Source of the DNA: Waddliaceae bacterium
GTDB taxonomy: Bacteria > Chlamydiota > Chlamydiia > Chlamydiales > GCA-2709385
Assembly (NCBI GenBank): GCA_002709385.1
Contig: PAQS01000047.1
Location: 1 to 64,000 of the forward strand
DNA length: 64,000 nt
Direction: 5' to 3'
The stretch's first letter is position 1; every line of letters starts with the position of its first letter. The position numbers were made by a program, and so were the translations under genes. Shown here piece by piece: positions 1 through 64,000 of this stretch. The notes under the pieces were generated by a model. The model saw only the letters and a program-made list of their open reading frames with translations. It was not told the origin of the DNA and did no database searches.

Positions 1-621
1 GGGGCAACAGTTATGTTCTTAAGCGATGAAGACAAAGCGCTTGGATTTATTGCCGTCAATGATCCTATCAAAGAATCGACTTTGCCGGCCATCAAAAAGC
101 TACATAAAATGAATATGCAGATCGTTATGCTCACCGGTGACAATAACGTCACGGCTAAATCAGTTGCAGATAGACTCGGTATTAATGATTACAGAGCCGA
201 TGTTTTGCCAAATGATAAAGCAAGAATTGTACAAGAATACAAAAATAAAGGCTGCAAAGTTGCTATGGTAGGAGATGGTATTAACGATGCCCCGGCATTA
301 AGTTCCGCACATGTTGGTATTGCAATGGGTAGTGGGACTGACGTTGCTATGGAAAGTGCTGGCGTGACTTTAGTTAAAGGAGATTTACTGAAATGCGTAA
401 GCGCTATTGAGTTATCGCGCGCTACAATGAGTAATATAAGGCAAAATTTGTTTTTAGCTTTTGTATATAACGCGCTTGGTGTCCCTATTGCTGCGGGAGC
501 ATTATATCCATTTCTAGGTATATTGCTATCACCTATTTTTGCAGCAGCTGCTATGTCTCTTAGTTCTGTTAGCGTTATTGGTAATGCGCTTCGATTAAAT
601 TTAAAAAGGGTTGATCTATGA
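1..621 (+). CDS. copA: Copper-translocating P-type ATPase, C-terminal part (cut by window edge)
   Basis: The reading frame is open from base 1, so the gene begins upstream of the window. The visible part covers the P-domain end and the last membrane pair. It has TGDN and [11 protein letters not shown] of the P-type ATPase hinge, then the P1B-type membrane signatures YN, PIAAG and MSLSSVSV, which match copper ATPases of the CopA class. The phosphorylation site DKTGT lies outside the window. Such pumps export Cu(I) across the inner membrane at the cost of ATP. The TGA stop overlaps the ATG of the multicopper oxidase (ATGA), so the two are translationally coupled and form one copper-resistance operon. 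Confidence 0.93.
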
Positions 622-2777
622 AAAAAATTGCATGTTTTCTGTTATCTTTTGTGATTTTAGGCGCTAGTAGCGCTTATGCTAAAGTTGTTACATATCAGTT
701 TGATATTAATACGAAGTCTGTGAACTTTACAGGTGAAAGCGTTGTTGCATTAGCTATTAATAATCAAATACCCGGTCCAACAATTGAAGCGACAGTTGGT
801 GATACTTTAGAGGTCACTTTCAATAATAAAATGGATACAGAAACATCAATTCATTGGCATGGTATCTTGCTGCCAAATGATCAAGATGGAGTTCCTTACT
901 TAACCACTCAGCCAATTGCACCGCATTCCTCATTTACGTATCGATATAAAATTACGCATCATGGCACCTATTGGTATCACTCTCACACAGGCTTGCAGGA
1001 GCAGCGTGGTATATATGGCTCTCTTGTTTTTCATCCAAAAGATGGAGAGCGTGTAAAGTCGGACAAGGACTATGTCGTTGTTTTATCTGATTGGACTAAT
1101 GAAAATCCGAATCAGGTTTTAGCTAATCTTAAAAAAGATGGTGATTACTACGCCCTTAAGAAAGGCAGCGTTCAGTCATGGGATAAAGTCATTAGCAATG
1201 GCTCACAAGCCATTAAAAACCGTCTTCAAGGATCATGGTCTCGCATGGGGCCGATGGATCTATCAGATGTTGGGTATGATGCTTTTTTAAGTAATGGGAA
1301 AAAAGAGGAAACGCTAAACGCGCATAAGGGAGACAAGGTTCGAATTCGTCTCATTAATGCAGCAGCGTCCAGCTATTTAAATGTAGAATTTTCAGGTGGC
1401 CCAATGACAATTGTTGCTGCTGATGGAGTTGATGTTGAACCGCTTCAGGTACAAAGGTTACGTATAGCAATAGCTGAAACATATGATGTCATTGTTCCAA
1501 TTAGTGACAATAAATCTTATGAGCTTCGTAGCTCCTCAGAAGATGGTACAGGACACTCTTCAACATTTATTGGCAATGGTGAAAAGGTTTTTGCGCCAGA
1601 TATACCAAAACCAAATTTATTTTTAATGGATCACTCTCAGCATGGCAACCACGGTTCTCATAACAACTCTGCGGGCGCAATGTCAATGCCAGCGACAATC
1701 AAACATCAAATGCCGCAACATTCAGGGCATAAAATGGAAAATATGAATTCCCATGATATGCATGCGGGACATGATATGCATCAGATGCAACAGACAAGCG
1801 CAAAACAAGATCAGCCCCCTCATCATATGCAGAATGTAATTGAGTACATGACTGATTATGAAAATTTACGCGCCGTAAAAGATACCTCTTTTGATAAAAA
1901 TAAACCACAAAGGGAGGTTATTCTAAACCTAACTGGAAATATGGAGCGTTATGTTTGGAGTTTTAATAATAAGACCTTAGCAGAATCGGATAAAATTATG
2001 ATAAAGCATGGTGAGATTGTTAGATTTGTTGTTCAAAATCAAACAATGATGCATCACCCTATACATTTGCATGGTCATTTCTTTAGAGTCATTAATAAAC
2101 AAGGCGATCGCAGCCCTTTAAAGCACACAGTTAATGTTCCACCAATGGATAAAGTTATTATTGAGTTTGATGCTAATGAAGAAAAAGATTGGTTCTTTCA
2201 TTGTCATAACCTTTATCACATGAAAGCAGGGATGGCTCGGGTTATTTCTTATGAGGGAACAACTCAGGCAACACCAGAAACATTGGCAAAAATTGCGCAT
2301 GATGGTTGGTTTTTTAGTGGTGATATCTCAGCGCTTTCTAATATGACTATCGGGATGTTAAAGACTTCCAATACCAGAAATTCCATTGAATTTGAGTATG
2401 ATTATAATTATAAAAAAGAATATGACGCAGAACTTATCTATGCCAGGAGTATCACTCGTTTTTTAGATGTTTATGCTGGTGGTAATTTTGAGCGTGAAGG
2501 TAAAGACGAAAAAGCGGAAAATACAGCCATTGTTGGTATTAGGTATGTATTGCCCATGCTTATAGAATCCAATTTGCGTATTAATTCTAAAGGCAAGGTG
2601 CGGTTGGCTCTTGGGTCTGACCTTCAGTTAACCGAAAGAACCAAATTTGGCTGGTCTTATAATACAAACAAAGAATATCGTTTCAATCTTGCTTATGAAA
2701 TCAATAAAAAAATGTTGCTTGCAGCAACTTATGACTCCGATTTCAAGTGGGGCGTGGGATTAAGAGTCAGGTTTTAA
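618..2777 (+). CDS. Periplasmic multicopper oxidase with C-terminal outer-membrane barrel-like extension
   Basis: This is a 719-residue protein with a signal peptide (residues 1 to about 21, ending SSAYA). The three cupredoxin domains carry the copper ligands HWHG at 79-82, WYHSH at 119-123, HPIHLHGH at 480-487 and [12 protein letters not shown] from 528. A Met/His-rich stretch lies at about 335-405, as in periplasmic Cu(I) oxidases of the CopA/CueO class. The oxidase fold ends near residue 550. The last roughly 165 residues are rich in alternating aromatic and charged beta strands and end in RVRF, a C-terminal Phe typical of outer-membrane barrels, and they resemble CopB. The likely role is oxidation of Cu(I) to Cu(II) in the envelope. 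The fusion would tether the oxidase to the outer membrane; that is inference. Confidence 0.9.
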
Positions 2778-2796
2778 TTGGCAATAATTGGCGCTT

Positions 2797-3201
2797 TTAT
2801 AAAATTTGCAAACCAAACATCTCCTCCTGCTCATTCCATAGCAGCGGCACGTTATTCATCAGATCGGCGAGTTTAAGGTGCCGTGGTTGGGTACCATCGA
2901 TAATTGCCTCTTTTAATTTTGGTGCTAGAAAATTAAGGCGCAAGATTAGCTGCGCATATTTGGCGGTGATGGACTCACGTTCGCATAATTCTTTCATACC
3001 GCTATATTTTCCAGACTTTAATTGTCGCTGCCACAGATGGGCTTTAACAAGGGCTTTAAGCAAAGTCATATCAACGCCAGAATCATCAGCTGGTGGTTGC
3101 ACGCCTTCTGGTGCTAATACCATTTTGCGGCCACCACGTTTTTTTAATTTTAACGGCATAAATACAGACATTTCGCCATCTTTAATGCTGGTTTCAATCA
3201 T
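2797..3201 (-). CDS. Recombinase-associated helix-turn-helix protein
   Basis: This 134-residue protein starts inside the stop of the serine recombinase (ATGA overlap at 3198-3201). It has a basic KLKKRGGRK segment near residue 18 and then an HTH-like stretch (ELCERESITAKYAQLILRLN) followed by FLAPKLKEAIIDG. In many proteobacterial serine recombinases, as I recall, an equivalent segment forms the extreme C-terminus of the recombinase itself. Here it is a separate polypeptide, probably a DNA-binding partner. The gene ends 20 bases from the stop of the multicopper oxidase, convergently, so it marks the left edge of the phage. Confidence 0.75.
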   Translation of the reverse strand: MIETSIKDGEMSVFMPLKLKKRGGRKMVLAPEGVQPPADDSGVDMTLLKALVKAHLWQRQLKSGKYSGMKELCERESITAKYAQLILRLNFLAPKLKEAIIDGTQPRHLKLADLMNNVPLLWNEQEEMFGLQIL

Positions 3202-4499
3202 GCCATTACCTCATCTTGCGTTTCTAAAACCAGACTATGCAATCCTTCTTGGTTAATTCTAACATCAACACCATCGGTGCCAACTAGCACAGTGCGGATT
3301 AAAGTCTGGATAATTTTTTGTTGTTCTATTGGAAATAAATTTTGCCATACGCCATCAATATCTTTTAGAAGTTCAAATACCTGTGCTTTATTAAGACCAG
3401 CTTGTTCTAGCAATATACTGGTTTGTGCTACAATTTCTGGGGATTTTAAAATGTGGCGCACTTGTTTAATAACAAAATGCTCAACCTCACCTGCGGCTAA
3501 ATAAGAGCCAATTCCATTACAATCTTTGCCTCTGAGCACATTACTGCAAACATAATAGCGGTACTGGCGATTTTGCTTGGCAGTATAGGTGGGCGTCATT
3601 GGTACATTACAAGCAGAACATTGGATCACGCCTTTTAATAACATCGGCGCTTTACCAAAGGCTGAGTTACGTTTGGGCGCCTTTTTAAAAGTCTCTTGCA
3701 CCTGGTCCCATAGTTCCTGGCTAATAATTGCATTATGTAAACCATCAAATAATTTTTCTTTATGCCGAATTTTACCCATGTAAACAGGATTGGTTAGAAT
3801 GCGCCGTAATGATGCTTTGGTGAATTTAGCCCCACCAATGAGCTTGCCGTTTTTAGTGGTAAATTGCTTAGTTCTATGGCCTTCGTCGTTTAATTCTCGG
3901 GCTAAATGCGTAGCTGATGCCAGCACTAAAAATCTTCTAAATATATGCTCAATTAAATTTTGATCTTTCTGATTAATAATTAATTTGCGGTCAATGATGT
4001 CATAGCCAAGTGGCGGATTACCACCCATCCACATGCCTTTTTGTTTAGAGGCTGCAAATTTATCGCGGATCCGCTCGCCTGTTAATTCTCTTTCGTACTG
4101 CGCAAAGCTTAATAATACATTGAGCATCAATCTGCCCATAGAATTAGCGGTATTAAAACTTTGGGTAACCGATACAAAAGTTACATTGTGCTGATCAAAC
4201 AAATCGACAATTTTAGCAAAGTCCAATAGCGATCTAGATAGCCTGTCTATTTTATAAACAATAACACAATCTATTAAACCGGCGGCAATATCTTCAAATA
4301 ATTGCTGCAAGGCTGGGCGCTCTAAGGTTCCACCGGAAAAGCCGCCATCATCGTAGAGCTTATCAATTATTTGCCAGCCTTCATGTTGCTGGCTCTTGAT
4401 ATAGTTTTCACCGGCTAAACGCTGGGCATCTAAGCTGTTAAATTCTTGCTCTAATCCTTCCTCATGGGATTTTCTGGTATAAATGGCACATCTAGTCAT
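3198..4499 (-). CDS. Large serine recombinase (phage integrase)
   Basis: This 433-residue protein has the resolvase N-terminal domain with catalytic Ser11 (YTRKS), the second active-site block DRLSRS at 85-90 and the ERE-R helix near 137-143. A recombinase domain follows (LRRILTNPVYMG at about 231-242) and then a zinc ribbon with Cys294, Cys297, Cys318 and Cys327. These enzymes integrate and excise phage DNA at short attP/attB sites through a Ser-linked intermediate. The gene sits three bases after the DUF2924 gene and is coupled to the downstream HTH gene. No recombination directionality factor was recognised. Its position at the left end suggests an attachment site nearby. Confidence 0.95.
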   Translation of the reverse strand: MTRCAIYTRKSHEEGLEQEFNSLDAQRLAGENYIKSQQHEGWQIIDKLYDDGGFSGGTLERPALQQLFEDIAAGLIDCVIVYKIDRLSRSLLDFAKIVDLFDQHNVTFVSVTQSFNTANSMGRLMLNVLLSFAQYERELTGERIRDKFAASKQKGMWMGGNPPLGYDIIDRKLIINQKDQNLIEHIFRRFLVLASATHLARELNDEGHRTKQFTTKNGKLIGGAKFTKASLRRILTNPVYMGKIRHKEKLFDGLHNAIISQELWDQVQETFKKAPKRNSAFGKAPMLLKGVIQCSACNVPMTPTYTAKQNRQYRYYVCSNVLRGKDCNGIGSYLAAGEVEHFVIKQVRHILKSPEIVAQTSILLEQAGLNKAQVFELLKDIDGVWQNLFPIEQQKIIQTLIRTVLVGTDGVDVRINQEGLHSLVLETQDEVMA

Positions 4500-4502
4500 A
4501 AA

Positions 4503-4949
4503 TTACGCAGCGCCTCTTGTTCTTAATCCAAAAAACAACGGACCATTCCAGCGGGTGCCGGTAATTCTTCTGGCAATTGCAGATAATGATTTATAGGTTT
4601 GCCCGCGATAGACAAATCCATCTTCTGCTACCAGAACCTCATAATTAACGCCTTGGTATTCGCGGATCAATTTAGTGCCAACAGCAGGCTTACCATTTAG
4701 CATATGATTTGAAAATTTCTTGCCCTTTTCCATTTGGTTAGCCATAGCATCTAATGTGGCAGCAGGCTTTTCTGTCATCGGGCCATAGGCTAATTCCTGC
4801 AAGCGATGGGCTAGCCGTGGGATTAGGTAATTCTTCTGATATGGTGGTGCAGGTTCATCAAATAACTGCTGCCATAATTGCTTCAGTTCTTGTATGGGCT
4901 GATTTTGTAGTGCCAGCACCTGCTTTATTGTTGACGATTTTTTATTCAT
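4503..4949 (-). CDS. DUF2924 family protein
   Basis: This 148-residue basic protein has the family pattern LKQLWQQLFDEPAPPYQKNYL near residue 23 and a C-terminal block with YRGQTYKSLSAIARRITGTRWNGPLFFGL. The C-terminal block looks like a small DNA-binding domain that recognises a short track through YxSLSAIA. Its function is unknown. It is repeatedly found upstream of phage serine recombinases, including those of Wolbachia phage WO (recalled). It is the first gene of the leftward integration cassette. The start ATG follows a short purine stretch (GAGGTGAT) that serves as ribosome binding site. Confidence 0.85.
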   Translation of the reverse strand: MNKKSSTIKQVLALQNQPIQELKQLWQQLFDEPAPPYQKNYLIPRLAHRLQELAYGPMTEKPAATLDAMANQMEKGKKFSNHMLNGKPAVGTKLIREYQGVNYEVLVAEDGFVYRGQTYKSLSAIARRITGTRWNGPLFFGLRTRGAA

Positions 4950-5018
4950 ATCACCTCAAATAGTTGGTTTACTTCAATTTTGGCTCTACAGTAACGCTTC
5001 ATTTCGGAGAAAAGTCCA

Positions 5019-5058
5019 GAGAAGAAGCAGGTTTTAGCTCAGTTTCTGGCTTCTTCTC
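5019..5058. repeat. 10-bp inverted repeat in the divergent spacer
   Basis: GAGAAGAAGC at 5019-5028 is matched perfectly by GCTTCTTCTC at 5049-5058 with a 20-base loop. It lies in the 339-base spacer between the leftward recombinase cassette and the rightward lexA-like gene. It could be a hairpin in a leader RNA, an operator, or part of an attachment site. The sequence alone does not decide. The rest of the spacer (4950-5227) shows no gene. Confidence 0.6.
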
Positions 5059-5227
5059 CAAAACTGTCTCCCGAAGCAGGCTATTTGCTATGATTTGGGC
5101 GATTAGCTTAATTTGGTTTGGTGCCTTATTTTTCTGCATTTACCGCGAACTCCATGTAATTTGTTGCCTAAGTGTTATTTACAGGGAACACCTCTCAAAC
5201 GTTCACCCATTAATTGAAATTCTCCGC

Positions 5228-5257
5228 TTGACTATCCTAACAAATGTTAGGTAAGAT
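5228..5257 (+). promoter_or_regulatory. Repressor promoter with palindromic operator
   Basis: TTGACT at 5228-5233 is a near-consensus -35 box and TAAGAT at 5252-5257 a plausible -10 box, 18 bases apart. Between them lies CCTAACA-AA-TGTTAGG (5236-5251), a 7+7 bp perfect dyad with a 2-base centre. An operator inside the spacer of the promoter of a LexA-like gene is the classic arrangement for autorepression. No second copy of this dyad was found elsewhere in the window. Confidence 0.6.
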
Positions 5258-5288
5258 AAAATGGTGTTTGAAAAAAGGATTTATCTTG

Positions 5289-5975
5289 ATGACTAAGGAT
5301 GCGCATATGAAACCAGGACCTAAACCCACGGTGGGTCTAACTCAGGCCCAGCGAGAAACCATGCGGGTTATCCGCCAATATCAACAGCAGCACGGCATGT
5401 CGCCGACTGTGCGCGATGTTGCTGATGCTAGGGGTATCAAAAGCTCTAGTGCTATTGAAATCATCCAGCAGCTGGAATCTAAGGGCCATCTCAAACGCGG
5501 TAAAGGCAAAGCTCGGGCTATTGAACTGATAGAGCCAGTAACGTCTATGCCTGTGATTTCACAGGTGGTACCGGTTGAGATTTTAGGCCAGGTAGCAGCT
5601 GGTCACCCAATACTTGCGATAGAAGACAGACGTGGTGAATTTCTAGTGGATACAACAATTGCCAGAGGTCATTGTTTTGCACTGGAGATCACAGGCGACA
5701 GTATGATTGATGCGGGTATTGATGATCGGGATTTTGTGATTGTGCGCAGCCAAGAGACGGCGATAAATGGTGAGGTTGTTATTGCTTTATTGGATGATGA
5801 TGAAGCAACCTGTAAAACTTTTTATAAGCTGGATCGGCACATTGAGTTAAAGCCTGAAAACAAGGCTTATCCGGTTATTGTTGTCCCACCGGAGCGGCCA
5901 TTTAAAATTCTAGGGAAGGTAATTGCAATTCGAAAAACGGAGGTTAAATATGCAAACGGCAGTGGTAACAACTAA
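5289..5975 (+). CDS. LexA-like S24 repressor (probable lysogeny/SOS switch)
   Basis: The protein has an N-terminal winged helix (about residues 20-75, with MSPTVRDVADARGIKSSSA) and a C-terminal S24 self-cleavage domain. The cleavage bond is Ala104-Gly105 (QVAAGHP), the nucleophile Ser138 (GDSM) and the general base Lys176 (ATCK). All LexA catalytic parts are present, so DNA damage (RecA filament) should trigger autocleavage and induction. A reading frame from 5244 would start inside the operator, so ATG 5289 is chosen. ATG 5307, preceded by AAGGA, is an alternative start. It most likely represses the prophage as well as its own promoter. Confidence 0.88.
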   Translation: MTKDAHMKPGPKPTVGLTQAQRETMRVIRQYQQQHGMSPTVRDVADARGIKSSSAIEIIQQLESKGHLKRGKGKARAIELIEPVTSMPVISQVVPVEILGQVAAGHPILAIEDRRGEFLVDTTIARGHCFALEITGDSMIDAGIDDRDFVIVRSQETAINGEVVIALLDDDEATCKTFYKLDRHIELKPENKAYPVIVVPPERPFKILGKVIAIRKTEVKYANGSGNN

Positions 5976-7200
5976 CTTTCAAATAACGCCAAGTCGCAGG
6001 TTCTGGGAGCATGATTTGGAACTATCTATTGAAAGGTTAATGACAGAATATAGTGATGTTTCATCACGGCAAAATTGGATTGAATCTTTATCTGGCAGGC
6101 AGCTTACCGTGTTGTATGCTGCAAGTAACGATCTGGATTTTACCCAAGAGATACCGCTTTCTAAGATGCGGCAAATGCTAGTGGAAAAGTCAGAACAGCT
6201 ATTTGATTACTATCTGGTGAACCGCTTTAACCATGCAAAATTAGAAACCGCTGTATCTGATATTGCCAAAGAAATTTTAAGTGATGAGTTGCTTGAATTC
6301 TGCCTTGTGAAGAATAACAAATACGATAAGAAATCACTGCTATTTGCTTTGTTTAAGCAAAAGCCAGATGCGCTTAAAAATATTTATCACTATGACAAAA
6401 TTCACAAAAAAGGTTTTGCAGCTTTTGTGCTGATGAATCCACCAAGGCAACGTGAGCTTAATTTTGCTGAATTTGTTTTATCATCCCCAATAACTAAAAT
6501 TTTAGAAAAATACGATGCAAGTTTAGGCGATGGCTTTGAGAGCACCTTGCAAGACGTCTTTTTGCATAACGATAGATTGTACTTATTTATTCGCCGGGCA
6601 AGTGATGAGGATGTGCTGCTAAACTGCGATCAGCTATTGCATGGGCATAAACCGGAATGGACTATTATTGATTTTGCAGCCAATGGAAACCAGGTTAATA
6701 TCTGCGCTAAATGTCCGCAAAAATCAGTGTTTATTACCAATGCCTTAGTCAGCGATTATTTTGGCAAAGAGCTAATATTTGTTGATGCCAGTGATGTGAA
6801 TTTTAGCAGGCAGGTTGAGCGCTTTATTCGCCATAGTGCATCGCATCAGGCTGATGAAATCAAATTATTTGAAATTAGGTTTCGATCGCCATATTTGCAC
6901 AACAATACCGAGATTGTGATCAGCACCTGCCCGCATGATTCTATTGCTGAGGATTTGCAAGCAATTCAAGCAGCGGTTGGTGATATTTTAGCTGATATTA
7001 CTGCAGTGGATTCCATCAAGGTCTTGTATAAAAATAAGCGCATTACTCTGTATTTTAGGTGTTTGGATGAGGCATGCGATCATATCCGCATCTGTTACTC
7101 AGAGCATGTGCTGGATAAAAATGCTAGGGAAGCTTTTAAATCATGGATGAGGACAACATATGGGCTTAAGGTATTACCAAAAGCAAGGTGCTGCTACTGA
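5950..7200 (+). CDS. Unrecognised protein encoded behind the LexA-like repressor
   Basis: This 416-residue protein starts at ATG 5950 after a GGAGG ribosome site and overlaps the end of the repressor gene by 26 bases. It is therefore co-transcribed with it and probably induced with it. I do not recognise the family. The N-terminal half is helical and charged. The C-terminal half carries several Cys/His pairs (ICAKCP, STCPHD, CLDEACDH) that could bind zinc, and beta-rich segments. It runs opposite to the replication operon. Possible roles include defence, anti-repression or DNA transactions, but nothing visible decides. Its partner gene follows with overlap. Confidence 0.7.
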   Translation: MQTAVVTTNFQITPSRRFWEHDLELSIERLMTEYSDVSSRQNWIESLSGRQLTVLYAASNDLDFTQEIPLSKMRQMLVEKSEQLFDYYLVNRFNHAKLETAVSDIAKEILSDELLEFCLVKNNKYDKKSLLFALFKQKPDALKNIYHYDKIHKKGFAAFVLMNPPRQRELNFAEFVLSSPITKILEKYDASLGDGFESTLQDVFLHNDRLYLFIRRASDEDVLLNCDQLLHGHKPEWTIIDFAANGNQVNICAKCPQKSVFITNALVSDYFGKELIFVDASDVNFSRQVERFIRHSASHQADEIKLFEIRFRSPYLHNNTEIVISTCPHDSIAEDLQAIQAAVGDILADITAVDSIKVLYKNKRITLYFRCLDEACDHIRICYSEHVLDKNAREAFKSWMRTTYGLKVLPKARCCY

Positions 7201-7345
7201 TGCGATTAAAGCATTAATTATGCACCAGGGATCGTGGGTAGATTTAAATCAGGAATATCAAAATGCACTGATGATTTTGCAGGAAAATAATTTTGCACGC
7301 TCGCATTCTAGCTGCTTTGTTAAACTACAATCAGCGCGATGTTGA
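7160..7345 (+). pseudogene. 5' part of the following gene, out of frame
   Basis: ATG 7160 has a good ribosome site (GGATGAGG, 7-base spacing) and overlaps the upstream gene by 41 bases, as expected of an operon start. The frame reads about 45 residues that look like a small winged helix (AIKALIMHQGSWVDL, NALMILQENNF) and then runs into unrelated sequence. The sensible continuation (RILAALLNYNQRDVEDL) lies in the +1 frame opened at 7293. The switch falls near the runs AAAA (7283-7286) and TTTT (7290-7293), so one base has been lost or gained, or the site shifts frame during translation. Confidence 0.5.
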
Positions 7346-8303
7346 AGATTTAAAATTTGTCAGCAATCATGACTGCCATAACCAAATTTATATTGAGCCT
7401 GATTTTGATGAGGATTGTGATGATTTGGTTTGTGATAGCTGTGGCCGGTATATTCTGCCAAATACCCATAGCAAGCAACGATTTGTTGAAACCTCCGTAG
7501 AGCTAAATTACAAGGTCTTTGAGAAATTTATCGAAGACAGTATGCGCCAACAAGAAATAGCTTTTCATAGGCTATCTACAGGCATTTATGCTGTTATGAG
7601 CCCGCATGGTCTTGCAACTATTGTGGTGATGGATCTCTGTAATGATTATCGTTATTTAACAGTGGATAAGCTAAAGGCCAGTCCAACACTATTGTTAAAT
7701 ATTCGAGATAAATTGCCTAAAACCGGGCTAGAGGTACAACGACTATCGGTTGCTGATTTTGTTGTAATGCCGGAAATCTTAGCAGATAGTATTATGGCCA
7801 CTTGCAAACAAGGTGTTGCTGATAATTTACCAAACCAATCGGCCAGCATATTAACATTTCCAGCAATTAACTTGGCAGAGCCAAAGCCTGCATCAGAAGA
7901 AAAATACCTGGAAATTAAGATTAATGATGCCGGTGTGAGTATCAATGATATTGTGGTTGTTGGCAGGCAAGCCAGTTCTCGATTATTAATTTTTCGTTTG
8001 CTGCTAGAGCAATATTGGCAGGATTTTGAGGTCGCTAAACCACCCGAGCAACATAGTTTTCTCAACATGAATCAGCTATCTGATTTGATGGAGCCACATG
8101 TTGGTATGGTTAATGATTTGGAGCAACAAATTAGGCGGCCATTAAATAAAATGCAGAAAGTGATCCAGGATATTTTGGCCAAAGAGTTGGGGTTGCCCGT
8201 CCAGCGTCATGATGTCATCGAAATGCGCGGCTGGCCAGGCTGTAATAACAAACAAGAATTTGGCTATCGCTTAAACCCGCATACCTTACTTTTTAGAAAG
8301 TGA
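7293..8303 (+). CDS. Unrecognised Cys/His-containing protein (main part of frameshifted gene)
   Basis: This is an open frame of 336 residues whose only early start codon is TTG at 7293, without a ribosome site. It is best read as the body of the gene begun at 7160. A candidate zinc site near the N-terminus has HDCH followed by CDDLVCDSCGRYI. The C-terminal 70 residues (from about QQIRRPLNKMQKVI) resemble a winged-helix DNA-binding domain. The family is unknown. It ends convergently with the primase-helicase gene, overlapping by 18 bases. Together with the upstream gene it forms a two-gene unit controlled from the LexA-like promoter. Confidence 0.6.
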   Translation: MHARILAALLNYNQRDVEDLKFVSNHDCHNQIYIEPDFDEDCDDLVCDSCGRYILPNTHSKQRFVETSVELNYKVFEKFIEDSMRQQEIAFHRLSTGIYAVMSPHGLATIVVMDLCNDYRYLTVDKLKASPTLLLNIRDKLPKTGLEVQRLSVADFVVMPEILADSIMATCKQGVADNLPNQSASILTFPAINLAEPKPASEEKYLEIKINDAGVSINDIVVVGRQASSRLLIFRLLLEQYWQDFEVAKPPEQHSFLNMNQLSDLMEPHVGMVNDLEQQIRRPLNKMQKVIQDILAKELGLPVQRHDVIEMRGWPGCNNKQEFGYRLNPHTLLFRK

Positions 8304-10307
8304 AGCAGCATCTAGCCATTTTTGCTCTTTACTATCACTACTGGTTGTTTTGGTTAGCAACCCTTCAGCAAGCAATTCATTAGCCAATGCCTCTATCTTA
8401 TGACGGCTCAAAGTATGTAACTCTACCGGCAAGCGTGCACGCTGTTTAAAAAGCCCAGGCTCACCTGTATGCGTAAATGGTACGCCATCACTTGCAGCAT
8501 CTTTAATCGCCTCAATCAATGTTTGTTTTAAATAATCAGGAGAAAACCCACCTGTTGGAACAAAAACACCATCTTGCCATTCCAGATTTAGATCTTCTTG
8601 CATAGGGCCATAGTTTGATTTTTTACGGCTTAAAATTCTAGTATTGCCATTTTCCTGATTAGAGGCCCTAGAAAAATACCAGCGCGATCTAACTGTGTTA
8701 TTCCAAGCAGTAGAGCCACCTGTGCCAGTTTTGCGCTGAATACCAGAATCAGATGGATGGGCGCAAAGTAAAACAGCACCATTAATGGCGCGGGCAATAC
8801 GAGCACAGCAATTTTGCACAAACTGGCGAACTTGAGAGCGATTATTTTCATTACCGCCAAATAAATCAGCAACCGTATCTAAAATTACTAAATCTGGTTT
8901 GAAAGATTTAATGTCTTCAAGTAATTTCTGATAAAACATCGTGAGCTGGCCTGCATCTTTGCCATCGAAAATCATTAATAGATTATCAGCGCCAACTCTT
9001 GAAATCATACGTAGATTATCTGTTAAATCTGACATTTCCACATCAAAATAGCTGTTGATTGCATGTTGCCTGCGCCATAATTCTTGCTCGTCATCTTCAC
9101 AAAGCAGCGCATAAACTTTTGCTTGCTGGATGGGTAAATTAAGCCAAGGTGAACCTGTTGCAACGGCTGTCATCAGTTGTTGTGATAGCAGAGATTTGCC
9201 AACACCACCATCGCCATAAATGGCCGTAACATAACCTTTAGGCAGCCATTCTTTTATCACCCAATTACGCTCTGGCGGCAGTGCTTGCCAGTTACAAAGA
9301 TCAATAGCTTCAATGTTAGATCGTTTTATTACCTCTTTTTTGCTGGTGCGGATAAATTCTCTTAGATTTGTTTTTTCAGCCAATGCATCTGCCGCATCCC
9401 AGCCTTTAGGTTTATCGGTAGGCGGCAGGATAATAGCAATTGATGCAACATGTGGTTTTAAAAATTCAGCTAATTGTTTGGCGTAAGCAATACCAGGCTC
9501 ATCATTATCAGGCCAGATGGTTACATGCTTTTTATAAAGAGGTCGCCAATCGGTTTTATCTAACGGCGCATTAGCACCAAACATTGCAGTAGTTGCGGTA
9601 ATGCCTGATTTAATTAAAGCATCTGCTGATTTCTCTCCTTCAACTATCATGATATTTCTGGATTTGATGATATTGGGGATATTATACAGTGGCCTGATAT
9701 CAGGTGCGCGGTGGCTACAGCTTTTCACGTCCCAAGGTCGATATTGTTTGCCACGCTTGGTTTCATAGCGGTACACGCAAGCTATAATCTTTTCATTTTC
9801 ATCATAGTAATCCCAGCGCGCTGTTGGTTGGCCTAATAAATTATCTTGGCATAAATCTTTTAAATCATTGCTGTCATATTCTTGTAGCCTTTCTCTTATT
9901 TCTCTGTCTTCTTGGTAAGTGCGTGTTCTAATACCAAGCCAATCAGACATGTCGTTAATAAGCTCAGGGAAATCATATTTGGTATCACGCCCGGTAACCG
10001 CTGCCCAAAGGCCAATAATGTCGCCACCTTCGCCGGTTGCAAAATCATGCCACATACCAGCCTTATCACCAGAGATATCAATAACCAAGCTTTCGCCCAT
10101 ATTGCCTCTAATATCACCCACATAAAATTTGTTGTTTTTAAAAACACCACCTGGCAGTAGATAAGATAGCACCCCGCTTAAATTACTAATCAAACGCGCC
10201 TTAATTTCAGAGGTGGATTCTGAATGACCCATCATCTGAGAGACATATTGTGGCGCTGCTTTGTTTAGATCGAACCATTCCTTAAAATCAATAATATTGT
10301 CTGTCAT
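8286..10307 (-). CDS. Phage primase-helicase (Toprim + RepA-like ATPase)
   Basis: This 673-residue protein has a primase-type N-terminal region (about 45-110: WHDF, GGDIIGL), a Toprim domain from about residue 215 (MIVEGEKSADAL, then WPDND) and a RepA/DnaB-like ATPase with Walker A GDGGVGKS at about 365-372 and Walker B LVILDTVADLF. The C-terminus is winged-helix-like. It should prime and unwind phage DNA at the replication fork. ATG 10307 overlaps the stop of the nuclease gene (ATGA) behind a GGGAG ribosome site, so it is preferred over ATG 10322. It is the last gene of the leftward replication operon. Confidence 0.88.
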   Translation of the reverse strand: MTDNIIDFKEWFDLNKAAPQYVSQMMGHSESTSEIKARLISNLSGVLSYLLPGGVFKNNKFYVGDIRGNMGESLVIDISGDKAGMWHDFATGEGGDIIGLWAAVTGRDTKYDFPELINDMSDWLGIRTRTYQEDREIRERLQEYDSNDLKDLCQDNLLGQPTARWDYYDENEKIIACVYRYETKRGKQYRPWDVKSCSHRAPDIRPLYNIPNIIKSRNIMIVEGEKSADALIKSGITATTAMFGANAPLDKTDWRPLYKKHVTIWPDNDEPGIAYAKQLAEFLKPHVASIAIILPPTDKPKGWDAADALAEKTNLREFIRTSKKEVIKRSNIEAIDLCNWQALPPERNWVIKEWLPKGYVTAIYGDGGVGKSLLSQQLMTAVATGSPWLNLPIQQAKVYALLCEDDEQELWRRQHAINSYFDVEMSDLTDNLRMISRVGADNLLMIFDGKDAGQLTMFYQKLLEDIKSFKPDLVILDTVADLFGGNENNRSQVRQFVQNCCARIARAINGAVLLCAHPSDSGIQRKTGTGGSTAWNNTVRSRWYFSRASNQENGNTRILSRKKSNYGPMQEDLNLEWQDGVFVPTGGFSPDYLKQTLIEAIKDAASDGVPFTHTGEPGLFKQRARLPVELHTLSRHKIEALANELLAEGLLTKTTSSDSKEQKWLDAASLSKK

Positions 10308-11005
10308 TTTTGTTGCTCCCAACAGGTTTTATTAAAGCGGCACATCTTGCAGATGAAATAATTTGGATCATTAGCAAGACGCGGTAAAAATTCTTTAGCG
10401 TTACTGGCTTTTAAAATATGCACGGCTCTATCAGAATATTTTTGCGCCACTTGAGCATCAAATGCGATCCACTCATGATGCATCTCAGCGCTATCTTTAT
10501 TTAGCACCGTTATCAGCGCAGGATTTTCATCTAAGCGCATATAGGCCATGTATAGTTGGACTTGGGCGTAATAATGAGGGTGTGATAAGGCAATGCCTCG
10601 GTTTACACAATCGCGCCAATATTTGTTATTCATGGTTTTACATTCCCAAAGCGCAGGATAGGAAAAGCCATCAGGACCACTAAGTAATACGCCATCTATG
10701 TGGCCAGCTATTTTGTCATCTGCAACTGAAAAGCCATATTGATCGCCGGATTTATTGCGGGTGCTTAAATCAAAACCTGCTAAGCGTAACCAATCGATAA
10801 CTAAATCTTCTAACGCATGCCCCATGGCAAAAGTTTGTAATTGTTTGCCGGTAAATTGAGTATCAGGTTTTATGCCCATATACTGATATTGAATGCGCCT
10901 GTCACACGCATCACCTAAGCTTGATGTCCCTAAATAATTACGTGGCTTTTGACTATCTGATTTTGCTTGCAGAGCTGTTTCAATAAGCGCATTAATGTTG
11001 TTCAT
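10304..11005 (-). CDS. Cas4/RecB-like PD-(D/E)XK nuclease with probable Fe-S cluster
   Basis: This 233-residue protein has the nuclease motifs in order: GHALE near residue 81, GHIDGV, WECKT and the helix YYAQVQLYMAYM (the QxxxY motif). One Cys in an N-terminal GDACDRR element pairs with a C-terminal cluster CKMCRFNKTC. This is the one-plus-three cysteine arrangement that holds a 4Fe-4S cluster in Cas4 and AddB. The likely role is exonuclease processing of DNA ends for recombination. It lies between the small ORF and the primase-helicase. No CRISPR array or other cas gene is present, so this is phage recombination rather than spacer acquisition. Confidence 0.85.
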   Translation of the reverse strand: MNNINALIETALQAKSDSQKPRNYLGTSSLGDACDRRIQYQYMGIKPDTQFTGKQLQTFAMGHALEDLVIDWLRLAGFDLSTRNKSGDQYGFSVADDKIAGHIDGVLLSGPDGFSYPALWECKTMNNKYWRDCVNRGIALSHPHYYAQVQLYMAYMRLDENPALITVLNKDSAEMHHEWIAFDAQVAQKYSDRAVHILKASNAKEFLPRLANDPNYFICKMCRFNKTCWEQQK

Positions 11006-11144
11006 TGCTAAGCTCTCTTGCGATTAGAATTAAGTCGCCAACAGTAATTTGGCCAATGGGTTTATTGAGACCAAGTTTTTGTAGTTGCTGCATGAGCTTG
11101 CCAGCCAGCAATAATTTCATTAGTTCCGTATTTTGTGTTTGCAT
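10992..11144 (-). CDS. Small hypothetical phage protein (50 residues)
   Basis: ATG 11144 is preceded by GAGGT at good spacing and the frame ends with TAA at 10992-10994, 14 bases inside the nuclease gene. The product is helical, begins MQTQNTELMKLLLAGKLM and has a second segment KPIGQITVGDLILIARELS. Compact spacing on both sides and the ribosome site support translation. Its function is unknown. Confidence 0.65.
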   Translation of the reverse strand: MQTQNTELMKLLLAGKLMQQLQKLGLNKPIGQITVGDLILIARELSNEQH

Positions 11145-11147
11145 GTG

Positions 11148-12194
11148 TTACCTCGTTAATCCTTCCATTACCATAAAATCACCTTTTAAAAACCGTGGGG
11201 TGGTACTGTCAAAATAGAGTTTTTTGATATTGGCTTTGCCAACGGGGTGTACCGTAAATCCTGTACGCAGCACATGCCGCTTTTGTACTCTAGGCCCTGG
11301 TATTTTGCGGCCAACTCTGATGGGGATATCGCTAAAATCGCCGTAAATGCAAAAGCGATAATAGGTTTGGCCATCGACTACTTTTTCTTTAGGAAGTGCC
11401 ATGAGCCCTAAGCTTTGCGAAATAAAAGCAATATCTAAAGCCAGTTGTTTTGAGGCGGTGGAATACTCAAAGGTTTTATGCAGCATATAGCCATCGGTAT
11501 CGAGCAAGCCTGCTAGCAGTTTTGTTCTGCTTTCTCTATCTGCAATTTTGTAAATCTTTGGAATGAATTTTTCTGATGATAATTTATCAAATAAATCTAA
11601 ATCCCTTAGAATGTCGGTTAGCGGATTATTACAGCCTGCGGCGGTGCTGAAATAATAGCTGTTGGCCTGATTACCTGGAATTTGATTGATGCGAACCTTC
11701 ATGTTCATTTGCTCTGCCATATCAAAGCAATAAGAAACAATCTCTGGATCGGGCGTGGTAATGCTAGGGGTTGCATTTTTAAAACAACCATCGCCTAACA
11801 TAATGCCAAGAAAATATGGGTCTAATGGCAATTCGCCTATGCCTTTAAAATCTATCTGGCTGCGATAGAGTAAATGTACTCCTTTAAAATGCGCTGATTG
11901 CTGCTGATATTCCCACATCGGTAAGGTTTTGGTTTGTTGTTTAGCATCACTGCTACCAACACGCACCAAATGCAAATAGTCATTAGCACCTAATAAAAAA
12001 GATGGTCCTTTTATTGGCCTGATTTCAAAACAATCCTCTTTTGTTGTGCGAATATCGGTAAGCAATATAGGTTTGCTATCAACACCCATGAGCTCATCAC
12101 CGATTTCTAGTTGGTTAATAGCGGTAATGTCACCGCTATGCATTAATAATTCATAAGGTTTAGGCAGTCCTGTTGCCGGATGTTGGCGCACCAT
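11148..12194 (-). CDS. Free-standing intein-like Hint protein with LAGLIDADG endonuclease, splice residues lost
   Basis: This 348-residue protein is laid out like an intein from end to end. A Hint N-terminal block lies at about 14-75 (LEIGDELMGVDSKP, then FLLGANDYLHLV), the two LAGLIDADG motifs at 128-138 (FLGIMLGDGCF) and 226-237 (LLAGLLDTDGYM), and the C-terminal Hint strand pair at about 325-343 (LYFDSTTPRFLKGDFMV). The residues needed for splicing are missing: no Cys or Ser at the start of block A, ANDY instead of the TxxH block B, and MEGL instead of HN-Cys at the end. There are no exteins. It is therefore a solo gene, probably a homing endonuclease or a domesticated DNA-binding protein within the recombination operon. 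Confidence 0.8.
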   Translation of the reverse strand: MVRQHPATGLPKPYELLMHSGDITAINQLEIGDELMGVDSKPILLTDIRTTKEDCFEIRPIKGPSFLLGANDYLHLVRVGSSDAKQQTKTLPMWEYQQQSAHFKGVHLLYRSQIDFKGIGELPLDPYFLGIMLGDGCFKNATPSITTPDPEIVSYCFDMAEQMNMKVRINQIPGNQANSYYFSTAAGCNNPLTDILRDLDLFDKLSSEKFIPKIYKIADRESRTKLLAGLLDTDGYMLHKTFEYSTASKQLALDIAFISQSLGLMALPKEKVVDGQTYYRFCIYGDFSDIPIRVGRKIPGPRVQKRHVLRTGFTVHPVGKANIKKLYFDSTTPRFLKGDFMVMEGLTR

Positions 12195-12205
12195 AATAAA
12201 TCTCC

Positions 12206-12781
12206 TTATTGGTTAAGCCATTCCGGCAAATCAGCTGTATTCGTTGTTGTTGATGCAACGCTTGCTTGCCCCATAATGGTTTTGTATTGAGAAGACTCTG
12301 GGGTTATGATATTGACAATTTTATTGCGACTTGGATGAGCACCAGTGCTATCAACATCAACGCCAACTTTGGCAGCACAAACTAAGGTGTTAATGCCGCT
12401 AATATCTTGCAAAGTACGTTTTATATTGGCCTCATCTGAATTATCATTTGGCATGATGTTGTAAGCAGATTCGACTAATGCACGCAGCATAGAGCGGCCC
12501 ATTTGCCCCCAGATATCCTCGCCTTTGTCGTTGCGTTTAGTACCTTGAATACCAACCATTTGATGCACAATACGACCTGAATATTCACCTTCAACTACCG
12601 CAAAATCGACATTTAGATAAACCGCATCACTTGATCTACTTTGGGTAAACCAGCCACCAGGGCCATGGCCACCGGGTTTAATACACACCGAGGCTTTAAT
12701 TAAAGTGCCAGCCGGTATTAGGCTAAAGCTTTGGTTTTGTGGGGCTGCGTTGTTTAAGTCGTTTATAAATGAGTAATCCAT
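12206..12781 (-). CDS. Phage recombination-operon protein, DUF669-like
   Basis: This 191-residue protein has a beta-rich middle (YLNVDFAVVEGEYSGRIVHQMV) and a helical section (GRSMLRALVESAYNI). It resembles DUF669 proteins, which are often encoded next to Sak4-type ATPases and are suspected ssDNA-binding or annealing accessory factors. Four bases separate it from the ATPase gene. The assignment is by position and general pattern only. Confidence 0.6.
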   Translation of the reverse strand: MDYSFINDLNNAAPQNQSFSLIPAGTLIKASVCIKPGGHGPGGWFTQSRSSDAVYLNVDFAVVEGEYSGRIVHQMVGIQGTKRNDKGEDIWGQMGRSMLRALVESAYNIMPNDNSDEANIKRTLQDISGINTLVCAAKVGVDVDSTGAHPSRNKIVNIITPESSQYKTIMGQASVASTTTNTADLPEWLNQ

Positions 12782-12784
12782 GAT

Positions 12785-13603
12785 TTATGCTCCTTGATTT
12801 GATTGATTAGAAACTTGTTTAATTTTTTGCAGTAACTTGCCAAGATGGGCAGGCTCTACCACCTCTAATGCGCCACTTCGATCTTTAGCTGGGTAATTCC
12901 ATTGATTGATGGTCTGGCATACAAAGCAGCGTTTTGCGGGTTGCTCTTCATTGGTTTTAATCGCCACCATGCTAATGACCTCATCAACAATGCCTGGGAG
13001 TTCATTGGATGTTTTACTGCCTTCGCATTGCGGGCTCCAAAAGGCGCGATTAAATTCATCAAAGCGCTCTTCTAAAATTCCGACAAAAATAATGTCTTTG
13101 TTGGGTATGTGCTGGAATTGATTGATCCATGCGATCATTTCACTAGCAAGTAAACCATAAGCTGCTCTGGTATCTGCTTTACCGGTACGCTCTGAGATGC
13201 ATTCAGGTTGTGATTTAGCCCATTGCAAACAAAGACGTGAGGCAACTGTTATGCTGTCGATAAAGATGCATTGATATTTGCTCAGCGCTTTGGGATCACC
13301 ATATTGTTTGGAGACATGCTCATAATGTTTAGCGCTATAAGGTTGCTCTGATCTAAGTGCAGGATTAGGTCCACCAATTAGGCAGGCAATATCTCTTGCT
13401 TCTTCCCAGGTGCGCACACTAATAGAATCACCAGACCATTTTTGCACCGCAAGCAAACCGGCTTCCATATCAATACAAAGTGTTGGTTGCTCTAATGTAT
13501 TTAAAAGCGTGGTCTTCCCAATCCCAAAAGGGCCAAAGATAACCATCTTCACGCCGGTATGATTTTTTAAGCGTTCTTCTGCGCTGATAATTTTTAAGCT
13601 CAT
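12785..13603 (-). CDS. AAA_24/Sak4-like recombination ATPase
   Basis: This 272-residue protein has the P-loop GPFGIGKTT at residues 24-32, IDMEAG as a nearby acidic motif and a Walker B-like strand (CIFIDSI). It is a RecA-fold phage ATPase of the kind paired with single-strand annealing. ATG 13603 is preferred because GAGGA lies eight bases upstream. A longer frame from 13663 would overlap the previous gene. The neighbours (DUF669-like protein, Cas4-like nuclease) fit a phage recombination module. Confidence 0.8.
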   Translation of the reverse strand: MSLKIISAEERLKNHTGVKMVIFGPFGIGKTTLLNTLEQPTLCIDMEAGLLAVQKWSGDSISVRTWEEARDIACLIGGPNPALRSEQPYSAKHYEHVSKQYGDPKALSKYQCIFIDSITVASRLCLQWAKSQPECISERTGKADTRAAYGLLASEMIAWINQFQHIPNKDIIFVGILEERFDEFNRAFWSPQCEGSKTSNELPGIVDEVISMVAIKTNEEQPAKRCFVCQTINQWNYPAKDRSGALEVVEPAHLGKLLQKIKQVSNQSNQGA

Positions 13604-13604
13604 T

Positions 13605-13994
13605 TTATTGTTCCTCTTTGATTGAAAATTTTGCTTTGCCCAGTTGCTCAGTTCTGGCATCACTGAAAAATTGTTTTAAGGTTTCAGGCCAAGCCACATA
13701 TTTACGTTCATCAATGCTGTAGCTGGTTTTGATGTATTGCTTGCGATCTTCTTCTGGTATTTTGTGAATAATCTCAGAGAGTTTGTTTTGGTCCCAAACC
13801 ACTTTCTTAGGCATATCTGCGGTGATTGCGTAATTATCATCAATAAAATGCACAGTGCCGGTATCACGCCCATCTGCTTGTAAGGCTTCTTTAGCGCGAC
13901 TCGAAAATTTTAGCTCCAGCGCATTATCTAAAATGGATTTATGGCGCTTGGCTTCTGCTAATACGCTACTTAGCCTTGCTTGCAACGATAACAA
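13605..13994 (-). CDS. Hypothetical phage protein, start uncertain
   Basis: This is an open frame of about 129 residues in the leftward operon with no family I recognise. It is charged and helical at both ends, with a short beta section (GTVHFIDDNYAITADM). The only available start is TTG 13994, with no clear ribosome site and an in-frame stop 15 bases upstream of it. A 14-codon frame beginning ATG 14040 reads towards it in another phase, so the 5' end may have suffered a small indel. It is tightly linked to the ATPase gene (1-base gap). Confidence 0.6.
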   Translation of the reverse strand: MLSLQARLSSVLAEAKRHKSILDNALELKFSSRAKEALQADGRDTGTVHFIDDNYAITADMPKKVVWDQNKLSEIIHKIPEEDRKQYIKTSYSIDERKYVAWPETLKQFFSDARTEQLGKAKFSIKEEQ

Positions 13995-14032
13995 ATCAGC
14001 TATCGATATCTAAAAAACAAAATGGGATCGTG

Positions 14033-14635
14033 TTACTCATGGTTTTCTCCTTTGGTTGATGGTTTTATTCCGGATTTAAGCTTTGAATGTCCACCTTGGT
14101 TGAGGTAAGGTAAAAGCTCTATAAAACAGGGGCGAATTTGCTCTAGCAGCCTGTAGATGGCAGCACGCGATTTGCCCGTCATGCTGGCAACTTCTGTAAT
14201 GGTGTATGTTTGAAGTAATGTAGTGATTCTTTGCGTGCCTTCTGGCAGACGACAAACAATATGGGCTACATCTAAAGCCAAATCTAAATCTTCAAATGAT
14301 TGTTCATCAGGCAACTTATCAACTAAGGCCACACCATATTCATCATATACATCTAATGAGATGGTGGTGGATTTACCGCCGCGCTTAAGGCTTAATCGCC
14401 TTTGGATCATGTTGTTAGAGCGACGGGTAATAATCTGATCAACAAAAGTTCCCAGGCTACTTTTTTGCTTGTTGTATTTGGCAAGGCACTCCAATACTTC
14501 GCACAATAATTCCTGCTCAATATCTTCAATGTCTTCGCTGCAAAAACATGGCATTTGTTTTAAGCGCCATGCGTGATATTGGATCTGTTTTACAATGGCT
14601 GGATCCATGCCCGGATAACGATTTTTTGATCTCAT
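14033..14635 (-). CDS. Phage-encoded sigma-70-like factor
   Basis: This 200-residue protein has a region-2-like N-terminal half (HAWRLKQMPCFCSEDIEDIEQELL, split around the acidic stretch) and a region-4-like HTH at about 140-180 (LLQTYTITEVASMTGKSRAAIYRLLEQI). The start at ATG 14635 follows AGGGAG at ideal spacing. ATG 14662 lacks one. It is the first gene of the leftward early operon, next to the large non-coding hub, so it could direct host polymerase to phage promoters. It could alternatively be a sigma-like DNA-binding regulator that does not bind core polymerase. Confidence 0.75.
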   Translation of the reverse strand: MRSKNRYPGMDPAIVKQIQYHAWRLKQMPCFCSEDIEDIEQELLCEVLECLAKYNKQKSSLGTFVDQIITRRSNNMIQRRLSLKRGGKSTTISLDVYDEYGVALVDKLPDEQSFEDLDLALDVAHIVCRLPEGTQRITTLLQTYTITEVASMTGKSRAAIYRLLEQIRPCFIELLPYLNQGGHSKLKSGIKPSTKGENHE

Positions 14636-14706
14636 AACGGCTCCCTGTTTGGTTTCTTTCAAGAATGCCGAGAACGGCGAAACTTCAGCAGGGACGCTAA
14701 CTTTTC

Positions 14707-14792
14707 AAATAAGACCGGGCGCATTGCTAAAGCCCTGTTGCTATGGGATGGGAAATATGAGAATCAGATCGCAGGCAATTTAAATAAGACCG
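14707..14792 (+). repeat. Direct repeat AAATAAGACCG (two copies, 75 bp apart)
   Basis: Identical 11-base copies lie at 14707-14717 and 14782-14792, each followed within a few bases by an (A/G)CATTG or CGATTG-like tail. They are just upstream of the sigma-like gene and could be binding sites for its regulator. Confidence 0.5.
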
Positions 14793-14924
14793 CAAAATTC
14801 GATTGCTGGAATTTGGGGGATTTGGCGCTAAAAAATGCTCAGTTTAGCTGCTAACAATGATGTGATTTTGGTGGTGATTTTTTGCGTTTAGAAGGATGAC
14901 ATAAGATGACAAACTGCTTTACGG

Positions 14925-15168
14925 TTTCCAGCTTTCCATGGAAAGTAGACCGATGGAAACGAGATGGAAATCAAATAAACCCATATAGATCAAGGGGTTG
15001 CGGGCTTTCCACTGCTTTCCATTTCCATGCTTGCTTTCCGGAAATAAATCGCTCTAAACCCTTGATATATAAGCGCTTTCCGGCTTTCCGGGTTCCTATA
15101 TATATAAAATATATGGAAATGGTCATTACCATTTTCCATATTTATAAATATCTATGTGGCAATGGAAA
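14925..15168. repeat. TTTCC(A/G)/(C/T)GGAAA iteron-like array
   Basis: Forward TTTCC motifs start at 14925, 14933, 15006, 15016, 15022, 15035, 15077, 15085 and 15133. Reverse GGAAA motifs occur in hexamers starting at 14939, 14954, 14965, 15039, 15114 and 15163. Two are fused head to head into palindromes, TTTCCATGGAAA (14933-14944) and TTTCCGGAAA (15035-15044). Spacings of 6 to 11 bases within clusters recur. AT-only stretches separate the clusters. Such an array usually marks a replication origin or a cooperative operator. There is no coding explanation. Confidence 0.7.
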
Positions 15169-15218
15169 CGGACGCAAGAACTCACTTTAGTTGTGGCACT
15201 TATTTTTGTTGTTATTTT

Positions 15219-15270
15219 TTTAGCCGAACATCTCATCACCCATTGCTGAACATATCACCCAAGAGACAAA
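15219..15270 (+). repeat. Spaced dyad element, copy 1
   Basis: TTTAGC, then GAACA, exactly 12 bases, then TTGCTGAA, and further downstream AAGAGACAAA. The same order and spacing recur at 16001 and 16097. The outer hexamers TTTAGC and GCTGAA form an imperfect inverted repeat. This copy ends 18 bases before the start of the RuvC-like gene. Confidence 0.55.
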
Positions 15271-15288
15271 CAACAGCTAAGGGTAATC

Positions 15289-15756
15289 ATGTCAGCTGCA
15301 ACACTTGCTTTAGATTTAGGCACACAAACCGGATTTGCGCTGCTTGCTGATGGCAAGATTGTAAGCGGCAGTAAAAGTTTTCATACCTCGCGCTTTAGTG
15401 GTGGTGGCATGCGCTTTTTGCAATTTCGCCATTGGCTAGATGATTTAAAAATTAAAACGGACATTCGGCTGGTATTTTTTGAAGAAGTACGCAGGCACTT
15501 AGGGGTTGATGCAGCTCACGTTTATGGTGGGTTTTTAGCGCATCTAACGGCGTGGTGTGAAGATCATGAAATTGCCTATCAAGGCGTTGGTGTTGGGGTG
15601 ATTAAAAAATTTATGACCGGTGCTGGTAATGCAAGCAAAGATGCAGTGATACAAGCAGCCAGGGATAAAGGATTTGATCCGGTAGATGATAACGAGGCGG
15701 ATGCCTTAGCTATTTTATTTTGGAGTCAGAAACATGCGAAGCAAACAACTACTTGA
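15289..15756 (+). CDS. RuvC-like Holliday-junction nuclease
   Basis: This 155-residue protein has an RNase H fold with the acidic residues expected of RuvC: an Asp in the first strand (LALDLGTQTG), a Glu pair in FFEEV and an Asp in the last helix (DDNEADALAI). It is a phage version, shorter than bacterial RuvC, and would resolve branched DNA before packaging. It is the first gene of the rightward operon, with ribosome site AAGGG. Its end overlaps the next gene by 23 bases. Confidence 0.85.
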   Translation: MSAATLALDLGTQTGFALLADGKIVSGSKSFHTSRFSGGGMRFLQFRHWLDDLKIKTDIRLVFFEEVRRHLGVDAAHVYGGFLAHLTAWCEDHEIAYQGVGVGVIKKFMTGAGNASKDAVIQAARDKGFDPVDDNEADALAILFWSQKHAKQTTT

Positions 15757-15988
15757 ACATGTGGCAACGCTCTTAGATGAGCGTCAGAGGGATTATGGCA
15801 GCCCTAAAGACAATTTTAACCGTATTGCCAGGCGATGGTCGGTATTGTTGAATAAAGAGCTCTCAGCGCAAGAGGTAGCGCTTATGATGCTAGATTTTAA
15901 ATTGGCGCGATTGCAGCATAACCCAAAGCATTTTGATAGCTTAGTGGATGTGATTGGCTATGCGGCTTGTTTGGCAGAATTAAAATAA
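15734..15988 (+). CDS. DUF6378-like phage protein
   Basis: This 84-residue helical protein has the family pattern RQRDYGSPKDNFNRIARRWS followed by ALMMLDFKLARLQHNPKHFDSLVDVIGYAA. Similar small proteins are common in tailed phages; the function is unknown. The metal-friendly His/Asp arrangement and all-alpha character recall MazG-like folds, but that is only a resemblance. It overlaps the RuvC-like gene. Confidence 0.7.
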   Translation: MRSKQLLEHVATLLDERQRDYGSPKDNFNRIARRWSVLLNKELSAQEVALMMLDFKLARLQHNPKHFDSLVDVIGYAACLAELK

Positions 15989-16000
15989 AAAATATTTTTG

Positions 16001-16045
16001 TTTTAGCGGACAGATTATTTTGCATTGCTGAATGTAATCATCAAG
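16001..16045 (+). repeat. Spaced dyad element, copy 2
   Basis: TTTAGC-GGACA, 12 bases, TTGCTGAA, as in the copies at 15219 and 16097. It lies in the 369-base spacer before the ParB-methyltransferase gene. Confidence 0.55.
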
Positions 16046-16096
16046 CACTTACTGCAAGAGCATGTGGCTTAAAAAAATATCTGCAAAAAATATTAA

Positions 16097-16150
16097 TTGG
16101 GCGGACATTTTTACGGGCAATGCTGAATATAGCAGATAGTGAAGAGACAA
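16097..16150 (+). repeat. Spaced dyad element, copy 3
   Basis: TTGGGC-GGACA, 12 bases, ATGCTGAATATA, followed by GAAGAGACAAA, which repeats the AAGAGACAAA tail of the first copy. The core is about 95 bases downstream of copy 2. Confidence 0.55.
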
Positions 16151-16169
16151 AGCTTTAGAGGAATTGAAA

Positions 16170-16340
16170 CGTCATGAGTTAAGACCAGCTAATTTAAGCG
16201 TTAATCGCTCATAACATAGACGCCAGACGTGGTGGCGTAGGAAATATCGGGTCCTTCCTGGCTATTTAAGTTAGTTGGGTGGCAGAGCCGCAGGATTTGG
16301 TTAGGGTGAAATTGGTTGTCAACATTGACGCTTGACAAAT
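16170..16340 (+). ncRNA. Candidate structured RNA/leader upstream of the late operon
   Basis: There is no convincing gene here, but several small stems occur in a row: AGCG-TTAAT-CGCT (16198-16210), GACGCC with GGCGT around a nine-base loop (about 16220-16240), AGGAA with TTCCT, and the 7+7 dyad at 16316. The segment is more GC-rich than its surroundings. It may be a leader RNA, a packaging site or an operator region. Only covariation or transcript data could tell. Confidence 0.3.
16316..16338. promoter_or_regulatory. Inverted repeat TTGTCAA-N9-TTGACAA before the late operon
   Basis: A perfect 7+7 bp dyad with a nine-base spacer ends 19 bases before the start codon at 16358. The right arm also contains TTGACA, a consensus -35 hexamer. 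It is too close to the ATG for an ordinary promoter of that gene, so operator or leader hairpin is more likely. Confidence 0.5.
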
Positions 16341-16357
16341 AAGGGTAAAAAACAGAC

Positions 16358-17629
16358 ATGGCGCAATCACTTTCCATCAAAGAATTTCCAATCGATAAAC
16401 TCATTGCCTACGCACGTAACCCTAGAAAAAATGATGCGGTGATCGATAAGATGATTGCATCCATCCAAGAATTTGGCTTTAGAATTCCTATCATTGCTAA
16501 AAGTGATGGCACTATTGTTGATGGCCATTTACGCTTTAAAGCCGCTAAACAATTAGGCTTGAAAAATCTCCCTGTAATTTTGGCTGATGATTTAACTGAT
16601 GCACAAATCAAAGCTTTTCGCTTGCTTGCCAATCAATCCGCTAATTGGGCAGCCTGGGATGAGGATTTATTAAAAATTGAATTAGAAGAATTAGCCGCCC
16701 TTGATTTTGATTTAAATTTAACCGGCTTTGATTTTGATGAGATTAATCAATATCTAGAAAATGCAGAAGAACCAGAAGAATTTACAGAAGAAAATTTCAG
16801 CTCTCCCAAAGAAGATAAACCAGTTATTAGCAAGCCAGGTGATTTATGGCTACTAGGAAATCACCGTTTGCTTTGTGGTGATAGTTTAGATCCTAAGAAT
16901 TACAAATTACTATTAGAAGATAACAAAGCCGATATCACGGTTTCAGATCCACCCTATAACGTCAATTATGGTGCGAGTTTTAAAGATACCATCCGCAATA
17001 AAACTAGACAGAATCAAAACAAAATAGCCAATGATGATTTAGGTGATAATTTCCCTGAGTTTTTAAATGCTGCTTGCCGAAATATTATTGAGCATACCAA
17101 AGGTGCTATCTATATTTGTATGGCGGCCTCAGAGTTACATGTACTGCAGAAAGCTTTTGTTGAAAATGGTGGCCATTGGTCCACATTTATTATCTGGGCA
17201 AAGAATCATTTTTCATTAAGTCGTAGTGATTATCAACGTCAATATGAACCTATTCTTTATGGCTGGCCCAAAAATGCAGAACGGCATTGGTGTGGCGATC
17301 GCAATCAAAGCGATATTTGGCAAATTAATAAGCCTACCAATAATGCATTACATCCAACCATGAAGCCTGTTGAGCTAATGGCACGTGCGATTAAAAATAG
17401 CAGCAAAGAAAATGATTTAGTTTTAGATCCATTTGGTGGCTCAGGTACTACATTAATGGCAGCAGAAAGTACTAATCGTCGCTGCGCTATGATGGAATTA
17501 GAACCTCATTATGTTGATACGATCATTGAACGTTGGCAGCGCTATAGCAAACAGGATGCGGTATTGGCGAGCACTAATAAAACTTATAGTGAGATAAGCA
17601 AACATCATGGCACTGATCTCACAAGCTGA
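16358..17629 (+). CDS. ParB-domain/DNA methyltransferase fusion
   Basis: This 423-residue protein has an N-terminal ParB/Srx nuclease-like domain (about 8-100, with VDGHLRFKAAKQLG) followed by a beta-class N4/N6 methyltransferase. Motif IV DPPY is at 197-200 and motif I DPFGGSGTT at 357-365, and HPTMKPVELMARAI precedes motif I. These fusions are usual in tailed phages just upstream of terminase and protect or mark phage DNA. No restriction endonuclease gene is beside it. Its end overlaps the terminase small subunit gene by 23 bases. Confidence 0.93.
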   Translation: MAQSLSIKEFPIDKLIAYARNPRKNDAVIDKMIASIQEFGFRIPIIAKSDGTIVDGHLRFKAAKQLGLKNLPVILADDLTDAQIKAFRLLANQSANWAAWDEDLLKIELEELAALDFDLNLTGFDFDEINQYLENAEEPEEFTEENFSSPKEDKPVISKPGDLWLLGNHRLLCGDSLDPKNYKLLLEDNKADITVSDPPYNVNYGASFKDTIRNKTRQNQNKIANDDLGDNFPEFLNAACRNIIEHTKGAIYICMAASELHVLQKAFVENGGHWSTFIIWAKNHFSLSRSDYQRQYEPILYGWPKNAERHWCGDRNQSDIWQINKPTNNALHPTMKPVELMARAIKNSSKENDLVLDPFGGSGTTLMAAESTNRRCAMMELEPHYVDTIIERWQRYSKQDAVLASTNKTYSEISKHHGTDLTS

Positions 17630-18077
17630 ATGGGCACGCAAACATGGATTTTCCAGGCAATATGCAAATCAGCTAATAAAAGAAGGCACGCTTAAAGCTG
17701 TAGAAGGTAAAGTTGATGAAGAGCAAGCTGATATGGCGCTTGCTGCGATCCGTGATTTAAGTAAAACAGAAAAACGTAGCAGCCAAGAATCAACAGAGCT
17801 TTCAACACTACTGTTAAAGACCCGAATTAAAAATGAAATGGAGCGCGGGAAATTATTAGAAGCCAGAGCCAAGGTAGAAATTGGTGAATTAATTGCGGTA
17901 GATGAAGTTAAACAAGCCGCGTTTAATAAAGCCCGTATTGTTCGTGATAATTTATTAAATATTCCAGATAGAGTCGCCAATCTATTAGCCTCTGTTGATG
18001 ATGCCAGCAAAATTCATGAGCTCTTATCCCAAGAGATCCGCAATAGTTTAGAGGGGTTAAGTCGTGATGAGAGCTGA
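17607..18077 (+). CDS. Terminase small subunit (Nu1-like)
   Basis: This 156-residue protein has an N-terminal winged HTH (LISQAEWARKHGFSRQYANQLI) that would bind the packaging site, and a long charged helical C-terminal half (about 60-150) that would contact the large subunit. Its position directly before the large terminase gene and the phage Nu1 pattern support the call. It overlaps both neighbours, so the packaging genes are translationally coupled. Confidence 0.85.
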   Translation: MALISQAEWARKHGFSRQYANQLIKEGTLKAVEGKVDEEQADMALAAIRDLSKTEKRSSQESTELSTLLLKTRIKNEMERGKLLEARAKVEIGELIAVDEVKQAAFNKARIVRDNLLNIPDRVANLLASVDDASKIHELLSQEIRNSLEGLSRDES

Positions 18078-19956
18078 GTTAATTTACAACGATAGTTTTA
18101 ATAGTGGCCTAAGACCCGATCCTCTGCTTACCGTATCTCAGTGGGCAGATAACTCCAGAATGTTATCGCAAACCGCATCAGCTGAGCCTGGCCGTTGGCG
18201 TACAGATCGCACACCTTATCTGCGCGGTATTATGGATGCTTTATCACCATCATCACCTATTGAAAAAGTTGTTTTTATGAAAGGCGCGCAAGTTGGTGGT
18301 ACCGAGGCTGGTAATAACTGGGTTGGCTATATTATCGATCAAGCACCAGGCCCTATGCTGGTGGTACAACCCACTGTTGAAATGGGTAAACGTTGGTCCA
18401 AAGGAAGACTAGCGCCTCTAATTGAAGATACGCCTTGTATTCAAAATAAAGTTAAAGATCCACGATCACGTAATTCAGGAAACACCGTACAAAGCAAAGA
18501 ATTTATCGGCGGTATTATTGTGGTAACCGGCGCGAATAGTGCTGTGGGTCTTCGCTCTATGCCGGTTCGTTATTTATTCTTAGATGAAATTGACGCTTAT
18601 CCCGGTGATGCTGATGGTGAAGGTGATCCGGTTAATCTTGCCATACAAAGAACCAGCACCTTTAGTCGGCGAAAAGTACTATTAATTTCAACGCCAACTA
18701 TTCAAGGCTTAAGTCGTATTGAGCATGAATTTGAAGCGTCTAACAAACAACATTATTGGGTGCCATGCCCACATTGCAAAGAGCTGCAAATATTAAAATG
18801 GCCACAAATCAAATGGGATGATGATCCAGAAAAAGCCTATTATGAGTGCATCCACTGCCAAGGAAAAATAGAACATCACCAAAAAACTTGGATGTTAGAA
18901 CATGGCTGCTGGAAAGCCGAAAACCCGGAGCAAACCAAAGTTGCAGGTTTTCATTTATCCAGTCTTTATAGCCCTGTTGGTTGGTTTAGCTGGGCAGATG
19001 CGGTTAAGCATTTCTTGCAAGCAAAATCCAATGAGCAATTACTCAAAGTTTGGGTTAATACCACGCTTGGTGAAACTTGGGTTGATAAAGGTGAAGCACC
19101 CGATTGGCAACGGCTTTATGAGCGACGTGAACATTATAAAATTGGCATTGTACCGCGTGGTGGTTTGGTATTAACCGCTGGTGTTGATGTGCAAAAAGAT
19201 AGATTAGAACTTGAGGTTGTTGCCTGGGGGCCTAATCGTGAGAGCTGGTCGGTAGATTATAAAATTCTGTTAGGCGATCCTGAAAAAGATAATATCTGGC
19301 AGCAATTATCAGAAGCTTTGCAGCACAGCTATGAAAGTGCTGATGGATTATATCGCCCCATTAGCATGCTTGCCATTGATGCAGGATTTGCAACACAAGA
19401 AGTTTATGCCTGGGTTCGAGAGCAATCCTTAAATCAGGTCATGGCAATTAAAGGTACAGATAAATCTTTAGTACCACTTGGTACCCCTAGCAAAGTAGAC
19501 GTCACAAGCCGCGGCAGGAAATTACGTCGGGGGGTTAGGTTATGGCCTGTTGGTGTATCGGTTTTAAAATCAGAATTATATCACGCCCTAAAATTACCAA
19601 TCTTAGAATCAGGACCACCCGCTGGCTACTGTCATTTTCCAGAATATGATGCTGGATATTTTAAACAACTTACCGCTGAGCAATTAGTCACCAAAGTGGT
19701 TAAAGGCTATCCCAAACGTGAGTGGCAAAAAATCCGTGAACGCAATGAAGCCCTTGATTGCCGTATTTATGCAAGAGCTGCCAGCATTGCTTTGGGTGTT
19801 GATAGATTTGCTGATAAACAATGGCAACGACTTGCAGGTGACGATTTACCGCTAAAAGCTGAACAAAAGACAGTAAGTGAAACTAAGTCTCTGGTTTCAG
19901 CGAGTAAACCCAGACCCAAGATAGTCAAAAGCAAATGGATGAATCAGCATGTATAA
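18064..19956 (+). CDS. Terminase large subunit, GpA family
   Basis: This 630-residue protein has the lambda gpA pattern: an ATPase with GAQVGGTEAG as the Walker A-like loop near residue 77, FLDEIDAYPGDADGEGD as Walker B and the following loop, a zinc-binding pair CPHCKELQ / CIHCQGKI at about 235-270, and a C-terminal nuclease with VLTAGVDVQKDRLELEVV and LAIDAGF. It packages DNA into the prohead and cuts it. The frame begins GTG 18064 followed directly by ATG 18067. AGAGGGG upstream serves either start. Confidence 0.95.
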   Translation: MMRAELIYNDSFNSGLRPDPLLTVSQWADNSRMLSQTASAEPGRWRTDRTPYLRGIMDALSPSSPIEKVVFMKGAQVGGTEAGNNWVGYIIDQAPGPMLVVQPTVEMGKRWSKGRLAPLIEDTPCIQNKVKDPRSRNSGNTVQSKEFIGGIIVVTGANSAVGLRSMPVRYLFLDEIDAYPGDADGEGDPVNLAIQRTSTFSRRKVLLISTPTIQGLSRIEHEFEASNKQHYWVPCPHCKELQILKWPQIKWDDDPEKAYYECIHCQGKIEHHQKTWMLEHGCWKAENPEQTKVAGFHLSSLYSPVGWFSWADAVKHFLQAKSNEQLLKVWVNTTLGETWVDKGEAPDWQRLYERREHYKIGIVPRGGLVLTAGVDVQKDRLELEVVAWGPNRESWSVDYKILLGDPEKDNIWQQLSEALQHSYESADGLYRPISMLAIDAGFATQEVYAWVREQSLNQVMAIKGTDKSLVPLGTPSKVDVTSRGRKLRRGVRLWPVGVSVLKSELYHALKLPILESGPPAGYCHFPEYDAGYFKQLTAEQLVTKVVKGYPKREWQKIRERNEALDCRIYARAASIALGVDRFADKQWQRLAGDDLPLKAEQKTVSETKSLVSASKPRPKIVKSKWMNQHV

Positions 19957-20176
19957 CACTGACGATTTAGCACAAATTGAAAGCGCCATATTAAAACTGC
20001 AAAGCGGTGAGCGCGTGGTATCGGTGGCTTATGGCGATCATGCCGTTAAATATGCTGAGGTAGATTTGCAAGAATTAATTAGTCTGCGCAATAAAATCAG
20101 AGCCGAACTTAAAACCACCAGCAATAGCAGTAAGCGGCGTATTGTCTTTGCTACCCAAAAAGGAGTGAGCAAATGA
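19949..20176 (+). CDS. Head-tail joining protein gpW
   Basis: This 75-residue helical protein matches phage lambda gpW in size, position (between terminase and portal) and pattern (DLAQIESAILKLQSGERVVSVAYGD, then ISLRNKI). It should plug the portal after packaging. It overlaps terminase by eight bases and the portal gene by four. Confidence 0.85.
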   Translation: MYNTDDLAQIESAILKLQSGERVVSVAYGDHAVKYAEVDLQELISLRNKIRAELKTTSNSSKRRIVFATQKGVSK

Positions 20177-21585
20177 TCTTAAAGTCACTCAAACAAATAT
20201 TTAAACGACCAAAAGCAAAATCTTCTGCGTGGGATGCAGCCGGTAGCGGCAGACGTTTGCTCTATTGGCAACCTGGTAATGATTCAATAAACCCTCTGCT
20301 TTTGCAGCATATGGATAGTTTGCGTAATCGCTCCCGAGATATGGTGCGCAAGAACCCTTATGCTGCAAATATTGTTGATACTTTAGTGGCTAATTGTATT
20401 GGCACTGGCATTAAACCCCAATCTAAAGCATTAGATGCTGATTTTAGAAAACAAGTCCAAGCATTATGGCTTACCTGGACCGATGAAGCTGATAGTAACC
20501 AAACTACTGATTTTTACGGCCTTCAAGCTGCCATTTGTCGTAGCATGATTGAAGGTGGTGAATGTTTAGTGCGCTTTCGTGTAAGACGCAAAGAAGATGG
20601 CCTAACTGTGCCACTGCAACTGCAAATTCTAGAAGCAGAACATTTAGATCATTCTATGGATAAGCCACTAGCCAATGGTTTTAGCATCCAAGGTGGCATT
20701 GAATTTAATCCCTTAGGCCAGCGTGTTGCCTATTATCTTTATCAGCAACATCCTGGTGAAAATTTAGGAATGAAACAATCAGTACGCGTACCTGCCTCTG
20801 AAGTATTGCATATTTACCGCATGGATAGACCCGGACAAATCAGAGGTGAGCCTTGGCTTAGTCGGGTATTACTTAAACTCTATGAGCTGGATCAATATGA
20901 TGATGCAGAATTAGTACGCAAGAAAACTGCTGCAATGTTTGCAGGATTTATTACCAGACTTGATCCAGAAAGTAATTTCATGGGCGAAGCTGAACATAAT
21001 GAGCAAGGTGTTGCGATGGCAGGATTAGAGCCAGGCACCATGCAACTTTTAGATCCAGGTGAAGATGTTAAATTCTCAGAGCCTTCAGATGTTGGTGGCA
21101 ATTATACCGCTTTTATGCGCCAGCAATTGCGCTCGATTGCAGCTGGCATGGGTATTACTTATGAGCAGCTAAGTGGTGATTTAACCGAAGTAAATTACTC
21201 CTCCATTCGAGCTGGTTTAATTGAATTTAGAAGACGCTGCGCGATGTTGCAGCATCATATTATGGTCTTTCAATTTTGTCGCCCGGTGTGGCAACGCTGG
21301 TTGGAGCTGGCGTTTATTTCTAAGGCTATTGCTGAGCCTAAAGATAATAAAGGATTTCGCAGTGTGAAATGGATCCCACAAGGATTTGATTGGGTCGATC
21401 CATTAAAAGATCAGGAAGCGCAAGCCATGTCGGTGCGCAATGGCTTTAAAAGCAGATCTGAGGTTGTCTCTGAGCTTGGTTATGATGTTGAAGAAATTGA
21501 TCAGGAAATCTTTAGCGATCATGAGCGCAGCAAACGCCTTAATTTACAATTTGATTCAGATGTCAGGGATAAACGCGATGCATAA
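20173..21585 (+). CDS. Portal protein, lambda gpB family
   Basis: This 470-residue protein has hallmarks of the lambda-type portal: SLRNRSRDMVRKNPYAANIVDTLVAN near residue 50, EAEHLD and HIYRMDRPGQIRGEPWLSRVL in the middle, and AAGMGITYEQLSGDLTEVNYSSIRAGL around 330-360. It forms the dodecameric DNA gate of the head. Ribosome site AAAGGAG. It shares its last eight bases with the start of the protease gene. Confidence 0.95.
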   Translation: MILKSLKQIFKRPKAKSSAWDAAGSGRRLLYWQPGNDSINPLLLQHMDSLRNRSRDMVRKNPYAANIVDTLVANCIGTGIKPQSKALDADFRKQVQALWLTWTDEADSNQTTDFYGLQAAICRSMIEGGECLVRFRVRRKEDGLTVPLQLQILEAEHLDHSMDKPLANGFSIQGGIEFNPLGQRVAYYLYQQHPGENLGMKQSVRVPASEVLHIYRMDRPGQIRGEPWLSRVLLKLYELDQYDDAELVRKKTAAMFAGFITRLDPESNFMGEAEHNEQGVAMAGLEPGTMQLLDPGEDVKFSEPSDVGGNYTAFMRQQLRSIAAGMGITYEQLSGDLTEVNYSSIRAGLIEFRRRCAMLQHHIMVFQFCRPVWQRWLELAFISKAIAEPKDNKGFRSVKWIPQGFDWVDPLKDQEAQAMSVRNGFKSRSEVVSELGYDVEEIDQEIFSDHERSKRLNLQFDSDVRDKRDA

Positions 21586-22714
21586 AACCATACCAAGAAA
21601 TTTTTGCCTTATGCAAAGGCCAATGATGTTGGAATATAGTGCCTTTGAACATTTAGCACAAGATATTTTAAGCGACAATCTTAGCAATATTGCAGGAAAA
21701 CCAAAAGATAACCATTACCCTAAGACTGATCAAATCGCATTTGTGCCAGTGCATGGCATTTTAACCAAAAGAGCCAGCTTATTCGATGAGCTGCTGGGTA
21801 TGACAAGCTATGATGCTTTGCAAGAAACATTATTCGCGCTTGCTAAAAATCCTGCTGTTGAAACCATTGTGCTAGATATCGATAGCCCTGGTGGTGAAAT
21901 TAGCGGCTTATTTGATTTGTGTGATTTTATTTTATCCGTTAAAGAAAACAAAAAACTAATTGCGCTAATCAATGAGTCTGCTTTTTCTGCAGGCTATGCG
22001 ATTGCATCCTGCGCTGATGAAATATTACTTAATCAAACCGCAGGTGTTGGTAGCATTGGCGTGATTGCCACCCATATTGACCAAAGTGGTTTTGATGCCA
22101 AACAAGGGCTTGCTTATACCACCGTCTATGCAGGCCAACATAAAAATGATTTAAATCCCCATAGTCCAATGACAGAAGAGGCTAAATCTAATCTGCAACA
22201 AGAAGTCGATAGGCTCTATCAGTTATTTGTTGGTTTGGTTGCTAAAAATAGAGGATTAACGCCAGAGCAAGTGATGAATACAGAAGCGGCCTGTTTTTTT
22301 GGTGAAGATGCGATTTCTCATCATTTAGCGGACAAATTAATTTCATTTGCTGAATGGATACCAAGAGTGACGTCATTAACCCATTTTAAGAGGAATCAGA
22401 CCATGGCTGAAGAAACAATTGATATAGCGGCTTTAGAAGATAAGGCCAAGATAAATGGCAAACAAGGCTATCGAGATGAGGTCTTGGAGCTTGCACGATT
22501 ATGTAAGCTTGCCAAAGTCCCCCATAAGCTTGCGGAATTTATTGAACAAGATGTGCGCCCCGATGCAGCTAGGGATTATTTGCTATCGCATTTAGCAGAG
22601 CAGCAGCAACAACAAAATATTATGAATATCCATGCCCCACAGCAAGGTGAGACGGCTAATCCCCTCATCGATATTGCTAAAGGCAGAGCACAATCTAATG
22701 GGAGGTCTGTATGA
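21578..22714 (+). CDS. Head maturation protease, S49/SppA type (gpC-like) with scaffold-like tail
   Basis: This 378-residue protein has a ClpP-fold serine peptidase in residues 60-270. The nucleophile Ser is near 137 (NESAFSAGYAIAS) and DSPGGEISG precedes it, as in signal peptide peptidase A and lambda gpC. The C-terminal 100 residues are charged and Gln-rich (AEQQQQQ), which fits the Nu3-like scaffold that lambda encodes inside gpC. ATG 21578 is chosen because it overlaps the portal stop. It processes the prohead during assembly. Confidence 0.9.
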   Translation: MHKTIPRNFCLMQRPMMLEYSAFEHLAQDILSDNLSNIAGKPKDNHYPKTDQIAFVPVHGILTKRASLFDELLGMTSYDALQETLFALAKNPAVETIVLDIDSPGGEISGLFDLCDFILSVKENKKLIALINESAFSAGYAIASCADEILLNQTAGVGSIGVIATHIDQSGFDAKQGLAYTTVYAGQHKNDLNPHSPMTEEAKSNLQQEVDRLYQLFVGLVAKNRGLTPEQVMNTEAACFFGEDAISHHLADKLISFAEWIPRVTSLTHFKRNQTMAEETIDIAALEDKAKINGKQGYRDEVLELARLCKLAKVPHKLAEFIEQDVRPDAARDYLLSHLAEQQQQQNIMNIHAPQQGETANPLIDIAKGRAQSNGRSV

Positions 22715-23082
22715 GCGTTGCAATTGAACCAAATAATTTAGGTGATTTATTAAAATATGAAACCAGTAATCTTTACTCACGTGAAGCGGTTGATGTGGCC
22801 TCTGGCCAAAATCTAAAGCTTGGTACTGTTGTTGGCAGAGTTACAGAAACTGGGTTAGTAAAACAGTTCGATCCACTGGCAACCGATGGCTCAGAAGGCA
22901 TTATTGGTGTTTTGCTAGAAGATTGTGATGCAAGTAGCGGCAGTAAAAAAGCATTAATGCTCACGCGGGAGGCGATCCTTGCCGATCATGCGGTGATTTG
23001 GCCAAGTCTCACCGAAGAGCAAGAAGCAGCTGCGATTGCTCAATTAGAATCTCGTGGAATTATTATCCGTAAAGGAGTGTAA
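22711..23082 (+). CDS. Head decoration protein gpD
   Basis: This 123-residue protein matches the lambda gpD type: YETSNLYSREAVDVASGQNLKLGTVVGRVTETG, then GIIGVLLEDCDA and a C-terminal RGIIIRKGV strand. It trims and stabilises the expanded capsid. It overlaps the protease gene by four bases and lies four bases before the capsid gene, the usual C-D-E order. Confidence 0.9.
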   Translation: MSVAIEPNNLGDLLKYETSNLYSREAVDVASGQNLKLGTVVGRVTETGLVKQFDPLATDGSEGIIGVLLEDCDASSGSKKALMLTREAILADHAVIWPSLTEEQEAAAIAQLESRGIIIRKGV

Positions 23083-23086
23083 CATT

Positions 23087-24088
23087 ATGCAAAACCCATT
23101 TTCAAATACTGCTTTTGATATGACGGCATTAACTGCCAGTATCAATTTACTGCCAAATAACTATGGCAAAATCGAATCAATGAATTTATTTCCTGGCAAG
23201 GCGGTACGCTTTCGCCATATTGCTGTTGAAGAAAAAAATGGCGTTCTAAATTTATTGCCAACACAGCATCCAGGCGCACCTGGCACAGTCGGTAAGCGTG
23301 ATAAAAGAAAAGTCAGAACTTTTAGTATTCCGCATATCCCACATGATGATGTGGTGTTACCTGAAGAAGTACAAGGTATTAGAGCTTTTGGTAGTGAAAC
23401 CGAAGTTCAAGCACTGGCCAATGTGTTAACCGATCACCTGCAATCTATGCGCAATAAACATGCAATTACTTTAGAGCACTTACGTATGGGCGCTTTAAAA
23501 GGCGTGATTTTAGATGCTGATGGCAGCACTTTGGTAAATCTTTATGATGAATTTGAAATTCAGCCAAAAGAAGTAAGCTTTGCGCTGGGTACAGCTACCA
23601 CTGATGTTAAGAAAAAATGTCTAGAGGTCTTGCGCCATATCGAAGATAATTTGCGCGGTGAATACATGACATCAGTGCATGCCTTGGTAAGCCCTGAATT
23701 TTTTGATGCACTCACCTCACATGCCAAAGTAAAGGAAGCTTATGAGAGGTGGCAAGACGGATTAGGATTGCGTGCAGATATGAGATCTGGATTTAGCTTT
23801 GCAGGGATTACCTTTGAAGAATATCGCGGGCAAGCAACCGATCCAGATGGCAATGTTAGACGCTTTATCGCCCAAGATACAGCCCATTGTTTCCCACTTG
23901 GTACCAGTGAAACATTTAGCACTTATTTTGCGCCAGCTGATTTTAATGAAACGGTAAATACCTTAGGTAAACCGCTTTATGCTAAGCAAGAGCCAAGACG
24001 CTTTGAACGTGGTACTGATTTGCATACGCAATCGAATCCACTGCCAATGTGCCATAGACCTGGAGTGCTGGTTAAACTAACGGTCTAG
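23087..24088 (+). CDS. Major capsid protein gpE
   Basis: This 333-residue protein is of the lambda gpE type: TAFDMTALTASINLLPNNYG at the N-terminus, HIPHDDVVLPEEVQGIRAFG near 87, and PLYAKQEPRRFERGTDLHTQSNPLPMCHRPGVLV at the C-terminus. It forms the capsid shell. The start at 23087 follows AAAGGAG. The longer open frame from 23054 overlaps the previous gene and is not needed. Confidence 0.93.
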   Translation: MQNPFSNTAFDMTALTASINLLPNNYGKIESMNLFPGKAVRFRHIAVEEKNGVLNLLPTQHPGAPGTVGKRDKRKVRTFSIPHIPHDDVVLPEEVQGIRAFGSETEVQALANVLTDHLQSMRNKHAITLEHLRMGALKGVILDADGSTLVNLYDEFEIQPKEVSFALGTATTDVKKKCLEVLRHIEDNLRGEYMTSVHALVSPEFFDALTSHAKVKEAYERWQDGLGLRADMRSGFSFAGITFEEYRGQATDPDGNVRRFIAQDTAHCFPLGTSETFSTYFAPADFNETVNTLGKPLYAKQEPRRFERGTDLHTQSNPLPMCHRPGVLVKLTV

Positions 24089-24092
24089 TGCA

Positions 24093-24392
24093 ATGAGCCT
24101 GGCTAATATTGAGCGCTTAGTTGCGGATTCATTAATGCATTTGGGTGTTGATGCGGTGATTCATGGGCAAAGTATAAAACTGCTATTTAAAGCAGCAGAT
24201 AGCCTCTATGAAACATCGACCAGTGACTTTATTGGAGCAACAGGTATTGTTGAGTTTATCGATGAGCAAGGCGTGATAGATCCGCATGTTGGGCTCTTGA
24301 TAAATATTGACTCTGCTACTTTTAAAGTGATTTCAGAGCCCTTGTTTGATCAAACCACTAAGCTTTGGCAAATGCAGGTAATGGAGGTATAA
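24093..24392 (+). CDS. Head-tail connector protein (FII-like)
   Basis: This 99-residue protein follows the capsid gene, where lambda-type heads carry FI/FII connectors. It has a small beta-barrel pattern (GATGIVEFIDEQGVIDPHVGLLINIDSATFKVIS) like lambda gpFII-type joining proteins. The call leans on position as much as on sequence. Confidence 0.6.
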   Translation: MSLANIERLVADSLMHLGVDAVIHGQSIKLLFKAADSLYETSTSDFIGATGIVEFIDEQGVIDPHVGLLINIDSATFKVISEPLFDQTTKLWQMQVMEV

Positions 24393-24393
24393 G

Positions 24394-24924
24394 ATGCGCG
24401 CATTTAATTTGGATATTACAGATAATAATGAAGTTGATAATATTATTTCTGCTTTTAAGGCAACTAAAATTCAAGTAGAAACCGCTTTAATGCGCGCACT
24501 TAACAAAACAGCGCTTTGGTTGAAATCCCAGAGTGTTAAAGAAATTTCAAAAGAAAAAGCATTAAAACAAAAATTAATTCGCGAGCGCCTGCATGTTCTA
24601 AAATCAAATCGTAAGCAATTAGTAGCCCGAGTGATTGCTAGCCTGCACGGGGTTAAAGCTCATCAAATAGGCAATATGCGCCAAACTAAAACCGGCGCCA
24701 AAGCTGGCAAACGTCATTTTAAAGGTGCATTTGTTGCAACTATGCCAACAGGCCATACTGGAATTTATAAACGTAAAGGCCGTAAAAAACTGCCTATTCG
24801 CGAGGTGGTATTTCCACTAGAGCCTGTAGCCTCTAACGTGATTAAATCTATTACTGATGAAAAGGCTGCCCAGCAATTTACTAAGCTGTTTACCCATGAG
24901 ATGCAATTTATCACCTCGAGGTAA
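24394..24924 (+). CDS. Minor tail protein Z-like
   Basis: This 176-residue basic protein has N-terminal amphipathic helices (ALMRALNKTALWLKSQSVKEIS) and a Lys/Arg-rich middle, matching the prophage minor tail Z family found between the head genes and baseplate genes. In lambda, gpZ acts in head-tail joining and DNA positioning. Two bases separate it from the gene before it and from the gene after it. Confidence 0.75.
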   Translation: MRAFNLDITDNNEVDNIISAFKATKIQVETALMRALNKTALWLKSQSVKEISKEKALKQKLIRERLHVLKSNRKQLVARVIASLHGVKAHQIGNMRQTKTGAKAGKRHFKGAFVATMPTGHTGIYKRKGRKKLPIREVVFPLEPVASNVIKSITDEKAAQQFTKLFTHEMQFITSR

Positions 24925-24926
24925 AC

Positions 24927-25451
24927 ATGAAGCCATTAGAAGATTTACAACAAGCCATTCAAAATATCATTCAGCAGGAAATGCCTGCTATTGTCACCTG
25001 CGATTTATATCCTTCGATTAGAAAAGCCATTCCCGCACCTGCTATTTTTATTGAACTTAGCGGTATTGATCCAGGACAAGATCCAGGCACTGGTGAGCTT
25101 GCTATTATTGTAACGATTGAAGCACGTATCGTGATTGATAATCATGTGGCACAAGCAGAATTACAAATTCAAAATCTAGCAGCAGATTTAGCGCGTTTAG
25201 TTCATAGAAATCAATGGGGACTTGAGGTAAGCCCTGCTGAATTTATTAACGCAACCCCCGATGCTTTTAAAGCAGATTTAGATGCGTATTTAGTCTGGCA
25301 AGTTACCTGGCAACATCAATTACATTTAGGTGAATCTATTTGGAAAGATAGTGATATTGAGGCCCATACCATTTATGTAGGCTTTGCGCCTTATATTGGC
25401 GAGCCGCATGAAGATAAATATCAGGGGCTAGCAGATGGATCAGGGATTTAG
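24927..25451 (+). CDS. Probable tail terminator/completion protein
   Basis: This 174-residue protein has a mixed alpha-beta pattern with PAPAIFIELSGIDPGQDPGTGELAIIVTIEARIV. Its position between a Z-like protein and the baseplate hub, together with its size, suggests a tail completion factor comparable to lambda gpU or P2 gpS. I do not recognise a specific family. It overlaps the next gene by 17 bases. Confidence 0.5.
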   Translation: MKPLEDLQQAIQNIIQQEMPAIVTCDLYPSIRKAIPAPAIFIELSGIDPGQDPGTGELAIIVTIEARIVIDNHVAQAELQIQNLAADLARLVHRNQWGLEVSPAEFINATPDAFKADLDAYLVWQVTWQHQLHLGESIWKDSDIEAHTIYVGFAPYIGEPHEDKYQGLADGSGI

Positions 25452-25902
25452 TTTATCAGAGATGAATCGGCGCCTAGCCAATCTAATTCGGTTGGGCACA
25501 GTTATTGAGGCTGATTATCAAAAAGCACGGGTGAAAATACAAATTGGCCCGATTACCACCCAGTGGCTACCTTGGATCACCAGTAATGCTAGCCATAGCA
25601 AAAATTGGAACGCGCCTGAAATTGGCGAACAAGTATTGGTGCTATCACCCAGTGGTGAGATGAGCCAAGGCACCGTTATTCGCGGTATTTATCAGAAAAA
25701 ACACACGGCCCCAAACAATAATGTCGATGTACAACATATGGAGTTTAAAGATGGCAGTACCATTAACTACGATCGCGCTAATCACCATTTTAATTTGGAT
25801 GTTACCCAGGCCGGGAGCATTACCTTAAAAGTCGGTAGCTCCACTATTGAAATAAACCAAGACAAGATTGTGCTTAAAGCTAATAAAATAGAGTTAAACT
25901 GA
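25435..25902 (+). CDS. Baseplate assembly protein V (spike)
   Basis: This 155-residue protein is of the P2 gpV type: LANLIRLGTVIEADYQKARVKIQIG at the N-terminal OB fold, GEQVLVLSPSGEMSQGTVIRGIY, and a C-terminal beta-helix of repeating short strands (ITLKVGSSTIEINQDKIVLKANKIEL). It forms the membrane-piercing spike. It shares one base with the PAAR gene, whose product caps the spike tip. Confidence 0.92.
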   Translation: MDQGFSLSEMNRRLANLIRLGTVIEADYQKARVKIQIGPITTQWLPWITSNASHSKNWNAPEIGEQVLVLSPSGEMSQGTVIRGIYQKKHTAPNNNVDVQHMEFKDGSTINYDRANHHFNLDVTQAGSITLKVGSSTIEINQDKIVLKANKIELN

Positions 25903-26189
25903 TGCCAGCAATTGTACGTTTTCAAGATAAATGCAGCGGCCATAGCTGCTTCCCACCCCGGCCTAATAATCAGGCAAGTGATGATGTGCTTGTAAACGGC
26001 AAAGGCGCACACCGCCGAGGTGATAGTTGGGAGCTACATGCCTGTCCTAATACACCACCCCATGGTGGCGTTTTAAGCGCAGGTTCTGAATCTGTATATG
26101 TAAATGGAAAACCGCTCGCACGAATTGGAGATCCCATATCATGTGGCTCTACTTGCGTGGAAGGTAGCAACAATGTATTTGCAGGATAA
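25902..26189 (+). CDS. PAAR spike-tip protein
   Basis: This 95-residue protein has the PAAR metal-binding layout: HSCFPPRP, DVLVNGKGAHRRGD, HACPNTPPHGGVLSAGSESVYVNGKPLARIGDPISCGSTC. His and Cys residues would bind one metal ion at the tip. No extended effector domain is attached, so this is a structural tip and not a toxin carrier. Confidence 0.92.
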   Translation: MPAIVRFQDKCSGHSCFPPRPNNQASDDVLVNGKGAHRRGDSWELHACPNTPPHGGVLSAGSESVYVNGKPLARIGDPISCGSTCVEGSNNVFAG

Positions 26190-26192
26190 GTT

Positions 26193-26531
26193 ATGCGCGG
26201 CATGAATAGAATTACAGGCAAGGAATTATCAGGGATTGAGCATTTAAAGCAATCAATTAGCGATATTCTTACGACCCCAATTGGTAGCCGGGTGATGCGT
26301 CGTGATTATGGGGCCAGATTATTTGAGCTGATTGATAGGCCCATAGAAAAAGGATTTGCCGTTGAGCTTTATATGGCAACAGCTGAGGCGCTACAAAAAT
26401 GGGAGAAGCGGTTTAAATTAGAGCGCGTCCAGGTGCAAAATATTGAAGACGGTAAGGTAACGTTGCTGCTTAGAGGTGTTTATGTACCAGAAGGCAGAGA
26501 AATTGATTTAGAGGGGCTAATTATTCAGTGA
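26193..26531 (+). CDS. Baseplate wedge protein W (gp25-like)
   Basis: This 112-residue protein has the gpW/gp25 pattern: LKQSISDILTTPIGSRVMRRDYGARLFELIDRP followed by a beta-sheet end (GKVTLLLRGVYVPEGREIDLEGL). It is the first wedge component of P2-like and T4-like baseplates and seeds sheath assembly. It overlaps the J gene by four bases. Confidence 0.92.
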   Translation: MRGMNRITGKELSGIEHLKQSISDILTTPIGSRVMRRDYGARLFELIDRPIEKGFAVELYMATAEALQKWEKRFKLERVQVQNIEDGKVTLLLRGVYVPEGREIDLEGLIIQ

Positions 26532-27364
26532 CACAAGATTTAAGCAAAATACCCGCGCCAGACATTATTGAAGCCTTAAGCTATGAGCTGATTTTAAGCC
26601 GCATGCAAGAAGAGCTTATAGCCAAAGATCCAGAATTCTCAGCTTTGGTTGAAAGCGATCCAGCGATAAAAGTTCTAGAAATTGCCGCTTGGCGTGAGTT
26701 TTTATTAAGGCAAAGAATTAATGATGCAGCGCGCGCTAATTTATTAGCTTTTGCAGGTAGCACGGATTTAGATCACCTGGCTGCTTTTTATAATGCTCAG
26801 CGCATGGATGCTGAATCAGATCTGGCCTTTAGAAAACGCGTGCAAGCTAAAATTGCAGGCTGGTCTACCGCAGGGAGTCGTGATTATTATCGTTATCATG
26901 CATTATCTGCTAGCACCAGAGTATTAGATGCTAGAGCAGATTCGCCATTACCAGGACAGGTGCGCATTTCTATTCTAGCTGCTGATAATCAAGGGATTGC
27001 AGATGATGCTTTGCTGCAAACAGTCACCGATGCTGTTACCAATGATACGGTTCGGGTATTAACAGATAGTGTTGAGGTGGTAGCCTGCGGCATTAAAGCA
27101 ACGCCGATTACTGCTGATATTACCCTTTATCCTGAAAGTAATGCTGAGATTATTGCGCAAGCAAAAACCAGATTAAGCAAAGCTATTAGTGAACAAAAAC
27201 GTTTAGGCTGGGATTTAACCCGTTCTTGGATTATGGGTAATTTGTTTGTTGAAGGCATGCAAAAAATTGAAATCACATCGCCTGTAGAAGATATAGAAAT
27301 TGCTGAGAACGAATGTGTTGCTATTGATTTAATCGAATTAACATTAAAGGATAGGAGGTGGTAA
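26528..27364 (+). CDS. Baseplate wedge protein J
   Basis: This 278-residue protein follows the P2 gpJ pattern: PDIIEALSYELILSRMQEELIAKDPEFSALVESDPAIKVLE at the N-terminus, then GSTDLDHLAAFYN, and DSPLPGQVRISILA in the centre. It forms the outer wedge of the baseplate together with W and I. The frame begins GTG 26528 inside the W stop codon region. Confidence 0.92.
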   Translation: MTQDLSKIPAPDIIEALSYELILSRMQEELIAKDPEFSALVESDPAIKVLEIAAWREFLLRQRINDAARANLLAFAGSTDLDHLAAFYNAQRMDAESDLAFRKRVQAKIAGWSTAGSRDYYRYHALSASTRVLDARADSPLPGQVRISILAADNQGIADDALLQTVTDAVTNDTVRVLTDSVEVVACGIKATPITADITLYPESNAEIIAQAKTRLSKAISEQKRLGWDLTRSWIMGNLFVEGMQKIEITSPVEDIEIAENECVAIDLIELTLKDRRW

Positions 27365-27367
27365 TTT

Positions 27368-28573
27368 ATGCTAACCGTATTGCCACCCAATGCCTCTGAG
27401 CAAGAAAAGAACTTAGAAATTGCCAGCAATTACCCGCTTGATCCAACCATTATTCGTGGCGCTAAATTTGTGCCACTTGATGAAATTATCCCTTGGTTAT
27501 TATACGAATATAGTTTGGGTGAGATTTCTGTTTGGCTACCCGATCCAAAACTAGCTATCGAGCAAGGCGTATATTTTCATCGCATTAAAGGCACGCCAAA
27601 AGCATTACGCATGGCACTAAGTTGGGCCAACATTAATGATATCATCATTGAAGAAGAGCCGCCTGGTGAGCATTTTTCTGAATTTCAGGTGGGGATTATT
27701 GATAATGTGCCCAATAATTTTTTTGTAGGTAGTGTTGTTAATCTTGCAAAGCTAGCAGCCCCTGCTAGATCACGTTTGATGCGCATGTATAACCAGCTGT
27801 ATGATATACGCCGCTTTAAATTAGATGAAAGTGACTGGGGTGATTTACTCTCAGATTATTCTGGTGTGCGCATTGATGGCAAAGATCCGGTATTATCTTT
27901 TGGCAGAGAAAACCAGTTTTATTCTGAAGCAAGTACTATTATTTTAAAATGTGCTTATAAAAGTGAGCAATTTACCGCAGCAATTAGTGATGATTTATAT
28001 CGGTTAGATGTCGCCATCATTGATGAGTCCCCACATCATGTGGCTAATCATAATTTTATTTTAGAGCGACTGATCACCCAAGAAAATTTAGATCCATTAT
28101 TCAAAGCAGAAAATCCACTGCTGCGCTGGTATGGTTTTATCAAAGGCCAAATTATTTTATCAGATTCTGTTTTAGGTGAGATTAATAGCTGCTTTCCTGC
28201 CAAGCAAAACGTGGAATTTGGACAAACAGCCAAGTTAGATGAAGATTTATTATCCCATCATCTATGGGCTATAGCTGAACTTGCCATTTTAGAACGCTTA
28301 TTTGCTGATTATGCCAGCAATACCGAAAATTTATTTGAGTTTAAAGAAAGTAAAACCGCACGCTTGCAGGATTATTATTCTGCGCTTTCCCCTGAGCACA
28401 AATGGCCAAGTTTATCACAAGAGCCACTTAGCTATTGGCAATTAGATAGCGCCAATTACGCCGATCAATATAGTCATGCCAGCTATGATGGCAGACTACT
28501 TTGGCATGAGCATCCCCATTTAAATCGTTCTTGGACAGATCATTCGCCGATTGTGAATATAACCCATAACTAA
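27368..28573 (+). CDS. Tail protein I
   Basis: This 401-residue protein has a P2 gpI-like first half: LPPNASEQEKNLEIASNYP, then WLLYEYSLGEIS and GTPKALRMALSWANI near 80-100. The second half is longer than P2 gpI and has no feature I recognise, so it may carry a fibre-attachment domain. It completes the V-PAAR-W-J-I baseplate block. GGAGG lies before the start. Confidence 0.85.
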   Translation: MLTVLPPNASEQEKNLEIASNYPLDPTIIRGAKFVPLDEIIPWLLYEYSLGEISVWLPDPKLAIEQGVYFHRIKGTPKALRMALSWANINDIIIEEEPPGEHFSEFQVGIIDNVPNNFFVGSVVNLAKLAAPARSRLMRMYNQLYDIRRFKLDESDWGDLLSDYSGVRIDGKDPVLSFGRENQFYSEASTIILKCAYKSEQFTAAISDDLYRLDVAIIDESPHHVANHNFILERLITQENLDPLFKAENPLLRWYGFIKGQIILSDSVLGEINSCFPAKQNVEFGQTAKLDEDLLSHHLWAIAELAILERLFADYASNTENLFEFKESKTARLQDYYSALSPEHKWPSLSQEPLSYWQLDSANYADQYSHASYDGRLLWHEHPHLNRSWTDHSPIVNITHN

Positions 28574-28607
28574 TTGTTGATTGCAATTTTAACATTGAGG
28601 GTCATTC

Positions 28608-29291
28608 ATGGCGATATTAACCAGCTCGGGCAGAGCTGCAATTGCGGCAAGTATTAAAGAACAAGCTATACATCTGGCTTGGGGAACCGGCGATCCTGCT
28701 TGGGGCAGCGCGCATAATATACAAACAAGCTTCACTGATGATTTAATCACACTAAGCCAGAGTCCTGTTAAAGATGTAGTGCTGCGTGAGGGTGAAACCA
28801 CCTTCACCCCTGGCACAGATTATAGTGTTGATAGCGTTGCAGGTACTATTACTAGATTACCACTTGGCACAATTGCAGAGGATGCCGTATTGGATATTAG
28901 CTATACCCAAGATACCCCGCGAGAAGAAATTACCAGCACAGCCCTTTTAAATCCCGTTGGCCTGCGCACAGTTGATGAAGTGTTATTTTGTAGCGGCGAT
29001 GAAAATGGTGAGCTAATCACCCCAAGTGGTCGCTTTACTGCAAGCCAATCACCTACCAATAATTTATTTCTAAAATTTACCTTTGATTTTGAAGATGCAG
29101 CAAGTCAGGTGATCCAAGAATTAGGTGTGATGGTGGGGAGTGAGTTTTTAGCAGAATTACCAGAAGGACAACGTTATTTTACTCCAGATCAAATTACTAC
29201 CGAAGGTATTTTGCTAGTGCTTGAACATACGGTGCCACTGGTTAGAACCGCGGCTACCAGAGAAACCTTTACCTTTGTGGTGACATTTTAA
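28608..29291 (+). CDS. Tail-fibre module protein, family unknown
   Basis: This 227-residue protein is almost all beta strand, beginning MAILTSSGRAAIAASI, a motif common in phage tail-associated proteins (an alanine-rich N-terminal helix). It includes a segment EGETTFTPGTDYSVDSVAGTITRL that recurs in spirit in the next protein (ATLYSNGEDYRLQ...VDW). It sits at the start of the fibre block, between gpI and the DUF4815-like protein. It is probably a structural adaptor. Confidence 0.6.
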   Translation: MAILTSSGRAAIAASIKEQAIHLAWGTGDPAWGSAHNIQTSFTDDLITLSQSPVKDVVLREGETTFTPGTDYSVDSVAGTITRLPLGTIAEDAVLDISYTQDTPREEITSTALLNPVGLRTVDEVLFCSGDENGELITPSGRFTASQSPTNNLFLKFTFDFEDAASQVIQELGVMVGSEFLAELPEGQRYFTPDQITTEGILLVLEHTVPLVRTAATRETFTFVVTF

Positions 29292-29305
29292 GGAAGAGAT
29301 CGCTT

Positions 29306-31327
29306 ATGACATTAAAAAATTACTACAACCGATTTGAGCCAAGCAAAAACTACGATAAAAGCCTGTTTTTATCAGGGCGTGGTTTGCAATCAGCTGAGCT
29401 TAATGAGATCCAAGAATATGCTTTATATAAAATCAAAGGCATAGGCGATGCTATTTTTAGAGATGGCGATGTCATTCAAGGGGCTACTTGTATTGTCGAT
29501 CCTGATACAGGCCATACCACCATTGAAGCAGGCGCCGTTTACTTACGTGGTAGTGTGCGCATTGTTAGCAATAGTGAATTTACTATTCCAATTGATACGG
29601 TGGTACGTATTGGGGTTTGGTACCAAGAAACTACAGTAACAGAGCTTGAAGATCCAGGTCTTCGTGATCCAGCTGTTGGTACCCGAAATTATCAAGAGCC
29701 CGGTGCTGCAAGAACTAAAATTGCTTTGAACTGGGATTATCAAGCAGAAGGCGTCACCGCCACCCAAGAAGGCGCTGAATTTTATCCTATTTATGCTGTT
29801 GATAATGGTGTTTTAATTCAAACGGCACCACCGCCACAGTTAGACGCGGTTAATAGCGCCCTTGCTAGATATGATCGGGAATCCAATGGCTCTTATGTGG
29901 TTAATGGCCTAAAAGTACGCTTTTTAACCAATGATAATGGTGAGCAAGTTTTTGTTATTGATGATGGCAAAGCGCATGTTGATGGCTATGAAATAGAATT
30001 ACCGCACAGTTTGCGCTCCCGCTTTGATATTGATCCCGATCTACAATCTGTAGAGTCTGAGCCGCATACTTTCCAAGCAGATGAAAATGGCGAGATGATT
30101 ATTGGTTTAAATAATCGCCCACTAGCTGAAGTCAGTGATGTAGATATTACCGTTGAAAAAACCATTACTATGACCCATGGCTCATTTACCGGAGCTGCTG
30201 ATCCCATTCCAGATGATGCAGTATTAAGTATTATTCAGGTACGCCAAGGGGCAACGCTTTATAGCAATGGTGAAGATTACCGCTTGCAGTTAGGGGCTGT
30301 TGATTGGTCTTTATCTGGCGCAGAGCCTGCACCTGGCAGTACTTATGAAATCACCTACCAAGCAAGAGAGCGCATCACCCCAACCGATATTACCGAAACA
30401 GGTTTTACTATTTCTGGCGCTGTAGAAGGAAGTCTTGTTCTAGTGGATTATGTTTGGAGCATGCCACGATTTGATTTAATCACTATCGATAGGCAAGGCA
30501 CTGTGCGTCGCATCAAAGGCATAGCCCATCCCTGGCGGCCATCTATACCGCGCCCGCCATCTGGGCAATTAGCACTTGCTTATATCGAACAGAACTGGTT
30601 TCAAGATGCCAAGCCTCTTGTGATGAATAATGCCATTCACGCCATCCCCATGAGCGATATAGAAAGAATGCGCGCAGCGATAAATGATTTGTATGATTTA
30701 TTAGCCCAAGAAAAATTAAGAAATGATGCCAATGCTCAAGAGCCTTCTGCTAAAAAAGGCGTATTTGTCGATCCATTTTTTGATGATGATATGCGCGATC
30801 AAGGCTTAGAGCAAACCGCTGCCATTGTTGATCAAGAATTAACGCTACCGATTGCTGCTGAAGTTGCTGATATTGGCAAAGCAAGTAGCGCTTGGACTTT
30901 GCCTTATGAGCTAGAGACTATTTTAGAGCAACCCTTGCAAACCATGGATATGAAAATCAATCCATACCAAGCTTTTGAGCCAATACCTGCAAAAACTGAG
31001 ATTATTTTAAATGTTGATCGCTGGACTGAAGTGGAAACCAATTGGTCTAGCCCTGTGACTAGAAGATTTAGTATGTTCTCAAGCCCGATTACCAGGCAGG
31101 TAGTTAGCGGCTGGGGTTGGGCAAGCAGAACACAATCAACAACTACCCGGAATGTACTGCTTAGAACCCAGGTAGATGAAAGTAATGAATTGTTAAACAG
31201 CAATACCCGAGAAGCAAGCTTCATGCGCCCCATAACTCAGCGATTTACAGTAAGAGGCTTTGCACCAGGTGAGACATTGCGCATGGTCTTTGACGGTATT
31301 GATATTGAACCAGAGGCACAAGGATAG
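29306..31327 (+). CDS. DUF4815-like tail protein, N-terminal part
   Basis: This 673-residue protein begins LKNYYNRFEPSKNYDKSLFLSGRGLQSAELNEIQEYA, the start pattern of DUF4815 phage proteins, followed by beta-rich repeats and a Pro-rich SIPRPPSGQLALAYIE. It ends at TAG 31325-31327. The next open frame is in the same phase only three bases later and looks like the natural continuation. In relatives as I recall them the two halves are one long protein. It is probably a large baseplate or fibre platform component. Confidence 0.75.
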   Translation: MTLKNYYNRFEPSKNYDKSLFLSGRGLQSAELNEIQEYALYKIKGIGDAIFRDGDVIQGATCIVDPDTGHTTIEAGAVYLRGSVRIVSNSEFTIPIDTVVRIGVWYQETTVTELEDPGLRDPAVGTRNYQEPGAARTKIALNWDYQAEGVTATQEGAEFYPIYAVDNGVLIQTAPPPQLDAVNSALARYDRESNGSYVVNGLKVRFLTNDNGEQVFVIDDGKAHVDGYEIELPHSLRSRFDIDPDLQSVESEPHTFQADENGEMIIGLNNRPLAEVSDVDITVEKTITMTHGSFTGAADPIPDDAVLSIIQVRQGATLYSNGEDYRLQLGAVDWSLSGAEPAPGSTYEITYQARERITPTDITETGFTISGAVEGSLVLVDYVWSMPRFDLITIDRQGTVRRIKGIAHPWRPSIPRPPSGQLALAYIEQNWFQDAKPLVMNNAIHAIPMSDIERMRAAINDLYDLLAQEKLRNDANAQEPSAKKGVFVDPFFDDDMRDQGLEQTAAIVDQELTLPIAAEVADIGKASSAWTLPYELETILEQPLQTMDMKINPYQAFEPIPAKTEIILNVDRWTEVETNWSSPVTRRFSMFSSPITRQVVSGWGWASRTQSTTTRNVLLRTQVDESNELLNSNTREASFMRPITQRFTVRGFAPGETLRMVFDGIDIEPEAQG

Positions 31328-31330
31328 ATT

Positions 31331-32557
31331 ATGACACTAACAGCAAATGAAAATGGTGAAATTTCAGGACAATTTACTATCCCTGAAAATGTACCAACCG
31401 GCACTAAGCTTGTGCAATTTATTGGCGATCAAGGCAATTATGGCGAGACTACCTATACTAGCCGCGGCTTGATTACTACAGAAGACAGACGGCGCGTTAC
31501 CACAGTTACAGATGTTAGGCGTAATGAAACGACCGTTGTGATTCGGCGCTTTGATCCACTAGCGCAAACCTTTACTTTATCTGAAAGCCGTCATATTGGC
31601 GGCGTTGAATTATGGTTTAGTGAAGCAGGCAGCAAGCGTGTTGTTGCGCAAATTAGAGAAACCAATGTAGGCTTACCCAATCAAACTGTACTTGCTGAAG
31701 GCGATATTCAGCCAACACAAATTAATACTAATGGCAGCCCCACAAAAATCACCTGGCAACCTGTTTGGCTAGAAGCTGGCAGAGAATATGCCATTGTTTT
31801 AATGACAGATGATGCAGATGCTTCTGTGCGCATTGCTGAACTTGGTAAATATGATGCAGTACATCGAAGATGGGTTACCTCTCAAGCCTACCAGGTTGGG
31901 GTTTTGCTCTCATCAAGTAACGCATCAACTTGGACGCCGCATCAGGAAAAAGACTTAACCTTTAGATTGCTTGCGGCAAAATTTACGGAAAGCAACAGAA
32001 CCATTGATTTAGGTACGCTACCAATGGCTGATGTATCGGATTTAATAGCGCTTGCTAATATTGAGCGCGTTGCCTCTGATACTGATGCAGAATTTTCTTT
32101 AACCGATGAAGATGGCGCTGAGCATCGCCTAGCTGATGATTTACCCGTTGCCCTTAGAGCAAGATTAAGCGGTGATTTAAACTGCAAGGTTCATTTAAGA
32201 GGCTCAAATAACAGAAGTCCTGTTGTTTATCCTGGGGTGCAAATTATCTGCGGTAAAATTCAAGAAAGCGCTGATTATATTACCCGTGCAATTCCAGCTG
32301 AAGTAAATAGCAAAGTCACTATCACATACGAAGCCTTTTTAACGGGCACTGCTGATGTAAAAGCCTATATTGAGATTAGTGAAAATAATTATCAGTTGGT
32401 GGAATTAACCTCAGGAAAACCTGTTGGTGAGAACTGGGTAGAACGCACGCATATTCTAGAGAATTTTAGCGGCGATCAAACCCGTGTGAAGTTAGTTTTA
32501 AGTGGCAATGTTTTATATCGCCCTCGTGTTCGTAACTTAAGAGTGGTTGTTACCTGA
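31331..32557 (+). CDS. DUF4815-like tail protein, C-terminal part
   Basis: This 408-residue protein is in the same frame as the preceding gene, separated by TAG and one sense codon. AAGGAT lies at good distance before ATG 31331, so separate translation is possible. It is beta-rich, with TANENGEISGQFTIPENVPTGTKLVQF at the N-terminus (an Ig-like strand pattern that follows well from RVxGFAPGE-type sequence ending the first part) and GGVELWFSEAGSKRVVAQIRETNVG. It probably works in the same complex as the first part. Confidence 0.75.
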   Translation: MTLTANENGEISGQFTIPENVPTGTKLVQFIGDQGNYGETTYTSRGLITTEDRRRVTTVTDVRRNETTVVIRRFDPLAQTFTLSESRHIGGVELWFSEAGSKRVVAQIRETNVGLPNQTVLAEGDIQPTQINTNGSPTKITWQPVWLEAGREYAIVLMTDDADASVRIAELGKYDAVHRRWVTSQAYQVGVLLSSSNASTWTPHQEKDLTFRLLAAKFTESNRTIDLGTLPMADVSDLIALANIERVASDTDAEFSLTDEDGAEHRLADDLPVALRARLSGDLNCKVHLRGSNNRSPVVYPGVQIICGKIQESADYITRAIPAEVNSKVTITYEAFLTGTADVKAYIEISENNYQLVELTSGKPVGENWVERTHILENFSGDQTRVKLVLSGNVLYRPRVRNLRVVVT

Positions 32558-32757
32558 TGCCAAACGATAATAGCCAAAGACAATATCCGCTGCCACATCC
32601 TGAGAATATTGCTGTAACGGATGTTAGCCGAATTCGTGAATCAATTATCAAAATTGATGTGGACGTATCAACGCAAGAATCGGAACATAATGAACTGAAG
32701 ACGCAAGTCGAGCGGATGCGTTTTGAACAATATATCGGATTATGGAGCACGCCGTGA
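32557..32757 (+). CDS. Small phage tail-region protein
   Basis: This 66-residue protein starts on the stop of the previous gene. Its second half is a charged helix with heptad character (RIRESIIKIDVDVSTQESEHNELKTQ, broken over two turns), suggesting a short coiled coil. Its family is unknown. Compact overlaps on both sides support that it is real. Confidence 0.6.
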   Translation: MPNDNSQRQYPLPHPENIAVTDVSRIRESIIKIDVDVSTQESEHNELKTQVERMRFEQYIGLWSTP

Positions 32758-33899
32758 CAATAGCAAAAGAAGCAGTGAATGCCTTACATCAAAGGCTAAA
32801 AGATTTATCGGTTGACGCCACTCCCGATCAGCTAGCCTATTTATCCAAGGCTTTAGAGTCTATGGCTGGCCAAAGCACAGTGTATGACATTGTGAGTATG
32901 AGTGACGAGAAATTACAGGAATTATTAGATGCCACAACCCAGCATTTAGCAGATTTAGATAGCAGCAAAACCAATGCGCTTAGCGGCTTGCAATCAGCAA
33001 CTGATGGCCACCTGATAACGCTAAACGATCAAAAAGACAGCAATATCACAGATATCGATACGGCAGGACTTGCCCATCAGCAGGTCATGAATGATTTGGT
33101 AGCTGGTTTTAGCGCAGTTAATGATGTGCCTGAGGGTTCTACTATTTTAACGGAAGTTGCCAAGCGCAATATGATTGAATCTGGCAGCTTGCCGTTTTTG
33201 TTTGGCGTGATTAACCGGTACAATGATTATTGGGGATATGGAACGTATACCTCTGAGCTAGGCCAATGGTACAACAATACCACTAACATTGATTATGCGA
33301 TGCAAATCTTAACGGGTTCTCATGCTTACAGCACACAATATGCAAGTTTTTACAAGCCGCCGCAACTAAGTTTTCTGCAGGGAACTAACGGCATGTATAT
33401 TTTTAAAGAAATGTATGACAGATACTCGGTATCATCCAATGAATACACATATCCTTATGCTTTAGTTGGTACATTATTCATAAGAAATAGTACTGATTCA
33501 GACATAACACGTACTTTTTACTTTGGTGGCTCATCGTATTGGTCCTCAGGATATGAAGGTTTAGGTTGTTTTGTCGCAACTCCCAATAGCACTAATGACG
33601 ATCCATCAAGCATTACAGAAATTACTTGGTCCAACATTTATAGCTATGCCAGCACTACCGCAAATGTTGCAGGATCTGCAAATGTAACAATTCCAGCCAA
33701 CAAAACCGTTGCGATTTTGATTTACAGCTCATCCTATTACTACACTGGAAACTACAACAGATACACACAATTTATGCATTGGTATATTTATAACTTTAAA
33801 TCAAATTTCTTAACCACAGGCTTAGAGATTGATGTAGATCGCACCTTGCGTGCCTGGCAATGCCGCGGCCTGCAATATACCTATCAATTATGGAATTAG
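32754..33899 (+). CDS. Tail-fibre/receptor-binding protein candidate
   Basis: This protein has about 381 residues. GTG 32754 overlaps the previous stop (GTGA) and has GGAG six bases upstream; ATG 32742 is the alternative. The N-terminal 130 residues are helical. The C-terminal 250 are strikingly rich in Tyr, Ser, Asn and Thr with many short strands (SSYYYTGNYNRYTQFMHWYIY), typical of receptor-binding tips. The following gene looks like an assembly chaperone. This is the most probable host-range determinant of the phage. Confidence 0.7.
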   Translation: MTIAKEAVNALHQRLKDLSVDATPDQLAYLSKALESMAGQSTVYDIVSMSDEKLQELLDATTQHLADLDSSKTNALSGLQSATDGHLITLNDQKDSNITDIDTAGLAHQQVMNDLVAGFSAVNDVPEGSTILTEVAKRNMIESGSLPFLFGVINRYNDYWGYGTYTSELGQWYNNTTNIDYAMQILTGSHAYSTQYASFYKPPQLSFLQGTNGMYIFKEMYDRYSVSSNEYTYPYALVGTLFIRNSTDSDITRTFYFGGSSYWSSGYEGLGCFVATPNSTNDDPSSITEITWSNIYSYASTTANVAGSANVTIPANKTVAILIYSSSYYYTGNYNRYTQFMHWYIYNFKSNFLTTGLEIDVDRTLRAWQCRGLQYTYQLWN

Positions 33900-33908
33900 G
33901 AGGGGTTT

Positions 33909-34499
33909 ATGCCAGTTTATATTCGTTTTGAAAATAACAAGCAAGTTGAAACAACATTACTAAGCCGCAAACCAGCTGGTACTGATTGGATTAAAGCGCC
34001 AGATAGTTTTGATTGGCATAAATGTTACTGCCTTGATGCTGATAGCAATATCCAAGAGCGTACAGAAGAAGATGTATCAGGTGAATTTTTAAGCAATGCC
34101 AAAGAAAATGGCAAAGCTACAGTCACACGCGTTGTTGATACATTTCGCAGGCAATATGCGGGTTACTCTTATGAAAAAGGTGAATCTTATCGAGTACAAG
34201 CTGCTGCTGCCCGAAGTATTTTGCAGGCGAATAAATCAGGGACAACAGCAGATGAAGATGATTTAGCTGTTGTGCAGCCCCTTGCTGATTTGCGCGGTAT
34301 TGATGTCATTGAAATGGCTACGCTCATTATGAAAAAAGCAAGGCAAGCCAAACGCGCTATGGCCAAGCTAGAGGAATGCGAAGATAAAATCGAATCAGAA
34401 TTAATGGACTGCGCTACGTTAGAAGCTGTTACCCAGTATTTAGAGAGCTTAGAGGCCAATATTGAAACCGAATTAAATCAAGGAGCAACAAATGGCTGA
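33909..34499 (+). CDS. Possible tail-fibre assembly protein
   Basis: This 196-residue protein has a short beta N-terminal part (MPVYIRFENNKQVETTLLSRKP) and a long charged helical part with RRQYAGYSYEKGESYRVQAAAARSIL and a C-terminal helix ending QYLESLEANIETEL. Its position after the fibre gene and general pattern fit fibre assembly chaperones. GGAGGGG precedes the start. Confidence 0.6.
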   Translation: MPVYIRFENNKQVETTLLSRKPAGTDWIKAPDSFDWHKCYCLDADSNIQERTEEDVSGEFLSNAKENGKATVTRVVDTFRRQYAGYSYEKGESYRVQAAAARSILQANKSGTTADEDDLAVVQPLADLRGIDVIEMATLIMKKARQAKRAMAKLEECEDKIESELMDCATLEAVTQYLESLEANIETELNQGATNG

Positions 34500-35661
34500 A
34501 CAATTTTTACATGGCGTTGAAGTTATTGAAGTATCCTCTGGCCCACGCACCATTCGTACTGCTAAATCTGCTGTAATTGGCGTTGTTGGTACCGCACCGG
34601 ATGCTGATAGTAGTTTATTTCCACTAAATACCCCGGTGCTGATTATTGGTAATCGTACTGAAGCTGCAAAGCTTGGATTAACGGGTACACTACCAGAAGC
34701 TGTTAATGCTATTTTTGATCAAATCGGCGCTTTAATTGTTGTGGTGCGGGTTGCAGAAGGTGTTGATAGCGATGAAACAACTACTAATATTATTGGCGGC
34801 GTAGATAGTGAGACCGGCCAATATTTAGGCTTACAAGCTTTTTTAAGCAGTGAAAGTATCACCCATGTTACTCCAAGAATTTTAATTGCGCCTCACTATA
34901 CTCATGATCGGCCTGAAGGCAATGCTAATCCGGTTGTAACCGCCATGATTCCAATTGCAGAGCGTTTACGTGGGGTGATTGTCGCTGATGGGCCTAACAC
35001 TACCGATCAAGATGCCATTACCTGGCGCACTGATTGGGGCAGCAGTCGTGTTTTTATTGTTGATCCATGGGTTAAATCCTATAACGATGTTGAAAAAGCC
35101 GTGCCTGCTAGCCCTTATGTAGCCGGTTTAATTGCCAAAATTGATAATGAACAAGGCTTTTGGTGGTCGCCATCTAATCAGGTTGTTAATGGCATTGTTG
35201 GTACAGTACGTCCTGTTGATTTTGCTTTAGGCGATCCAAATACGCGCGCTAATTTCTTAAATGAAAATGAGGTGGCTACTATTATTCGCCAGGATGGTTA
35301 CCGCTTATGGGGCAATAGAACTTGTTCTAGCGATCAGAAGTGGGCCTTTTTATCGGTTAGACGCACGGCAGATTTAATTCACGATAGCTTGCTTAGAGCG
35401 CATCTATGGGCTGTTGACCGTAACATTAACCGCACCTATTTGGATGATGTAAAAGAAAGTGTTAATGCGTATCTTGCTCATTTAAAAGCAATTGGCGCAG
35501 TACTTGGTGGCGAGTGTTATCCCGATCCTGATTTAAATACGCCAGCTAATATTGCTCAAGGAAAAGTGTATTTTGATTTTGACTTTACACCACCTTATCC
35601 TGCTGAGCGCATTAGTTTCCGCTCGCATTTGATTAACGATTATATCAAGGAGCTGCTCTAA
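34492..35661 (+). CDS. Contractile tail sheath protein FI
   Basis: This 389-residue protein is of the P2 FI type: FLHGVEVIEVSSGPRTIRTAKSAVIGVVGTAPDAD at the N-terminus, TPRILIAPHYTH, PYVAGLIAKID and a C-terminal YRLWGNRTCSS...WAFLSVRRTADLI block. It forms the contractile outer tube, so the phage is a myovirus. It shares its last base with the tube gene. Confidence 0.95.
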   Translation: MAEQFLHGVEVIEVSSGPRTIRTAKSAVIGVVGTAPDADSSLFPLNTPVLIIGNRTEAAKLGLTGTLPEAVNAIFDQIGALIVVVRVAEGVDSDETTTNIIGGVDSETGQYLGLQAFLSSESITHVTPRILIAPHYTHDRPEGNANPVVTAMIPIAERLRGVIVADGPNTTDQDAITWRTDWGSSRVFIVDPWVKSYNDVEKAVPASPYVAGLIAKIDNEQGFWWSPSNQVVNGIVGTVRPVDFALGDPNTRANFLNENEVATIIRQDGYRLWGNRTCSSDQKWAFLSVRRTADLIHDSLLRAHLWAVDRNINRTYLDDVKESVNAYLAHLKAIGAVLGGECYPDPDLNTPANIAQGKVYFDFDFTPPYPAERISFRSHLINDYIKELL

Positions 35662-36161
35662 TGTTACCAAAGATTTTAAAGAACTTCAGTGCTTTTGTAG
35701 ATGGGCGCGGCTATGCTGGCCGGGTTGATGAAATCACCTTACCTAAGCTCAGTATTAAAAACGAAGAATATCGAGGTGGTGGTATGGATGTGCCTATTGA
35801 TATTGATTTGGGCATGGAGAAATTAGAGGCTGAAATTACCTTCTCTGAATATGATCCAGAGCTATTTCGTTTATTTGGCATTATGGATAACAGCACGGTG
35901 AATTTTACATTGCGCGGTGGTTTGCAAGGTACAGGAGATGCTGAGCCTGTTGTTATTAATTTACGTGGCAAAATCAAAGAGCTCGATTCAGGTAGTTGGA
36001 AAGCCGGAGATAAAGCCACCTTAAAATGTATGATTGCTATTTTCTATTACAAACTCACCATTGATCGCCGAGAGCTAATTGAAATTGATGCAGAAAATAT
36101 GATTCGGAAAATTAACGGTGTCGACCAACTATCATCGATGCGCCAAGCTTTAGGAGTGTAA
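35661..36161 (+). CDS. Tail tube protein FII
   Basis: This 166-residue protein is of the P2 FII type: ILKNFSAFVDGRGYAGRVDEITLPKLSIKNEEYRGGGMD at the N-terminus and DSGSWKAGDKATLKCMI near 115. It forms the inner tube inside the sheath. It directly follows the sheath gene, the standard order. Confidence 0.95.
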   Translation: MLPKILKNFSAFVDGRGYAGRVDEITLPKLSIKNEEYRGGGMDVPIDIDLGMEKLEAEITFSEYDPELFRLFGIMDNSTVNFTLRGGLQGTGDAEPVVINLRGKIKELDSGSWKAGDKATLKCMIAIFYYKLTIDRRELIEIDAENMIRKINGVDQLSSMRQALGV

Positions 36162-36163
36162 CC

Positions 36164-36421
36164 ATGACCACAATCACCTTAACTGAAAAAATCACTGTCG
36201 ATAACAAGGATATTCAAGAAATTACGCTAAGGCGTCCTAAAGTAAGAGATCGCTTAGCTGTTGAACGCATGGGGCAAAGTGATGCTGAAAAAGAAGTCGC
36301 ACTAATTGCCAATCTTGCAGACTTACCTAAAGAGACAATAGAAGAATTAGATTTGGCTGATTACAACAAAATCCAGGAGGTATTGCAGGATTTTTTGTTA
36401 GCGTCAGTGCCAAAGACTTAA
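36164..36421 (+). CDS. Tail assembly chaperone gpE
   Basis: This 85-residue product is the zero-frame form of the P2 E chaperone (TLRRPKVRDRLAVERMG, then NLADLPKETIEELDLADYNKIQEVLQDFL). Near its end is the slippery heptamer T_TTT_TTG at 36391-36397. A -1 shift there joins it to a second frame and gives the longer E+E' form. It would bind the tape measure protein during tail assembly. Confidence 0.9.
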   Translation: MTTITLTEKITVDNKDIQEITLRRPKVRDRLAVERMGQSDAEKEVALIANLADLPKETIEELDLADYNKIQEVLQDFLLASVPKT

Positions 36422-36549
36422 GGCGCGCTGTTTTATCCTTGGCAAAGCTAATAGGAGGTGGATTAGAGCAATTTTTAGCAATGGATATTCATGAATTTAT
36501 TGCATGGCATGAAGAGGCAAGAGAGTTAGAGCATGAGCGCAAATCATAA
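36391..36549 (+). CDS. gpE' extension reached by -1 ribosomal frameshift
   Basis: After the slip at T_TTT_TTG (36391-36397) the -1 frame reads about 50 further codons to TAA 36547-36549. The product ends with FLAMDIHEFIAWHEEARELEHE, which is the GpE signature of P2-like tail chaperones (a small domain with WHE/WRE followed by an acidic helix). The frame overlaps the start of the tape measure gene by 17 bases. The slippery site, frame and protein signature agree. No other start codon is needed. Confidence 0.85.
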   Translation, partial: FFVSVSAKDLRRAVLSLAKLIGGGLEQFLAMDIHEFIAWHEEARELEHERKS

Positions 36550-38839
36550 ATTATCAGTTAGCATCGGCGCTGCCCTTAAAAATAGCTTTACTACAGCACT
36601 CTCTAGCAGCACCAAGCAATTAAGCCGTCTTGGCAGCACCATCAAAAAGTTAGAATCACAAGGCAAGTCCATTGCAACATTAGATAAATTAAAACGTGAA
36701 ACCTTAGATGCCAAACGGGCTTGGAATGGAGCAGAATCTGAGGTTAAACAATTAGCCGCAGCACTAAAAACGACCCAAAGCCCAAGTAAAGAATTACAGA
36801 AATCATTTGAAAAAGCCAAGCAAGCAGCGTCAAAATCAAAAGCAGCTTACCTTAAAAAACGCAGTTCACTTGTACAGCTTAGTAATCAAATGCGAAAAAG
36901 CGGCATGGATATGCAAAGACTATCCAGCCAGCAAGTACGCCTTGGCCGCTCTGTTGAAAAATTAAAATATCATTATCAAGCACTCGATCGCATCATGAAA
37001 AAGCGTGACGGTGTTTTAGCAAGGCGCGCTGCTCTTCGTGGTCAAATGTTAGACGCTGTGGCATTGGGTGCAACTTTAGCAGTTCCTTTAAAGGCAGCTA
37101 TTGATTTTGAAAGTGCAATGGCCGATGTGCGTAAAGTTGTAGAATTTGATACGCCTGATGGATTGCAAAAGCTTGGCGCAGAGTTGAAAAACATGTCGCG
37201 CACTATTCCTATTTCAGCTGCTGGTCTCGCACAAATTGCAGCAAGTGGTGGTCAGCTAGGTGTTGCTGCTGAAAATCTAGGTGCTTTTACTGATACCGTT
37301 TCTAAAATGGCAATCGCTTATGACATGTCGGCTGAAGAAGCTGGTAATGCTATGGCGAAACTTGCCAATGTTTATCAAATTCCTATTACCGAGATGAGTA
37401 AATTAGGTGATGCGATTAATCATTTATCGGATAATACCGCTGCTAAAGCCCGTGATATGGTGCCAGCACTCAATATGATTGGTGGTACGGCCAGACAGTT
37501 TGGATTAACCGCAGTGCAATCAAGTGCTTTGGTATCTGCTTTTATCAGCTTGGGTAAAGCACCGACCAAAGCAGGCACAGCCATTAATGCCATGCTCAGT
37601 AAATTACAAACTGCAGGCAAGCAAGGCAAGAAATTCCAAGATGCATTTAAATCCTTAGGACTTGATATCAAAGCCTTTGAAGAGCAGCTCAAAACTGATG
37701 CACAAGGCGCTATTATTTCGTTTTTAGAAACTGTTGAAAAATTAGATAAGCAATCACGCTCTGGGGTGTTGTTTGATTTATTCGGCATGGAATACCAAGA
37801 TGATTTAGCGCTATTGGTGGGTAGCTTAAAAGAATACAAAAAAGCCATTAAAGCAGTGGGCACAGAAGAATCTTATGCAGGCTCTATGCAGCGGGAGTTT
37901 GCGAATCGCGCCGCAACCACAGCTAATAATTTGCAGCTTCTGAAAAACTCATTATCAGAAGTCGGTATTAACCTTGGGAACCTGGTATTGCCAGCGCTTA
38001 ACAGTATTGTAGGCAGCATTCGCGGCATAACCACCACGATGGCAGAGTTTGCCCAAACCTATCCCACAATATCCAAAGTAGTAGTTGGACTTACTGTTGG
38101 CTTAATGGGCCTTAAAATAGCAGCAATTGGTTTAGGGTATGCTTGGACTTTTGTACAAGGTGGCGCTTTAACATTAGCAGCTGCTTGGCGTGGATTATTA
38201 GCCGCTGTTGCGATGGCACAAACGGGGCTGGTTGGATTTAATGCCACAGCCTTGATTACCGCAGCCAGATTAAAGGTTTTAGCTGTAGGTGGTGCTATTA
38301 AAGCCTTTGGTGCATCGCTGATGGGATTAGCATCCAGGGTATTTCCGGCAGTGATTACAGGCTTTAGAGCATTAACCGTCGCACTCATGACCAATCCAAT
38401 CGGGTTAATTGTCGGTGGTTTAGCACTAGCTGCGGGCCTTGTGATTAGTAAATGGGATACAGTGAAAAGTTTCTTCATGAATCTGTGGGAGCCGATTAAA
38501 CCCATCTGGGAATCTTTTATGGGCTTTGTTTCTAAGTTCTGGGATACGATTAAAAAACCACTACAAGCTATTGGTAAAGTTTGGGATTGGATTTGGGGCA
38601 AGGATAAAACTGCTAAAATCGAAGTGGATGATGAAAAAACTATAAAACAAGCATTGGCTCAGCCACTGCAAAACGCATCCTCATTGCCGGTTACCAACCG
38701 TACGCAAAATAATCATTTTAATATCAAAATTGAAACTTTACCTGGCCAAGATACCAGAGCCATTGTTGATGAGGTGATGCGCCGCTTTCAAGCTGAATCA
38801 AGAAGTGCCCTTTATGATCCAATAGGAGCAACGCTATGA
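36533..38839 (+). CDS. Tail tape measure protein
   Basis: This 768-residue protein has a coiled-coil N-terminus (1-160, Lys/Gln/Ser-rich), the P2/TP901 tape-measure core (FESAMADVRKVVEFDT near 190, LAQIAASGGQLGVAAENL, MVPALNMIGGTARQFGL), hydrophobic segments at about 510-640 and an amphipathic C-terminus with repeated W (WEPIKPIWESFMGFVSKFWDTIKKP, over two turns). It sets tail length and is ejected into the cell. It is the longest phage gene and follows E/E'. Confidence 0.95.
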   Translation: MSANHKLSVSIGAALKNSFTTALSSSTKQLSRLGSTIKKLESQGKSIATLDKLKRETLDAKRAWNGAESEVKQLAAALKTTQSPSKELQKSFEKAKQAASKSKAAYLKKRSSLVQLSNQMRKSGMDMQRLSSQQVRLGRSVEKLKYHYQALDRIMKKRDGVLARRAALRGQMLDAVALGATLAVPLKAAIDFESAMADVRKVVEFDTPDGLQKLGAELKNMSRTIPISAAGLAQIAASGGQLGVAAENLGAFTDTVSKMAIAYDMSAEEAGNAMAKLANVYQIPITEMSKLGDAINHLSDNTAAKARDMVPALNMIGGTARQFGLTAVQSSALVSAFISLGKAPTKAGTAINAMLSKLQTAGKQGKKFQDAFKSLGLDIKAFEEQLKTDAQGAIISFLETVEKLDKQSRSGVLFDLFGMEYQDDLALLVGSLKEYKKAIKAVGTEESYAGSMQREFANRAATTANNLQLLKNSLSEVGINLGNLVLPALNSIVGSIRGITTTMAEFAQTYPTISKVVVGLTVGLMGLKIAAIGLGYAWTFVQGGALTLAAAWRGLLAAVAMAQTGLVGFNATALITAARLKVLAVGGAIKAFGASLMGLASRVFPAVITGFRALTVALMTNPIGLIVGGLALAAGLVISKWDTVKSFFMNLWEPIKPIWESFMGFVSKFWDTIKKPLQAIGKVWDWIWGKDKTAKIEVDDEKTIKQALAQPLQNASSLPVTNRTQNNHFNIKIETLPGQDTRAIVDEVMRRFQAESRSALYDPIGATL

Positions 38840-39219
38840 TGCTTGCTTTAGGACCTTATCGGTTTTCCATTAATACCAGCAGCTACCAAACGCTGCGACG
38901 CTCACATAATTACAGATGGCCATCGGTTGATCGCATTGGCAGCAAACCAGCCCTGCAACATGTTGGCAGCGATAGCGGTAGAGTTAGCTTAGATGGCGTA
39001 ATTTATCCCGAAAATACCAATGATCATAGTCAGGTTAATCGCATGCGAGAATCTGCCTCTATTGGTGAGCCACATTTATTGGTAGATGGCAGTGGCTATG
39101 TTTGGGGCAAATGGGTAATTGAAAAAATTGATGAGCAACAAAGTTATTTTTTTGAGGACGGTCGCCCGCGCAAAATTGAATTTCATCTAGAGCTGACCGA
39201 ATATGGAGAAGATTTATGA
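38836..39219 (+). CDS. Tail protein U
   Basis: This 127-residue protein is of the P2 gpU type: LGPYRFSINTSSYQTLRRSHNYRWPSVDRIGSKPALQHVG at the N-terminus and FEDGRPRKIEFHLELTEYG at the end. It helps finish the tail tip. It overlaps the tape measure and X genes by four bases each. Confidence 0.93.
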   Translation: MMLALGPYRFSINTSSYQTLRRSHNYRWPSVDRIGSKPALQHVGSDSGRVSLDGVIYPENTNDHSQVNRMRESASIGEPHLLVDGSGYVWGKWVIEKIDEQQSYFFEDGRPRKIEFHLELTEYGEDL

Positions 39220-39422
39220 TCCGCTATTTTACAAAAGAAAATGATATGGTGGATTGGATCTGCTGGAAACATTATGGCAGGCAATCTGGCGCTGTTGAAG
39301 AAGTTTATGCTGTTAATCCTGATTTAGCTGAATGGGGAAGCTATTTACCTGCTGGCATTATCATCAATCTGCCTGATTTAAGTTTTGATGAAGCTGAAAC
39401 GAACATTAGGTTATGGGATTAG
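39216..39422 (+). CDS. Tail protein X
   Basis: This 68-residue LysM-like protein has the gpX pattern: DMVDWICWKHYGRQSGAVEEVYAVNPDLAEWGSYLPAGIIINLPDL. LysM folds bind glycan, and X joins the tail tube to the hub. It is between U and D as in P2. Confidence 0.92.
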   Translation: MIRYFTKENDMVDWICWKHYGRQSGAVEEVYAVNPDLAEWGSYLPAGIIINLPDLSFDEAETNIRLWD

Positions 39423-39423
39423 C

Positions 39424-40407
39424 ATGAGACCAGATTATGCAATTTGGGCGGATGGCCTGTTAATTACCGGAAATATTCCATCTTATTTGGTTAGTTTGCG
39501 CGTTACAGATGAGGCAGGCATTAAAAGTGATGTTGTGGAAATCACCTTAGATGATAGAGATGGTAAATTACTGCTACCCCATACAGGCACGCATCTTAAA
39601 TTAGCCATTGGTTATCAAGAAACTGGCCTTACCAATTTAGGCGTTTATATTGTTGATGAAATTGGCATTGAATCACCGCCACAGAAAATTACTATCAAAG
39701 GCCATGCAGCTGATTTAAATAAAGCTTTTAAATCACAGCAAACCAAAACCTGGCAGCCCCAAAGCTTGGGTAATATTATCAGCGACATTGCCTCTAAAAA
39801 TGGCTATCAACCGCGTATTGCAGATGAATTGGCAAGCCTTATGATGCCACATTTAGATCAAACCGCTGAGAGTGATATTCACTTTATCACCAGGCTTGCT
39901 AATTTGCATGGCGCTATTGCCAAACCTGCCGGAGGTTATCTTTTATTTGTACCTAAAGACAGCAACAAATCTGTGAGTGGCCAATTATTACAAGTTATAT
40001 CTATTGTTCCAAAAGATAGCAAAGACTGGCGCATTAGCTTTTCCGAACGCAACCATCATGGCGCTGTTGTTGCTGAATATCATGATGTAGATGAAGCCAA
40101 GGTTATTGAAGCTAAAGCCGGTAGTGGCGATCCGATTCATCGGCTTAGAGAAACTTATCCTACCAAAGAGCTTGCAGAGCGTGCTGCAAACAGTGAATTA
40201 AAAAAGCTGACACAAAGTACGGCAACTTTGAATATAACCCTTGTGGGCAATCCAGCAATTGTTGCTGAGAGTAAACTTGTTCTGCAAGGGTTTAGATCTG
40301 GCATTCCAGCGGATTGGACTGTTACCCGCGTAGAGCATGCCATAGAGTCCAGTGGTTTTACTACCCGTGTTACCGCTGAGCATAAACTTGATGAGGCAAA
40401 GCAGTGA
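39424..40407 (+). CDS. Baseplate hub protein D (late control D)
   Basis: This 327-residue protein is of the gpD/gp27 type: RPDYAIWADG, SLRVTDEAGIKSDVVEITLDDRDGKLLLP, then GAIAKPAGGYLLFVPK and a C-terminal WTVTRVEHAIESSGFTTRVTAE. It is the hub on which the gpV spike sits. ATG 39424 starts one base after the X stop. The longer frame from 39385 only overlaps X. Confidence 0.93.
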   Translation: MRPDYAIWADGLLITGNIPSYLVSLRVTDEAGIKSDVVEITLDDRDGKLLLPHTGTHLKLAIGYQETGLTNLGVYIVDEIGIESPPQKITIKGHAADLNKAFKSQQTKTWQPQSLGNIISDIASKNGYQPRIADELASLMMPHLDQTAESDIHFITRLANLHGAIAKPAGGYLLFVPKDSNKSVSGQLLQVISIVPKDSKDWRISFSERNHHGAVVAEYHDVDEAKVIEAKAGSGDPIHRLRETYPTKELAERAANSELKKLTQSTATLNITLVGNPAIVAESKLVLQGFRSGIPADWTVTRVEHAIESSGFTTRVTAEHKLDEAKQ

Positions 40408-40679
40408 GCAGACAGACAAAAGAGCAGTTTGATATAAGACCACGTGATGATTGGCGAATTTCGCGCAAAATATCTGTGGGCATGATTGTAGCGATGCTAT
40501 TGCAATCTTTAACAGCTATTTGGTGGGCTGCTAAACTTGATACCCGCGTAATGGTGCAAGAACAATGGATTAAGCAGAATACCCATCTCTCAGAGCTTGT
40601 ATTTCGTCTGGAAGAAAGAATTATCAGCCTACAAGAAGATATTAACGAATTACAGGAACGGATTAATAATGCCAGATAA
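40404..40679 (+). CDS. Single-span membrane protein with coiled coil (lysis-region)
   Basis: This 91-residue protein has one transmembrane helix (about 24-45, GMIVAMLLQSLTAIWWAA) followed by a charged coiled coil (VFRLEERIISLQEDINEL). The lysis-cassette position suggests a holin-associated or antiholin-like role. It overlaps the hub gene by four bases and the endolysin gene by 11. Confidence 0.6.
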   Translation: MSRQTKEQFDIRPRDDWRISRKISVGMIVAMLLQSLTAIWWAAKLDTRVMVQEQWIKQNTHLSELVFRLEERIISLQEDINELQERINNAR

Positions 40680-41169
40680 TTTTGATGAAAAATTTTTAAA
40701 AGCCGTTGAGGTGATTTTAGATCATGAAGGTGGTTATGTTGATGATCCCGATGATCGCGGTGGTGAAACCAAATTTGGGATCAGCAAACAAAGTTATCCC
40801 CATCTTGATATTCCCGCACTAGATTTAGATGCAGCAAAAGCCATTTATTTTGAAGATTACTGGCAACCAGAGCGATATCATGAAATCCAAGATTTAACTT
40901 TAATCATTAAGCTATTTGATTTGGCCGTCAATATGGGAACCCGTATGGCGCATCGCTTAATTCAGCGCGCACTGCGCTCAGCAGGCCGTGATGTGATTGA
41001 AGATGGTTTATTAGGTCCCAAAACAATTGCTGCAATTAACGCAGTTGATGTTTCTGATTTACTGGCAGCATTAAAATCTGAGGCGGCAGGTTATTACCGC
41101 AGCATTGCAGCAAGCAACCCCAAACAGCGTAAATTTTTAAAGGGCTGGCTGAACCGAGCTTATTCTTAA
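40669..41169 (+). CDS. Endolysin, GH108-type muramidase
   Basis: This 166-residue protein has the GH108 signature HEGGYVDDPDDRGGETKFGIS at 19-39 with catalytic Glu20, then DYWQPERYHEI and FDLAVNMGTRMAHRLIQRAL with a C-terminal peptidoglycan-binding-like repeat (DGLLGPKTIAAIN). No signal peptide is seen, so it depends on the holin. It cuts glycan chains. Chlamydiae have little peptidoglycan, which makes retention of an intact enzyme notable. GGAACG precedes ATG 40669. Confidence 0.9.
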   Translation: MPDNFDEKFLKAVEVILDHEGGYVDDPDDRGGETKFGISKQSYPHLDIPALDLDAAKAIYFEDYWQPERYHEIQDLTLIIKLFDLAVNMGTRMAHRLIQRALRSAGRDVIEDGLLGPKTIAAINAVDVSDLLAALKSEAAGYYRSIAASNPKQRKFLKGWLNRAYS

Positions 41170-41187
41170 ATCTTAAAGGAGGCACTC

Positions 41188-41394
41188 ATGCAAGACACAT
41201 CCATTAACAAACCAGGCATTAAAACCACAGAATTCTGGGCAACCATTTTAGGCACTATTATTGTTGCTGGCGCTTCAGAATTTGGATTAAACATAGCACC
41301 TGCTTCTGCTATTGGGGTTGCTGCTATGATTATTACCTATGTTGCAGGCCGTGTGATTAATAAAAATGCCCAAAATAAAATAGCAAAAAAATAA
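41188..41394 (+). CDS. Holin-like small membrane protein
   Basis: This 68-residue protein has two hydrophobic segments (about 18-34 and 40-58) and a Lys-rich C-terminus (NKNAQNKIAKK), the layout of small class II holins. It lies directly after the endolysin gene with AAAGGAGG upstream. Its role would be to permeabilise the inner membrane for the endolysin. Confidence 0.7.
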   Translation: MQDTSINKPGIKTTEFWATILGTIIVAGASEFGLNIAPASAIGVAAMIITYVAGRVINKNAQNKIAKK

Positions 41395-41621
41395 TGAGCC
41401 CCAAATGGTTGCAAGCTTTAGCCCAAATCATCCGGGAATTAACGCAGACGGTAATTGCCTATTTGCTTGGCAAGGAGCGATTAAAGCGCCAACAAACCGA
41501 AGATGCTTTAGAGCTGCAAGAAACCTATGAAGAGCTGGATGAACAAAATAAAGCTTATCGTGATCGCGGCAAGTCTGGCCTGCTTGAGCGGTTGCGCAAG
41601 CGTCAGAAACCTCCCCAGTAG
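41394..41621 (+). CDS. Rz-like inner-membrane spanin
   Basis: This 75-residue protein has a hydrophobic N-terminal part (WLQALAQIIRELTQTVIAYLL) and a charged helix (ERLKRQQTEDALELQETYEELDEQ). This fits the Rz pattern, though the membrane segment is weak. It overlaps the holin by one base and carries the Rz1-like gene inside it in another frame. Confidence 0.65.
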   Translation: MSPKWLQALAQIIRELTQTVIAYLLGKERLKRQQTEDALELQETYEELDEQNKAYRDRGKSGLLERLRKRQKPPQ

Positions 41622-41766
41622 CTGTCCACAGCATCCTATCTACACCAAAGCCGAATGGCAGCAAATAGAACAGGCGGTAAGCAATCTGCCGCCAGATAGC
41701 CCTCTAATCTCCGTAATGCAGGATTATTTGGATTTATTGGATAAGCTTGAGGTGTGTAATGATTAG
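41527..41766 (+). CDS. Rz1-like outer-membrane spanin lipoprotein, nested in Rz
   Basis: The 79-residue product has a signal peptide with a clear lipobox, LACLSGC, Cys at residue 23 (or 19 from ATG 41539). It begins in the +1 frame within the Rz-like gene and extends past it, the classic Rz/Rz1 arrangement. After the lipobox it is rich in Pro and Cys (NLPSSCPQHP). It would join outer and inner membrane during lysis. It is the last recognisable gene of the phage. Confidence 0.8.
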   Translation: MKSWMNKIKLIVIAASLACLSGCASVRNLPSSCPQHPIYTKAEWQQIEQAVSNLPPDSPLISVMQDYLDLLDKLEVCND

Positions 41767-41995
41767 TCGGCATGCTAAATTTCATATTTCCTACCCAGTT
41801 TGGAGAGCGCTATATCTAGGGATGCTAACCTCCGTTTTTTCTCTTAAAATCACTACTTTCCTCCAATTCAACACAATTCCAAACAGTTTCATCCTCAACG
41901 AGATAAGAAAATATAATTTTATTTTCAATCAATCGATTGATTTATTCCAGTTTTTAGATTAAAATAAATTATGTAAATAAGTTGAGGGTTCTGTC
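41767..41995. other. Right boundary region of the prophage
   Basis: This is 229 bases between the Rz1-like gene and the TetR gene. A weak open frame (41747-41962) has no family look and is probably not a gene. The 3' end is AT-rich and holds the regulator promoter region. A comparison by eye with the left flank (2778-2800) showed no shared core, so the attachment site could not be assigned. Confidence 0.4.
41927..41942. promoter_or_regulatory. Perfect 16-bp palindrome, probable CecR-type operator
   Basis: AATCAATCGATTGATT is identical on both strands. It lies 54 bases before the TTG start of the TetR-family regulator that heads the export operon, in an AT-rich stretch with -10-like TAAAAT elements just downstream. 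TetR-family regulators usually bind such a dyad in their own promoter. Confidence 0.65.
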
Positions 41996-42664
41996 TTGGT
42001 AAAAGATTCAAAGGAAAGGCTACTAGATGCGGGAACAAAAGTTTTTGCAAGAGATGGTTTTGAAGGAGCTTCTACACGTGAAATTGTTAAAGAAGCCGGG
42101 GTGAATATTTCAGCCATTCCCTATTACTTTGATAGTAAAGATGGTTTGTATGAAGCTATCATTCGCCGCATTATTTCTATTGTTTTTACTGAGCAAGGTG
42201 AGAAAATACGAGAAATCACTAAAGCTTTAGAAAGAGACGATATTAGTCAAAATAAAGTGCGTACTTTCTTGCATGATTTATTACGTCATTTTGCAGGTTT
42301 TTTACTAAGTGATAAAGCATCACCTGATATGGCGCAGCTTATGATACGTGAGCAGATGCAGCCAACTCCTATATTTGACATCATTTATGAAGGAGCCATG
42401 CTGCCCATGCACCAGACATTAGCGAGACTTATTTCTCGTTTAACTCAACTGCCTATTGATGATGAGAAAGTAATTTTATGTACACATATGATTATCGGCC
42501 AACTCGCTGTTTTCAAAACACATAGAGAAATGATTCTGCGGCGTTCTGGGTGGGGAAAATATTCAAGAAAAGAAGCTCAAAAAATCATCGAAATGGTTTT
42601 ATACAACACCGATGCAATCATTGCTGCCCATGCGCAGTCTTATGAAAATGGAGAGCTATCATGA
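41996..42664 (+). CDS. TetR-family regulator, CecR-like
   Basis: This 222-residue protein has an N-terminal TetR HTH (KERLLDAGTKVFARDGFEGASTREIVKEAGVN, split around the turn; ISAIPYYFDSKDGLYEAII) and a CecR/DUF1956-like C-terminal ligand domain (LRHFAGFLLSDKASPDMAQLMIREQMQPT). The start is TTG 41996 after GAGGG. E. coli CecR controls the ybhGFSR exporter, and the same gene types follow here. It should repress the operon until a substrate binds. It ends with ATGA overlap into the adaptor gene. Confidence 0.87.
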   Translation: MVKDSKERLLDAGTKVFARDGFEGASTREIVKEAGVNISAIPYYFDSKDGLYEAIIRRIISIVFTEQGEKIREITKALERDDISQNKVRTFLHDLLRHFAGFLLSDKASPDMAQLMIREQMQPTPIFDIIYEGAMLPMHQTLARLISRLTQLPIDDEKVILCTHMIIGQLAVFKTHREMILRRSGWGKYSRKEAQKIIEMVLYNTDAIIAAHAQSYENGELS

Positions 42665-43452
42665 GAACATTACTTTTAGCTTTTTTTCCGATTTTGTTTC
42701 TAACAGGATGTTTTCAAGAAGAGAATAAGAATATTCATGGCTATGTTGAGGGTGAATTTGTCATGATTGCAGCGACGACAAGTGGTACTCTTGAATCTTT
42801 ATTAGTCAGACGAGGCGATTCTGTAAAAATAGGTGAAAAATTATTTTCTCTTGATCTAACGGCTTTAGAAGCACAGAAAAAAAGTGCGCAATCTGAAATC
42901 AAACGTCTACAAGCTGAAGTGGAAAATGCTCAAAGGGAATACGATCGAATTTTGCCATTAAGCCAAACAGGAGCGGCAAGTATAGCTAAACTTGATGATT
43001 CAAAGACAAGATTGAGCTCTTTAAGTAGTACCTTTGAGAGTGCACAACAAACATTAGTCCAGATTGAGAAGAAACTAGAAGATTCTGCGCCTATCTCACT
43101 TTCAAATGCTAAGATACAAGATACTTTTTATACAGAAGGAGAGTTTATTCCAGAAGGAAAGCCTGTTATTAGTCTTTTACCCCCTGAAAATATTAAAGTT
43201 CGGTTTTTTGTATCCCAAGAAGAATTTGCCAATTTATCTTTGGGACAAACAATCAAAATTATCTGTGATGGTTTTAAAACGACAATTCCTGCAAGAATTT
43301 CTTATATTTCTCCAGATGCAGAATACACCCCACCTGTTATTTATAGTGTAGAATCCCGTGAAAAATTTGTGTTTCTCATCGAAGCTGTGCCGGATAAATA
43401 TCATTCTTCTCTACACCCAGGACTACCTGTAAGCATTGATTTGGGGAAGTGA
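42661..43452 (+). CDS. Periplasmic adaptor (HlyD/YbhG-like) lipoprotein
   Basis: This 263-residue protein has a signal peptide with lipobox FLTGC. The lipoyl-like barrel has GTLESLLVRRGDSVKIGEKLFSLD, followed by a coiled-coil hairpin (about 65-130) and the return barrel strand (FYTEGEFIPEGKPVISLL). It bridges the ABC permease in the inner membrane and the outer-membrane factor encoded at 45549. It is rather short compared with E. coli YbhG because the hairpin is short. Confidence 0.88.
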   Translation: MRTLLLAFFPILFLTGCFQEENKNIHGYVEGEFVMIAATTSGTLESLLVRRGDSVKIGEKLFSLDLTALEAQKKSAQSEIKRLQAEVENAQREYDRILPLSQTGAASIAKLDDSKTRLSSLSSTFESAQQTLVQIEKKLEDSAPISLSNAKIQDTFYTEGEFIPEGKPVISLLPPENIKVRFFVSQEEFANLSLGQTIKIICDGFKTTIPARISYISPDAEYTPPVIYSVESREKFVFLIEAVPDKYHSSLHPGLPVSIDLGK

Positions 43453-43455
43453 ATT

Positions 43456-44406
43456 ATGGTGGAACCTCTCTTAGCTATTGATGTGAAAAATTTAACGAAA
43501 CGTTTTGCTGATAAAACGGTAGTTGATCGATGTGATATACAGGTTCCACGGGGAAAAATTTATGGCTTTTTAGGTCCGAATGGAAGTGGAAAAACAACAA
43601 CATTACGTTTGATTTGTGGACTCTTAACTCCTGATGAGGGGGAAGGAACCTGCCTTGGTTTTGATATTCGTAAAGAGCCTTTAGAAATCAAAAAACGTAT
43701 TGGCTATATGACTCAAAAGTTTAGTTATTGGACGGATATGAGTATTCGTGAGAATTTAGAGTTTACAGCAAAACTTTATGGTTTGGATCGAATTCAGGAA
43801 AGAGTAGATGAGGCTCTTGAGAACTTAAATTTAAAGGATAGACAATTTCAACTTGCTGGACAACTCTCCGGGGGATGGAAGCAAAGACTTGCCCTTGCTG
43901 CTTGTATTTTACATGAGCCAGAGCTTCTTTTACTCGATGAACCCACAGCTGGAGTTGATCCAAAAGCTCGTCGTGAGTTCTGGGATGAAATTCATCAACT
44001 AGCTGACAAAGGAATTACTGTTTTAGTCAGTACTCACTACATGGACGAAGCTGAACGTTGTCATGCAATTGTTTACATTAGCTACGGTAAATTAGTTACA
44101 CAGGGAACAGTGCAAGATGTTGTCGAGGGTGCAGGGCTGACAACATGGATAGTTCAAGGTCCTGATCTCATTCACTTAGGAAAAGAACTTATTCAACTTG
44201 AAGCCGTTATCACTGCAGCACCATTCGGGGACAGCTTGCATGTGAGTGGAATAGACGCTATTCGTCTCTTAGAAGCACTCAAACCTTATTTTAATGATAA
44301 ACGATATGAATGGCAGAAAGGGAAAGCTTCCTTTGAAGATGTGTTTATCCGCTATATGAATGATACGGAGGATAATTTTAAAGCTACGGAGGATACAAAG
44401 CTATGA
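43456..44406 (+). CDS. ABC transporter ATPase (YbhF-like, single domain)
   Basis: This 316-residue protein has Walker A GPNGSGKTTT, signature LSGGWKQRLAL, Walker B LLLDEPTAGVD and the switch His in STHYMDEAERC. E. coli YbhF has two ATPase halves. Here there is one, so it should act as a homodimer. It drives the ABC-2 permease encoded next, with ATGA overlap. Confidence 0.92.
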   Translation: MVEPLLAIDVKNLTKRFADKTVVDRCDIQVPRGKIYGFLGPNGSGKTTTLRLICGLLTPDEGEGTCLGFDIRKEPLEIKKRIGYMTQKFSYWTDMSIRENLEFTAKLYGLDRIQERVDEALENLNLKDRQFQLAGQLSGGWKQRLALAACILHEPELLLLDEPTAGVDPKARREFWDEIHQLADKGITVLVSTHYMDEAERCHAIVYISYGKLVTQGTVQDVVEGAGLTTWIVQGPDLIHLGKELIQLEAVITAAPFGDSLHVSGIDAIRLLEALKPYFNDKRYEWQKGKASFEDVFIRYMNDTEDNFKATEDTKL

Positions 44407-45536
44407 TCCGCTTTTCTTTCCAACGAGCTTTAGCTGTACTCGTTAAAGAATTCATTCAGCTTAAACGTGACACAGTAACTTTACGCATGATTATTGCGAT
44501 TCCTTTAATGCAACTTCTTTTGTTTGGTTATGCGCTGAATACTGATCCAAAACATTTGCCTACAGCAGTCTTATCTCAAGATAACAGCTCCATTGCACGT
44601 GCTCTACTTAGTGGCTTAGTAAATACTGAATATTTCTCGATAGATTATAACTTGGAATCAGATGAGCAAGGGCATGAGCTTTTGAGGCGTGGTGATGTTT
44701 TATTTGTGATTAGTATTCCTAATCATTTTGAGCGTGATCTCGTACGCGGGGAACGTCCAAAGCTTTTGATTGAAGCTGATGCTAGTGATCCTGTAGCTGT
44801 CTCAGGTGCAGTTGCGGCTGCTAATGGAATGCTAAGTAATGTACTAGAAGAAGAGTTAGAAGGGCCTTTATTAAGCTTATTAAATGGTCCACCACCTATA
44901 GAAATTCGTACACACCAACTTTATAATCCTGAGGGTTTCACTCGTTATAACATTGTACCTGGTCTGATAGCGATTATATTGACAATGACAGGAATCATGA
45001 TGACTTCTCTCGCTATGACAAGGGAACGAGAACGTGGTACCATGGAAAATCTTTTGGCCATGCCTGTATCACCTCTCGAAGTCATGGTTGGTAAAATTAC
45101 ACCTTATGTCCTCATTGGTTTTTTTCAAGCAACTTTGGTCATCTTCTTTGCTAAAACACTCTTTGGAGTTCCAATTATTGGTAATCTCGGACTTCTATTC
45201 TCCGCTCTAATGATTTTTATTACCTGTAACATGGCACTTGGTTTTACCATTTCTACAATGGCACAAAATCAAACTCAAGCATTGCAAATGTCTTTTATGG
45301 TCATGCTTCCTTCCATTATGTTATCAGGGTTTTTATTTCCATTTTTGGGAATGCCGCGTTGGGCACAGACGATTGGTAACATGATTCCAGCAACACACTT
45401 TATTCGGATTTCAAGAGGGGTCTTACTCAAAGGTAGTAACTTTATCGAAATATGGCCGTCTTTATGGGCTCTTCTACTATTTATGGTAGTGATTACATTG
45501 ATTGCGATGCGGTGTTATCGCCAAACACTAGATTAG
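44403..45536 (+). CDS. ABC-2 type permease (YbhS/YbhR-like)
   Basis: This 377-residue protein has one N-terminal span (about 25-45), a large periplasmic domain (about 50-175), then five C-terminal spans with the ABC-2 signature ERERGTMENLLAMPVSPLEVMVGKI. E. coli has two such permeases in tandem. This operon has only one, which presumably homodimerises. Substrates of this family include drugs such as cefoperazone and chloramphenicol, but the substrate here is unknown. Confidence 0.92.
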   Translation: MIRFSFQRALAVLVKEFIQLKRDTVTLRMIIAIPLMQLLLFGYALNTDPKHLPTAVLSQDNSSIARALLSGLVNTEYFSIDYNLESDEQGHELLRRGDVLFVISIPNHFERDLVRGERPKLLIEADASDPVAVSGAVAAANGMLSNVLEEELEGPLLSLLNGPPPIEIRTHQLYNPEGFTRYNIVPGLIAIILTMTGIMMTSLAMTRERERGTMENLLAMPVSPLEVMVGKITPYVLIGFFQATLVIFFAKTLFGVPIIGNLGLLFSALMIFITCNMALGFTISTMAQNQTQALQMSFMVMLPSIMLSGFLFPFLGMPRWAQTIGNMIPATHFIRISRGVLLKGSNFIEIWPSLWALLLFMVVITLIAMRCYRQTLD

Positions 45537-45548
45537 ATGAGGTGAAAC

Positions 45549-46979
45549 ATGAAAAAACATTTATTCTTGTTTGTTTTTGCTTTCTTTGTATCAGGTTGTA
45601 ATTCAGTTGGCCCCGATTATCAATCACCAGTAGTAGAAACTTCTAATGACTGGTTGATTCCATCTACTATAGAAAAGCATATTACTGCTGAGGAAGGTAT
45701 CGATCTTAAGTGGTGGGAACAGTTAAATGATCCACAATTAACTGCACTTATTGAAAAAGCTGTTCAGTATAATCTCGATATAAAAATTGCTGAACTCAAT
45801 ATTTTTGAAGCCCGTGCATTACGGGGGATCTCTGTTGCAAGTGATTACCCAAATCTTGATGCTAGAGCAAATATCCGAAGAGAAGGACTAAGTGAAACAG
45901 CAGGTTTACCTGCTGGAAAATTAGCGGGTATTCCTACTAAGCGAAACTTTTACGATATGGGTTTTGATGCTTCATGGGAGCTGGATATTTGGGGTAAAAA
46001 ACAACGCACTATAGAAGCTGCCAATGCGCGTTTAGATAGCTATGTTGAAAAACGTAATGATATTTTACTTCTCATTTTATCTGAAACAGCACGTAATTAT
46101 ATTGAACTGCGTGGGGCACAAAAACAGTTAGCAATTATCGAAACAAATCTCCAGGCGCTACTTAAGAAGCTTGATATTGTTCAGCAACGTTATGAGCTTG
46201 GTGATAGTGATCAACGAGAAGTTTCAAAGGCAGAAATACAGCTTAGAAATATACAAGCACTTTTACCAAGCTATCAAGCAGATATTCGTTCTGCAATTTA
46301 CAGAATAGCTTTACTTACAGGAGAAGAAGCACAAACTCTTCTAGATATTCTCTTGGAATATAAGCCTCTTTCAAATTTACCTGATATTGTGCCAGTAGGT
46401 TTAAAGTCTGATCTTTTGCAACGTCGCCCTGATATAAGATTGGCTGAGCGTAATTTAGCAGCTGAAACTGCTGATATTGGGATCAAGACAGCTGACTTAT
46501 TTCCTAGTTTTTCACTGACAGGATCAGCAGGGCTTCAATCATTAAGTTTTGGCGATTTATTTCAAAGTAATAGCAGTACTTGGGCCTTAGGACCCAAAAT
46601 ACAGTGGCCTATATTTAAAGGAGGTGAAATCCGTAACCGTATCAAAGTTGAAGAAACACAAGCGGAAGCGGCTGGGATTTTATACGAAAAAACTGTTTTG
46701 AATGCTTTTAGCGATGTTGAGACAGGACTTCTACGATACGGAAAAGAACTAGAAACACATGAGAATCTTAAAAAAGCACTTATAGCTAGTCGTCAGAATG
46801 AAGAATTAGCTAAACAAAGTCACGAGTCTGGAGAAGATAATTTACTCGCATTTATTGATGCTCAGAATGAGCGTATACAGGCTGAAGATAGACTTGCTCA
46901 ATCAGAAACTAAACTATTCCTCAGCTTAATTACCCTCTACAAAGCACTTGGTGGAGGGTGGGATACCTTTTTAGAATAA
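45549..46979 (+). CDS. Outer-membrane efflux lipoprotein, NodT/TolC-type
   Basis: This 476-residue protein has a lipoprotein signal (FVSGCNSVGPDYQSP), then the duplicated helical-barrel pattern of RND-type outer-membrane factors: PQLTALIEKAVQYNLDIKIAELNI, LLQRRPDIRLAERNLAAETADIGIKTADLFPS over residues 300-330, and a closing LITLYKALGGGW. It completes a tripartite exporter with the upstream adaptor, ATPase and permease. GAGGTG precedes the start. Confidence 0.93.
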   Translation: MKKHLFLFVFAFFVSGCNSVGPDYQSPVVETSNDWLIPSTIEKHITAEEGIDLKWWEQLNDPQLTALIEKAVQYNLDIKIAELNIFEARALRGISVASDYPNLDARANIRREGLSETAGLPAGKLAGIPTKRNFYDMGFDASWELDIWGKKQRTIEAANARLDSYVEKRNDILLLILSETARNYIELRGAQKQLAIIETNLQALLKKLDIVQQRYELGDSDQREVSKAEIQLRNIQALLPSYQADIRSAIYRIALLTGEEAQTLLDILLEYKPLSNLPDIVPVGLKSDLLQRRPDIRLAERNLAAETADIGIKTADLFPSFSLTGSAGLQSLSFGDLFQSNSSTWALGPKIQWPIFKGGEIRNRIKVEETQAEAAGILYEKTVLNAFSDVETGLLRYGKELETHENLKKALIASRQNEELAKQSHESGEDNLLAFIDAQNERIQAEDRLAQSETKLFLSLITLYKALGGGWDTFLE

Positions 46980-46999
46980 GATGAAGGTGAGTTCACTTT

Positions 47000-47551
47000 T
47001 TATATAGAGAATAAGTTCTTTGTTTTAAAAAAAGATTTATCTTCAAATGAGCTAATATCGACGAAAAACAAATTTTGCCACTTTTGGGTTTTGGTAGCCT
47101 GTACACTTGTAGGAGTATCCCATGGTGCATACACTCTTATAGCTCGTTTACCTTCTTTAGTTTTTGTGCTAAAGATGCCTTTTTCTAATAAAATAGACTT
47201 AGGAAATATAAATTCTCCGAGATTGTGATTGTCATCAGAAACAACAACTACGACAAAATCCACAGGATCAGAATCGTTATAAGGAGCAATAATGCTGTCA
47301 GTACCTCTTTTCCAAATGGTCACAAAGTAACCCGTCTTTGTCGGGGTTTTTTTAGCTATTCTAAACAGAACTTTTTTATCTTGAAGAGTGAAGGTGTGAG
47401 CATGATATTCTGAACTTTCTTTTTCAGGACAAAACTCATGAATTTTCAATCCACAATTATTGTAAAAGTTGATCTTTTTTTCTATCACATCTAATTTTTT
47501 TATCATTTTTCCTGAAAATATTTTAATCTGTGGTTGATTTATATCACCCAT
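47000..47551 (-). CDS. MepB family protein
   Basis: This 183-residue protein matches the MepB pattern: CPEKESSEYHAHTFTLQDKKVLFRIAKKTPTKTGYFVTIWKR in the first half, DPVDFVVVVVSDDNHNLGEFIFPKSILLEKGIFS in the middle and GKRAIRVYAPWDTPTSVQATKTQKWQ at the end. MepB in Staphylococcus accompanies the MepR/MepA efflux system; its role is unknown. Here it sits between two exporters and not far from a MarR-type regulator gene, which fits. It converges on the efflux operon with a 20-base gap. Confidence 0.85.
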   Translation of the reverse strand: MGDINQPQIKIFSGKMIKKLDVIEKKINFYNNCGLKIHEFCPEKESSEYHAHTFTLQDKKVLFRIAKKTPTKTGYFVTIWKRGTDSIIAPYNDSDPVDFVVVVVSDDNHNLGEFIFPKSILLEKGIFSTKTKEGKRAIRVYAPWDTPTSVQATKTQKWQNLFFVDISSFEDKSFFKTKNLFSI

Positions 47552-47812
47552 AGTTTATATCAATTTTCTTAAAATTTTATAAGTGAGATTTTGTTTGTTA
47601 ATTTGAAAAGTAACTAATTCTGTTTAATTTTACTTGAATAGGAAATAAATAATTAGATGTATTCTTCAATTTAAATAAGAAAAAACGATGATGATATCAA
47701 ATATTTTATACTTTACATTGTTTATCAGTGATTTTTTGTACACCTCTTATTTCATTGGAGCTTAAAATCAAATTAGTTCTTGTTTCTATATAGGAAGAAG
47801 TGCATAACTTTT

Positions 47813-47839
47813 CCTAATAGAAACTCTCAGAGAGTTAGG
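47813..47839. promoter_or_regulatory. Nested dyad over the ribosome site of the ABC exporter gene
   Basis: AACTCTC-A-GAGAGTT (47822-47836) is a perfect 15-base palindrome, flanked by CCTAA (47813-47817) and TTAGG (47835-47839). It reaches to the start codon and includes the purine stretch that would serve as ribosome site. It could be an operator for the nearby MarR regulator or an RNA hairpin limiting translation. The rest of the 47552-47841 spacer is AT-rich with nothing else recognised. Confidence 0.5.
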
Positions 47840-47841
47840 TG

Positions 47842-49632
47842 ATGAAGAGCCATATAGGTTTACCTAAAACACTTTTCTCCTTCATTTGGTATTTTTTACG
47901 CGAATTTAAAATTGTTGTTCTTCTTCACGTTTTCTTAAGCTTGGTAGCAGGCTTTTGGGGACCTTTTAATAGCATTTTGATAAAAAAAGTTATTGATCTA
48001 TTACCTCAAGTTCAGAATGGAGACGGGTCAATACTCTTTATACCTATAGGTCTTATCGTCTTAAATTTTATTATTTTTGATAATGTGACTTGGAGGGGGA
48101 TTACATATATTCGCTCTAGATTTACACCGATTGTCATCAATCGTATAGTCGCTGCATCAATGGATTATGTACTTGCTCATTCTCATCAATTTTTTCAAGA
48201 TAATTTATCAGGAAAGATCTCGAAGCAGATTACAAATTTAGGAGATGGGATAGAAAAGCTAATTCCTTCAGTAGCGTCAAATTTCTTAAGGGGTGCTTCT
48301 CTTTTATTTACAGCATTTATAACAGCATACTTTGTGAACCCTATCTTCTGCATGATATTACTCATTTGGTTTCTGTTTTTTTCTAGCGCGAGCATTGTCA
48401 TGTCTAAAAAACTTGTTGGGTTGGCAAATACTCAAGCTTCAGCTGAGTCGTCAGTTATAGGCGAGTTAGTCGATACCATTTCAAATCACAGCAATGTGAG
48501 AATTTTCTCTAAGAAGACCTATGAACTTGTTCGCATGACACCGTATTTTAAGGAACAGGAAAAAGCTTATGGGAATACGTACTTTTACGCGCTTACCATG
48601 CATTCTGTTCAAGGTGGACTCATTGCTCTTATGATGGCATGTTCTGCTTATTCTCTTGTTTACTTATATAGTAAGAGCTTAGTTAGTGTAGGAGACTTTG
48701 CCCTAATTTTTGGTCTAACCATGGAAACAGGTCATATGATGTGGTTTACCATGTCAGAAGTCGATGAATTTAACAAAGCTGTAGGAAGATGCAAACAAAG
48801 TTTATCTGTACTTATGACGCCTTTAGAGATTATCGATAAAAAAGAGGCTAAGAGTCTTCAATGTACTCGCGGACAAATACAATTTAGCGATGTCGAGTTT
48901 CACTATAAATCAAGCACCTCACTTTTTGAAAATAAATCGATTATCATTGATTCAGGTCAAAAAGTAGGTTTAGTAGGATATTCAGGCGGAGGAAAATCCA
49001 CTTTTGTAAACTTGATTATGCGTTTTTACGATGTAACAGGTGGGACAATTTTTATTGATGGTCAGGATATTCGTGATATTACCCAAGACTCCTTACATGA
49101 AAACATAGGGATGATTCCACAAGATCCCGTGCTGTTTCAACGCAGTTTGATGGATAACATTCGTTATGGACGTACTGAAGCTAGTGATGAAGAAGTGATT
49201 GAAGCTGCTAAGAAAGCACACTCTCATGAATTTATTAGAGCACTGTCTCAGGGATATCATTCACTTGTTGGAGAACGGGGAATCAAACTTTCAGGAGGAC
49301 AGCGTCAAAGGATCGCTATTGCAAGAGCTATTTTAAAAAACGCCCCAATTTTGATTCTTGATGAAGCAACAAGTCAACTAGATTCTGTAACAGAAGCCCT
49401 TATACAAGAGAGCCTCTGGGATTTGATGCAAAACAAAACAACAATTGTTATTGCCCATCGTTTATCAACCCTACTTCATATGGATCGTATTTTAGTTTTT
49501 AATCATGGTAAAATTATAGGAGATGGAACTCATCATGACCTCTTATTGAAAAATGAAACCTACAAAAAACTTTGGAATGCTCAAGTAGGAGGCTTTTTAG
49601 GTGATGAGTTTAAACCTCCAATGGCTACCTAA
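47842..49632 (+). CDS. ABC exporter half-transporter (permease-ATPase)
   Basis: This 596-residue protein has a six-helix exporter domain (about 20-320) followed by an ATPase with Walker A GYSGGGKST, Q-loop IPQDPVLFQ, signature LSGGQRQRIA and Walker B ILDEATSQLD. It should work as a homodimer in lipid or drug export. GTG 47839 directly precedes ATG 47842; the latter is used. The last five codons lie in an inverted repeat (49613-49655), so the natural C-terminus may have been replaced. Confidence 0.93.
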   Translation: MKSHIGLPKTLFSFIWYFLREFKIVVLLHVFLSLVAGFWGPFNSILIKKVIDLLPQVQNGDGSILFIPIGLIVLNFIIFDNVTWRGITYIRSRFTPIVINRIVAASMDYVLAHSHQFFQDNLSGKISKQITNLGDGIEKLIPSVASNFLRGASLLFTAFITAYFVNPIFCMILLIWFLFFSSASIVMSKKLVGLANTQASAESSVIGELVDTISNHSNVRIFSKKTYELVRMTPYFKEQEKAYGNTYFYALTMHSVQGGLIALMMACSAYSLVYLYSKSLVSVGDFALIFGLTMETGHMMWFTMSEVDEFNKAVGRCKQSLSVLMTPLEIIDKKEAKSLQCTRGQIQFSDVEFHYKSSTSLFENKSIIIDSGQKVGLVGYSGGGKSTFVNLIMRFYDVTGGTIFIDGQDIRDITQDSLHENIGMIPQDPVLFQRSLMDNIRYGRTEASDEEVIEAAKKAHSHEFIRALSQGYHSLVGERGIKLSGGQRQRIAIARAILKNAPILILDEATSQLDSVTEALIQESLWDLMQNKTTIVIAHRLSTLLHMDRILVFNHGKIIGDGTHHDLLLKNETYKKLWNAQVGGFLGDEFKPPMAT

Positions 49633-49774
49633 TCCGTGCTTCCAGCACGCTAGATAAGAGTAATCTTTAGAGCATTTTCCTTCGCCCATGTGAAAACATG
49701 AGCTCAGAAAAATACCCTAAATTTCACCCTCATCTAACGCAATGGAAGCGCGGATTAGGTAGCCATTGGAGGTT
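49613..49774. repeat. 43-bp inverted repeat at the 3' end of the exporter gene
   Basis: The arm at 49613-49655 is matched in inverted orientation by 49732-49774 with 38 of 43 positions identical. The gene-side 24 bases (from GGATTAGGTAGC to GGAGGTT) are perfect. The spacer is 76 bases. The outer edge GCCATTGGAGG also occurs at 51134-51144. The first arm includes the stop codon of the exporter gene. It looks like a small mobile or rearranged repeat rather than a terminator. Confidence 0.75.
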
Positions 49775-49790
49775 CAATAAGAATAAAAAA

Positions 49791-50194
49791 TCATGAGGCT
49801 AAAACATGTAAATTACTCAAACATTCATCTAAAATATTTTTTAACATTTCTTTTTTCTGCACTGATAGAGTAGAAGTCATTTGCTCTTCAACATCATGAA
49901 TTAATTTGTGAGCTTTTTTAACAGTATTCAATCCTTGCTCTGTAAGAGCCGCGCATAAGATTCGCCCATGCTTGGGATTACTTACTCGTTTGATAAGCTG
50001 CCTACTTTCTAAATTTGATACAATTCCGTGCGTTGTTTGTGCTGTGATAAATGACCTCCTAGCAAGTTCTGCATTAGATATCCCACTTTCTAACTCTAAT
50101 TGTGCAAGAACAGAGTATTGGGGGGGGGGGTAAGGCTAACAACTCTTAAAGCCTCGTCCATTTGAAGCCTTAAAATATGTTGTGTTTTTTTCAA
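49791..50194 (-). pseudogene. MarR-family regulator interrupted by an 11-base poly-C tract (possible phase-variable gene)
   Basis: Read leftward from TTG 50194 the frame gives KKTQHILRLQMDEALRVVSLTPP. After a C11 run (50120-50130 on the given strand as G11) it must change frame to continue QYSVLAQLELESGISNAELARRSF, TTHGIVSNLESRQLIKRVSNPKHGR and a C-terminal dimer helix to TGA 49791. The two halves join perfectly into a MarR protein of about 134 residues with nine or twelve Cs; eleven breaks it. The HTH and wing are otherwise intact, with no other lesion. This suggests recent or reversible inactivation by slippage, although a sequencing error in the tract is possible. Confidence 0.8.
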
Positions 50195-50231
50195 CTTATA
50201 TCCGATTGATCAGTCCTCTTGCGGAGATTAA

Positions 50232-50459
50232 AAAAAAGAAGAAGTTATTAGTTCAGCTAAAAATCTAATGAAAATTTTGACAAAAATCGAGGTAAGATCA
50301 AAGTTTGTAAGTGGTGATCAAGTTATGTTGGCATATGACTTTTTATTTCCTGCTATGAATCTTAATTTAAGATCTGCGGTTCTTATGAATTTTCAGGAGA
50401 GCCAAATTGTAAAAATTGAACTGTTTTATGATGCAAGACCTTTTGAGCAGAAAAAATAA
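50232..50459 (+). pseudogene. NTF2/SnoaL-like protein, C-terminal remnant
   Basis: The open frame reads about 75 residues ending LRSAVLMNFQESQIVKIELFYDARPFEQKK, typical of the last strands of SnoaL-type nuclear-transport-factor-2 proteins (the ELFYDARPF ending is characteristic). The N-terminal half is missing: TAA at 50229-50231 lies just upstream. Internal ATG 50268 could give a 63-residue product, but without half of the fold it is unlikely to work. Confidence 0.6.
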
Positions 50460-50602
50460 GTCACTTGAGTAATTTAGGGAAATTTTTCAGTCGACAAACT
50501 GATGAAAATAATCGAAAATGTTACGCCTCAAGAAAGTAGAAAATGTTTTTCTTGGGATGGAAAAGAGATTAAGTCTTAAAATAGAGAGGTTTGCTCAGCG
50601 TA

Positions 50603-51133
50603 ATGTTATCTGTTACTTTATATGTTGCTACAAGCCTAGATGGTTATATTGCAGATAAAAATGGTGGGGTCGATTGGCTTCCTGATCCTAGTGAAGAATT
50701 ATTAGAAGCTGTGGGTCACCAGCAATTCATGAATAGTATTGATTTCATTGTGATGGGGAGTCGTAGTTTTAAAAAGACTTTAAGTTTTGGAGAATGGGCT
50801 TGGCCGAACAAGCGTACAATTGTTTTCAGCAAGCATTCTCCTCTTCCTTCTGAGTTGATTGAAGGCGTAGAGTTTTTTGATGAAAGTCCTTCAATATTCA
50901 TGAGAAACTTAGGTGAAAGTGAGTCTAATAAGAAGGTTTGGTTATTTGGGGGAGCTGAACTTGTAAAGTCTTTTGCTGAGGAAGGGCTGATTGATGAGTG
51001 CATCATTACAGTAGTTCCTTCAAAGATAGGCGAGGGAATTTTCTTAGATCTTCCTTACGATCATTTTCAATTAATTGAAGAAAAAGATTGTGGGGAGGGA
51101 ATCATTCAAAAGCGTTATGTATCTGTTTCATGA
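50603..51133 (+). CDS. RibD C-terminal/dihydrofolate-reductase-like reductase
   Basis: This 176-residue protein has the pattern VTLYVATSLDGYIADKNGGVDWL at the start, DFIVMGSRSFKKTL in the middle and KKVWLFGGAELVKSFAEEGLIDECIITVVPSKIGEG in the last third, the nucleotide-binding GGxxL core of RibD-C reductases. It is a stand-alone reductase of the YwjB/YyaP type; its substrate is unknown. ATG 50603 is chosen over TTG 50591. It is followed by a strong hairpin. Confidence 0.87.
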   Translation: MLSVTLYVATSLDGYIADKNGGVDWLPDPSEELLEAVGHQQFMNSIDFIVMGSRSFKKTLSFGEWAWPNKRTIVFSKHSPLPSELIEGVEFFDESPSIFMRNLGESESNKKVWLFGGAELVKSFAEEGLIDECIITVVPSKIGEGIFLDLPYDHFQLIEEKDCGEGIIQKRYVSVS

Positions 51134-51147
51134 GCCATTGGAGGCTG

Positions 51148-51178
51148 AAAGATCTCCCATAAAATATGGGAGATCTTT
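51148..51178. terminator. Bidirectional intrinsic terminator
   Basis: A perfect 14-bp stem, AAAGATCTCCCATA at 51148-51161 and its complement at 51165-51178, with a 3-base AAA loop. The right arm runs into a T-rich tail and the left arm starts with A-rich sequence, so it can act on both converging genes (reductase and the leftward phosphodiesterase-fold gene). Confidence 0.9.
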
Positions 51179-51186
51179 TTATAGAT

Positions 51187-52311
51187 TCAAGAATTTAAAA
51201 TGATTTCAGACAAGCCTGCTTCATGATCAGAGCTTGCGGAACTTTGATATACTTTAGGGTCGAACCCTGTAGGGAAATACCGCGTAGCAATAGATTTTGC
51301 AGTTCCTTCCAATAAGAGAGTGTGGTCTAGGTTTAGGGGACCAGATACTTTTTTATCTCCAACAAGTAGAGCGCAAAATTCATCGCCACCCCATGTTTTT
51401 TGTGTATCAGATTTTATATTACCTTTGGTGAACAGGTCTCTACTCGAAATCTGGGAAAGTTCTAAATCATCCATATTAAGATCGCCAGTTACAACAATAG
51501 CACGATCTTTTGCTATCTGTTCTACTTTTTGAGCAATCATCTCCATTTGAAGACGGCGTGCTTCAACCTCTCCTTCTTCTGGAAATTCCGGAGCTTCGGA
51601 GTGTCCCAAATGAGAAAGTACAATAGAAGCGATTGGTTTAGATGCTCCCTCCAGATCAAAAGAAAAAAATCCTTTTCCAGATTGCTTTGAGCGGCCGTAA
51701 AGCATAGATAAAGGAAAAGCTGTAAACTCCGGATTGCTTACAGGAGCTTTACTTGCTACAAATAGTCCAGAATGTACAAGTGATCCGTTACCCATATTAA
51801 CATAAAAATGAGCATAGCGTTGCCGCAGGCGTTCCACTAGTGCCACCCATGAGCCAGCGTCGATGGTCTCTTGTAAACATACAATATCGGTATCATGTTT
51901 GAGAATTTCATTAGCAATAGTATCTATTCGTTGTGGCCAAGGTAAAACACCGCCATCACTAATTGTATAACCACCACCAACAGCACAAATATTCCACGAA
52001 AGCATGGAAAATTTTTTATCTAATAAAGTTTTTTCAGGAGCATTTCCGCGTATATGAATAAAAGGTCTTTCAAGTAGCATAGATGCAATTTTTCTGCATG
52101 CGATACCGAAAATTCCGAGAGGCATACCTACAATGCCATAAAATCCTATGCCTCCAAGCATAGCAGCTCGAATTTGAGCTATTTTTATATCAGAGGAATT
52201 TTTATAGAGAGGTTTGAGTGTTTGTTGACTGCGATATAGTTGGTGAGCTTTACAAATAGGATCTGTGGCTAGAGAACCCATTTTTTGTAAAAAAAAGCCC
52301 AAGAGATTCAC
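51187..52311 (-). CDS. Endonuclease/exonuclease/phosphatase-fold protein with N-terminal hydrophobic segment
   Basis: This 374-residue protein has EEP catalytic motifs in order: LSWNIC (Asn), CLQETIDAGSW (Glu), VVTGDLNMDD (Asp-x-Asn) and SSDHEAG (Asp-His). A hydrophobic stretch at about 50-75 (GGIGFYGIVGMPLGIFGIA) suggests membrane anchoring or export. Substrates of the fold range from nucleic acids to inositol phosphates and sphingomyelin; none can be chosen here. GTG 52311 is the start with a poor ribosome site, so the N-terminus is uncertain. Confidence 0.8.
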   Translation of the reverse strand: MNLLGFFLQKMGSLATDPICKAHQLYRSQQTLKPLYKNSSDIKIAQIRAAMLGGIGFYGIVGMPLGIFGIACRKIASMLLERPFIHIRGNAPEKTLLDKKFSMLSWNICAVGGGYTISDGGVLPWPQRIDTIANEILKHDTDIVCLQETIDAGSWVALVERLRQRYAHFYVNMGNGSLVHSGLFVASKAPVSNPEFTAFPLSMLYGRSKQSGKGFFSFDLEGASKPIASIVLSHLGHSEAPEFPEEGEVEARRLQMEMIAQKVEQIAKDRAIVVTGDLNMDDLELSQISSRDLFTKGNIKSDTQKTWGGDEFCALLVGDKKVSGPLNLDHTLLLEGTAKSIATRYFPTGFDPKVYQSSASSDHEAGLSEIILNS

Positions 52312-52456
52312 GAAGTGTACTGATAGGAGAGCTATCTATCAAATGAAGTTTTTCTGAATAATGAGACTCTAATGTTAATGCATTTACCATGAAACAACCA
52401 TTTGAATGTTTTGAGATTAAACATGGTACTACATTAAGGAGTTTTGTAAGCTCTCT

Positions 52457-53911
52457 TTAATCAGTATCTTCTTTTTTCATGATTACTCGCTCTCCAAAAT
52501 CTAAATTTACTACTCGGTTTGCCATATGCTTCCATCTTCCGGAGAGTTCTTTATTTAGCTCATTTATCCCATCATTGAAGCCTCCTGGTCCTTGGCGAAA
52601 AGTACCCCAATGTACAGGAATCATGATTTCACTTTCGAGATCTTCCATCATTTTTAAGCATTCATCGGGATTCGTGTGAACGGCACAAATAGAAGAGCGC
52701 GGTTCAATAGGACCAATAGGTAGTAGTGCTACATCAATTTTTCCGTAGACCTTTTTTATTTGTTTCCCAATTTCTTTTTTATATGCTGTATCGCCACTGA
52801 AGTAGATTTTGTTATTCTGAGATTCGATAAGCCATCCACACCACAAACTTTTATTTTGGTCTTTAATACCTCTTTGACTCCAGTGTTCAGCAGGAACAGA
52901 TGAAAGACGTAACTTTTTTTTGTCTTCTCCGTGAGTAAATTCAGTTCCATGCCACCATGTGTGTTCAATGACATGTTTGAAACCCATATCTGTAAACCAA
53001 GATTTGAGGCCTTCTGGAACCATAACAAGGGGTTGGAACTTTCGATAAGCTTCCATAGCTGGTTTATCTAAGTGATCTCGGTGATTGTGAGAAATAAGAA
53101 TCACATCCGTACGAGGAAGCTCTTGGAAAGGAACTCCTGGAGGAGACTTTCTTGGATCAATAGGAGTAATATCAGAAAAAATAGGGTCCGTTACAATATT
53201 AACCCCATCCACTTGAATCAACATACTTGCATGACCTATCCATTGTATAGATAGATCTTGAGATTGAGCCAAAGGTGAAACGGCTTTAGCTAAATCGGAA
53301 GGTTCCGGACAAGGGGGAACATAAGGAAGAGAAAAAAGAAAAGTATAGGTGCCAACTTTGATTTCTTGTTTAATGTAGTTGCGTCGACTTTCTCCTTGCT
53401 TATTGTAATAGATACCCCCGTTTATATAGGGTTGTAGTAAGCCTGATTCTTTAGGAAGAAAAGAAGAAGCTGCATCTTCTTTGACTGGTGAAGAAGATAC
53501 AAAATCTAGCTGAAGATGGTGGGCTTTTCCTGTGCAAAGCTTCCAATCTAAATGCTTCAGTAAACTATCCTTTCCTGGGCTTGCAATAATTTGATTAAAT
53601 TTTTCAGCTACACTACGCAGTTGATCGGGTAATGTATCAATAGCTTCTTCATTAGAGTAAGCTTTATTTAAGTGAGCTACGTCGTGTTCAATAAGTTTTT
53701 GAAATTTGCGAGAATCTGAATTTTTGAAAATAGATTTTCCAAGAGCAAGTATCTTTTCTAAAGAAGACATTGCCTTGAGCTTTTCACAGCCTCTATTCTT
53801 GACGATTTTAAAGCCAAATGTATTACTATTTTCACAATTATCAACAAAACAACGTATGTTAGACCAAGGTATACGATTTTCACTTAGGTGGTGCGTAGGA
53901 ATTATAGTCAT
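52457..53911 (-). CDS. Metallo-beta-lactamase-fold hydrolase, NAPE-PLD-like
   Basis: This 484-residue protein has an N-terminal region of about 220 residues with no recognised fold. An MBL domain of the NAPE-PLD/UlaG type follows: WIGHASMLIQVDGVNIVTDPIFSD, then the zinc motif SHNHRDHLD, SVPAEHWSQRG, YFSGDTAY and PVHWGTFRQG. It probably cleaves a phosphodiester in a lipid or sugar. ATG 53911 has GGAG six bases upstream; the open frame from TTG 53923 is less likely. It is divergent from riboflavin synthase. Confidence 0.85.
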   Translation of the reverse strand: MTIIPTHHLSENRIPWSNIRCFVDNCENSNTFGFKIVKNRGCEKLKAMSSLEKILALGKSIFKNSDSRKFQKLIEHDVAHLNKAYSNEEAIDTLPDQLRSVAEKFNQIIASPGKDSLLKHLDWKLCTGKAHHLQLDFVSSSPVKEDAASSFLPKESGLLQPYINGGIYYNKQGESRRNYIKQEIKVGTYTFLFSLPYVPPCPEPSDLAKAVSPLAQSQDLSIQWIGHASMLIQVDGVNIVTDPIFSDITPIDPRKSPPGVPFQELPRTDVILISHNHRDHLDKPAMEAYRKFQPLVMVPEGLKSWFTDMGFKHVIEHTWWHGTEFTHGEDKKKLRLSSVPAEHWSQRGIKDQNKSLWCGWLIESQNNKIYFSGDTAYKKEIGKQIKKVYGKIDVALLPIGPIEPRSSICAVHTNPDECLKMMEDLESEIMIPVHWGTFRQGPGGFNDGINELNKELSGRWKHMANRVVNLDFGERVIMKKEDTD

Positions 53912-53955
53912 CACGATCTCCAAAATGAGATTACGGTTTTAATGAAAAAAACGCT

Positions 53956-53961
53956 TATAAT
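53956..53961 (+). promoter_or_regulatory. -10 box of the riboflavin synthase gene
   Basis: TATAAT is a consensus -10 hexamer 21 bases before ATG 53983. The -35 position (ACGGTT near 53933) is weak, as is common in chlamydial promoters. The 71-base space serves both this gene and the divergent hydrolase. Confidence 0.45.
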
Positions 53962-53982
53962 CAAGATAAAAATTGAGGTCCT

Positions 53983-54606
53983 ATGTTTTCCGGAATTGTT
54001 GCAGGGGTAGGAGAGGTTCTTTTTGTTCACGATCAAGATGCGATTCGAAGCTTGATCGTTAAGCTCCCAAAAGAAACAGAAAAAAATTTAGAGATTGGTG
54101 CAAGTATTGCTGTAAATGGAGTTTGCTTGACTGCCACAAAAATAGAAAAACAAGAAGTGTCTTTTGATGTTTTAAGCGAAACATGTCAAAAAACAAATCT
54201 TGGATCAATCAAAAAAGGAGAGAAAATCAATATCGAGCGCTCCTTATGTTTAGGTGGTGAAATTGGTGGACATCTCTTATCAGGACATATTAGCTCCACA
54301 TGTGAAATAGCCAATATAGAAAGAAAAGGAGCAAATACAATATGGACAATAGAATGCTCCTTTCTATGGAGAAAATACCTTTTTCCCAAAGGGTTTGTAG
54401 CACTAGATGGTGCTAGTCTTACACTAGTAGATGTAAGTGAAAATGGGTTTTTTACTGTGCACTTAATTCCTGAAACATTATCAAGTACTACTTTTTCCAA
54501 TAAAAAAGTAGGTGATTCTCTCAACTTGGAAATTGAAGCACAAACACAGGCTACAGTAGATACAATAGAAAGAATACTCGAAAAAAGAGATTTATTTGTT
54601 GTTTAA
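53983..54606 (+). CDS. ribE: Riboflavin synthase alpha chain
   Basis: This 207-residue protein begins MFSGIVAGVGEV and contains two homologous lumazine-binding halves (SIAVNGVCLTATKI at about 40-53 and FVALDGASLTLVDV at about 135-148). It converts two lumazine molecules to riboflavin and an aminopyrimidine. In Chlamydia the gene is near nrdR and the methyltransferase genes (recalled), as here. GAGG precedes the start. Confidence 0.93.
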   Translation: MFSGIVAGVGEVLFVHDQDAIRSLIVKLPKETEKNLEIGASIAVNGVCLTATKIEKQEVSFDVLSETCQKTNLGSIKKGEKINIERSLCLGGEIGGHLLSGHISSTCEIANIERKGANTIWTIECSFLWRKYLFPKGFVALDGASLTLVDVSENGFFTVHLIPETLSSTTFSNKKVGDSLNLEIEAQTQATVDTIERILEKRDLFVV

Positions 54607-54775
54607 GCTTTTATATAATCGTATTTCGAATCTAATTATCTATGTTTTAGATGATATATCGTGATCGCTAGTAGAAAAATCAACGACATAAGTTTGAAGC
54701 ATAAAATAGATGTGTTTAAGAAGATGCTATGTTATGTACGTAGCATATATAGCATTTTTTTGCATGGAGATCGAT

Positions 54776-55357
54776 ATGAACTATTTGATGCGTGTTTTAG
54801 CGTGTACATTCGCATTTTTTTTATATAATGGACAAATCAGTGCATTGGAGGCACAAAACGATATGGCAAGAAAGCCCGTAGTAGTTTTTGAAACAACACT
54901 TGGTCAAGTTGAAGTGGCCTTAATGTCAAATGTAGCTCCTCAAGCTTGTGAAAATTTGATTAGTCATGCAGAGGCTGGATACTATAATGGAGTTATTTTC
55001 CACCGTGTAATCAAAGGTTTTATGATTCAAGGTGGAGATCCTACAGGAACAGGCCGAGGTGGAGAATCTATTTGGGGACATCCATTCGAAGATGAGTGCA
55101 CAAGCGATGTACAATTTACTCGCCCAGGATTGTTAGCAATGGCGAACGCTGGTCCAAACACAAACGGAAGCCAGTTTTTTATTACAACAGCATCTACTCC
55201 ATGGCTGAACGGTCGCCACACTATATTTGGTGAAGTGACTGAAGGTTATGATATCGTTGAGAAAATGGAGTCTGTAGCTACAGATTCTTATGATAAGCCT
55301 CTAGAAGATATAAAAATTATACGTTGCTACGTACGAGAAGCTAACATGGCTAAGTAG
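54776..55357 (+). CDS. Secreted cyclophilin-type peptidyl-prolyl isomerase
   Basis: This 193-residue protein has a signal peptide (MNYLMRVLACTFAFFLYNG) and the cyclophilin core: GVIFHRVIKGFMIQGGDPTGTG with the catalytic Arg, then NGSQFFITTASTPWLNGRHTIFGEV. It catalyses proline isomerisation and probably helps folding in the periplasm. ATG 54776 has GGAG six bases upstream. The open frame further upstream adds no sensible sequence. Confidence 0.92.
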   Translation: MNYLMRVLACTFAFFLYNGQISALEAQNDMARKPVVVFETTLGQVEVALMSNVAPQACENLISHAEAGYYNGVIFHRVIKGFMIQGGDPTGTGRGGESIWGHPFEDECTSDVQFTRPGLLAMANAGPNTNGSQFFITTASTPWLNGRHTIFGEVTEGYDIVEKMESVATDSYDKPLEDIKIIRCYVREANMAK

Positions 55358-55370
55358 TCAAACGCTCTAG

Positions 55371-55401
55371 TGTATAGCGCGCATATTTAGCGCGCTATAC
55401 A
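55371..55401. terminator. Convergent hairpin terminator
   Basis: A perfect 12-bp stem TGTATAGCGCGC / GCGCGCTATACA with a 7-base loop lies between the converging cyclophilin and dehydratase genes and covers the stop codon of the latter. There is no long T tract. Confidence 0.75.
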
Positions 55402-56382
55402 AGTTATTTCTTTACTGTGAAATTTACTTTCTTCAATCCAAGTAAAAAAATCTTCTACTCTTACATTAGAACCAGTGATCACACAAACGGTATTTCCACC
55501 TCTGATTCGTTCACTTTGTTCTATTAAAGCAGCAAACGATGTAGCTCCAGATGGCTCAATGATCCAACCTAGATGCTCATAAAGTAAGCGCATTGCTTTT
55601 TTTATTTGTTCTTCGCTAACGAGGACTGCTTCATCTACATTAGACTGTAAAATAGGCCAGTTTAAATCTCCTACGGAAGGAGTTTTAAGACCATCTGCAA
55701 TAGTATTCTGCATCGTATACTCTTCTTTCTTTCCACTTTTTAAAGAAAGATAGAAATCTGGGGCTCCTTGAGGTTCCGCTGCAAATATACTTGAATGAGG
55801 GCTCTTGTGCTTTAAGGCAATAGAGGCTCCACTTAATAATCCACCTCCTCCAACTGGGCAAAAGAAGTGATCAATTTCAGCTTGTTCTTCTAATATTTCA
55901 AGAGCTATTGTTCCTCCACCAAAAATTACATCTTTATGATTGTATGGAGAAAGTAAAACAGCACCTGTACTTTCAGATATAGCTCTGGCCTTCTCATCAC
56001 CTTCTCGATGAGTCAAACCATGTAAAATAACCTGTTCAGTATAAGTTCGTGTCCGCATATGTTTAATATTTGGAACATTTTCTGGCATAACTACAGTACA
56101 AGGAATACCTAAGTGATAGGAAAAAAAAGCAATAGCTTGGGCAAAATTACCACTAGATCGTGTAACAACACCTAATTGTTTTTCTTTTTCACTCATTTGT
56201 AAAAGAGCATACGCTGCACCACGTGCTTTAAAACTATTCGTAGGCTGAAAATGCTCGCATTTTAAAAAAAGCCTTGTAGACAGACCTAAAAGATGTTCAA
56301 GACTTTTACAACGCAGTAAAGGTGTTGGAGGTAAAAAGTTTTTAAGTTGTTTTCTTGCATGTTCGACTTCTACAAAAGACAT
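55387..56382 (-). CDS. PLP-dependent threonine/serine dehydratase (or serine racemase)
   Basis: This 331-residue protein is a fold-type II PLP enzyme: catalytic Lys52 in TNSFKARGAA, phosphate loop GGGGLLSGA near 180, and a C-terminal ITGSNV. It deaminates threonine or serine. The family also includes serine racemases, and the sequence seen does not separate the two. It lacks the regulatory ACT domain of IlvA, so it is the catabolic or racemase type. GGAGG precedes ATG 56382. Confidence 0.87.
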   Translation of the reverse strand: MSFVEVEHARKQLKNFLPPTPLLRCKSLEHLLGLSTRLFLKCEHFQPTNSFKARGAAYALLQMSEKEKQLGVVTRSSGNFAQAIAFFSYHLGIPCTVVMPENVPNIKHMRTRTYTEQVILHGLTHREGDEKARAISESTGAVLLSPYNHKDVIFGGGTIALEILEEQAEIDHFFCPVGGGGLLSGASIALKHKSPHSSIFAAEPQGAPDFYLSLKSGKKEEYTMQNTIADGLKTPSVGDLNWPILQSNVDEAVLVSEEQIKKAMRLLYEHLGWIIEPSGATSFAALIEQSERIRGGNTVCVITGSNVRVEDFFTWIEESKFHSKEITCIAR

Positions 56383-56650
56383 AATGATGACCTCCGTAAT
56401 ATAGAGTAGAACTAGATATTCAGGTTTTTGGAGGCGAATCTATGAAGATAAGTAAAGTCTAGAAGTTGTTTATTATTCTGTCAAACATCTATCAGAATAA
56501 TATGAAGGTCTATTTCTTCTGTTTAATAAACAACAGAAACTCTATCATCAAGAAAGAGTCTATGAACCACTCCCAATTATTTAATTCTTTATGAAAAGAG
56601 AGGATGTACTTTCTTCGAATAAGATTTGGGAAACACAAACTACATCAACG

Positions 56651-57139
56651 ATGAAATGTCCCTATTGTAAACATGATGAACTAAAAGTGACTGATTCCCG
56701 AAACTCATCAGAGTGTAATGGAATCAAACGTAGACGTGAATGTCTTCGTTGTCAGCGTCGTTTCACCACGTTTGAAACAGTAGATTTATCTATGCAGGTA
56801 CATAAACGTGATGGACATTACGAAGATTTCCAGCAAAGTAAACTCATTAAAGGCTTAGACGCAGCTTGCAGACATACAAGTATTAGTCGAGATCAAATTC
56901 TTGCTCTTGCTTCACGTGTTACTCAGGAACTTATGCAAAGGCAAGCACAAGTTCTAAGTGCAACAGCAATTGGTGAAATTGTCATGAGGCATTTAAAAGA
57001 ACTCGATACAATTGCTTATATTCGATTTGCTTGTGTTTATCGTCGGTTTAAAGATGTAGACGAACTTATGGAAGCTATTCAAAAAGTTCGTGTGCAGGAA
57101 GAGCCTTTAGAGGAAGATAGTCCACAAGTCTTACATTAA
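56651..57139 (+). CDS. nrdR: Transcriptional regulator NrdR
   Basis: This 162-residue protein has the zinc ribbon at Cys3, Cys6, Cys31 and Cys34 (MKCPYC, DSRNSSECNGIKRRRECLRC) followed by an ATP-cone (VHKRDGHYEDFQQSKLIKGLDAA) and AYIRFACVYRRFKDV. It represses ribonucleotide reductase genes in response to ATP/dATP. The family starts at MKCP/MRCP, so ATG 56651 is chosen. An in-frame ATG at 56591 would add 20 residues of non-conserved sequence. Neither start has a strong ribosome site. Confidence 0.92.
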   Translation: MKCPYCKHDELKVTDSRNSSECNGIKRRRECLRCQRRFTTFETVDLSMQVHKRDGHYEDFQQSKLIKGLDAACRHTSISRDQILALASRVTQELMQRQAQVLSATAIGEIVMRHLKELDTIAYIRFACVYRRFKDVDELMEAIQKVRVQEEPLEEDSPQVLH

Positions 57140-57151
57140 GGACTCATCGTC

Positions 57152-57688
57152 ATGAATACTGTAAAAAATACAAAACATTTTACAAGCATTCTATTTATTT
57201 TGAGCTTGCTTGTGATAGATCAAGTTTCTAAATGGGCAACACAAGCTTATTTACCTCATATGTCTACAGTACCATACGTATATCCATATGGAGGTATTCC
57301 TGTATTCAGTAATATTTTAGGGATAGAAGCATCGATTGCTTACGCGACGAATAAAGGCGCAGCTTGGGGGATGCTATCAGATTTTCCCCTTTTTCTCATT
57401 TCTATCCGTATATTTCTTGTTCTTGGAATGGTTGGGTACCTTTTATATTGGAACCAAAATCGCTCTTTATTTTTCCCTTTCCTCTTAGTGATTACTGGTG
57501 CCACGGGGAACATTATTGATCATTTCATTTATGGGTACGTTGTTGATATGTTCAATGTTGTTTTATGGGGTTATGATTATCCTGTATTCAACGTTGCAGA
57601 TATTACAATTTTTTGTGGAGTAGCGTGGTTGATCATTTATTACCTGATTTACGGAGACACGGAAGTTAAACATGACTCTTCGCATTAG
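57152..57688 (+). CDS. lspA: Lipoprotein signal peptidase
   Basis: This 178-residue protein has four transmembrane helices and the aspartyl active site: GNIIDHFIYGYVVDMFNV with the first catalytic Asp and VFNVADITIF with the second. VIDQVSKWATQAYL is the N-terminal signature. It cleaves prolipoproteins, consistent with the lipoproteins predicted in this window. In C. trachomatis dksA lies between nrdR and lspA (recalled); here it is missing. It overlaps the next gene by 17 bases. Confidence 0.93.
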   Translation: MNTVKNTKHFTSILFILSLLVIDQVSKWATQAYLPHMSTVPYVYPYGGIPVFSNILGIEASIAYATNKGAAWGMLSDFPLFLISIRIFLVLGMVGYLLYWNQNRSLFFPFLLVITGATGNIIDHFIYGYVVDMFNVVLWGYDYPVFNVADITIFCGVAWLIIYYLIYGDTEVKHDSSH

Positions 57689-58373
57689 CACAGCAGAAAT
57701 AGAAGGGGAACTTAGAGTATCCCGATGGCTAGAGCTTCGTTTTCTTATTGATGAAGTGGAAATGGAGAGATTATTCTCAGATCTTGATCCGTTTCATATC
57801 TTTGTAACAAGTGATGTTGTGGAAGCAGGAGCTGAGGAACAAAAAAAAGAAAAGTTTTTAGAAGCTTATGCGGAATATATACAAAGTTTGAAAAATGGAC
57901 TTGTCCCTGATACAGCAAGTTTCCGTTCGTACTTCTATAATGTATTTTCAGTAGATTTGAACAGTCTATTTAGAATGGATCTTGGTGATCAACTCTCATT
58001 GGTAAAGCCCAGATTACCGGTTATTCAAATGCAACCCCATCAATTTGAATACTCCAAGACGAAAGAAAGTTTTCGTTCTATGAGTCTCGGACAGAACTGC
58101 ATCGTATGGGGAATACAACTTGCTTATCCTCAGATGCACCAAACAAAAGATGGAGTGGTACATCGTGTTTTACACAGTGATAACTACCCCAATAATCGCT
58201 TATTTAAATCATTACAAAAATGGATACGACGAAATACTGTTCCTTTAACTTTTGAAGTCGACGGAAAAAAAGTGAGTTCTTCTTTGCGTTTAGGGCCAAA
58301 TTGCTTTTCCTGGATTGATAAGCACCCGCAATTAGAAGCAAATCGCTTGAGTATAATAAGGAATACACCATGA
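57672..58373 (+). CDS. Conserved hypothetical protein
   Basis: This 233-residue protein has no signal peptide or membrane span. It begins with a mixed region (TLRISTAEIEGELRVSRWLE) and has a C-terminal half rich in aromatic and basic residues. I do not recognise the family. It overlaps lspA at the front and cinA by four bases at the end, so it belongs to this operon. It may be a lineage-specific gene. Confidence 0.75.
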   Translation: MTLRISTAEIEGELRVSRWLELRFLIDEVEMERLFSDLDPFHIFVTSDVVEAGAEEQKKEKFLEAYAEYIQSLKNGLVPDTASFRSYFYNVFSVDLNSLFRMDLGDQLSLVKPRLPVIQMQPHQFEYSKTKESFRSMSLGQNCIVWGIQLAYPQMHQTKDGVVHRVLHSDNYPNNRLFKSLQKWIRRNTVPLTFEVDGKKVSSSLRLGPNCFSWIDKHPQLEANRLSIIRNTP

Positions 58374-59608
58374 ATTTAGAAGTGATTGCAATAGGTGATG
58401 AATTACTCTCTGGGCATACATTAAACACCAATGTCAAAGTAATTAGTGAAGCTCTGAATTCTGCAGGGTTTAATGTTCGTCGCCACCTTACTTTACCTGA
58501 TGAAGCAGAGCTTTTGAAGAAAGGCTTAGAAGAATCTTTGTCGCGAGTGCCATTAGTGATTTGTACAGGTGGACTAGGGCCTACTTGTGATGACTTAACT
58601 AAAAGTATCGTTTCAGATTTATTTGGAAGAGAATTAAAACAAGATCCAGACCTTCTTTTAGATTTAGAAAGGCGCTTTCCTGGTAAAGCGATATCGATCC
58701 AAAATCAAGCATTAGTACCCGTTGGCGCTAAGATATTCACAAATCCCAATGGAACAGCTTCCGGTTTACTGATTACTCAAGGTGAAAAGAAAATGATCTT
58801 AATGCCTGGAGTACCTAAGGAAATGGAACCGATGCTTTATGATCATGTGATTCCCTATCTAATGGAGTATATTCCTCCAAAAGAAAGAGAACACAGACGC
58901 TGTATTCATTTTTATACGATCTCAGAAAGCAGAATAGATCCTCTTTTACGGAAGCTACAAGAAGAGTATCCGAATTTAAAGTTTAGTATTTACCCTAATT
59001 TTGGCCTTGTTGATGTTCATGTGTCGCAACGCTCAAAAGACGCAGAAGAAAGTGGGCGCTTATTAGACGAAGCATGTGCAAAAATCCAAAAAGAATTTGC
59101 ATCAAACAGTTTTGTGTCAAAATCAGGCTCTATAGAAGATTCTGTTCATGAACTTCTTTTAGAAAAAAAACTAACACTTAGTCTTGCAGAGTCTTGTACC
59201 GGAGGTGCTATAGGCTCGGTTTTTACTTCTTTATCAGGTGCATCCAATTATTTTTTGGGTGGAATCATTGCCTATTCCTACGAAGTTAAAGAAAAAATTC
59301 TTAATGTAAAAAGAGAAACCCTAGAAAAATATGGAGCAGTAAGTCCAGAAACTGTAAAGGAAATGTTTGAGGGCGCCATAGAGTGTACAAGAAGTGATTA
59401 TGCTATAGCTGTGTCCGGCATTCTTGGTCCAAGCGGTGCAGTACCTGGTAAACCAGTAGGAACTGTTTGGGCTGCTGTAGGAAGAAAAGGGCAAGAACCT
59501 CATATCTGGAACCTAAACTTAGCAGCTACTAGCCGGCAAATAGCAAGAGCAAAAGCGGTGAATTACGTTTTAGGGGAGTTATATCGTCAATTAAGCAAAA
59601 CAGATTAA
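58370..59608 (+). CDS. cinA: CinA family protein (nicotinamide-nucleotide amidohydrolase)
   Basis: This 412-residue protein has an N-terminal MoaB/MogA-like domain (IGDELLSGHTLNTNVKVISEAL, then TGGLGPTCDDLTK) and a C-terminal PncC domain (LAESCTGGAIGSVFTSLSGASNYF, then IAVSGILGPSGA). The C-terminal domain deamidates nicotinamide mononucleotide for NAD recycling; the N-terminal domain has pyrophosphatase activity in some species. It is full length. The start overlaps the preceding gene by ATGA. Confidence 0.93.
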   Translation: MNLEVIAIGDELLSGHTLNTNVKVISEALNSAGFNVRRHLTLPDEAELLKKGLEESLSRVPLVICTGGLGPTCDDLTKSIVSDLFGRELKQDPDLLLDLERRFPGKAISIQNQALVPVGAKIFTNPNGTASGLLITQGEKKMILMPGVPKEMEPMLYDHVIPYLMEYIPPKEREHRRCIHFYTISESRIDPLLRKLQEEYPNLKFSIYPNFGLVDVHVSQRSKDAEESGRLLDEACAKIQKEFASNSFVSKSGSIEDSVHELLLEKKLTLSLAESCTGGAIGSVFTSLSGASNYFLGGIIAYSYEVKEKILNVKRETLEKYGAVSPETVKEMFEGAIECTRSDYAIAVSGILGPSGAVPGKPVGTVWAAVGRKGQEPHIWNLNLAATSRQIARAKAVNYVLGELYRQLSKTD

Positions 59609-59650
59609 AAATCAATCAATTATAGAATAATTATTTCTCTTTGTGCTAAA

Positions 59651-60544
59651 ATGCTCGCCAAAAACAATTGTTCTATGATGTCTAAAGAAAAAATAAAATA
59701 CGAATTACTTGATAGTGGTAATGGTCGAAAATTAGAAAGATTTGGTCCATTTACCCTCGATCGTCCTTGTTCCCAAGCGATTTGGAAACCTCTCTTACCT
59801 AAATCTTCCTGGAAAAAGGCAGATGCCATCTTTTCTCGCGAAGAAGGAATGGGGTGGGATATGCGAAACAGACTTCCAGAATCATGGGAAATTGATTTGG
59901 AAGGTCTCACATTCCGTTTATCGGCAACCAATTTTGGACATCTAGGAGTTTTTCCTGAGCACCAAACACATTGGTCTTGGTTAGAAAAGCAAATTATCGA
60001 TTGTCAAAAGCGACTTAATCGAGAACCTAAGGTTCTAAATCTTTTTGCATACTCTGGCGCAGCAAGTCTAGCTGCTGCACGTGCAGGTGCTGCTGTATGC
60101 CATTTAGATGCTTCTAAAGGAATGGTTGCATGGGCCCGTGAAAATGCAGCCCTAAATCAGTTAGAAGAAAAGCCAATACGATGGATCACTGATGATGTGA
60201 TTAAATTTCTTCAGCGAGAAGAGCGTAGGGGACGTAAATATGATGGCATTATTCTAGACCCACCCAGTTTTGGTCGGGGAACGAAAGGCGAAGTTTTTAA
60301 GCTGGAAGAGCAGCTATGGGACTTACTCAAAATGTGCTATGCCGTTTTAGAAGAGGCACCGCAATTCTTTCTTTTTTCATGCCACACACCTGGATTCACA
60401 GCTCAAGGAATCAAGAACGTTTTAGAGCAGTTATTTCATTCTCAAGCCGGTTTTGTAGAATCAGGTGAAGCACTTATTCCTGCAAAGTCAAATATAACTC
60501 CGCTTCCATGTGGAACCTATTCGAGATGGAGCAGAAATGGATAA
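59651..60544 (+). CDS. Class I SAM-dependent methyltransferase, RlmI-like
   Basis: This 297-residue protein has motif I VLNLFAYSGAASLAAARAGA and the catalytic block DGIILDPPSFGRGTKGEVF, matching the rRNA (cytosine-C5) methyltransferase group RlmI/RlmK. It lacks the PUA domain of E. coli RlmI. In C. trachomatis a similar methyltransferase precedes the SpoU gene (recalled as CT404/CT403). The start may be ATG 59651, 59675 or 59678; none has a clear ribosome site. It overlaps the TrmH gene by eight bases. Confidence 0.87.
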   Translation: MLAKNNCSMMSKEKIKYELLDSGNGRKLERFGPFTLDRPCSQAIWKPLLPKSSWKKADAIFSREEGMGWDMRNRLPESWEIDLEGLTFRLSATNFGHLGVFPEHQTHWSWLEKQIIDCQKRLNREPKVLNLFAYSGAASLAAARAGAAVCHLDASKGMVAWARENAALNQLEEKPIRWITDDVIKFLQREERRGRKYDGIILDPPSFGRGTKGEVFKLEEQLWDLLKMCYAVLEEAPQFFLFSCHTPGFTAQGIKNVLEQLFHSQAGFVESGEALIPAKSNITPLPCGTYSRWSRNG

Positions 60545-61376
60545 CGAAACAATGAAACAAATCGAAAGCGCGCAAAATCCTGAGGTCAAAGCTCTAGTCA
60601 AATTACGTAAACGTCGCGACCGTGATCAAAGTGGTCTTTTTCTTATTGAGGGCTACCGAGAACTTTTACGCGCTGTAGAAAATGATTTCCCGATTCAAAA
60701 GCTTTATATTTGCCCAGAGCTTTTTCTTGGCTCTAATGAAGGGGAACTAATTCGCAACATTCGTTCAAAAGGAACTGAAATCATACAATGCAGTCCAAAA
60801 GCGTTTGAAAAAGTTTCTTATCGAGATAGACCAGATGGCTTAATTGGTATCGCTCCTCAAATTGAAAGAAAACTCACAGATTTAGAAGCTCTTTTTAAAG
60901 AAAAAGATTCTCCTCTTCTCGTTGTGGCGGAAGCAATTGAAAAACCAGGAAATTTAGGAACAATATTGCGCAGTTCAGATGCTGTAGGAGTTGATGGAGT
61001 ATTGGTTTGCGATCGTTGCACAGATATTCACAATCCCAATGTTGTCCGTGCTAGTGTAGGAACTCTATTTACTGTACCGGTTTTAGAAAGTGACGGAGAT
61101 GAAACACTTGCTTATTTACGTGAAAATGGCGTGAAAATTTTAGCTGCTACACCAGATGGGGATACTCTTTATACAGAAACAGATCTTACAGGTCCTCTCG
61201 CAATAGCTTTAGGAACAGAGCAGCTAGGTCTATCAGATAAATGGATGGAACAAGCTGATTTGCGTGTGAGAATCCCTATGCAGGGATGTGCAGATTCACT
61301 TAATGTAGCCATGGCTAGCACGGCTCTCTTATTTGAAGCAGCCCGCCAACGGAGAGAAAAAGCAAAAGAAGCATGA
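60537..61376 (+). CDS. SpoU/TrmH family RNA 2'-O-methyltransferase
   Basis: This 279-residue protein has an N-terminal substrate-binding domain (VKALVKLRKRRDRDQSGLFLIEGYRELL) and the SPOUT knot: motif 1 NLGTILRSSDAVG, motif 2 IALGTEQLGLS and motif 3 IPMQGCADSLNVAMASTALL. It methylates rRNA or tRNA ribose. ATG 60537 has GGAG six bases upstream and overlaps the upstream gene. It ends in ATGA overlap with the pseudouridine synthase gene. Confidence 0.92.
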   Translation: MDNETMKQIESAQNPEVKALVKLRKRRDRDQSGLFLIEGYRELLRAVENDFPIQKLYICPELFLGSNEGELIRNIRSKGTEIIQCSPKAFEKVSYRDRPDGLIGIAPQIERKLTDLEALFKEKDSPLLVVAEAIEKPGNLGTILRSSDAVGVDGVLVCDRCTDIHNPNVVRASVGTLFTVPVLESDGDETLAYLRENGVKILAATPDGDTLYTETDLTGPLAIALGTEQLGLSDKWMEQADLRVRIPMQGCADSLNVAMASTALLFEAARQRREKAKEA

Positions 61377-62050
61377 AAGAGCCGGAAGTTTTATACAGCG
61401 ATAACCACCTTTTAATTATATCGAAGCCGGCTAACTATCTTTCTCAGCCTGATCCTCAAGGAAATCGCGAGAATGCAGAAGATTGGGCAAAGCTTTGGGT
61501 AAAAAAAGACAGTGGTAAAAGCGGAAACGTTTTTCTGCACCTTGCACATCGTCTAGATCGACCTGTAAGTGGTATTTTGCTTTGCGCTAAAACTAGTAAA
61601 GCTCTTTCTCGTTTGCATGCGCAACAGCGGTCGAAAAAAATCAAAAAAACATACTATGCTCTGGTGTCTGGATCACCAAAGCAAGAGTCTGGTATTCTTG
61701 AAAACGATTGGGTGAAAAAAGAGTTTCATGCAGAGATTTCTCCTCGAGGCACCTCGAAAAATCCACAAGCTAAAGCCTGTAGTTTGGCTTATGAAGTCGT
61801 TAGAAAAAATCAAAAAAATACTCTTTTGCGAGTACATCTAGTTACAGGACGCTATCATCAAATTAGAGCACAATTAGCAGCAATTTCTTGTCCCATTGTA
61901 GGTGATCAAAAATATGGCTCTAAAGTGCAATTTCAACGGCAAGAAATCGCTCTCCATCATGGAGAACTTAGTCTAGTACATCCTACCACAAATGAAATGA
62001 TCACAATAAAAGCAGAACTTCCTTATTCATTCGAACTGCTTTCTTCTTGA
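61373..62050 (+). CDS. RluA-family pseudouridine synthase
   Basis: This 225-residue protein has the catalytic motif HRLDRPVSGILLCAK with Asp near 63 and a C-terminal GRYHQIRAQLA motif. There is no S4 domain, so it is a short, RluA/TruC-like version modifying rRNA or tRNA. The start is coupled to the methyltransferase gene, and the 3' end overlaps the next convergent gene by 28 bases. Confidence 0.92.
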   Translation: MKEPEVLYSDNHLLIISKPANYLSQPDPQGNRENAEDWAKLWVKKDSGKSGNVFLHLAHRLDRPVSGILLCAKTSKALSRLHAQQRSKKIKKTYYALVSGSPKQESGILENDWVKKEFHAEISPRGTSKNPQAKACSLAYEVVRKNQKNTLLRVHLVTGRYHQIRAQLAAISCPIVGDQKYGSKVQFQRQEIALHHGELSLVHPTTNEMITIKAELPYSFELLSS

Positions 62051-63252
62051 TCAGTATCTTGCATATCGTTTGGTGGAACTTTAGCCATGACTAGAGCAAG
62101 AGCTTCAAATTGTCCAATGACTCTTTCTAACTCTGATTTTACTCTAGCTAAGTCTTTACGCTCTGCATAGTATGGTGAATTTACGAGCTCCAAGAGGTTT
62201 CTAAATGGAGCTTGTAAATACCCTATTTCGATGAGTTTATTTGCTCTAAACTGTTCTTCTGATAGGTGTTGTAGTGCAAAAATAAGACCTAAACAAGGAT
62301 CAATCACATCAATTTCCTGATCTTGGTCAATATTCTGTATGATACCTTTCAAGGTTTCTTCAATCGCACAAGATCCTTGTAGAGCAAGATCTTTAGAACC
62401 TTCATGAAAAGCCGTTTCAGTAAGCTTGCCAAGAATCTGTGGAGTAGTTACTGCTAATCTCGGGTCAATGAGTGTTAGCTCAATGGTCAATTTAGCGAAA
62501 ATACGAAGAATAAAACTACAAATCGTATCCATACCATCAGCTAAGGCTTGAAGGAAAATAAGTTCAAGCCTTTGCATAATATACAAAAGTGTGAAGTTAA
62601 TTTTTTCTTCTAGAGCTTCAGGGTCACTATTTCGTAGTAAACTAGTCTCTTGATGCTCTACATAGTAAAGCGTCAATTTGTATATGTTATCTATACATTC
62701 TTTAGAATAAGAAAGTTCTCCTCGGCGCAAAGATTTGATCGCTATTTCGCTTAAAGCATCAATCCAAGGATAAGCTTTATCAATATTCCAGCTTTTAATC
62801 GCTTTTTTTCCTTCTGTTTCAACCGCATTTAGTACGAAGTATGGGTCATTGTAAGCATGGGTTTTTTTCATGTAACGAAGTAAGCGATCGATCGAAAAAC
62901 CGAAAAAAATTAACCAAGTACAAAAAAGATAAGATGGGTTAATGGATGGAATCTGTATAGGATTAAGAGCTACAAATAAAGAAAAAAGAGGGAAAAAAGT
63001 GTAGCACAGCTGTAGAAAAAAGGAGTGGATTTCTTGATGGTAGTAGCTGGCTATTACCGGACTATATTGCTTTACTTGCTTATAATTAGCTTTTTTTTGT
63101 TTGCTGATAAGCCATGGAAATAAAAGAAAAATCCCAGCTCCACCAAGTAACACAACTAAACTTGTATCGGGAAAAACAAACGTATCTTTGTAAGCAATTT
63201 CTTGCCAGAGAAGTAAAATACTTAAGCAAATTGAAAGCAGCGTAGCTAACAT
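62023..63252 (-). CDS. Membrane protein of unknown function
   Basis: This 409-residue protein has four predicted transmembrane helices in the first 130 residues (about 2-18, 30-50, 78-96 and 104-120) and then an all-helical soluble domain of about 280 residues with an acidic Ser/Asn-rich tail (DTDQEESSSNE). No family is recognised. It may be specific to this bacterial group. It converges on the pseudouridine synthase gene with overlapping 3' ends. Confidence 0.8.
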   Translation of the reverse strand: MLATLLSICLSILLLWQEIAYKDTFVFPDTSLVVLLGGAGIFLLFPWLISKQKKANYKQVKQYSPVIASYYHQEIHSFFLQLCYTFFPLFSLFVALNPIQIPSINPSYLFCTWLIFFGFSIDRLLRYMKKTHAYNDPYFVLNAVETEGKKAIKSWNIDKAYPWIDALSEIAIKSLRRGELSYSKECIDNIYKLTLYYVEHQETSLLRNSDPEALEEKINFTLLYIMQRLELIFLQALADGMDTICSFILRIFAKLTIELTLIDPRLAVTTPQILGKLTETAFHEGSKDLALQGSCAIEETLKGIIQNIDQDQEIDVIDPCLGLIFALQHLSEEQFRANKLIEIGYLQAPFRNLLELVNSPYYAERKDLARVKSELERVIGQFEALALVMAKVPPNDMQDTDQEESSSNE

Positions 63253-63335
63253 CCGTCATTCCTCCTGTTTTTCTATTTATACCCTAACATAGGGAGGAAC
63301 TAGGGAGTTAGCTTTTTAATTAACTTAGAGACTTT

Positions 63336-63386
63336 CTCTGAATTAAAAATATTATAGATTCGAAAGTTCTTATTTTTAATTCAGAG
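63336..63386. terminator. Perfect 16-bp hairpin after the thioredoxin-like gene
   Basis: CTCTGAATTAAAAATA (63336-63351) is matched exactly by TATTTTTAATTCAGAG (63371-63386), with a 19-base loop. It lies ten bases beyond the stop of the leftward thioredoxin-like gene and before the membrane-protein gene. It is AT-rich without a long T tract, so it is terminator-like but could also be a processing signal. Confidence 0.65.
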
Positions 63387-63396
63387 GGGGAAGCAA

Positions 63397-63978
63397 TCAA
63401 ACTAAATCACATGCGTCGCCTGGCATCCAGTGAGCATCTTTACCTTCCCATTTGACATTGCAACCGATAGGGTTTGTTCTAGGAATACTGATTGGGTTTC
63501 CTGCACAAGCCTCAGCCAAAACGCGATCTAAATCATTTACTGTAATCTTTGTATGATCGCGAGGGGAGTCAACAGCCCGACCTGTATAGATCAACTTACG
63601 ATCTTTATTGAAGACGTAAAAATGAGGGGTTCGTAGTGCTCCATAAGCCCGCGCAATATCTTGTGACTCATCATAAAGATAAACCCAAGGAAATTTCTCT
63701 TCTTCCATTCTCGCAACCATATGCTCGAAAGAATCTTCTGCATAAGTATTTTTGCTATTACTATTAATCGCTATAAATTTAACACCTTGATTTGCAAAAA
63801 GCTCAGCTGTTTTTCTAGTGATTTCATCCGATCCTATGACATAAGGACAGTGGTTGCAGGTGAAGAAAATTACAAGAATAGGAAATTGAGCGAAGTCGCT
63901 TAACTCATAATTTTTCCCATCGGTAGCTTTTAGTGAAAATTTAGGTGCAGAGTCACTAATTTCAAGAGTAAATGGCAT
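63397..63978 (-). CDS. Thioredoxin-fold (AhpC/TSA-like) protein
   Basis: This 193-residue protein has the peroxiredoxin/TlpA-like opening ([20 protein letters not shown]), the active-site motif [10 protein letters not shown] (Cys-x-x-Cys) and [10 protein letters not shown]. The cis-Pro segment is [12 protein letters not shown]. It belongs to the group of redox proteins found widely beside peroxiredoxins. It is cytoplasmic, since no signal peptide is seen. The roles considered are disulfide reductase or peroxide reductase. Confidence 0.9.
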
Positions 63979-64000
63979 AAAAAAAATCCTATTTCTTTAA

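Follow-up and report, generated by a model that had tools for sequence, protein, structure and literature searches.

A complete-looking WO-type prophage in the genome of an environmental chlamydia

Gene content of the C47 phage

The window analysed here is a stretch of 64,000 nucleotides from contig C47 of a 3.15-Mb genome, and within it a phage, here called the C47 phage, spans exactly positions 2797 to 41766, where its first ORF begins and its last finishes. Its ORFs are open frames grouped by strand; profile searches covered 45 of them with Pfam and 20 with PHROGs, and all functions given below are assigned from families. The predicted genes and modules, in order, are:

2797..3201, -, small recombinase-associated protein (phrog_14161; 45-49% identical to WO-type loci)
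3198..4499, -, large serine recombinase, or integrase (Pfam)
4503..4949, -, DUF2924 protein beside the recombinase (PF11149, 1.1e-45)
5244..5975, +, LexA-type repressor, S24 peptidase (Pfam; TIGR00498, 168 bits against a cut-off of 110.95)
5923..7200, +, phrog_21102 protein, common to WO (PHROGs; 41% to the wKue prophage)
7293..8303, +, phrog_25990 protein, common to WO (PHROGs; 33% to the wKue prophage)
8286..10322, -, toprim primase-helicase, toprim-AAA (Pfam)
10304..11005, -, Cas4/YqaJ-type exonuclease (phrog_1990, 8.6e-71; no match by Pfam)
11148..12194, -, free-standing LAGLIDADG endonuclease with intein-like frame (Pfam, PHROGs)
12206..12781, -, phrog_2300 protein (PHROGs)
12785..13663, -, AAA_24 ATPase (Pfam)
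14033..14662, -, sigma-like factor (phrog_1740; Pfam score just under the cut-offs)
15289..15756, +, RuvC-like resolvase (PHROGs)
16358..17629, +, ParB-N / N6-N4 DNA methyltransferase fusion (Pfam)
17607..18077, +, terminase small subunit (phrog_57)
18064..19956, +, terminase large subunit, TerL or GpA (Pfam, tree)
19949..20176, +, small gpW-like head-joining ORF (by position; the WO gpW lies at the same place)
20173..21585, +, lambda-type portal (Pfam)
21440..22714, +, S49 head maturation protease (Pfam; true start probably further in)
22711..23082, +, head decoration protein gpD (Pfam)
23054..24088, +, major capsid protein E (Pfam)
24394..27364, +, head-tail connector and baseplate: gpZ-like, one gene of unknown function, gpV, PAAR, gpW/gp25, gpJ (Pfam, PHROGs)
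27368..34499, +, gpI and tail-fibre module: BW3TFN, DUF4815, three more genes (Pfam, PHROGs)
34492..36421, +, contractile sheath, tube, tail chaperone (Pfam)
36533..40407, +, tape measure, gpU, gpX-like (by position), gpD hub (Pfam)
40597..41169, +, GH108 endolysin (PF05838, 1.4e-22)
41188..41394, +, putative holin (from sequence; no function by PHROGs)
41394..41621, +, putative Rz-like protein (from sequence; no function by PHROGs)
41527..41766, +, putative Rz1-like lipoprotein overlapping the Rz-like gene (from sequence; no function by PHROGs)

The family matches to TerL (6.6e-99), capsid (1.7e-125) and tube (8.9e-60) are strong enough to rule out chance, and the PAAR gene of the connector/baseplate module lies at 25902-26189 (PF05488, 1.1e-13). 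Modules for integration, an SOS-type repressor, replication, packaging, a lambda-type head, a P2-type contractile tail and lysis are all present. The genes for terminase, portal, capsid and recombinase, as well as those for replication and lysis, all keep open frames, and most of them align full-length with those of relatives. On this gene content the C47 phage appears complete and temperate, and the Pfam and PHROGs searches bear out the preliminary description of a near-intact phage with a serine integrase, lambda head and P2 contractile tail.

Host genome, integration site and occurrence in Chlamydiota

The phage-bearing genome is a chlamydia. It is placed in the Chlamydiales by PF03504 (Chlam_OMP6), a chlamydia-specific outer-membrane family that matches 19 of the 43 genomes searched, this one included (contig C19), and none of 14 named controls. 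The assembly yielded no 16S gene, and a contamination of 0.44% is listed for it. The phage has a multicopper oxidase gene on its left and an efflux operon on its right, and the host features of the window are:

618..2777, +, multicopper oxidase gene, left flank (Pfam; 3' end intact)
41996..46979, +, CecR/TetR, HlyD, ABC exporter and outer-membrane efflux protein, right flank (Pfam)
56591..63252, no strand assigned, right-flank gene block collinear in other chlamydial genomes (gene-order comparison)

The host sequence left of the phage amounts to just 2.8 kb, and the oxidase encoded there is 47-48% identical through its C-terminus to that of another chlamydial genome (G013) and 41% identical to one on contig C40 of its own genome. 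On the right, the chlamydial gene order is kept in 9 of 12 relative loci; CinA identity was also considered as a host marker, but at 44% at best over the full length it was judged not diagnostic, and gene order was used instead. Integration is intergenic and leaves the 3' end of the oxidase gene whole. Scanning the 64-kb window with Rfam and for tRNAs gave no hits, and a tRNA gene was therefore rejected as the integration site. Comparison of positions 2501-2900 with 41101-42050 found no common word of at least 10 bases that could serve as an att core; a single 9-mer shared by these two stretches falls within coding sequence in each of them and was taken as chance.

The whole phage was found in 1 of 232 genomes of the phylum, namely its own, and capsid E likewise only there among 67. 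A second chlamydial family holds two shards (68 and 125 bp) with 94% DNA identity to the C47 phage, closer to it than any phage locus compared, the next being at 78%. The contig that carries the shards also has a gene present in 36 of 43 Chlamydiales genomes, with its best match in a member of its own family. A cluster of recombinase, DUF2924 and methyltransferase genes in genome G226 (L318) was not accepted as a second chlamydial carrier, since its 8-kb contig has 57% GC against 42-44% in stretches of G222, a genome of the same family, and probably entered the bin as a contaminant. G209, G068 and G225 each gave one short DNA match (31-41 bp), and these were dropped as uninformative.

Such rarity raises the question of an assembly or binning artefact, in which the phage of a co-sampled Holospora-like or Rickettsiales symbiont was joined to chlamydial sequence. 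The nearest named hosts are mostly Alphaproteobacteria, and the tetranucleotide distance of the phage is 0.25-0.29 to the host flank as against 0.10-0.12 to a Holospora phage locus, as such a join would give. Against this, chlamydia-type genes flank the phage on both sides within one contig, the shards stand on a contig of another chlamydial genome, and the listed contamination is low. With the gene order on the right, the oxidase homologues on the left and the shards all in agreement, C47 looks non-chimeric, and we regard an assembly chimera as an unlikely source of the phage.

Relationship to the phages of Wolbachia and Holospora

The nearest relative is the metagenomic viral contig IMGVR_UViG_3300023214_000730 (represented by loci L002, L011, L177 and L319), with protein identities of 94-99% in the replication genes and 71-94% in most structural genes, and DNA identities of about 94% and 80%, respectively. 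Its aligned pieces stop at 41394, short of the chlamydial flank. The existence of so close a relative as a viral contig, like the open and mostly full-length genes noted above, argues against a prophage that the chlamydia has retained in defective or domesticated form, such as a tailocin or gene-transfer agent; WO-type tail-plus-lysis islands are known in Orientia and Wolbachia, according to the sections of PMC9203015 consulted, but we consider domestication here improbable, slightly more so than a chimera.

Among named phages, phage WO of Wolbachia (proposed genus Wovirus) is closest, with capsid identities of 79-84% and terminase identities mostly of 66-70%. Specifically, WOVitA1 (KX522565; L171) and the wKue prophage (AB036666; L172) have 80-83% identity in capsid and 66-68% in TerL, and their DNA is 64-73% identical to that of the C47 phage over stretches of up to 1.7 kb. 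WO and the C47 phage have in common the gene order of the packaging, head and baseplate genes, the contractile tail and the ParB-methyltransferase, and the wKue prophage also has the serine recombinase with DUF2924 and the small partner. Unlike WO, the C47 phage has GH108 lysis and a LexA repressor, and no Eukaryotic Association Module (EAM) was found in it. Its BW3TFN, DUF4815 and 408-aa genes have no match in the WO stretches compared (50.0 of 65.7 kb for WOVitA1); these three are in common with the Holospora prophages (proposed Undavirus) at 63-71% identity, and those prophages reach 86-87% in capsid and 73-81% in TerL (the 81% being over 62% of the length).

The TerL tree, built from the best 62 of 92 rows, places the C47 phage in a 22-row set of Holospora, Wolbachia and other alphaproteobacterial phages (support 96). 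The remaining 36 rows stand apart; their named members come mostly from free-living Proteobacteria, and the one row flagged for a long branch (L003) is among them. Rows covering too little of a gene were dropped from the single-gene trees, and Holospora undulata is absent from the TerL tree for this reason; duplicate pieces of one viral contig were dropped as well. The capsid and sheath trees (best 60 and 45 rows, respectively, plus two outgroup rows) also have the C47 phage within the WO/Holospora clade. In a four-gene tree of 32 hand-picked rows, the C47 phage and L011 are sister to a group of Holospora-type and Wolbachia phages that excludes them (99/97). These comparisons trace the capsid, terminase and portal to the WO/Holospora lineage, and indicate that the C47 phage represents a third lineage outside the Holospora and Wolbachia phages. 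AcaML1 (Acidithiobacillus) and VHML (Vibrio) have the same head and baseplate gene order; in the four-gene tree both fall outside the 16-row WO/Holospora clade, on long branches, and VHML is unplaced in the capsid tree. Although these two phages share the architecture and free-living Proteobacteria commonly have capsid E relatives at 70-75%, the TerL, capsid, sheath and four-gene trees make it very improbable that an ordinary free-living proteobacterial myovirus was acquired, with a WO likeness limited to the broad lambda-head/P2-tail plan.

The recombinase is 45-53% identical to most WO recombinases compared, 44% to that of AcaML1, just 24% to that of WOVitA1 and 84% to that of L257; the neighbouring DUF2924 protein is 40-44% identical to those of WO, with no match in WOVitA1. 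In the recombinase tree (29 rows), which was left out of typing, the C47 phage joins L257 and next a set lacking resolution that holds Wolbachia of Tyrophagus and the other viral rows; WO recombinases of wKue type branch elsewhere, and the WOVitA1 branch is very long.

The Chlamydiales live inside cells. The proposed family Symbioviridae, as outlined in the portions of PMC9203015 consulted, has a large serine recombinase, PAAR in the connector/baseplate module, recombinase, replication, head, baseplate, tail-fibre, tail and lysis modules, and nucleotide homology to Wolbachia prophages, and infects symbiotic bacteria. The C47 phage has this recombinase, PAAR gene, set of modules and nucleotide homology, and in trees it groups with WO, apart from free-living phages, a criterion of our own and not of that paper. 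Wovirus is marked there by the EAM, multiple ankyrin proteins and patatin; Pfam found no ankyrin or patatin gene among the 45 phage ORFs, and membership in Wovirus was rejected on that ground. Undavirus is marked by the lack of an EAM and of ankyrin genes and by a GH108 endolysin, LexA and a YqaJ exonuclease, and by this description (from the same portions of PMC9203015) the C47 phage resembles Undavirus in gene content, with GH108 and LexA present and no EAM, ankyrin or patatin found; its exonuclease has a Cas4 domain by PHROGs and no match by Pfam. In the four-gene tree, however, it does not share with the Holospora prophages an ancestry that excludes Wovirus, which we add as a further criterion. 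The WO affinity that the preliminary description read from gene set and order holds for the WO group, and the trees against free-living proteobacterial phages agree, but the C47 phage is not phage WO proper.

Proposed biology and significance

The best explanation of the locus is a complete, probably functional temperate myovirus of the WO group (proposed Symbioviridae) integrated in an environmental chlamydia, to which we give a probability of about 0.85. In such a phage integration and excision would fall to the serine recombinase, together with DUF2924 and the small partner protein, and the LexA-like repressor would keep the prophage silent until DNA damage. The toprim helicase, AAA ATPase, exonuclease and RuvC-type resolvase would copy the DNA, and the sigma-like factor and ParB-methyltransferase may adjust expression or mark DNA. 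The terminase would then fill lambda-type heads, the P2-type contractile tail would inject the DNA, and the GH108 endolysin, holin and spanins would lyse the cell.

Alphaproteobacteria and Chlamydiota are phyla that split very long ago. The presence of the C47 phage in a chlamydial chromosome suggests that WO-type viruses, known from Wolbachia and from symbionts of Paramecium, jump between very different bacteria living in host cells. Intracellular Alphaproteobacteria are the probable source from which the lineage came to Chlamydiota, and a shared eukaryotic cell would be the simplest setting. We put at roughly even odds the fuller proposal that a third genus-level WO-type lineage is established in Chlamydiota and moves between its families, after a jump between obligate intracellular Alphaproteobacteria and Chlamydiota that most likely took place in a shared protist. 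If so, it would be a natural DNA vehicle into environmental chlamydiae. Chlamydiae are hard to manipulate genetically, and the C47 phage is a candidate temperate phage for them. It also supplies the split between Wovirus and Undavirus with an intact outgroup, and through it the exchange of genes among unrelated intracellular bacteria becomes testable.

The C47 phage is a new lineage of a known kind of phage in a new host phylum, and a complete WO-type phage in Chlamydiota adds a further phylum of intracellular bacteria to the host range. The consulted parts of PMC9203015 list WO-type phages from Wolbachia, Holospora, Orientia, Ca. Mesenet and aquatic metagenomes, and its main text has no word starting with "chlamydia"; among the literature matches listed, mostly titles and abstract openings, none describes a chlamydial prophage with a contractile tail. 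The earlier statement that known chlamydial phages are tiny microviruses is nevertheless too strong, since a 2021 report (PMC7846284, seen in part) describes phage genes on chlamydial plasmids. These are not an integrated contractile-tailed prophage, but with terminase, tail tip protein L and Gp33 they too place tailed-phage genes in Chlamydiota.

Phage gene content and boundaries

The preliminary description placed a prophage at 2797-41766, and these bounds are exact: the first phage ORF starts at 2797 and the last ends at 41766. Pfam was run on 45 phage ORFs and PHROGs on 20, and together they give the following modules.

Gene content of the prophage (families by Pfam/PHROGs unless stated)
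Integration block, leftward: small recombinase-like protein, large serine recombinase, DUF2924
LexA/S24 repressor
Two proteins without assigned function, both common to WO
Replication block, leftward: toprim helicase, Cas4-type exonuclease, free-standing LAGLIDADG endonuclease, AAA_24 ATPase, sigma-like factor
RuvC-like resolvase; ParB-methyltransferase
Terminase, small and large (TerL) subunits
Lambda-type head: portal, S49, gpD, capsid E
P2-type baseplate, including PAAR
Fibre module: BW3TFN, DUF4815 and others
Contractile tail: sheath, tube, chaperone, tape measure, gpU, gpD
GH108 endolysin
gpW-like ORF and gpX-like ORF (named from position alone)

At 41188-41766 three small ORFs look, from their sequences, like a holin, an Rz and an overlapping Rz1 lipoprotein; a PHROG scan returned no function for them. 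We also note that the free-standing LAGLIDADG endonuclease (11148-12194), which has an intein-like frame and lies 11 bases downstream of a phage gene, is covered by DNA alignments to loci L001, L002 (part of a metagenomic viral contig) and L257 (recombinase 84% identical to the window's), and may be what remains of an intein, converted to a homing endonuclease.

Relationship to phage WO and the Holospora prophages

Closest to the phage is a 36-kb viral contig from a metagenome (IMGVR_UViG_3300023214_000730), with protein identities of 94-99% in the replication genes and 71-94% in most structural genes (lowest 61%). At the DNA level the replication genes are about 94% and the structural genes about 80% identical, a contrast suggesting that two phages of a single lineage have exchanged segments in mosaic fashion. 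The top 13 capsid matches in the phage collection are all phage WO records (79-84%), and the next among the matches listed is a Vibrio phage at 52%. Likewise, WO records take the top 12 places for TerL, eleven of them at 66-70% and one at 52%, followed by Rhodobacter phages at 52%. For the recombinase, identity is 45-48% to three WO records, 44% to AcaML1 and 24% to WOVitA1. Among named genomes (80 kept of 267 confirmed loci), the best capsids are those of the alphaproteobacterial MAG MCMED-G24, of two lake MAGs labelled Beta- and Gammaproteobacteria, and of Holospora obtusa and H. undulata (86-87%), and Wolbachia and other Alphaproteobacteria come next. DNA homology to the Holospora and MCMED-G24 loci spans the greater part of the head and fibre region, and that to two WO records is 64-73% in stretches of up to 1.7 kb.

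The trees of TerL, capsid, sheath and four genes combined bear out the suggestion that this phage groups with WO, apart from phages of mostly free-living Proteobacteria. In the TerL tree (62 of 92 rows taken) the window lies in a 22-row set (support 96) whose other members include Holospora obtusa, Wolbachia, PG1894_72, Holosporaceae and rumen alphaproteobacterial phages. Apart from it stands a 36-row set made up of viral contigs and of phages whose hosts are mostly free-living Proteobacteria; the exceptions are a Nitrospira, a genome labelled Bacteroidetes and the insect symbiont Dactylopiibacterium. The capsid (26-row group at 94) and sheath (12-row group at 99, WOVitA1 its only named member) trees agree, both with weaker inner support. 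The four-gene tree comprises 32 chosen rows with a midpoint root, free-living rows and AcaML1/VHML on long branches forming the outgroup; the two lake MAG contigs, which lack the length to include the other genes, were left out. Here the window lies in a 20-row set (99/98) in which all other named-organism rows are alphaproteobacterial, and with L011, a piece of the metagenomic contig, it is sister to the Holospora-type plus Wolbachia phages (99/97).

In the capsid and four-gene trees the deepest of the Wolbachia branches is the WO prophage from the endosymbiont of Tyrophagus putrescentiae, whose position is unresolved in TerL; its recombinase, at 53%, is the nearest to the window's among named loci compared. 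WO-group capsids also occur in loci L100-L105 and L112, from MAGs of rumen/gut Alphaproteobacteria, of a proteobacterium and of a Holosporaceae bacterium; the portions of PMC9203015 available to us name none of these hosts.

Those portions propose the family Symbioviridae, and the phage shows all of its defining features except infection of symbionts, where the observation is a prophage in a Chlamydiales genome. It falls outside Wovirus (phage WO proper) and has the gene content of Undavirus (the Holospora prophages) apart from the YqaJ exonuclease, at which point PHROGs gave a Cas4-type exonuclease match and Pfam no match. The name Undavirus was not found outside PMC9203015 in the literature searched. 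Although Undavirus-like in gene content, the window phage branches outside Holospora plus Wolbachia phages, so Undavirus as described would be paraphyletic or the window phage would represent a third genus.

The chlamydial genome and its flanks

The window is bases 1-64000 of a 76,739-base contig in a 3.15-Mb genome of listed completeness 97% and contamination 0.44%; a 16S gene was sought in this assembly and none was found. In flank-gene comparisons, made against chlamydial genomes only, 9 of the 12 loci, drawn from 8 of the 9 genomes, preserve the order of three or more genes of the right-flank block (56591-63252), and the other three loci are short pieces centred on one gene that match that gene only. 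The contig end codes for a SycD/LcrH-like type III chaperone, scoring below the curated cut-off. To the left lies a multicopper oxidase gene, which matches at 41% within its own genome and at 47-48% in G013, a chlamydial genome; because these alignments extend to the C-terminus, the insertion is intergenic. In base composition the phage departs from its flank and comes close to Holospora-type phages, which fits recent arrival, a phage-family signature or a chimera.

PF03504 (Chlam_OMP6) matches 19 of 43 genomes searched, this one included, and none of 14 named controls. Its strongest matches are in a family with genomes of 1.0-1.2 Mb, which we take to be the genus Chlamydia and whose locus L173 codes for proteins that we recognise as OmcB and OmcA; an NCBIfam scan gave generic repeat families only.

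Traces in other chlamydiae

Phage terminase and tail genes have already been reported from chlamydial plasmids (PMC7846284, in the portions available), so the presence of tailed phages in chlamydiae is not in itself novel; among the literature matches listed, none describes an intact chlamydial prophage of contractile-tailed or WO type. A TerL search of 66 other genomes of the order found no copy. Across the phylum (232 genomes, the window's own included) the full match is in that genome only, with two short fragments in another, G222. DNA searches with both prophage halves gave no second carrier, with two candidates scored per genome, so that further remnants could be missed.

The G222 fragments (68 and 125 bp) are 94% identical to 19873-20073, which takes in the TerL end and the gpW-like ORF; there the next nearest phage locus compared reaches only 78%. 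A HipA-like gene now splits them (locus L308 on G222:C43, the whole at 813-2671), and a second G222 contig ends in a TerL fragment at 70%. A gene on the fragment contig was found in 36 of 43 genomes in a search confined to Chlamydiales, the best match (47%) being in G222's own family. A phage very close to the window's has thus left DNA in a second chlamydial family, on the evidence of only some 200 bp. Any direction for a host jump, a shared protist host and activity of the phage are matters of inference.

The G222 shards adjoin an Mla-type operon and an ORF that looks like an IS21-type transposase fragment. In a chlamydial bin, G226, a contig (C14) of 57% GC carries a serine recombinase, DUF2924, ParB-methyltransferase and, in our own reading, a terminase-like ORF; it probably entered the bin as contamination and holds a different phage that has the same integration cassette. 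The window's own genome has a second prophage region, of siphovirus type, on contig C40 at about 206-225 kb, with a lambda-type portal (N-terminus missing), S49, capsid E, a lambda-like tape measure and tail tip proteins; it starts beside a zinc-uptake gene and carries an AbiEi-type gene and RCC1 repeats.

Follow-up and report, generated by a model that had tools for sequence, protein, structure and literature searches.

The locus considered here raises the question of what a dense array of TTTCC/GGAAA words does between two divergent operons of a prophage, and which of the proteins encoded nearby would read it. A prophage lies in the window, i.e. the whole stretch of 64,000 nucleotides that was analysed; it has a terminase of the lambda type, a large serine recombinase and a replication module. 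The replication operon runs leftward (8286-14662) and encodes a sigma-like protein, phrog_2480, Sak4, phrog_2300, a homing-endonuclease-like protein, a Cas4-type exonuclease and a primase-helicase. The rightward genes start at 15289 (ruvC-like, DUF6378, methyltransferase, terminase), with the genes for the terminase and for a ParB-N/methyltransferase fusion no more than 3 kb from the array. This gene context agrees with the original prediction, which had placed the array at the junction of a leftward replication operon and a rightward operon.

8286-10322, minus strand: primase-helicase (TOPRIM primase, RecA/RepA-type helicase and predicted C-terminal winged helix), proposed initiator
14033-14662, in the leftward operon (8286-14662): sigma-like protein
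14925-15168, no strand: iteron array, 15 copies of [A/C][T/C]GGAAA with the core GGAAA in both orientations (word count, shuffles)
14933-14944, no strand: palindrome TTTCCATGGAAA, two fused iterons
15035-15044, no strand: palindrome TTTCCGGAAA, two fused iterons
15289-15756, plus strand: RuvC-like resolvase gene, adjoining the array in most relatives

Also encoded in the prophage is a LexA-like repressor (5244-5975, plus strand; match to TIGR00498, E 1.9e-49). Inside the replication operon, a 348-aa protein (11148-12194, minus strand) has Hom_end/LAGLIDADG matches and resembles intein-bearing helicase stretches; it is present in the related loci L024, L025, L032, L033 and L045 and was detected in L191. 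A copper-resistance multicopper oxidase-like protein (618-2777, plus strand) lies directly left of the serine recombinase and is probably host sequence flanking the prophage.

Repeat array and neighbouring elements

A word count on the window gave 15 exact copies of GGAAA/TTTCC within 244 bp (six GGAAA and nine TTTCC on the plus strand), in keeping with the approximately 14 copies, two pairs of them fused into palindromes, that had been noticed before. The context of the iteron is [A/C][T/C]GGAAA, frequently followed by GC. Dinucleotide shuffles of the array stretch (n=5000), a comparison with shuffled sequence having been proposed at the outset, contained 1.27 copies on average and six at the maximum. 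A comparable density elsewhere in the window, named beforehand as evidence against the prediction, was not found, the densest other 244-bp stretch holding four copies. Across all 64,000 nucleotides TTTCC shows no enrichment (157 copies, 169 expected), and the excess at the array is therefore local. Clustering of repeats beyond chance, as expected of iteron origins of the P4 alpha and SaPI Rep kind, is seen here.

Several further elements lie in the array region.

15056-15070, plus strand: AAACCCTTGATATAT element, with an inverted partner at about 14990-14999
15093-15141, no strand: two mutually exclusive hairpins, arms 15093-15103/15109-15119 and 15111-15119/15133-15141
15096-15152, no strand: AT-rich segment, candidate duplex-unwinding element

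In the interval 14.6-15.4 kb, the 40 bp of highest AT content start at 15096. The overlapping hairpins (A-B and B-C) have the B arm in common and are situated at the far end of the array; similar ones are found beyond the array in many relatives (L128, 12422-12469; L037, about 7895-7938), with an iteron in the loop of the second hairpin in several of them, and they could serve in priming or as an attenuator. The element at 15056-15070 is of the type CnnTTGAww, which, often as AACCCTTGATA, occurs in 37 of 57 array regions (16.3 expected). The GC skew, the inspection of which had also been suggested, changes slope near the array, with a steady cumulative rise past approximately 15 kb; the direction of the genes switches there too.

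Array words and residue 641 of the primase-helicase

Relatives include Wolbachia WO, AcaML1, a Holospora contig and many uncultured phages. Locus L032, the RuvC of which is 95% identical, has an array of 16 copies that is 97% identical to that of the window, and L024, L033 and L045 (RuvC 71-75% identical) carry a CGGGAAG array at the homologous place. The array word of the Holospora contig is AAATCTAG. Wolbachia WO and AcaML1 have homologous ruvC, primase and other module genes; the WO relatives L021 and L290 show AGGAA arrays, and AcaML1 has four copies of CCGTCAGA between primase and ruvC. In the parts of the Wolbachia WO literature reached by term searches, no mention of a phage origin or of iterons appears. 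In more than 90 of the scanned ruvC loci, many of which are close relatives of one another, a repeated word in the 500 bp upstream of ruvC outscored every other 500-bp window of its locus. A genome search in the phylum of the host gave no other copy of the primase-helicase and weaker helicase matches only.

The word varies by lineage (GGAAA, GGGAA, GGCAA, GGTAA, AGTAA, AGGAA), and the array is found either beside the ruvC-like gene or directly behind that of the primase-helicase. Most relatives have it just 3' of the latter and on the same strand, and in many it begins about 20 bp past the stop codon (in L128 the gene ends at 12187 and the array begins at 12208). Unlike in most relatives, the array of the window prophage lies 5 kb from the primase-helicase gene, and the placement directly downstream of the initiator gene that marks the SaPI Rep family is thus seen in many relatives but not in the window.

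The primase-helicase is modular, with a common primase half and lineage-specific helicase and C-terminal parts. The correspondence described below was first noticed on comparing C-terminal domains with array words, whereupon a rule was written down and then tested. When the mutual information between array word and each of 684 aligned primase-helicase columns was calculated over 20 loci, one column, corresponding to His641 in the window protein, determined the word fully (2.26 bits, equal to the full word entropy); its z score of 9.5 (next column 5.1) is not a probability, because the 20 loci include those of the discovery and close relatives (e.g., four GGCAA rows).

8307-8540, minus strand: predicted C-terminal winged-helix domain, residues 595-672, proposed iteron reader (predicted fold)
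8400-8402, minus strand: codon of His641, word-determining, start of the predicted recognition helix (mutual information, structure prediction)

At this position H goes with GGAAA, N or Q with GGGAA, K with GGCAA, D with AGGAA, R with GGTAA and I with AGTAA (R and I in one locus each). By comparison, and with the exceptions given below, the repeat sequence depends on the C-terminal domain.

The structure of the window primase-helicase was predicted with AlphaFold2 (mean pLDDT 73.9, pTM 0.40). Predicted helices at residues 595-611 and 640-652 are followed by strands at 656-660 and 667-672 forming a beta hairpin, a layout predicted to be a winged helix; residue 641 falls at the beginning of the second long helix, which would be the recognition helix. 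The isolated homologous domain of L128 was predicted at a pLDDT of 92.4. In Foldseek comparisons with the PDB, the core matched Twinkle, T7 gp4 and RSF1010 RepA (structures 1nlf and 1g8y); for the isolated C-terminal domain the best E value was 0.36, with no match below 0.1, and many of the weak top matches were winged-helix proteins. The expected combination of a helicase with an additional C-terminal winged-helix domain is thus seen in the predicted fold, with weak PDB matches.

A tree built without the C-terminal domain requires eight changes of word class. Neighbours differing in both word and residue 641 are L063 (H) and L021 (D), L191 (H) and L221 (N), and L032 (H) and L033 (Q), each with 100/100 support, as well as L186 and L162 (81/78). 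Inside a 100/99 clade, word and residue differ between L037 (K) and L128 and L132 (N). The DNA of L037 and L128 is mostly 74-96% identical along the primase-helicase gene and 57-78% identical from the C-terminal domain into the array, a drop in identity that fits a joint exchange of domain and array.

The later-fetched loci mostly fit the rule, one being clearly off; the rule was seen in and tested on overlapping sets of loci, with few truly new cases among them. Two of the 20 loci belong here: L063 (H), the GGAAA array of which was found once the rule had been formulated, and L186 (D), which has AGGAA like the other D phage, L021. Fetched after the 20-locus test were L316/L317 (Q), which fit the rule with 13 copies of GGGAA, and the WO relative L290, with ten copies of AGGAA and a C-terminal domain near-identical to ones already seen. 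L323 (I) has AGTGA and L224 AGTAA, with AGT common to both. Clearly off the rule is L285 (D), with a GGGGAT array; no clear array was seen in L289 (a WO copy, D), nor any array in the available stretch of L203 (H). L331 combines a G at the key position, a residue for which the rule makes no prediction, with a GGAAA array. Where K replaces R before the key residue, the word is mostly GGGAA regardless of that residue (L222, L286, L232, L248, L288), a pattern noticed post hoc, with L240 ambiguous.

Two observations concern other arrays. L233 has 17 copies of GGAAA (11136-11490), with a primase-helicase of a different helix (LPKNSI) 4 kb away; the protein reading this array was not found. The class-ii primase-helicases (L035, L048, L143, L147, L151 and others) show a second recognition-helix pattern, G-x1-x2-[TS]-I, in which R, D and S at x2 match GC, GG and CC in AGnnnNNA; other columns tie with this two-residue pattern, which is therefore not independent evidence.

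Taken as a whole, a simple recognition code is the likely explanation: a large group of Twinkle/T7 gp4-like phage primase-helicases would carry exchangeable C-terminal winged helices, the word would be predictable from the protein, and relatives would diverge by paired changes of domain and array. Under such a code, residue 641 would pair H with A, N or Q with G, K with C and R with T at the third base of GGnAA, with D and I going with AGGAA and AGTAA. A short search of open-access papers met no prior publication of such a code; the exchange of winged-helix domains in phage replication-initiation proteins has already been described (PMC10684548).

Other candidate binders and other roles

Fourteen other module proteins were tested for word-determining columns in the same way as the primase-helicase (20 array-bearing loci). 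The CI/LexA-like, u425, u336, homing-endonuclease-like and sigma-like proteins, found in three to five loci, were left unscored. No word-determining column was found in Cas4, u191, Sak4, u129, RuvC, the methyltransferase or TerL (9-17 loci). u84 (six loci) gave five such columns (top z 2.5) and the terminase small subunit (seven loci) gave one (top z 2.3), numbers that so few rows easily yield. The other module proteins were rejected as the binder, since those testable with many rows had no determining column.

The original prediction had left a choice between a phage origin and a cooperative operator, naming the primase-helicase and the sigma-like and LexA-like proteins as possible binders. 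An operator through which the LexA-like repressor (5244-5975) or the sigma-like protein (14033-14662) controls both divergent operons would suit an array placed between them, with both regulators encoded nearby, but it is improbable: a cognate repressor conserved with the array, as expected of a LexA/CI operator, is not seen, since of the 20 array-bearing loci (some of them partial contigs) 3 yielded the LexA-like protein and 5 the sigma-like protein, the array of most relatives follows the primase-helicase gene on its own strand, and the word follows a residue of that enzyme. Both proteins were rejected as operator-binding candidates on account of the few loci in which they were found. The origin half of the prediction is accordingly supported and the operator half is not, and among the named binders the residue-word match leaves the primase-helicase as the likely one. 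In the window prophage the array may have a secondary regulatory effect on both flanking operons.

There is little chance that an origin at this place is bound by a separate initiator from the module, e.g. Sak4 or the phrog_2300 (191 aa) and phrog_2480 (129 aa) proteins; these candidates share the module and are present in 15-17 of the 20 array-bearing loci, but a word-determining column is absent from all of them and present in the primase-helicase. A cos/pac packaging site or a partition site for the terminase small subunit or the ParB-like methyltransferase is highly improbable: the nearness of the terminase and ParB-N/methyltransferase genes would favour it, but the position of the array in relatives follows the primase-helicase gene, the methyltransferase (14 loci) has no determining column, and the terminase small subunit could be tested in the seven loci mentioned above, with its single column of low z score.

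A 94-aa open reading frame (14906-15190) overlaps the array. It is very unlikely to be a real gene, because 11 of the 12 codons that differ from those of L032 carry non-synonymous changes (one being a stop), and L024 has no comparable frame open through the array; lacking conservation, it was rejected, and the earlier statement that no gene explains the array holds. Despite this overlapping frame, virtually no credence is given to the array being chance, low-complexity sequence or a coding region, in view of the shuffle test, the conservation of the array among relatives and the lack of conservation of the frame.

Proposed mechanism and known counterparts

The array is thus very probably the replication origin of the prophage, with the primase-helicase (8286-10322) as its initiator. 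The C-terminal winged helix would bind the 15 GGAAA iterons, the third base of each word being read by His641, where the recognition helix begins. On the array, several primase-helicases would come together and melt the neighbouring TA-rich segment (15096-15152), and their helicase domains would load themselves on the opened strands, after which priming would follow. That the enzyme physically binds the array, melts the AT-rich segment, loads itself and starts replication there is inferred; the RepA/T7 gp4/Twinkle-like core and the AT-rich segment suit an origin.

The helicase domain of P4 alpha is a D5-like superfamily 3 domain, and the P4 origin has a second element, crr. The window enzyme is of the AAA_25/RecA-RepA type and, lacking a P4/D5-type helicase domain, falls outside the P4 alpha family proper. 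In P4 alpha, TOPRIM primase and helicase belong to one protein, and repeats in the phage origin are bound by its winged helix (PMC4234260, with reference to Ziegelin and Lanka 1995 and Yeo et al. 2002). The window enzyme likewise has primase, helicase and a predicted winged-helix domain in one protein. SaPI Rep and Cch2 differ from it in belonging to another helicase family and in having no fused TOPRIM primase. The C-terminal domains of SaPI Rep and of SCCmec Cch2 bind iterons downstream of their own genes (PMC7581432), a layout matched by most relatives of the window prophage; the Cch2 site has three iterons, compared with 15 in the window array. At oriV of RSF1010 (RepC, RepA, RepB'), iterons, a RepA-type helicase and stem-loops for priming are combined (PMC4234260). 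The jobs split there among three proteins would all be done by the window enzyme alone. The best reading, by analogy, is that the window system works like P4 alpha or SaPI Rep but on a Twinkle/T7 gp4/RepA-type enzyme.

If this is true, the origin word of many uncultured phages could be read from one protein residue, and the naturally occurring winged helix-iteron pairs would be a ready test set for how a change of recognition helix changes the DNA word. It would also suggest a way in which related prophages that share a cell might be kept from firing one another's origins.
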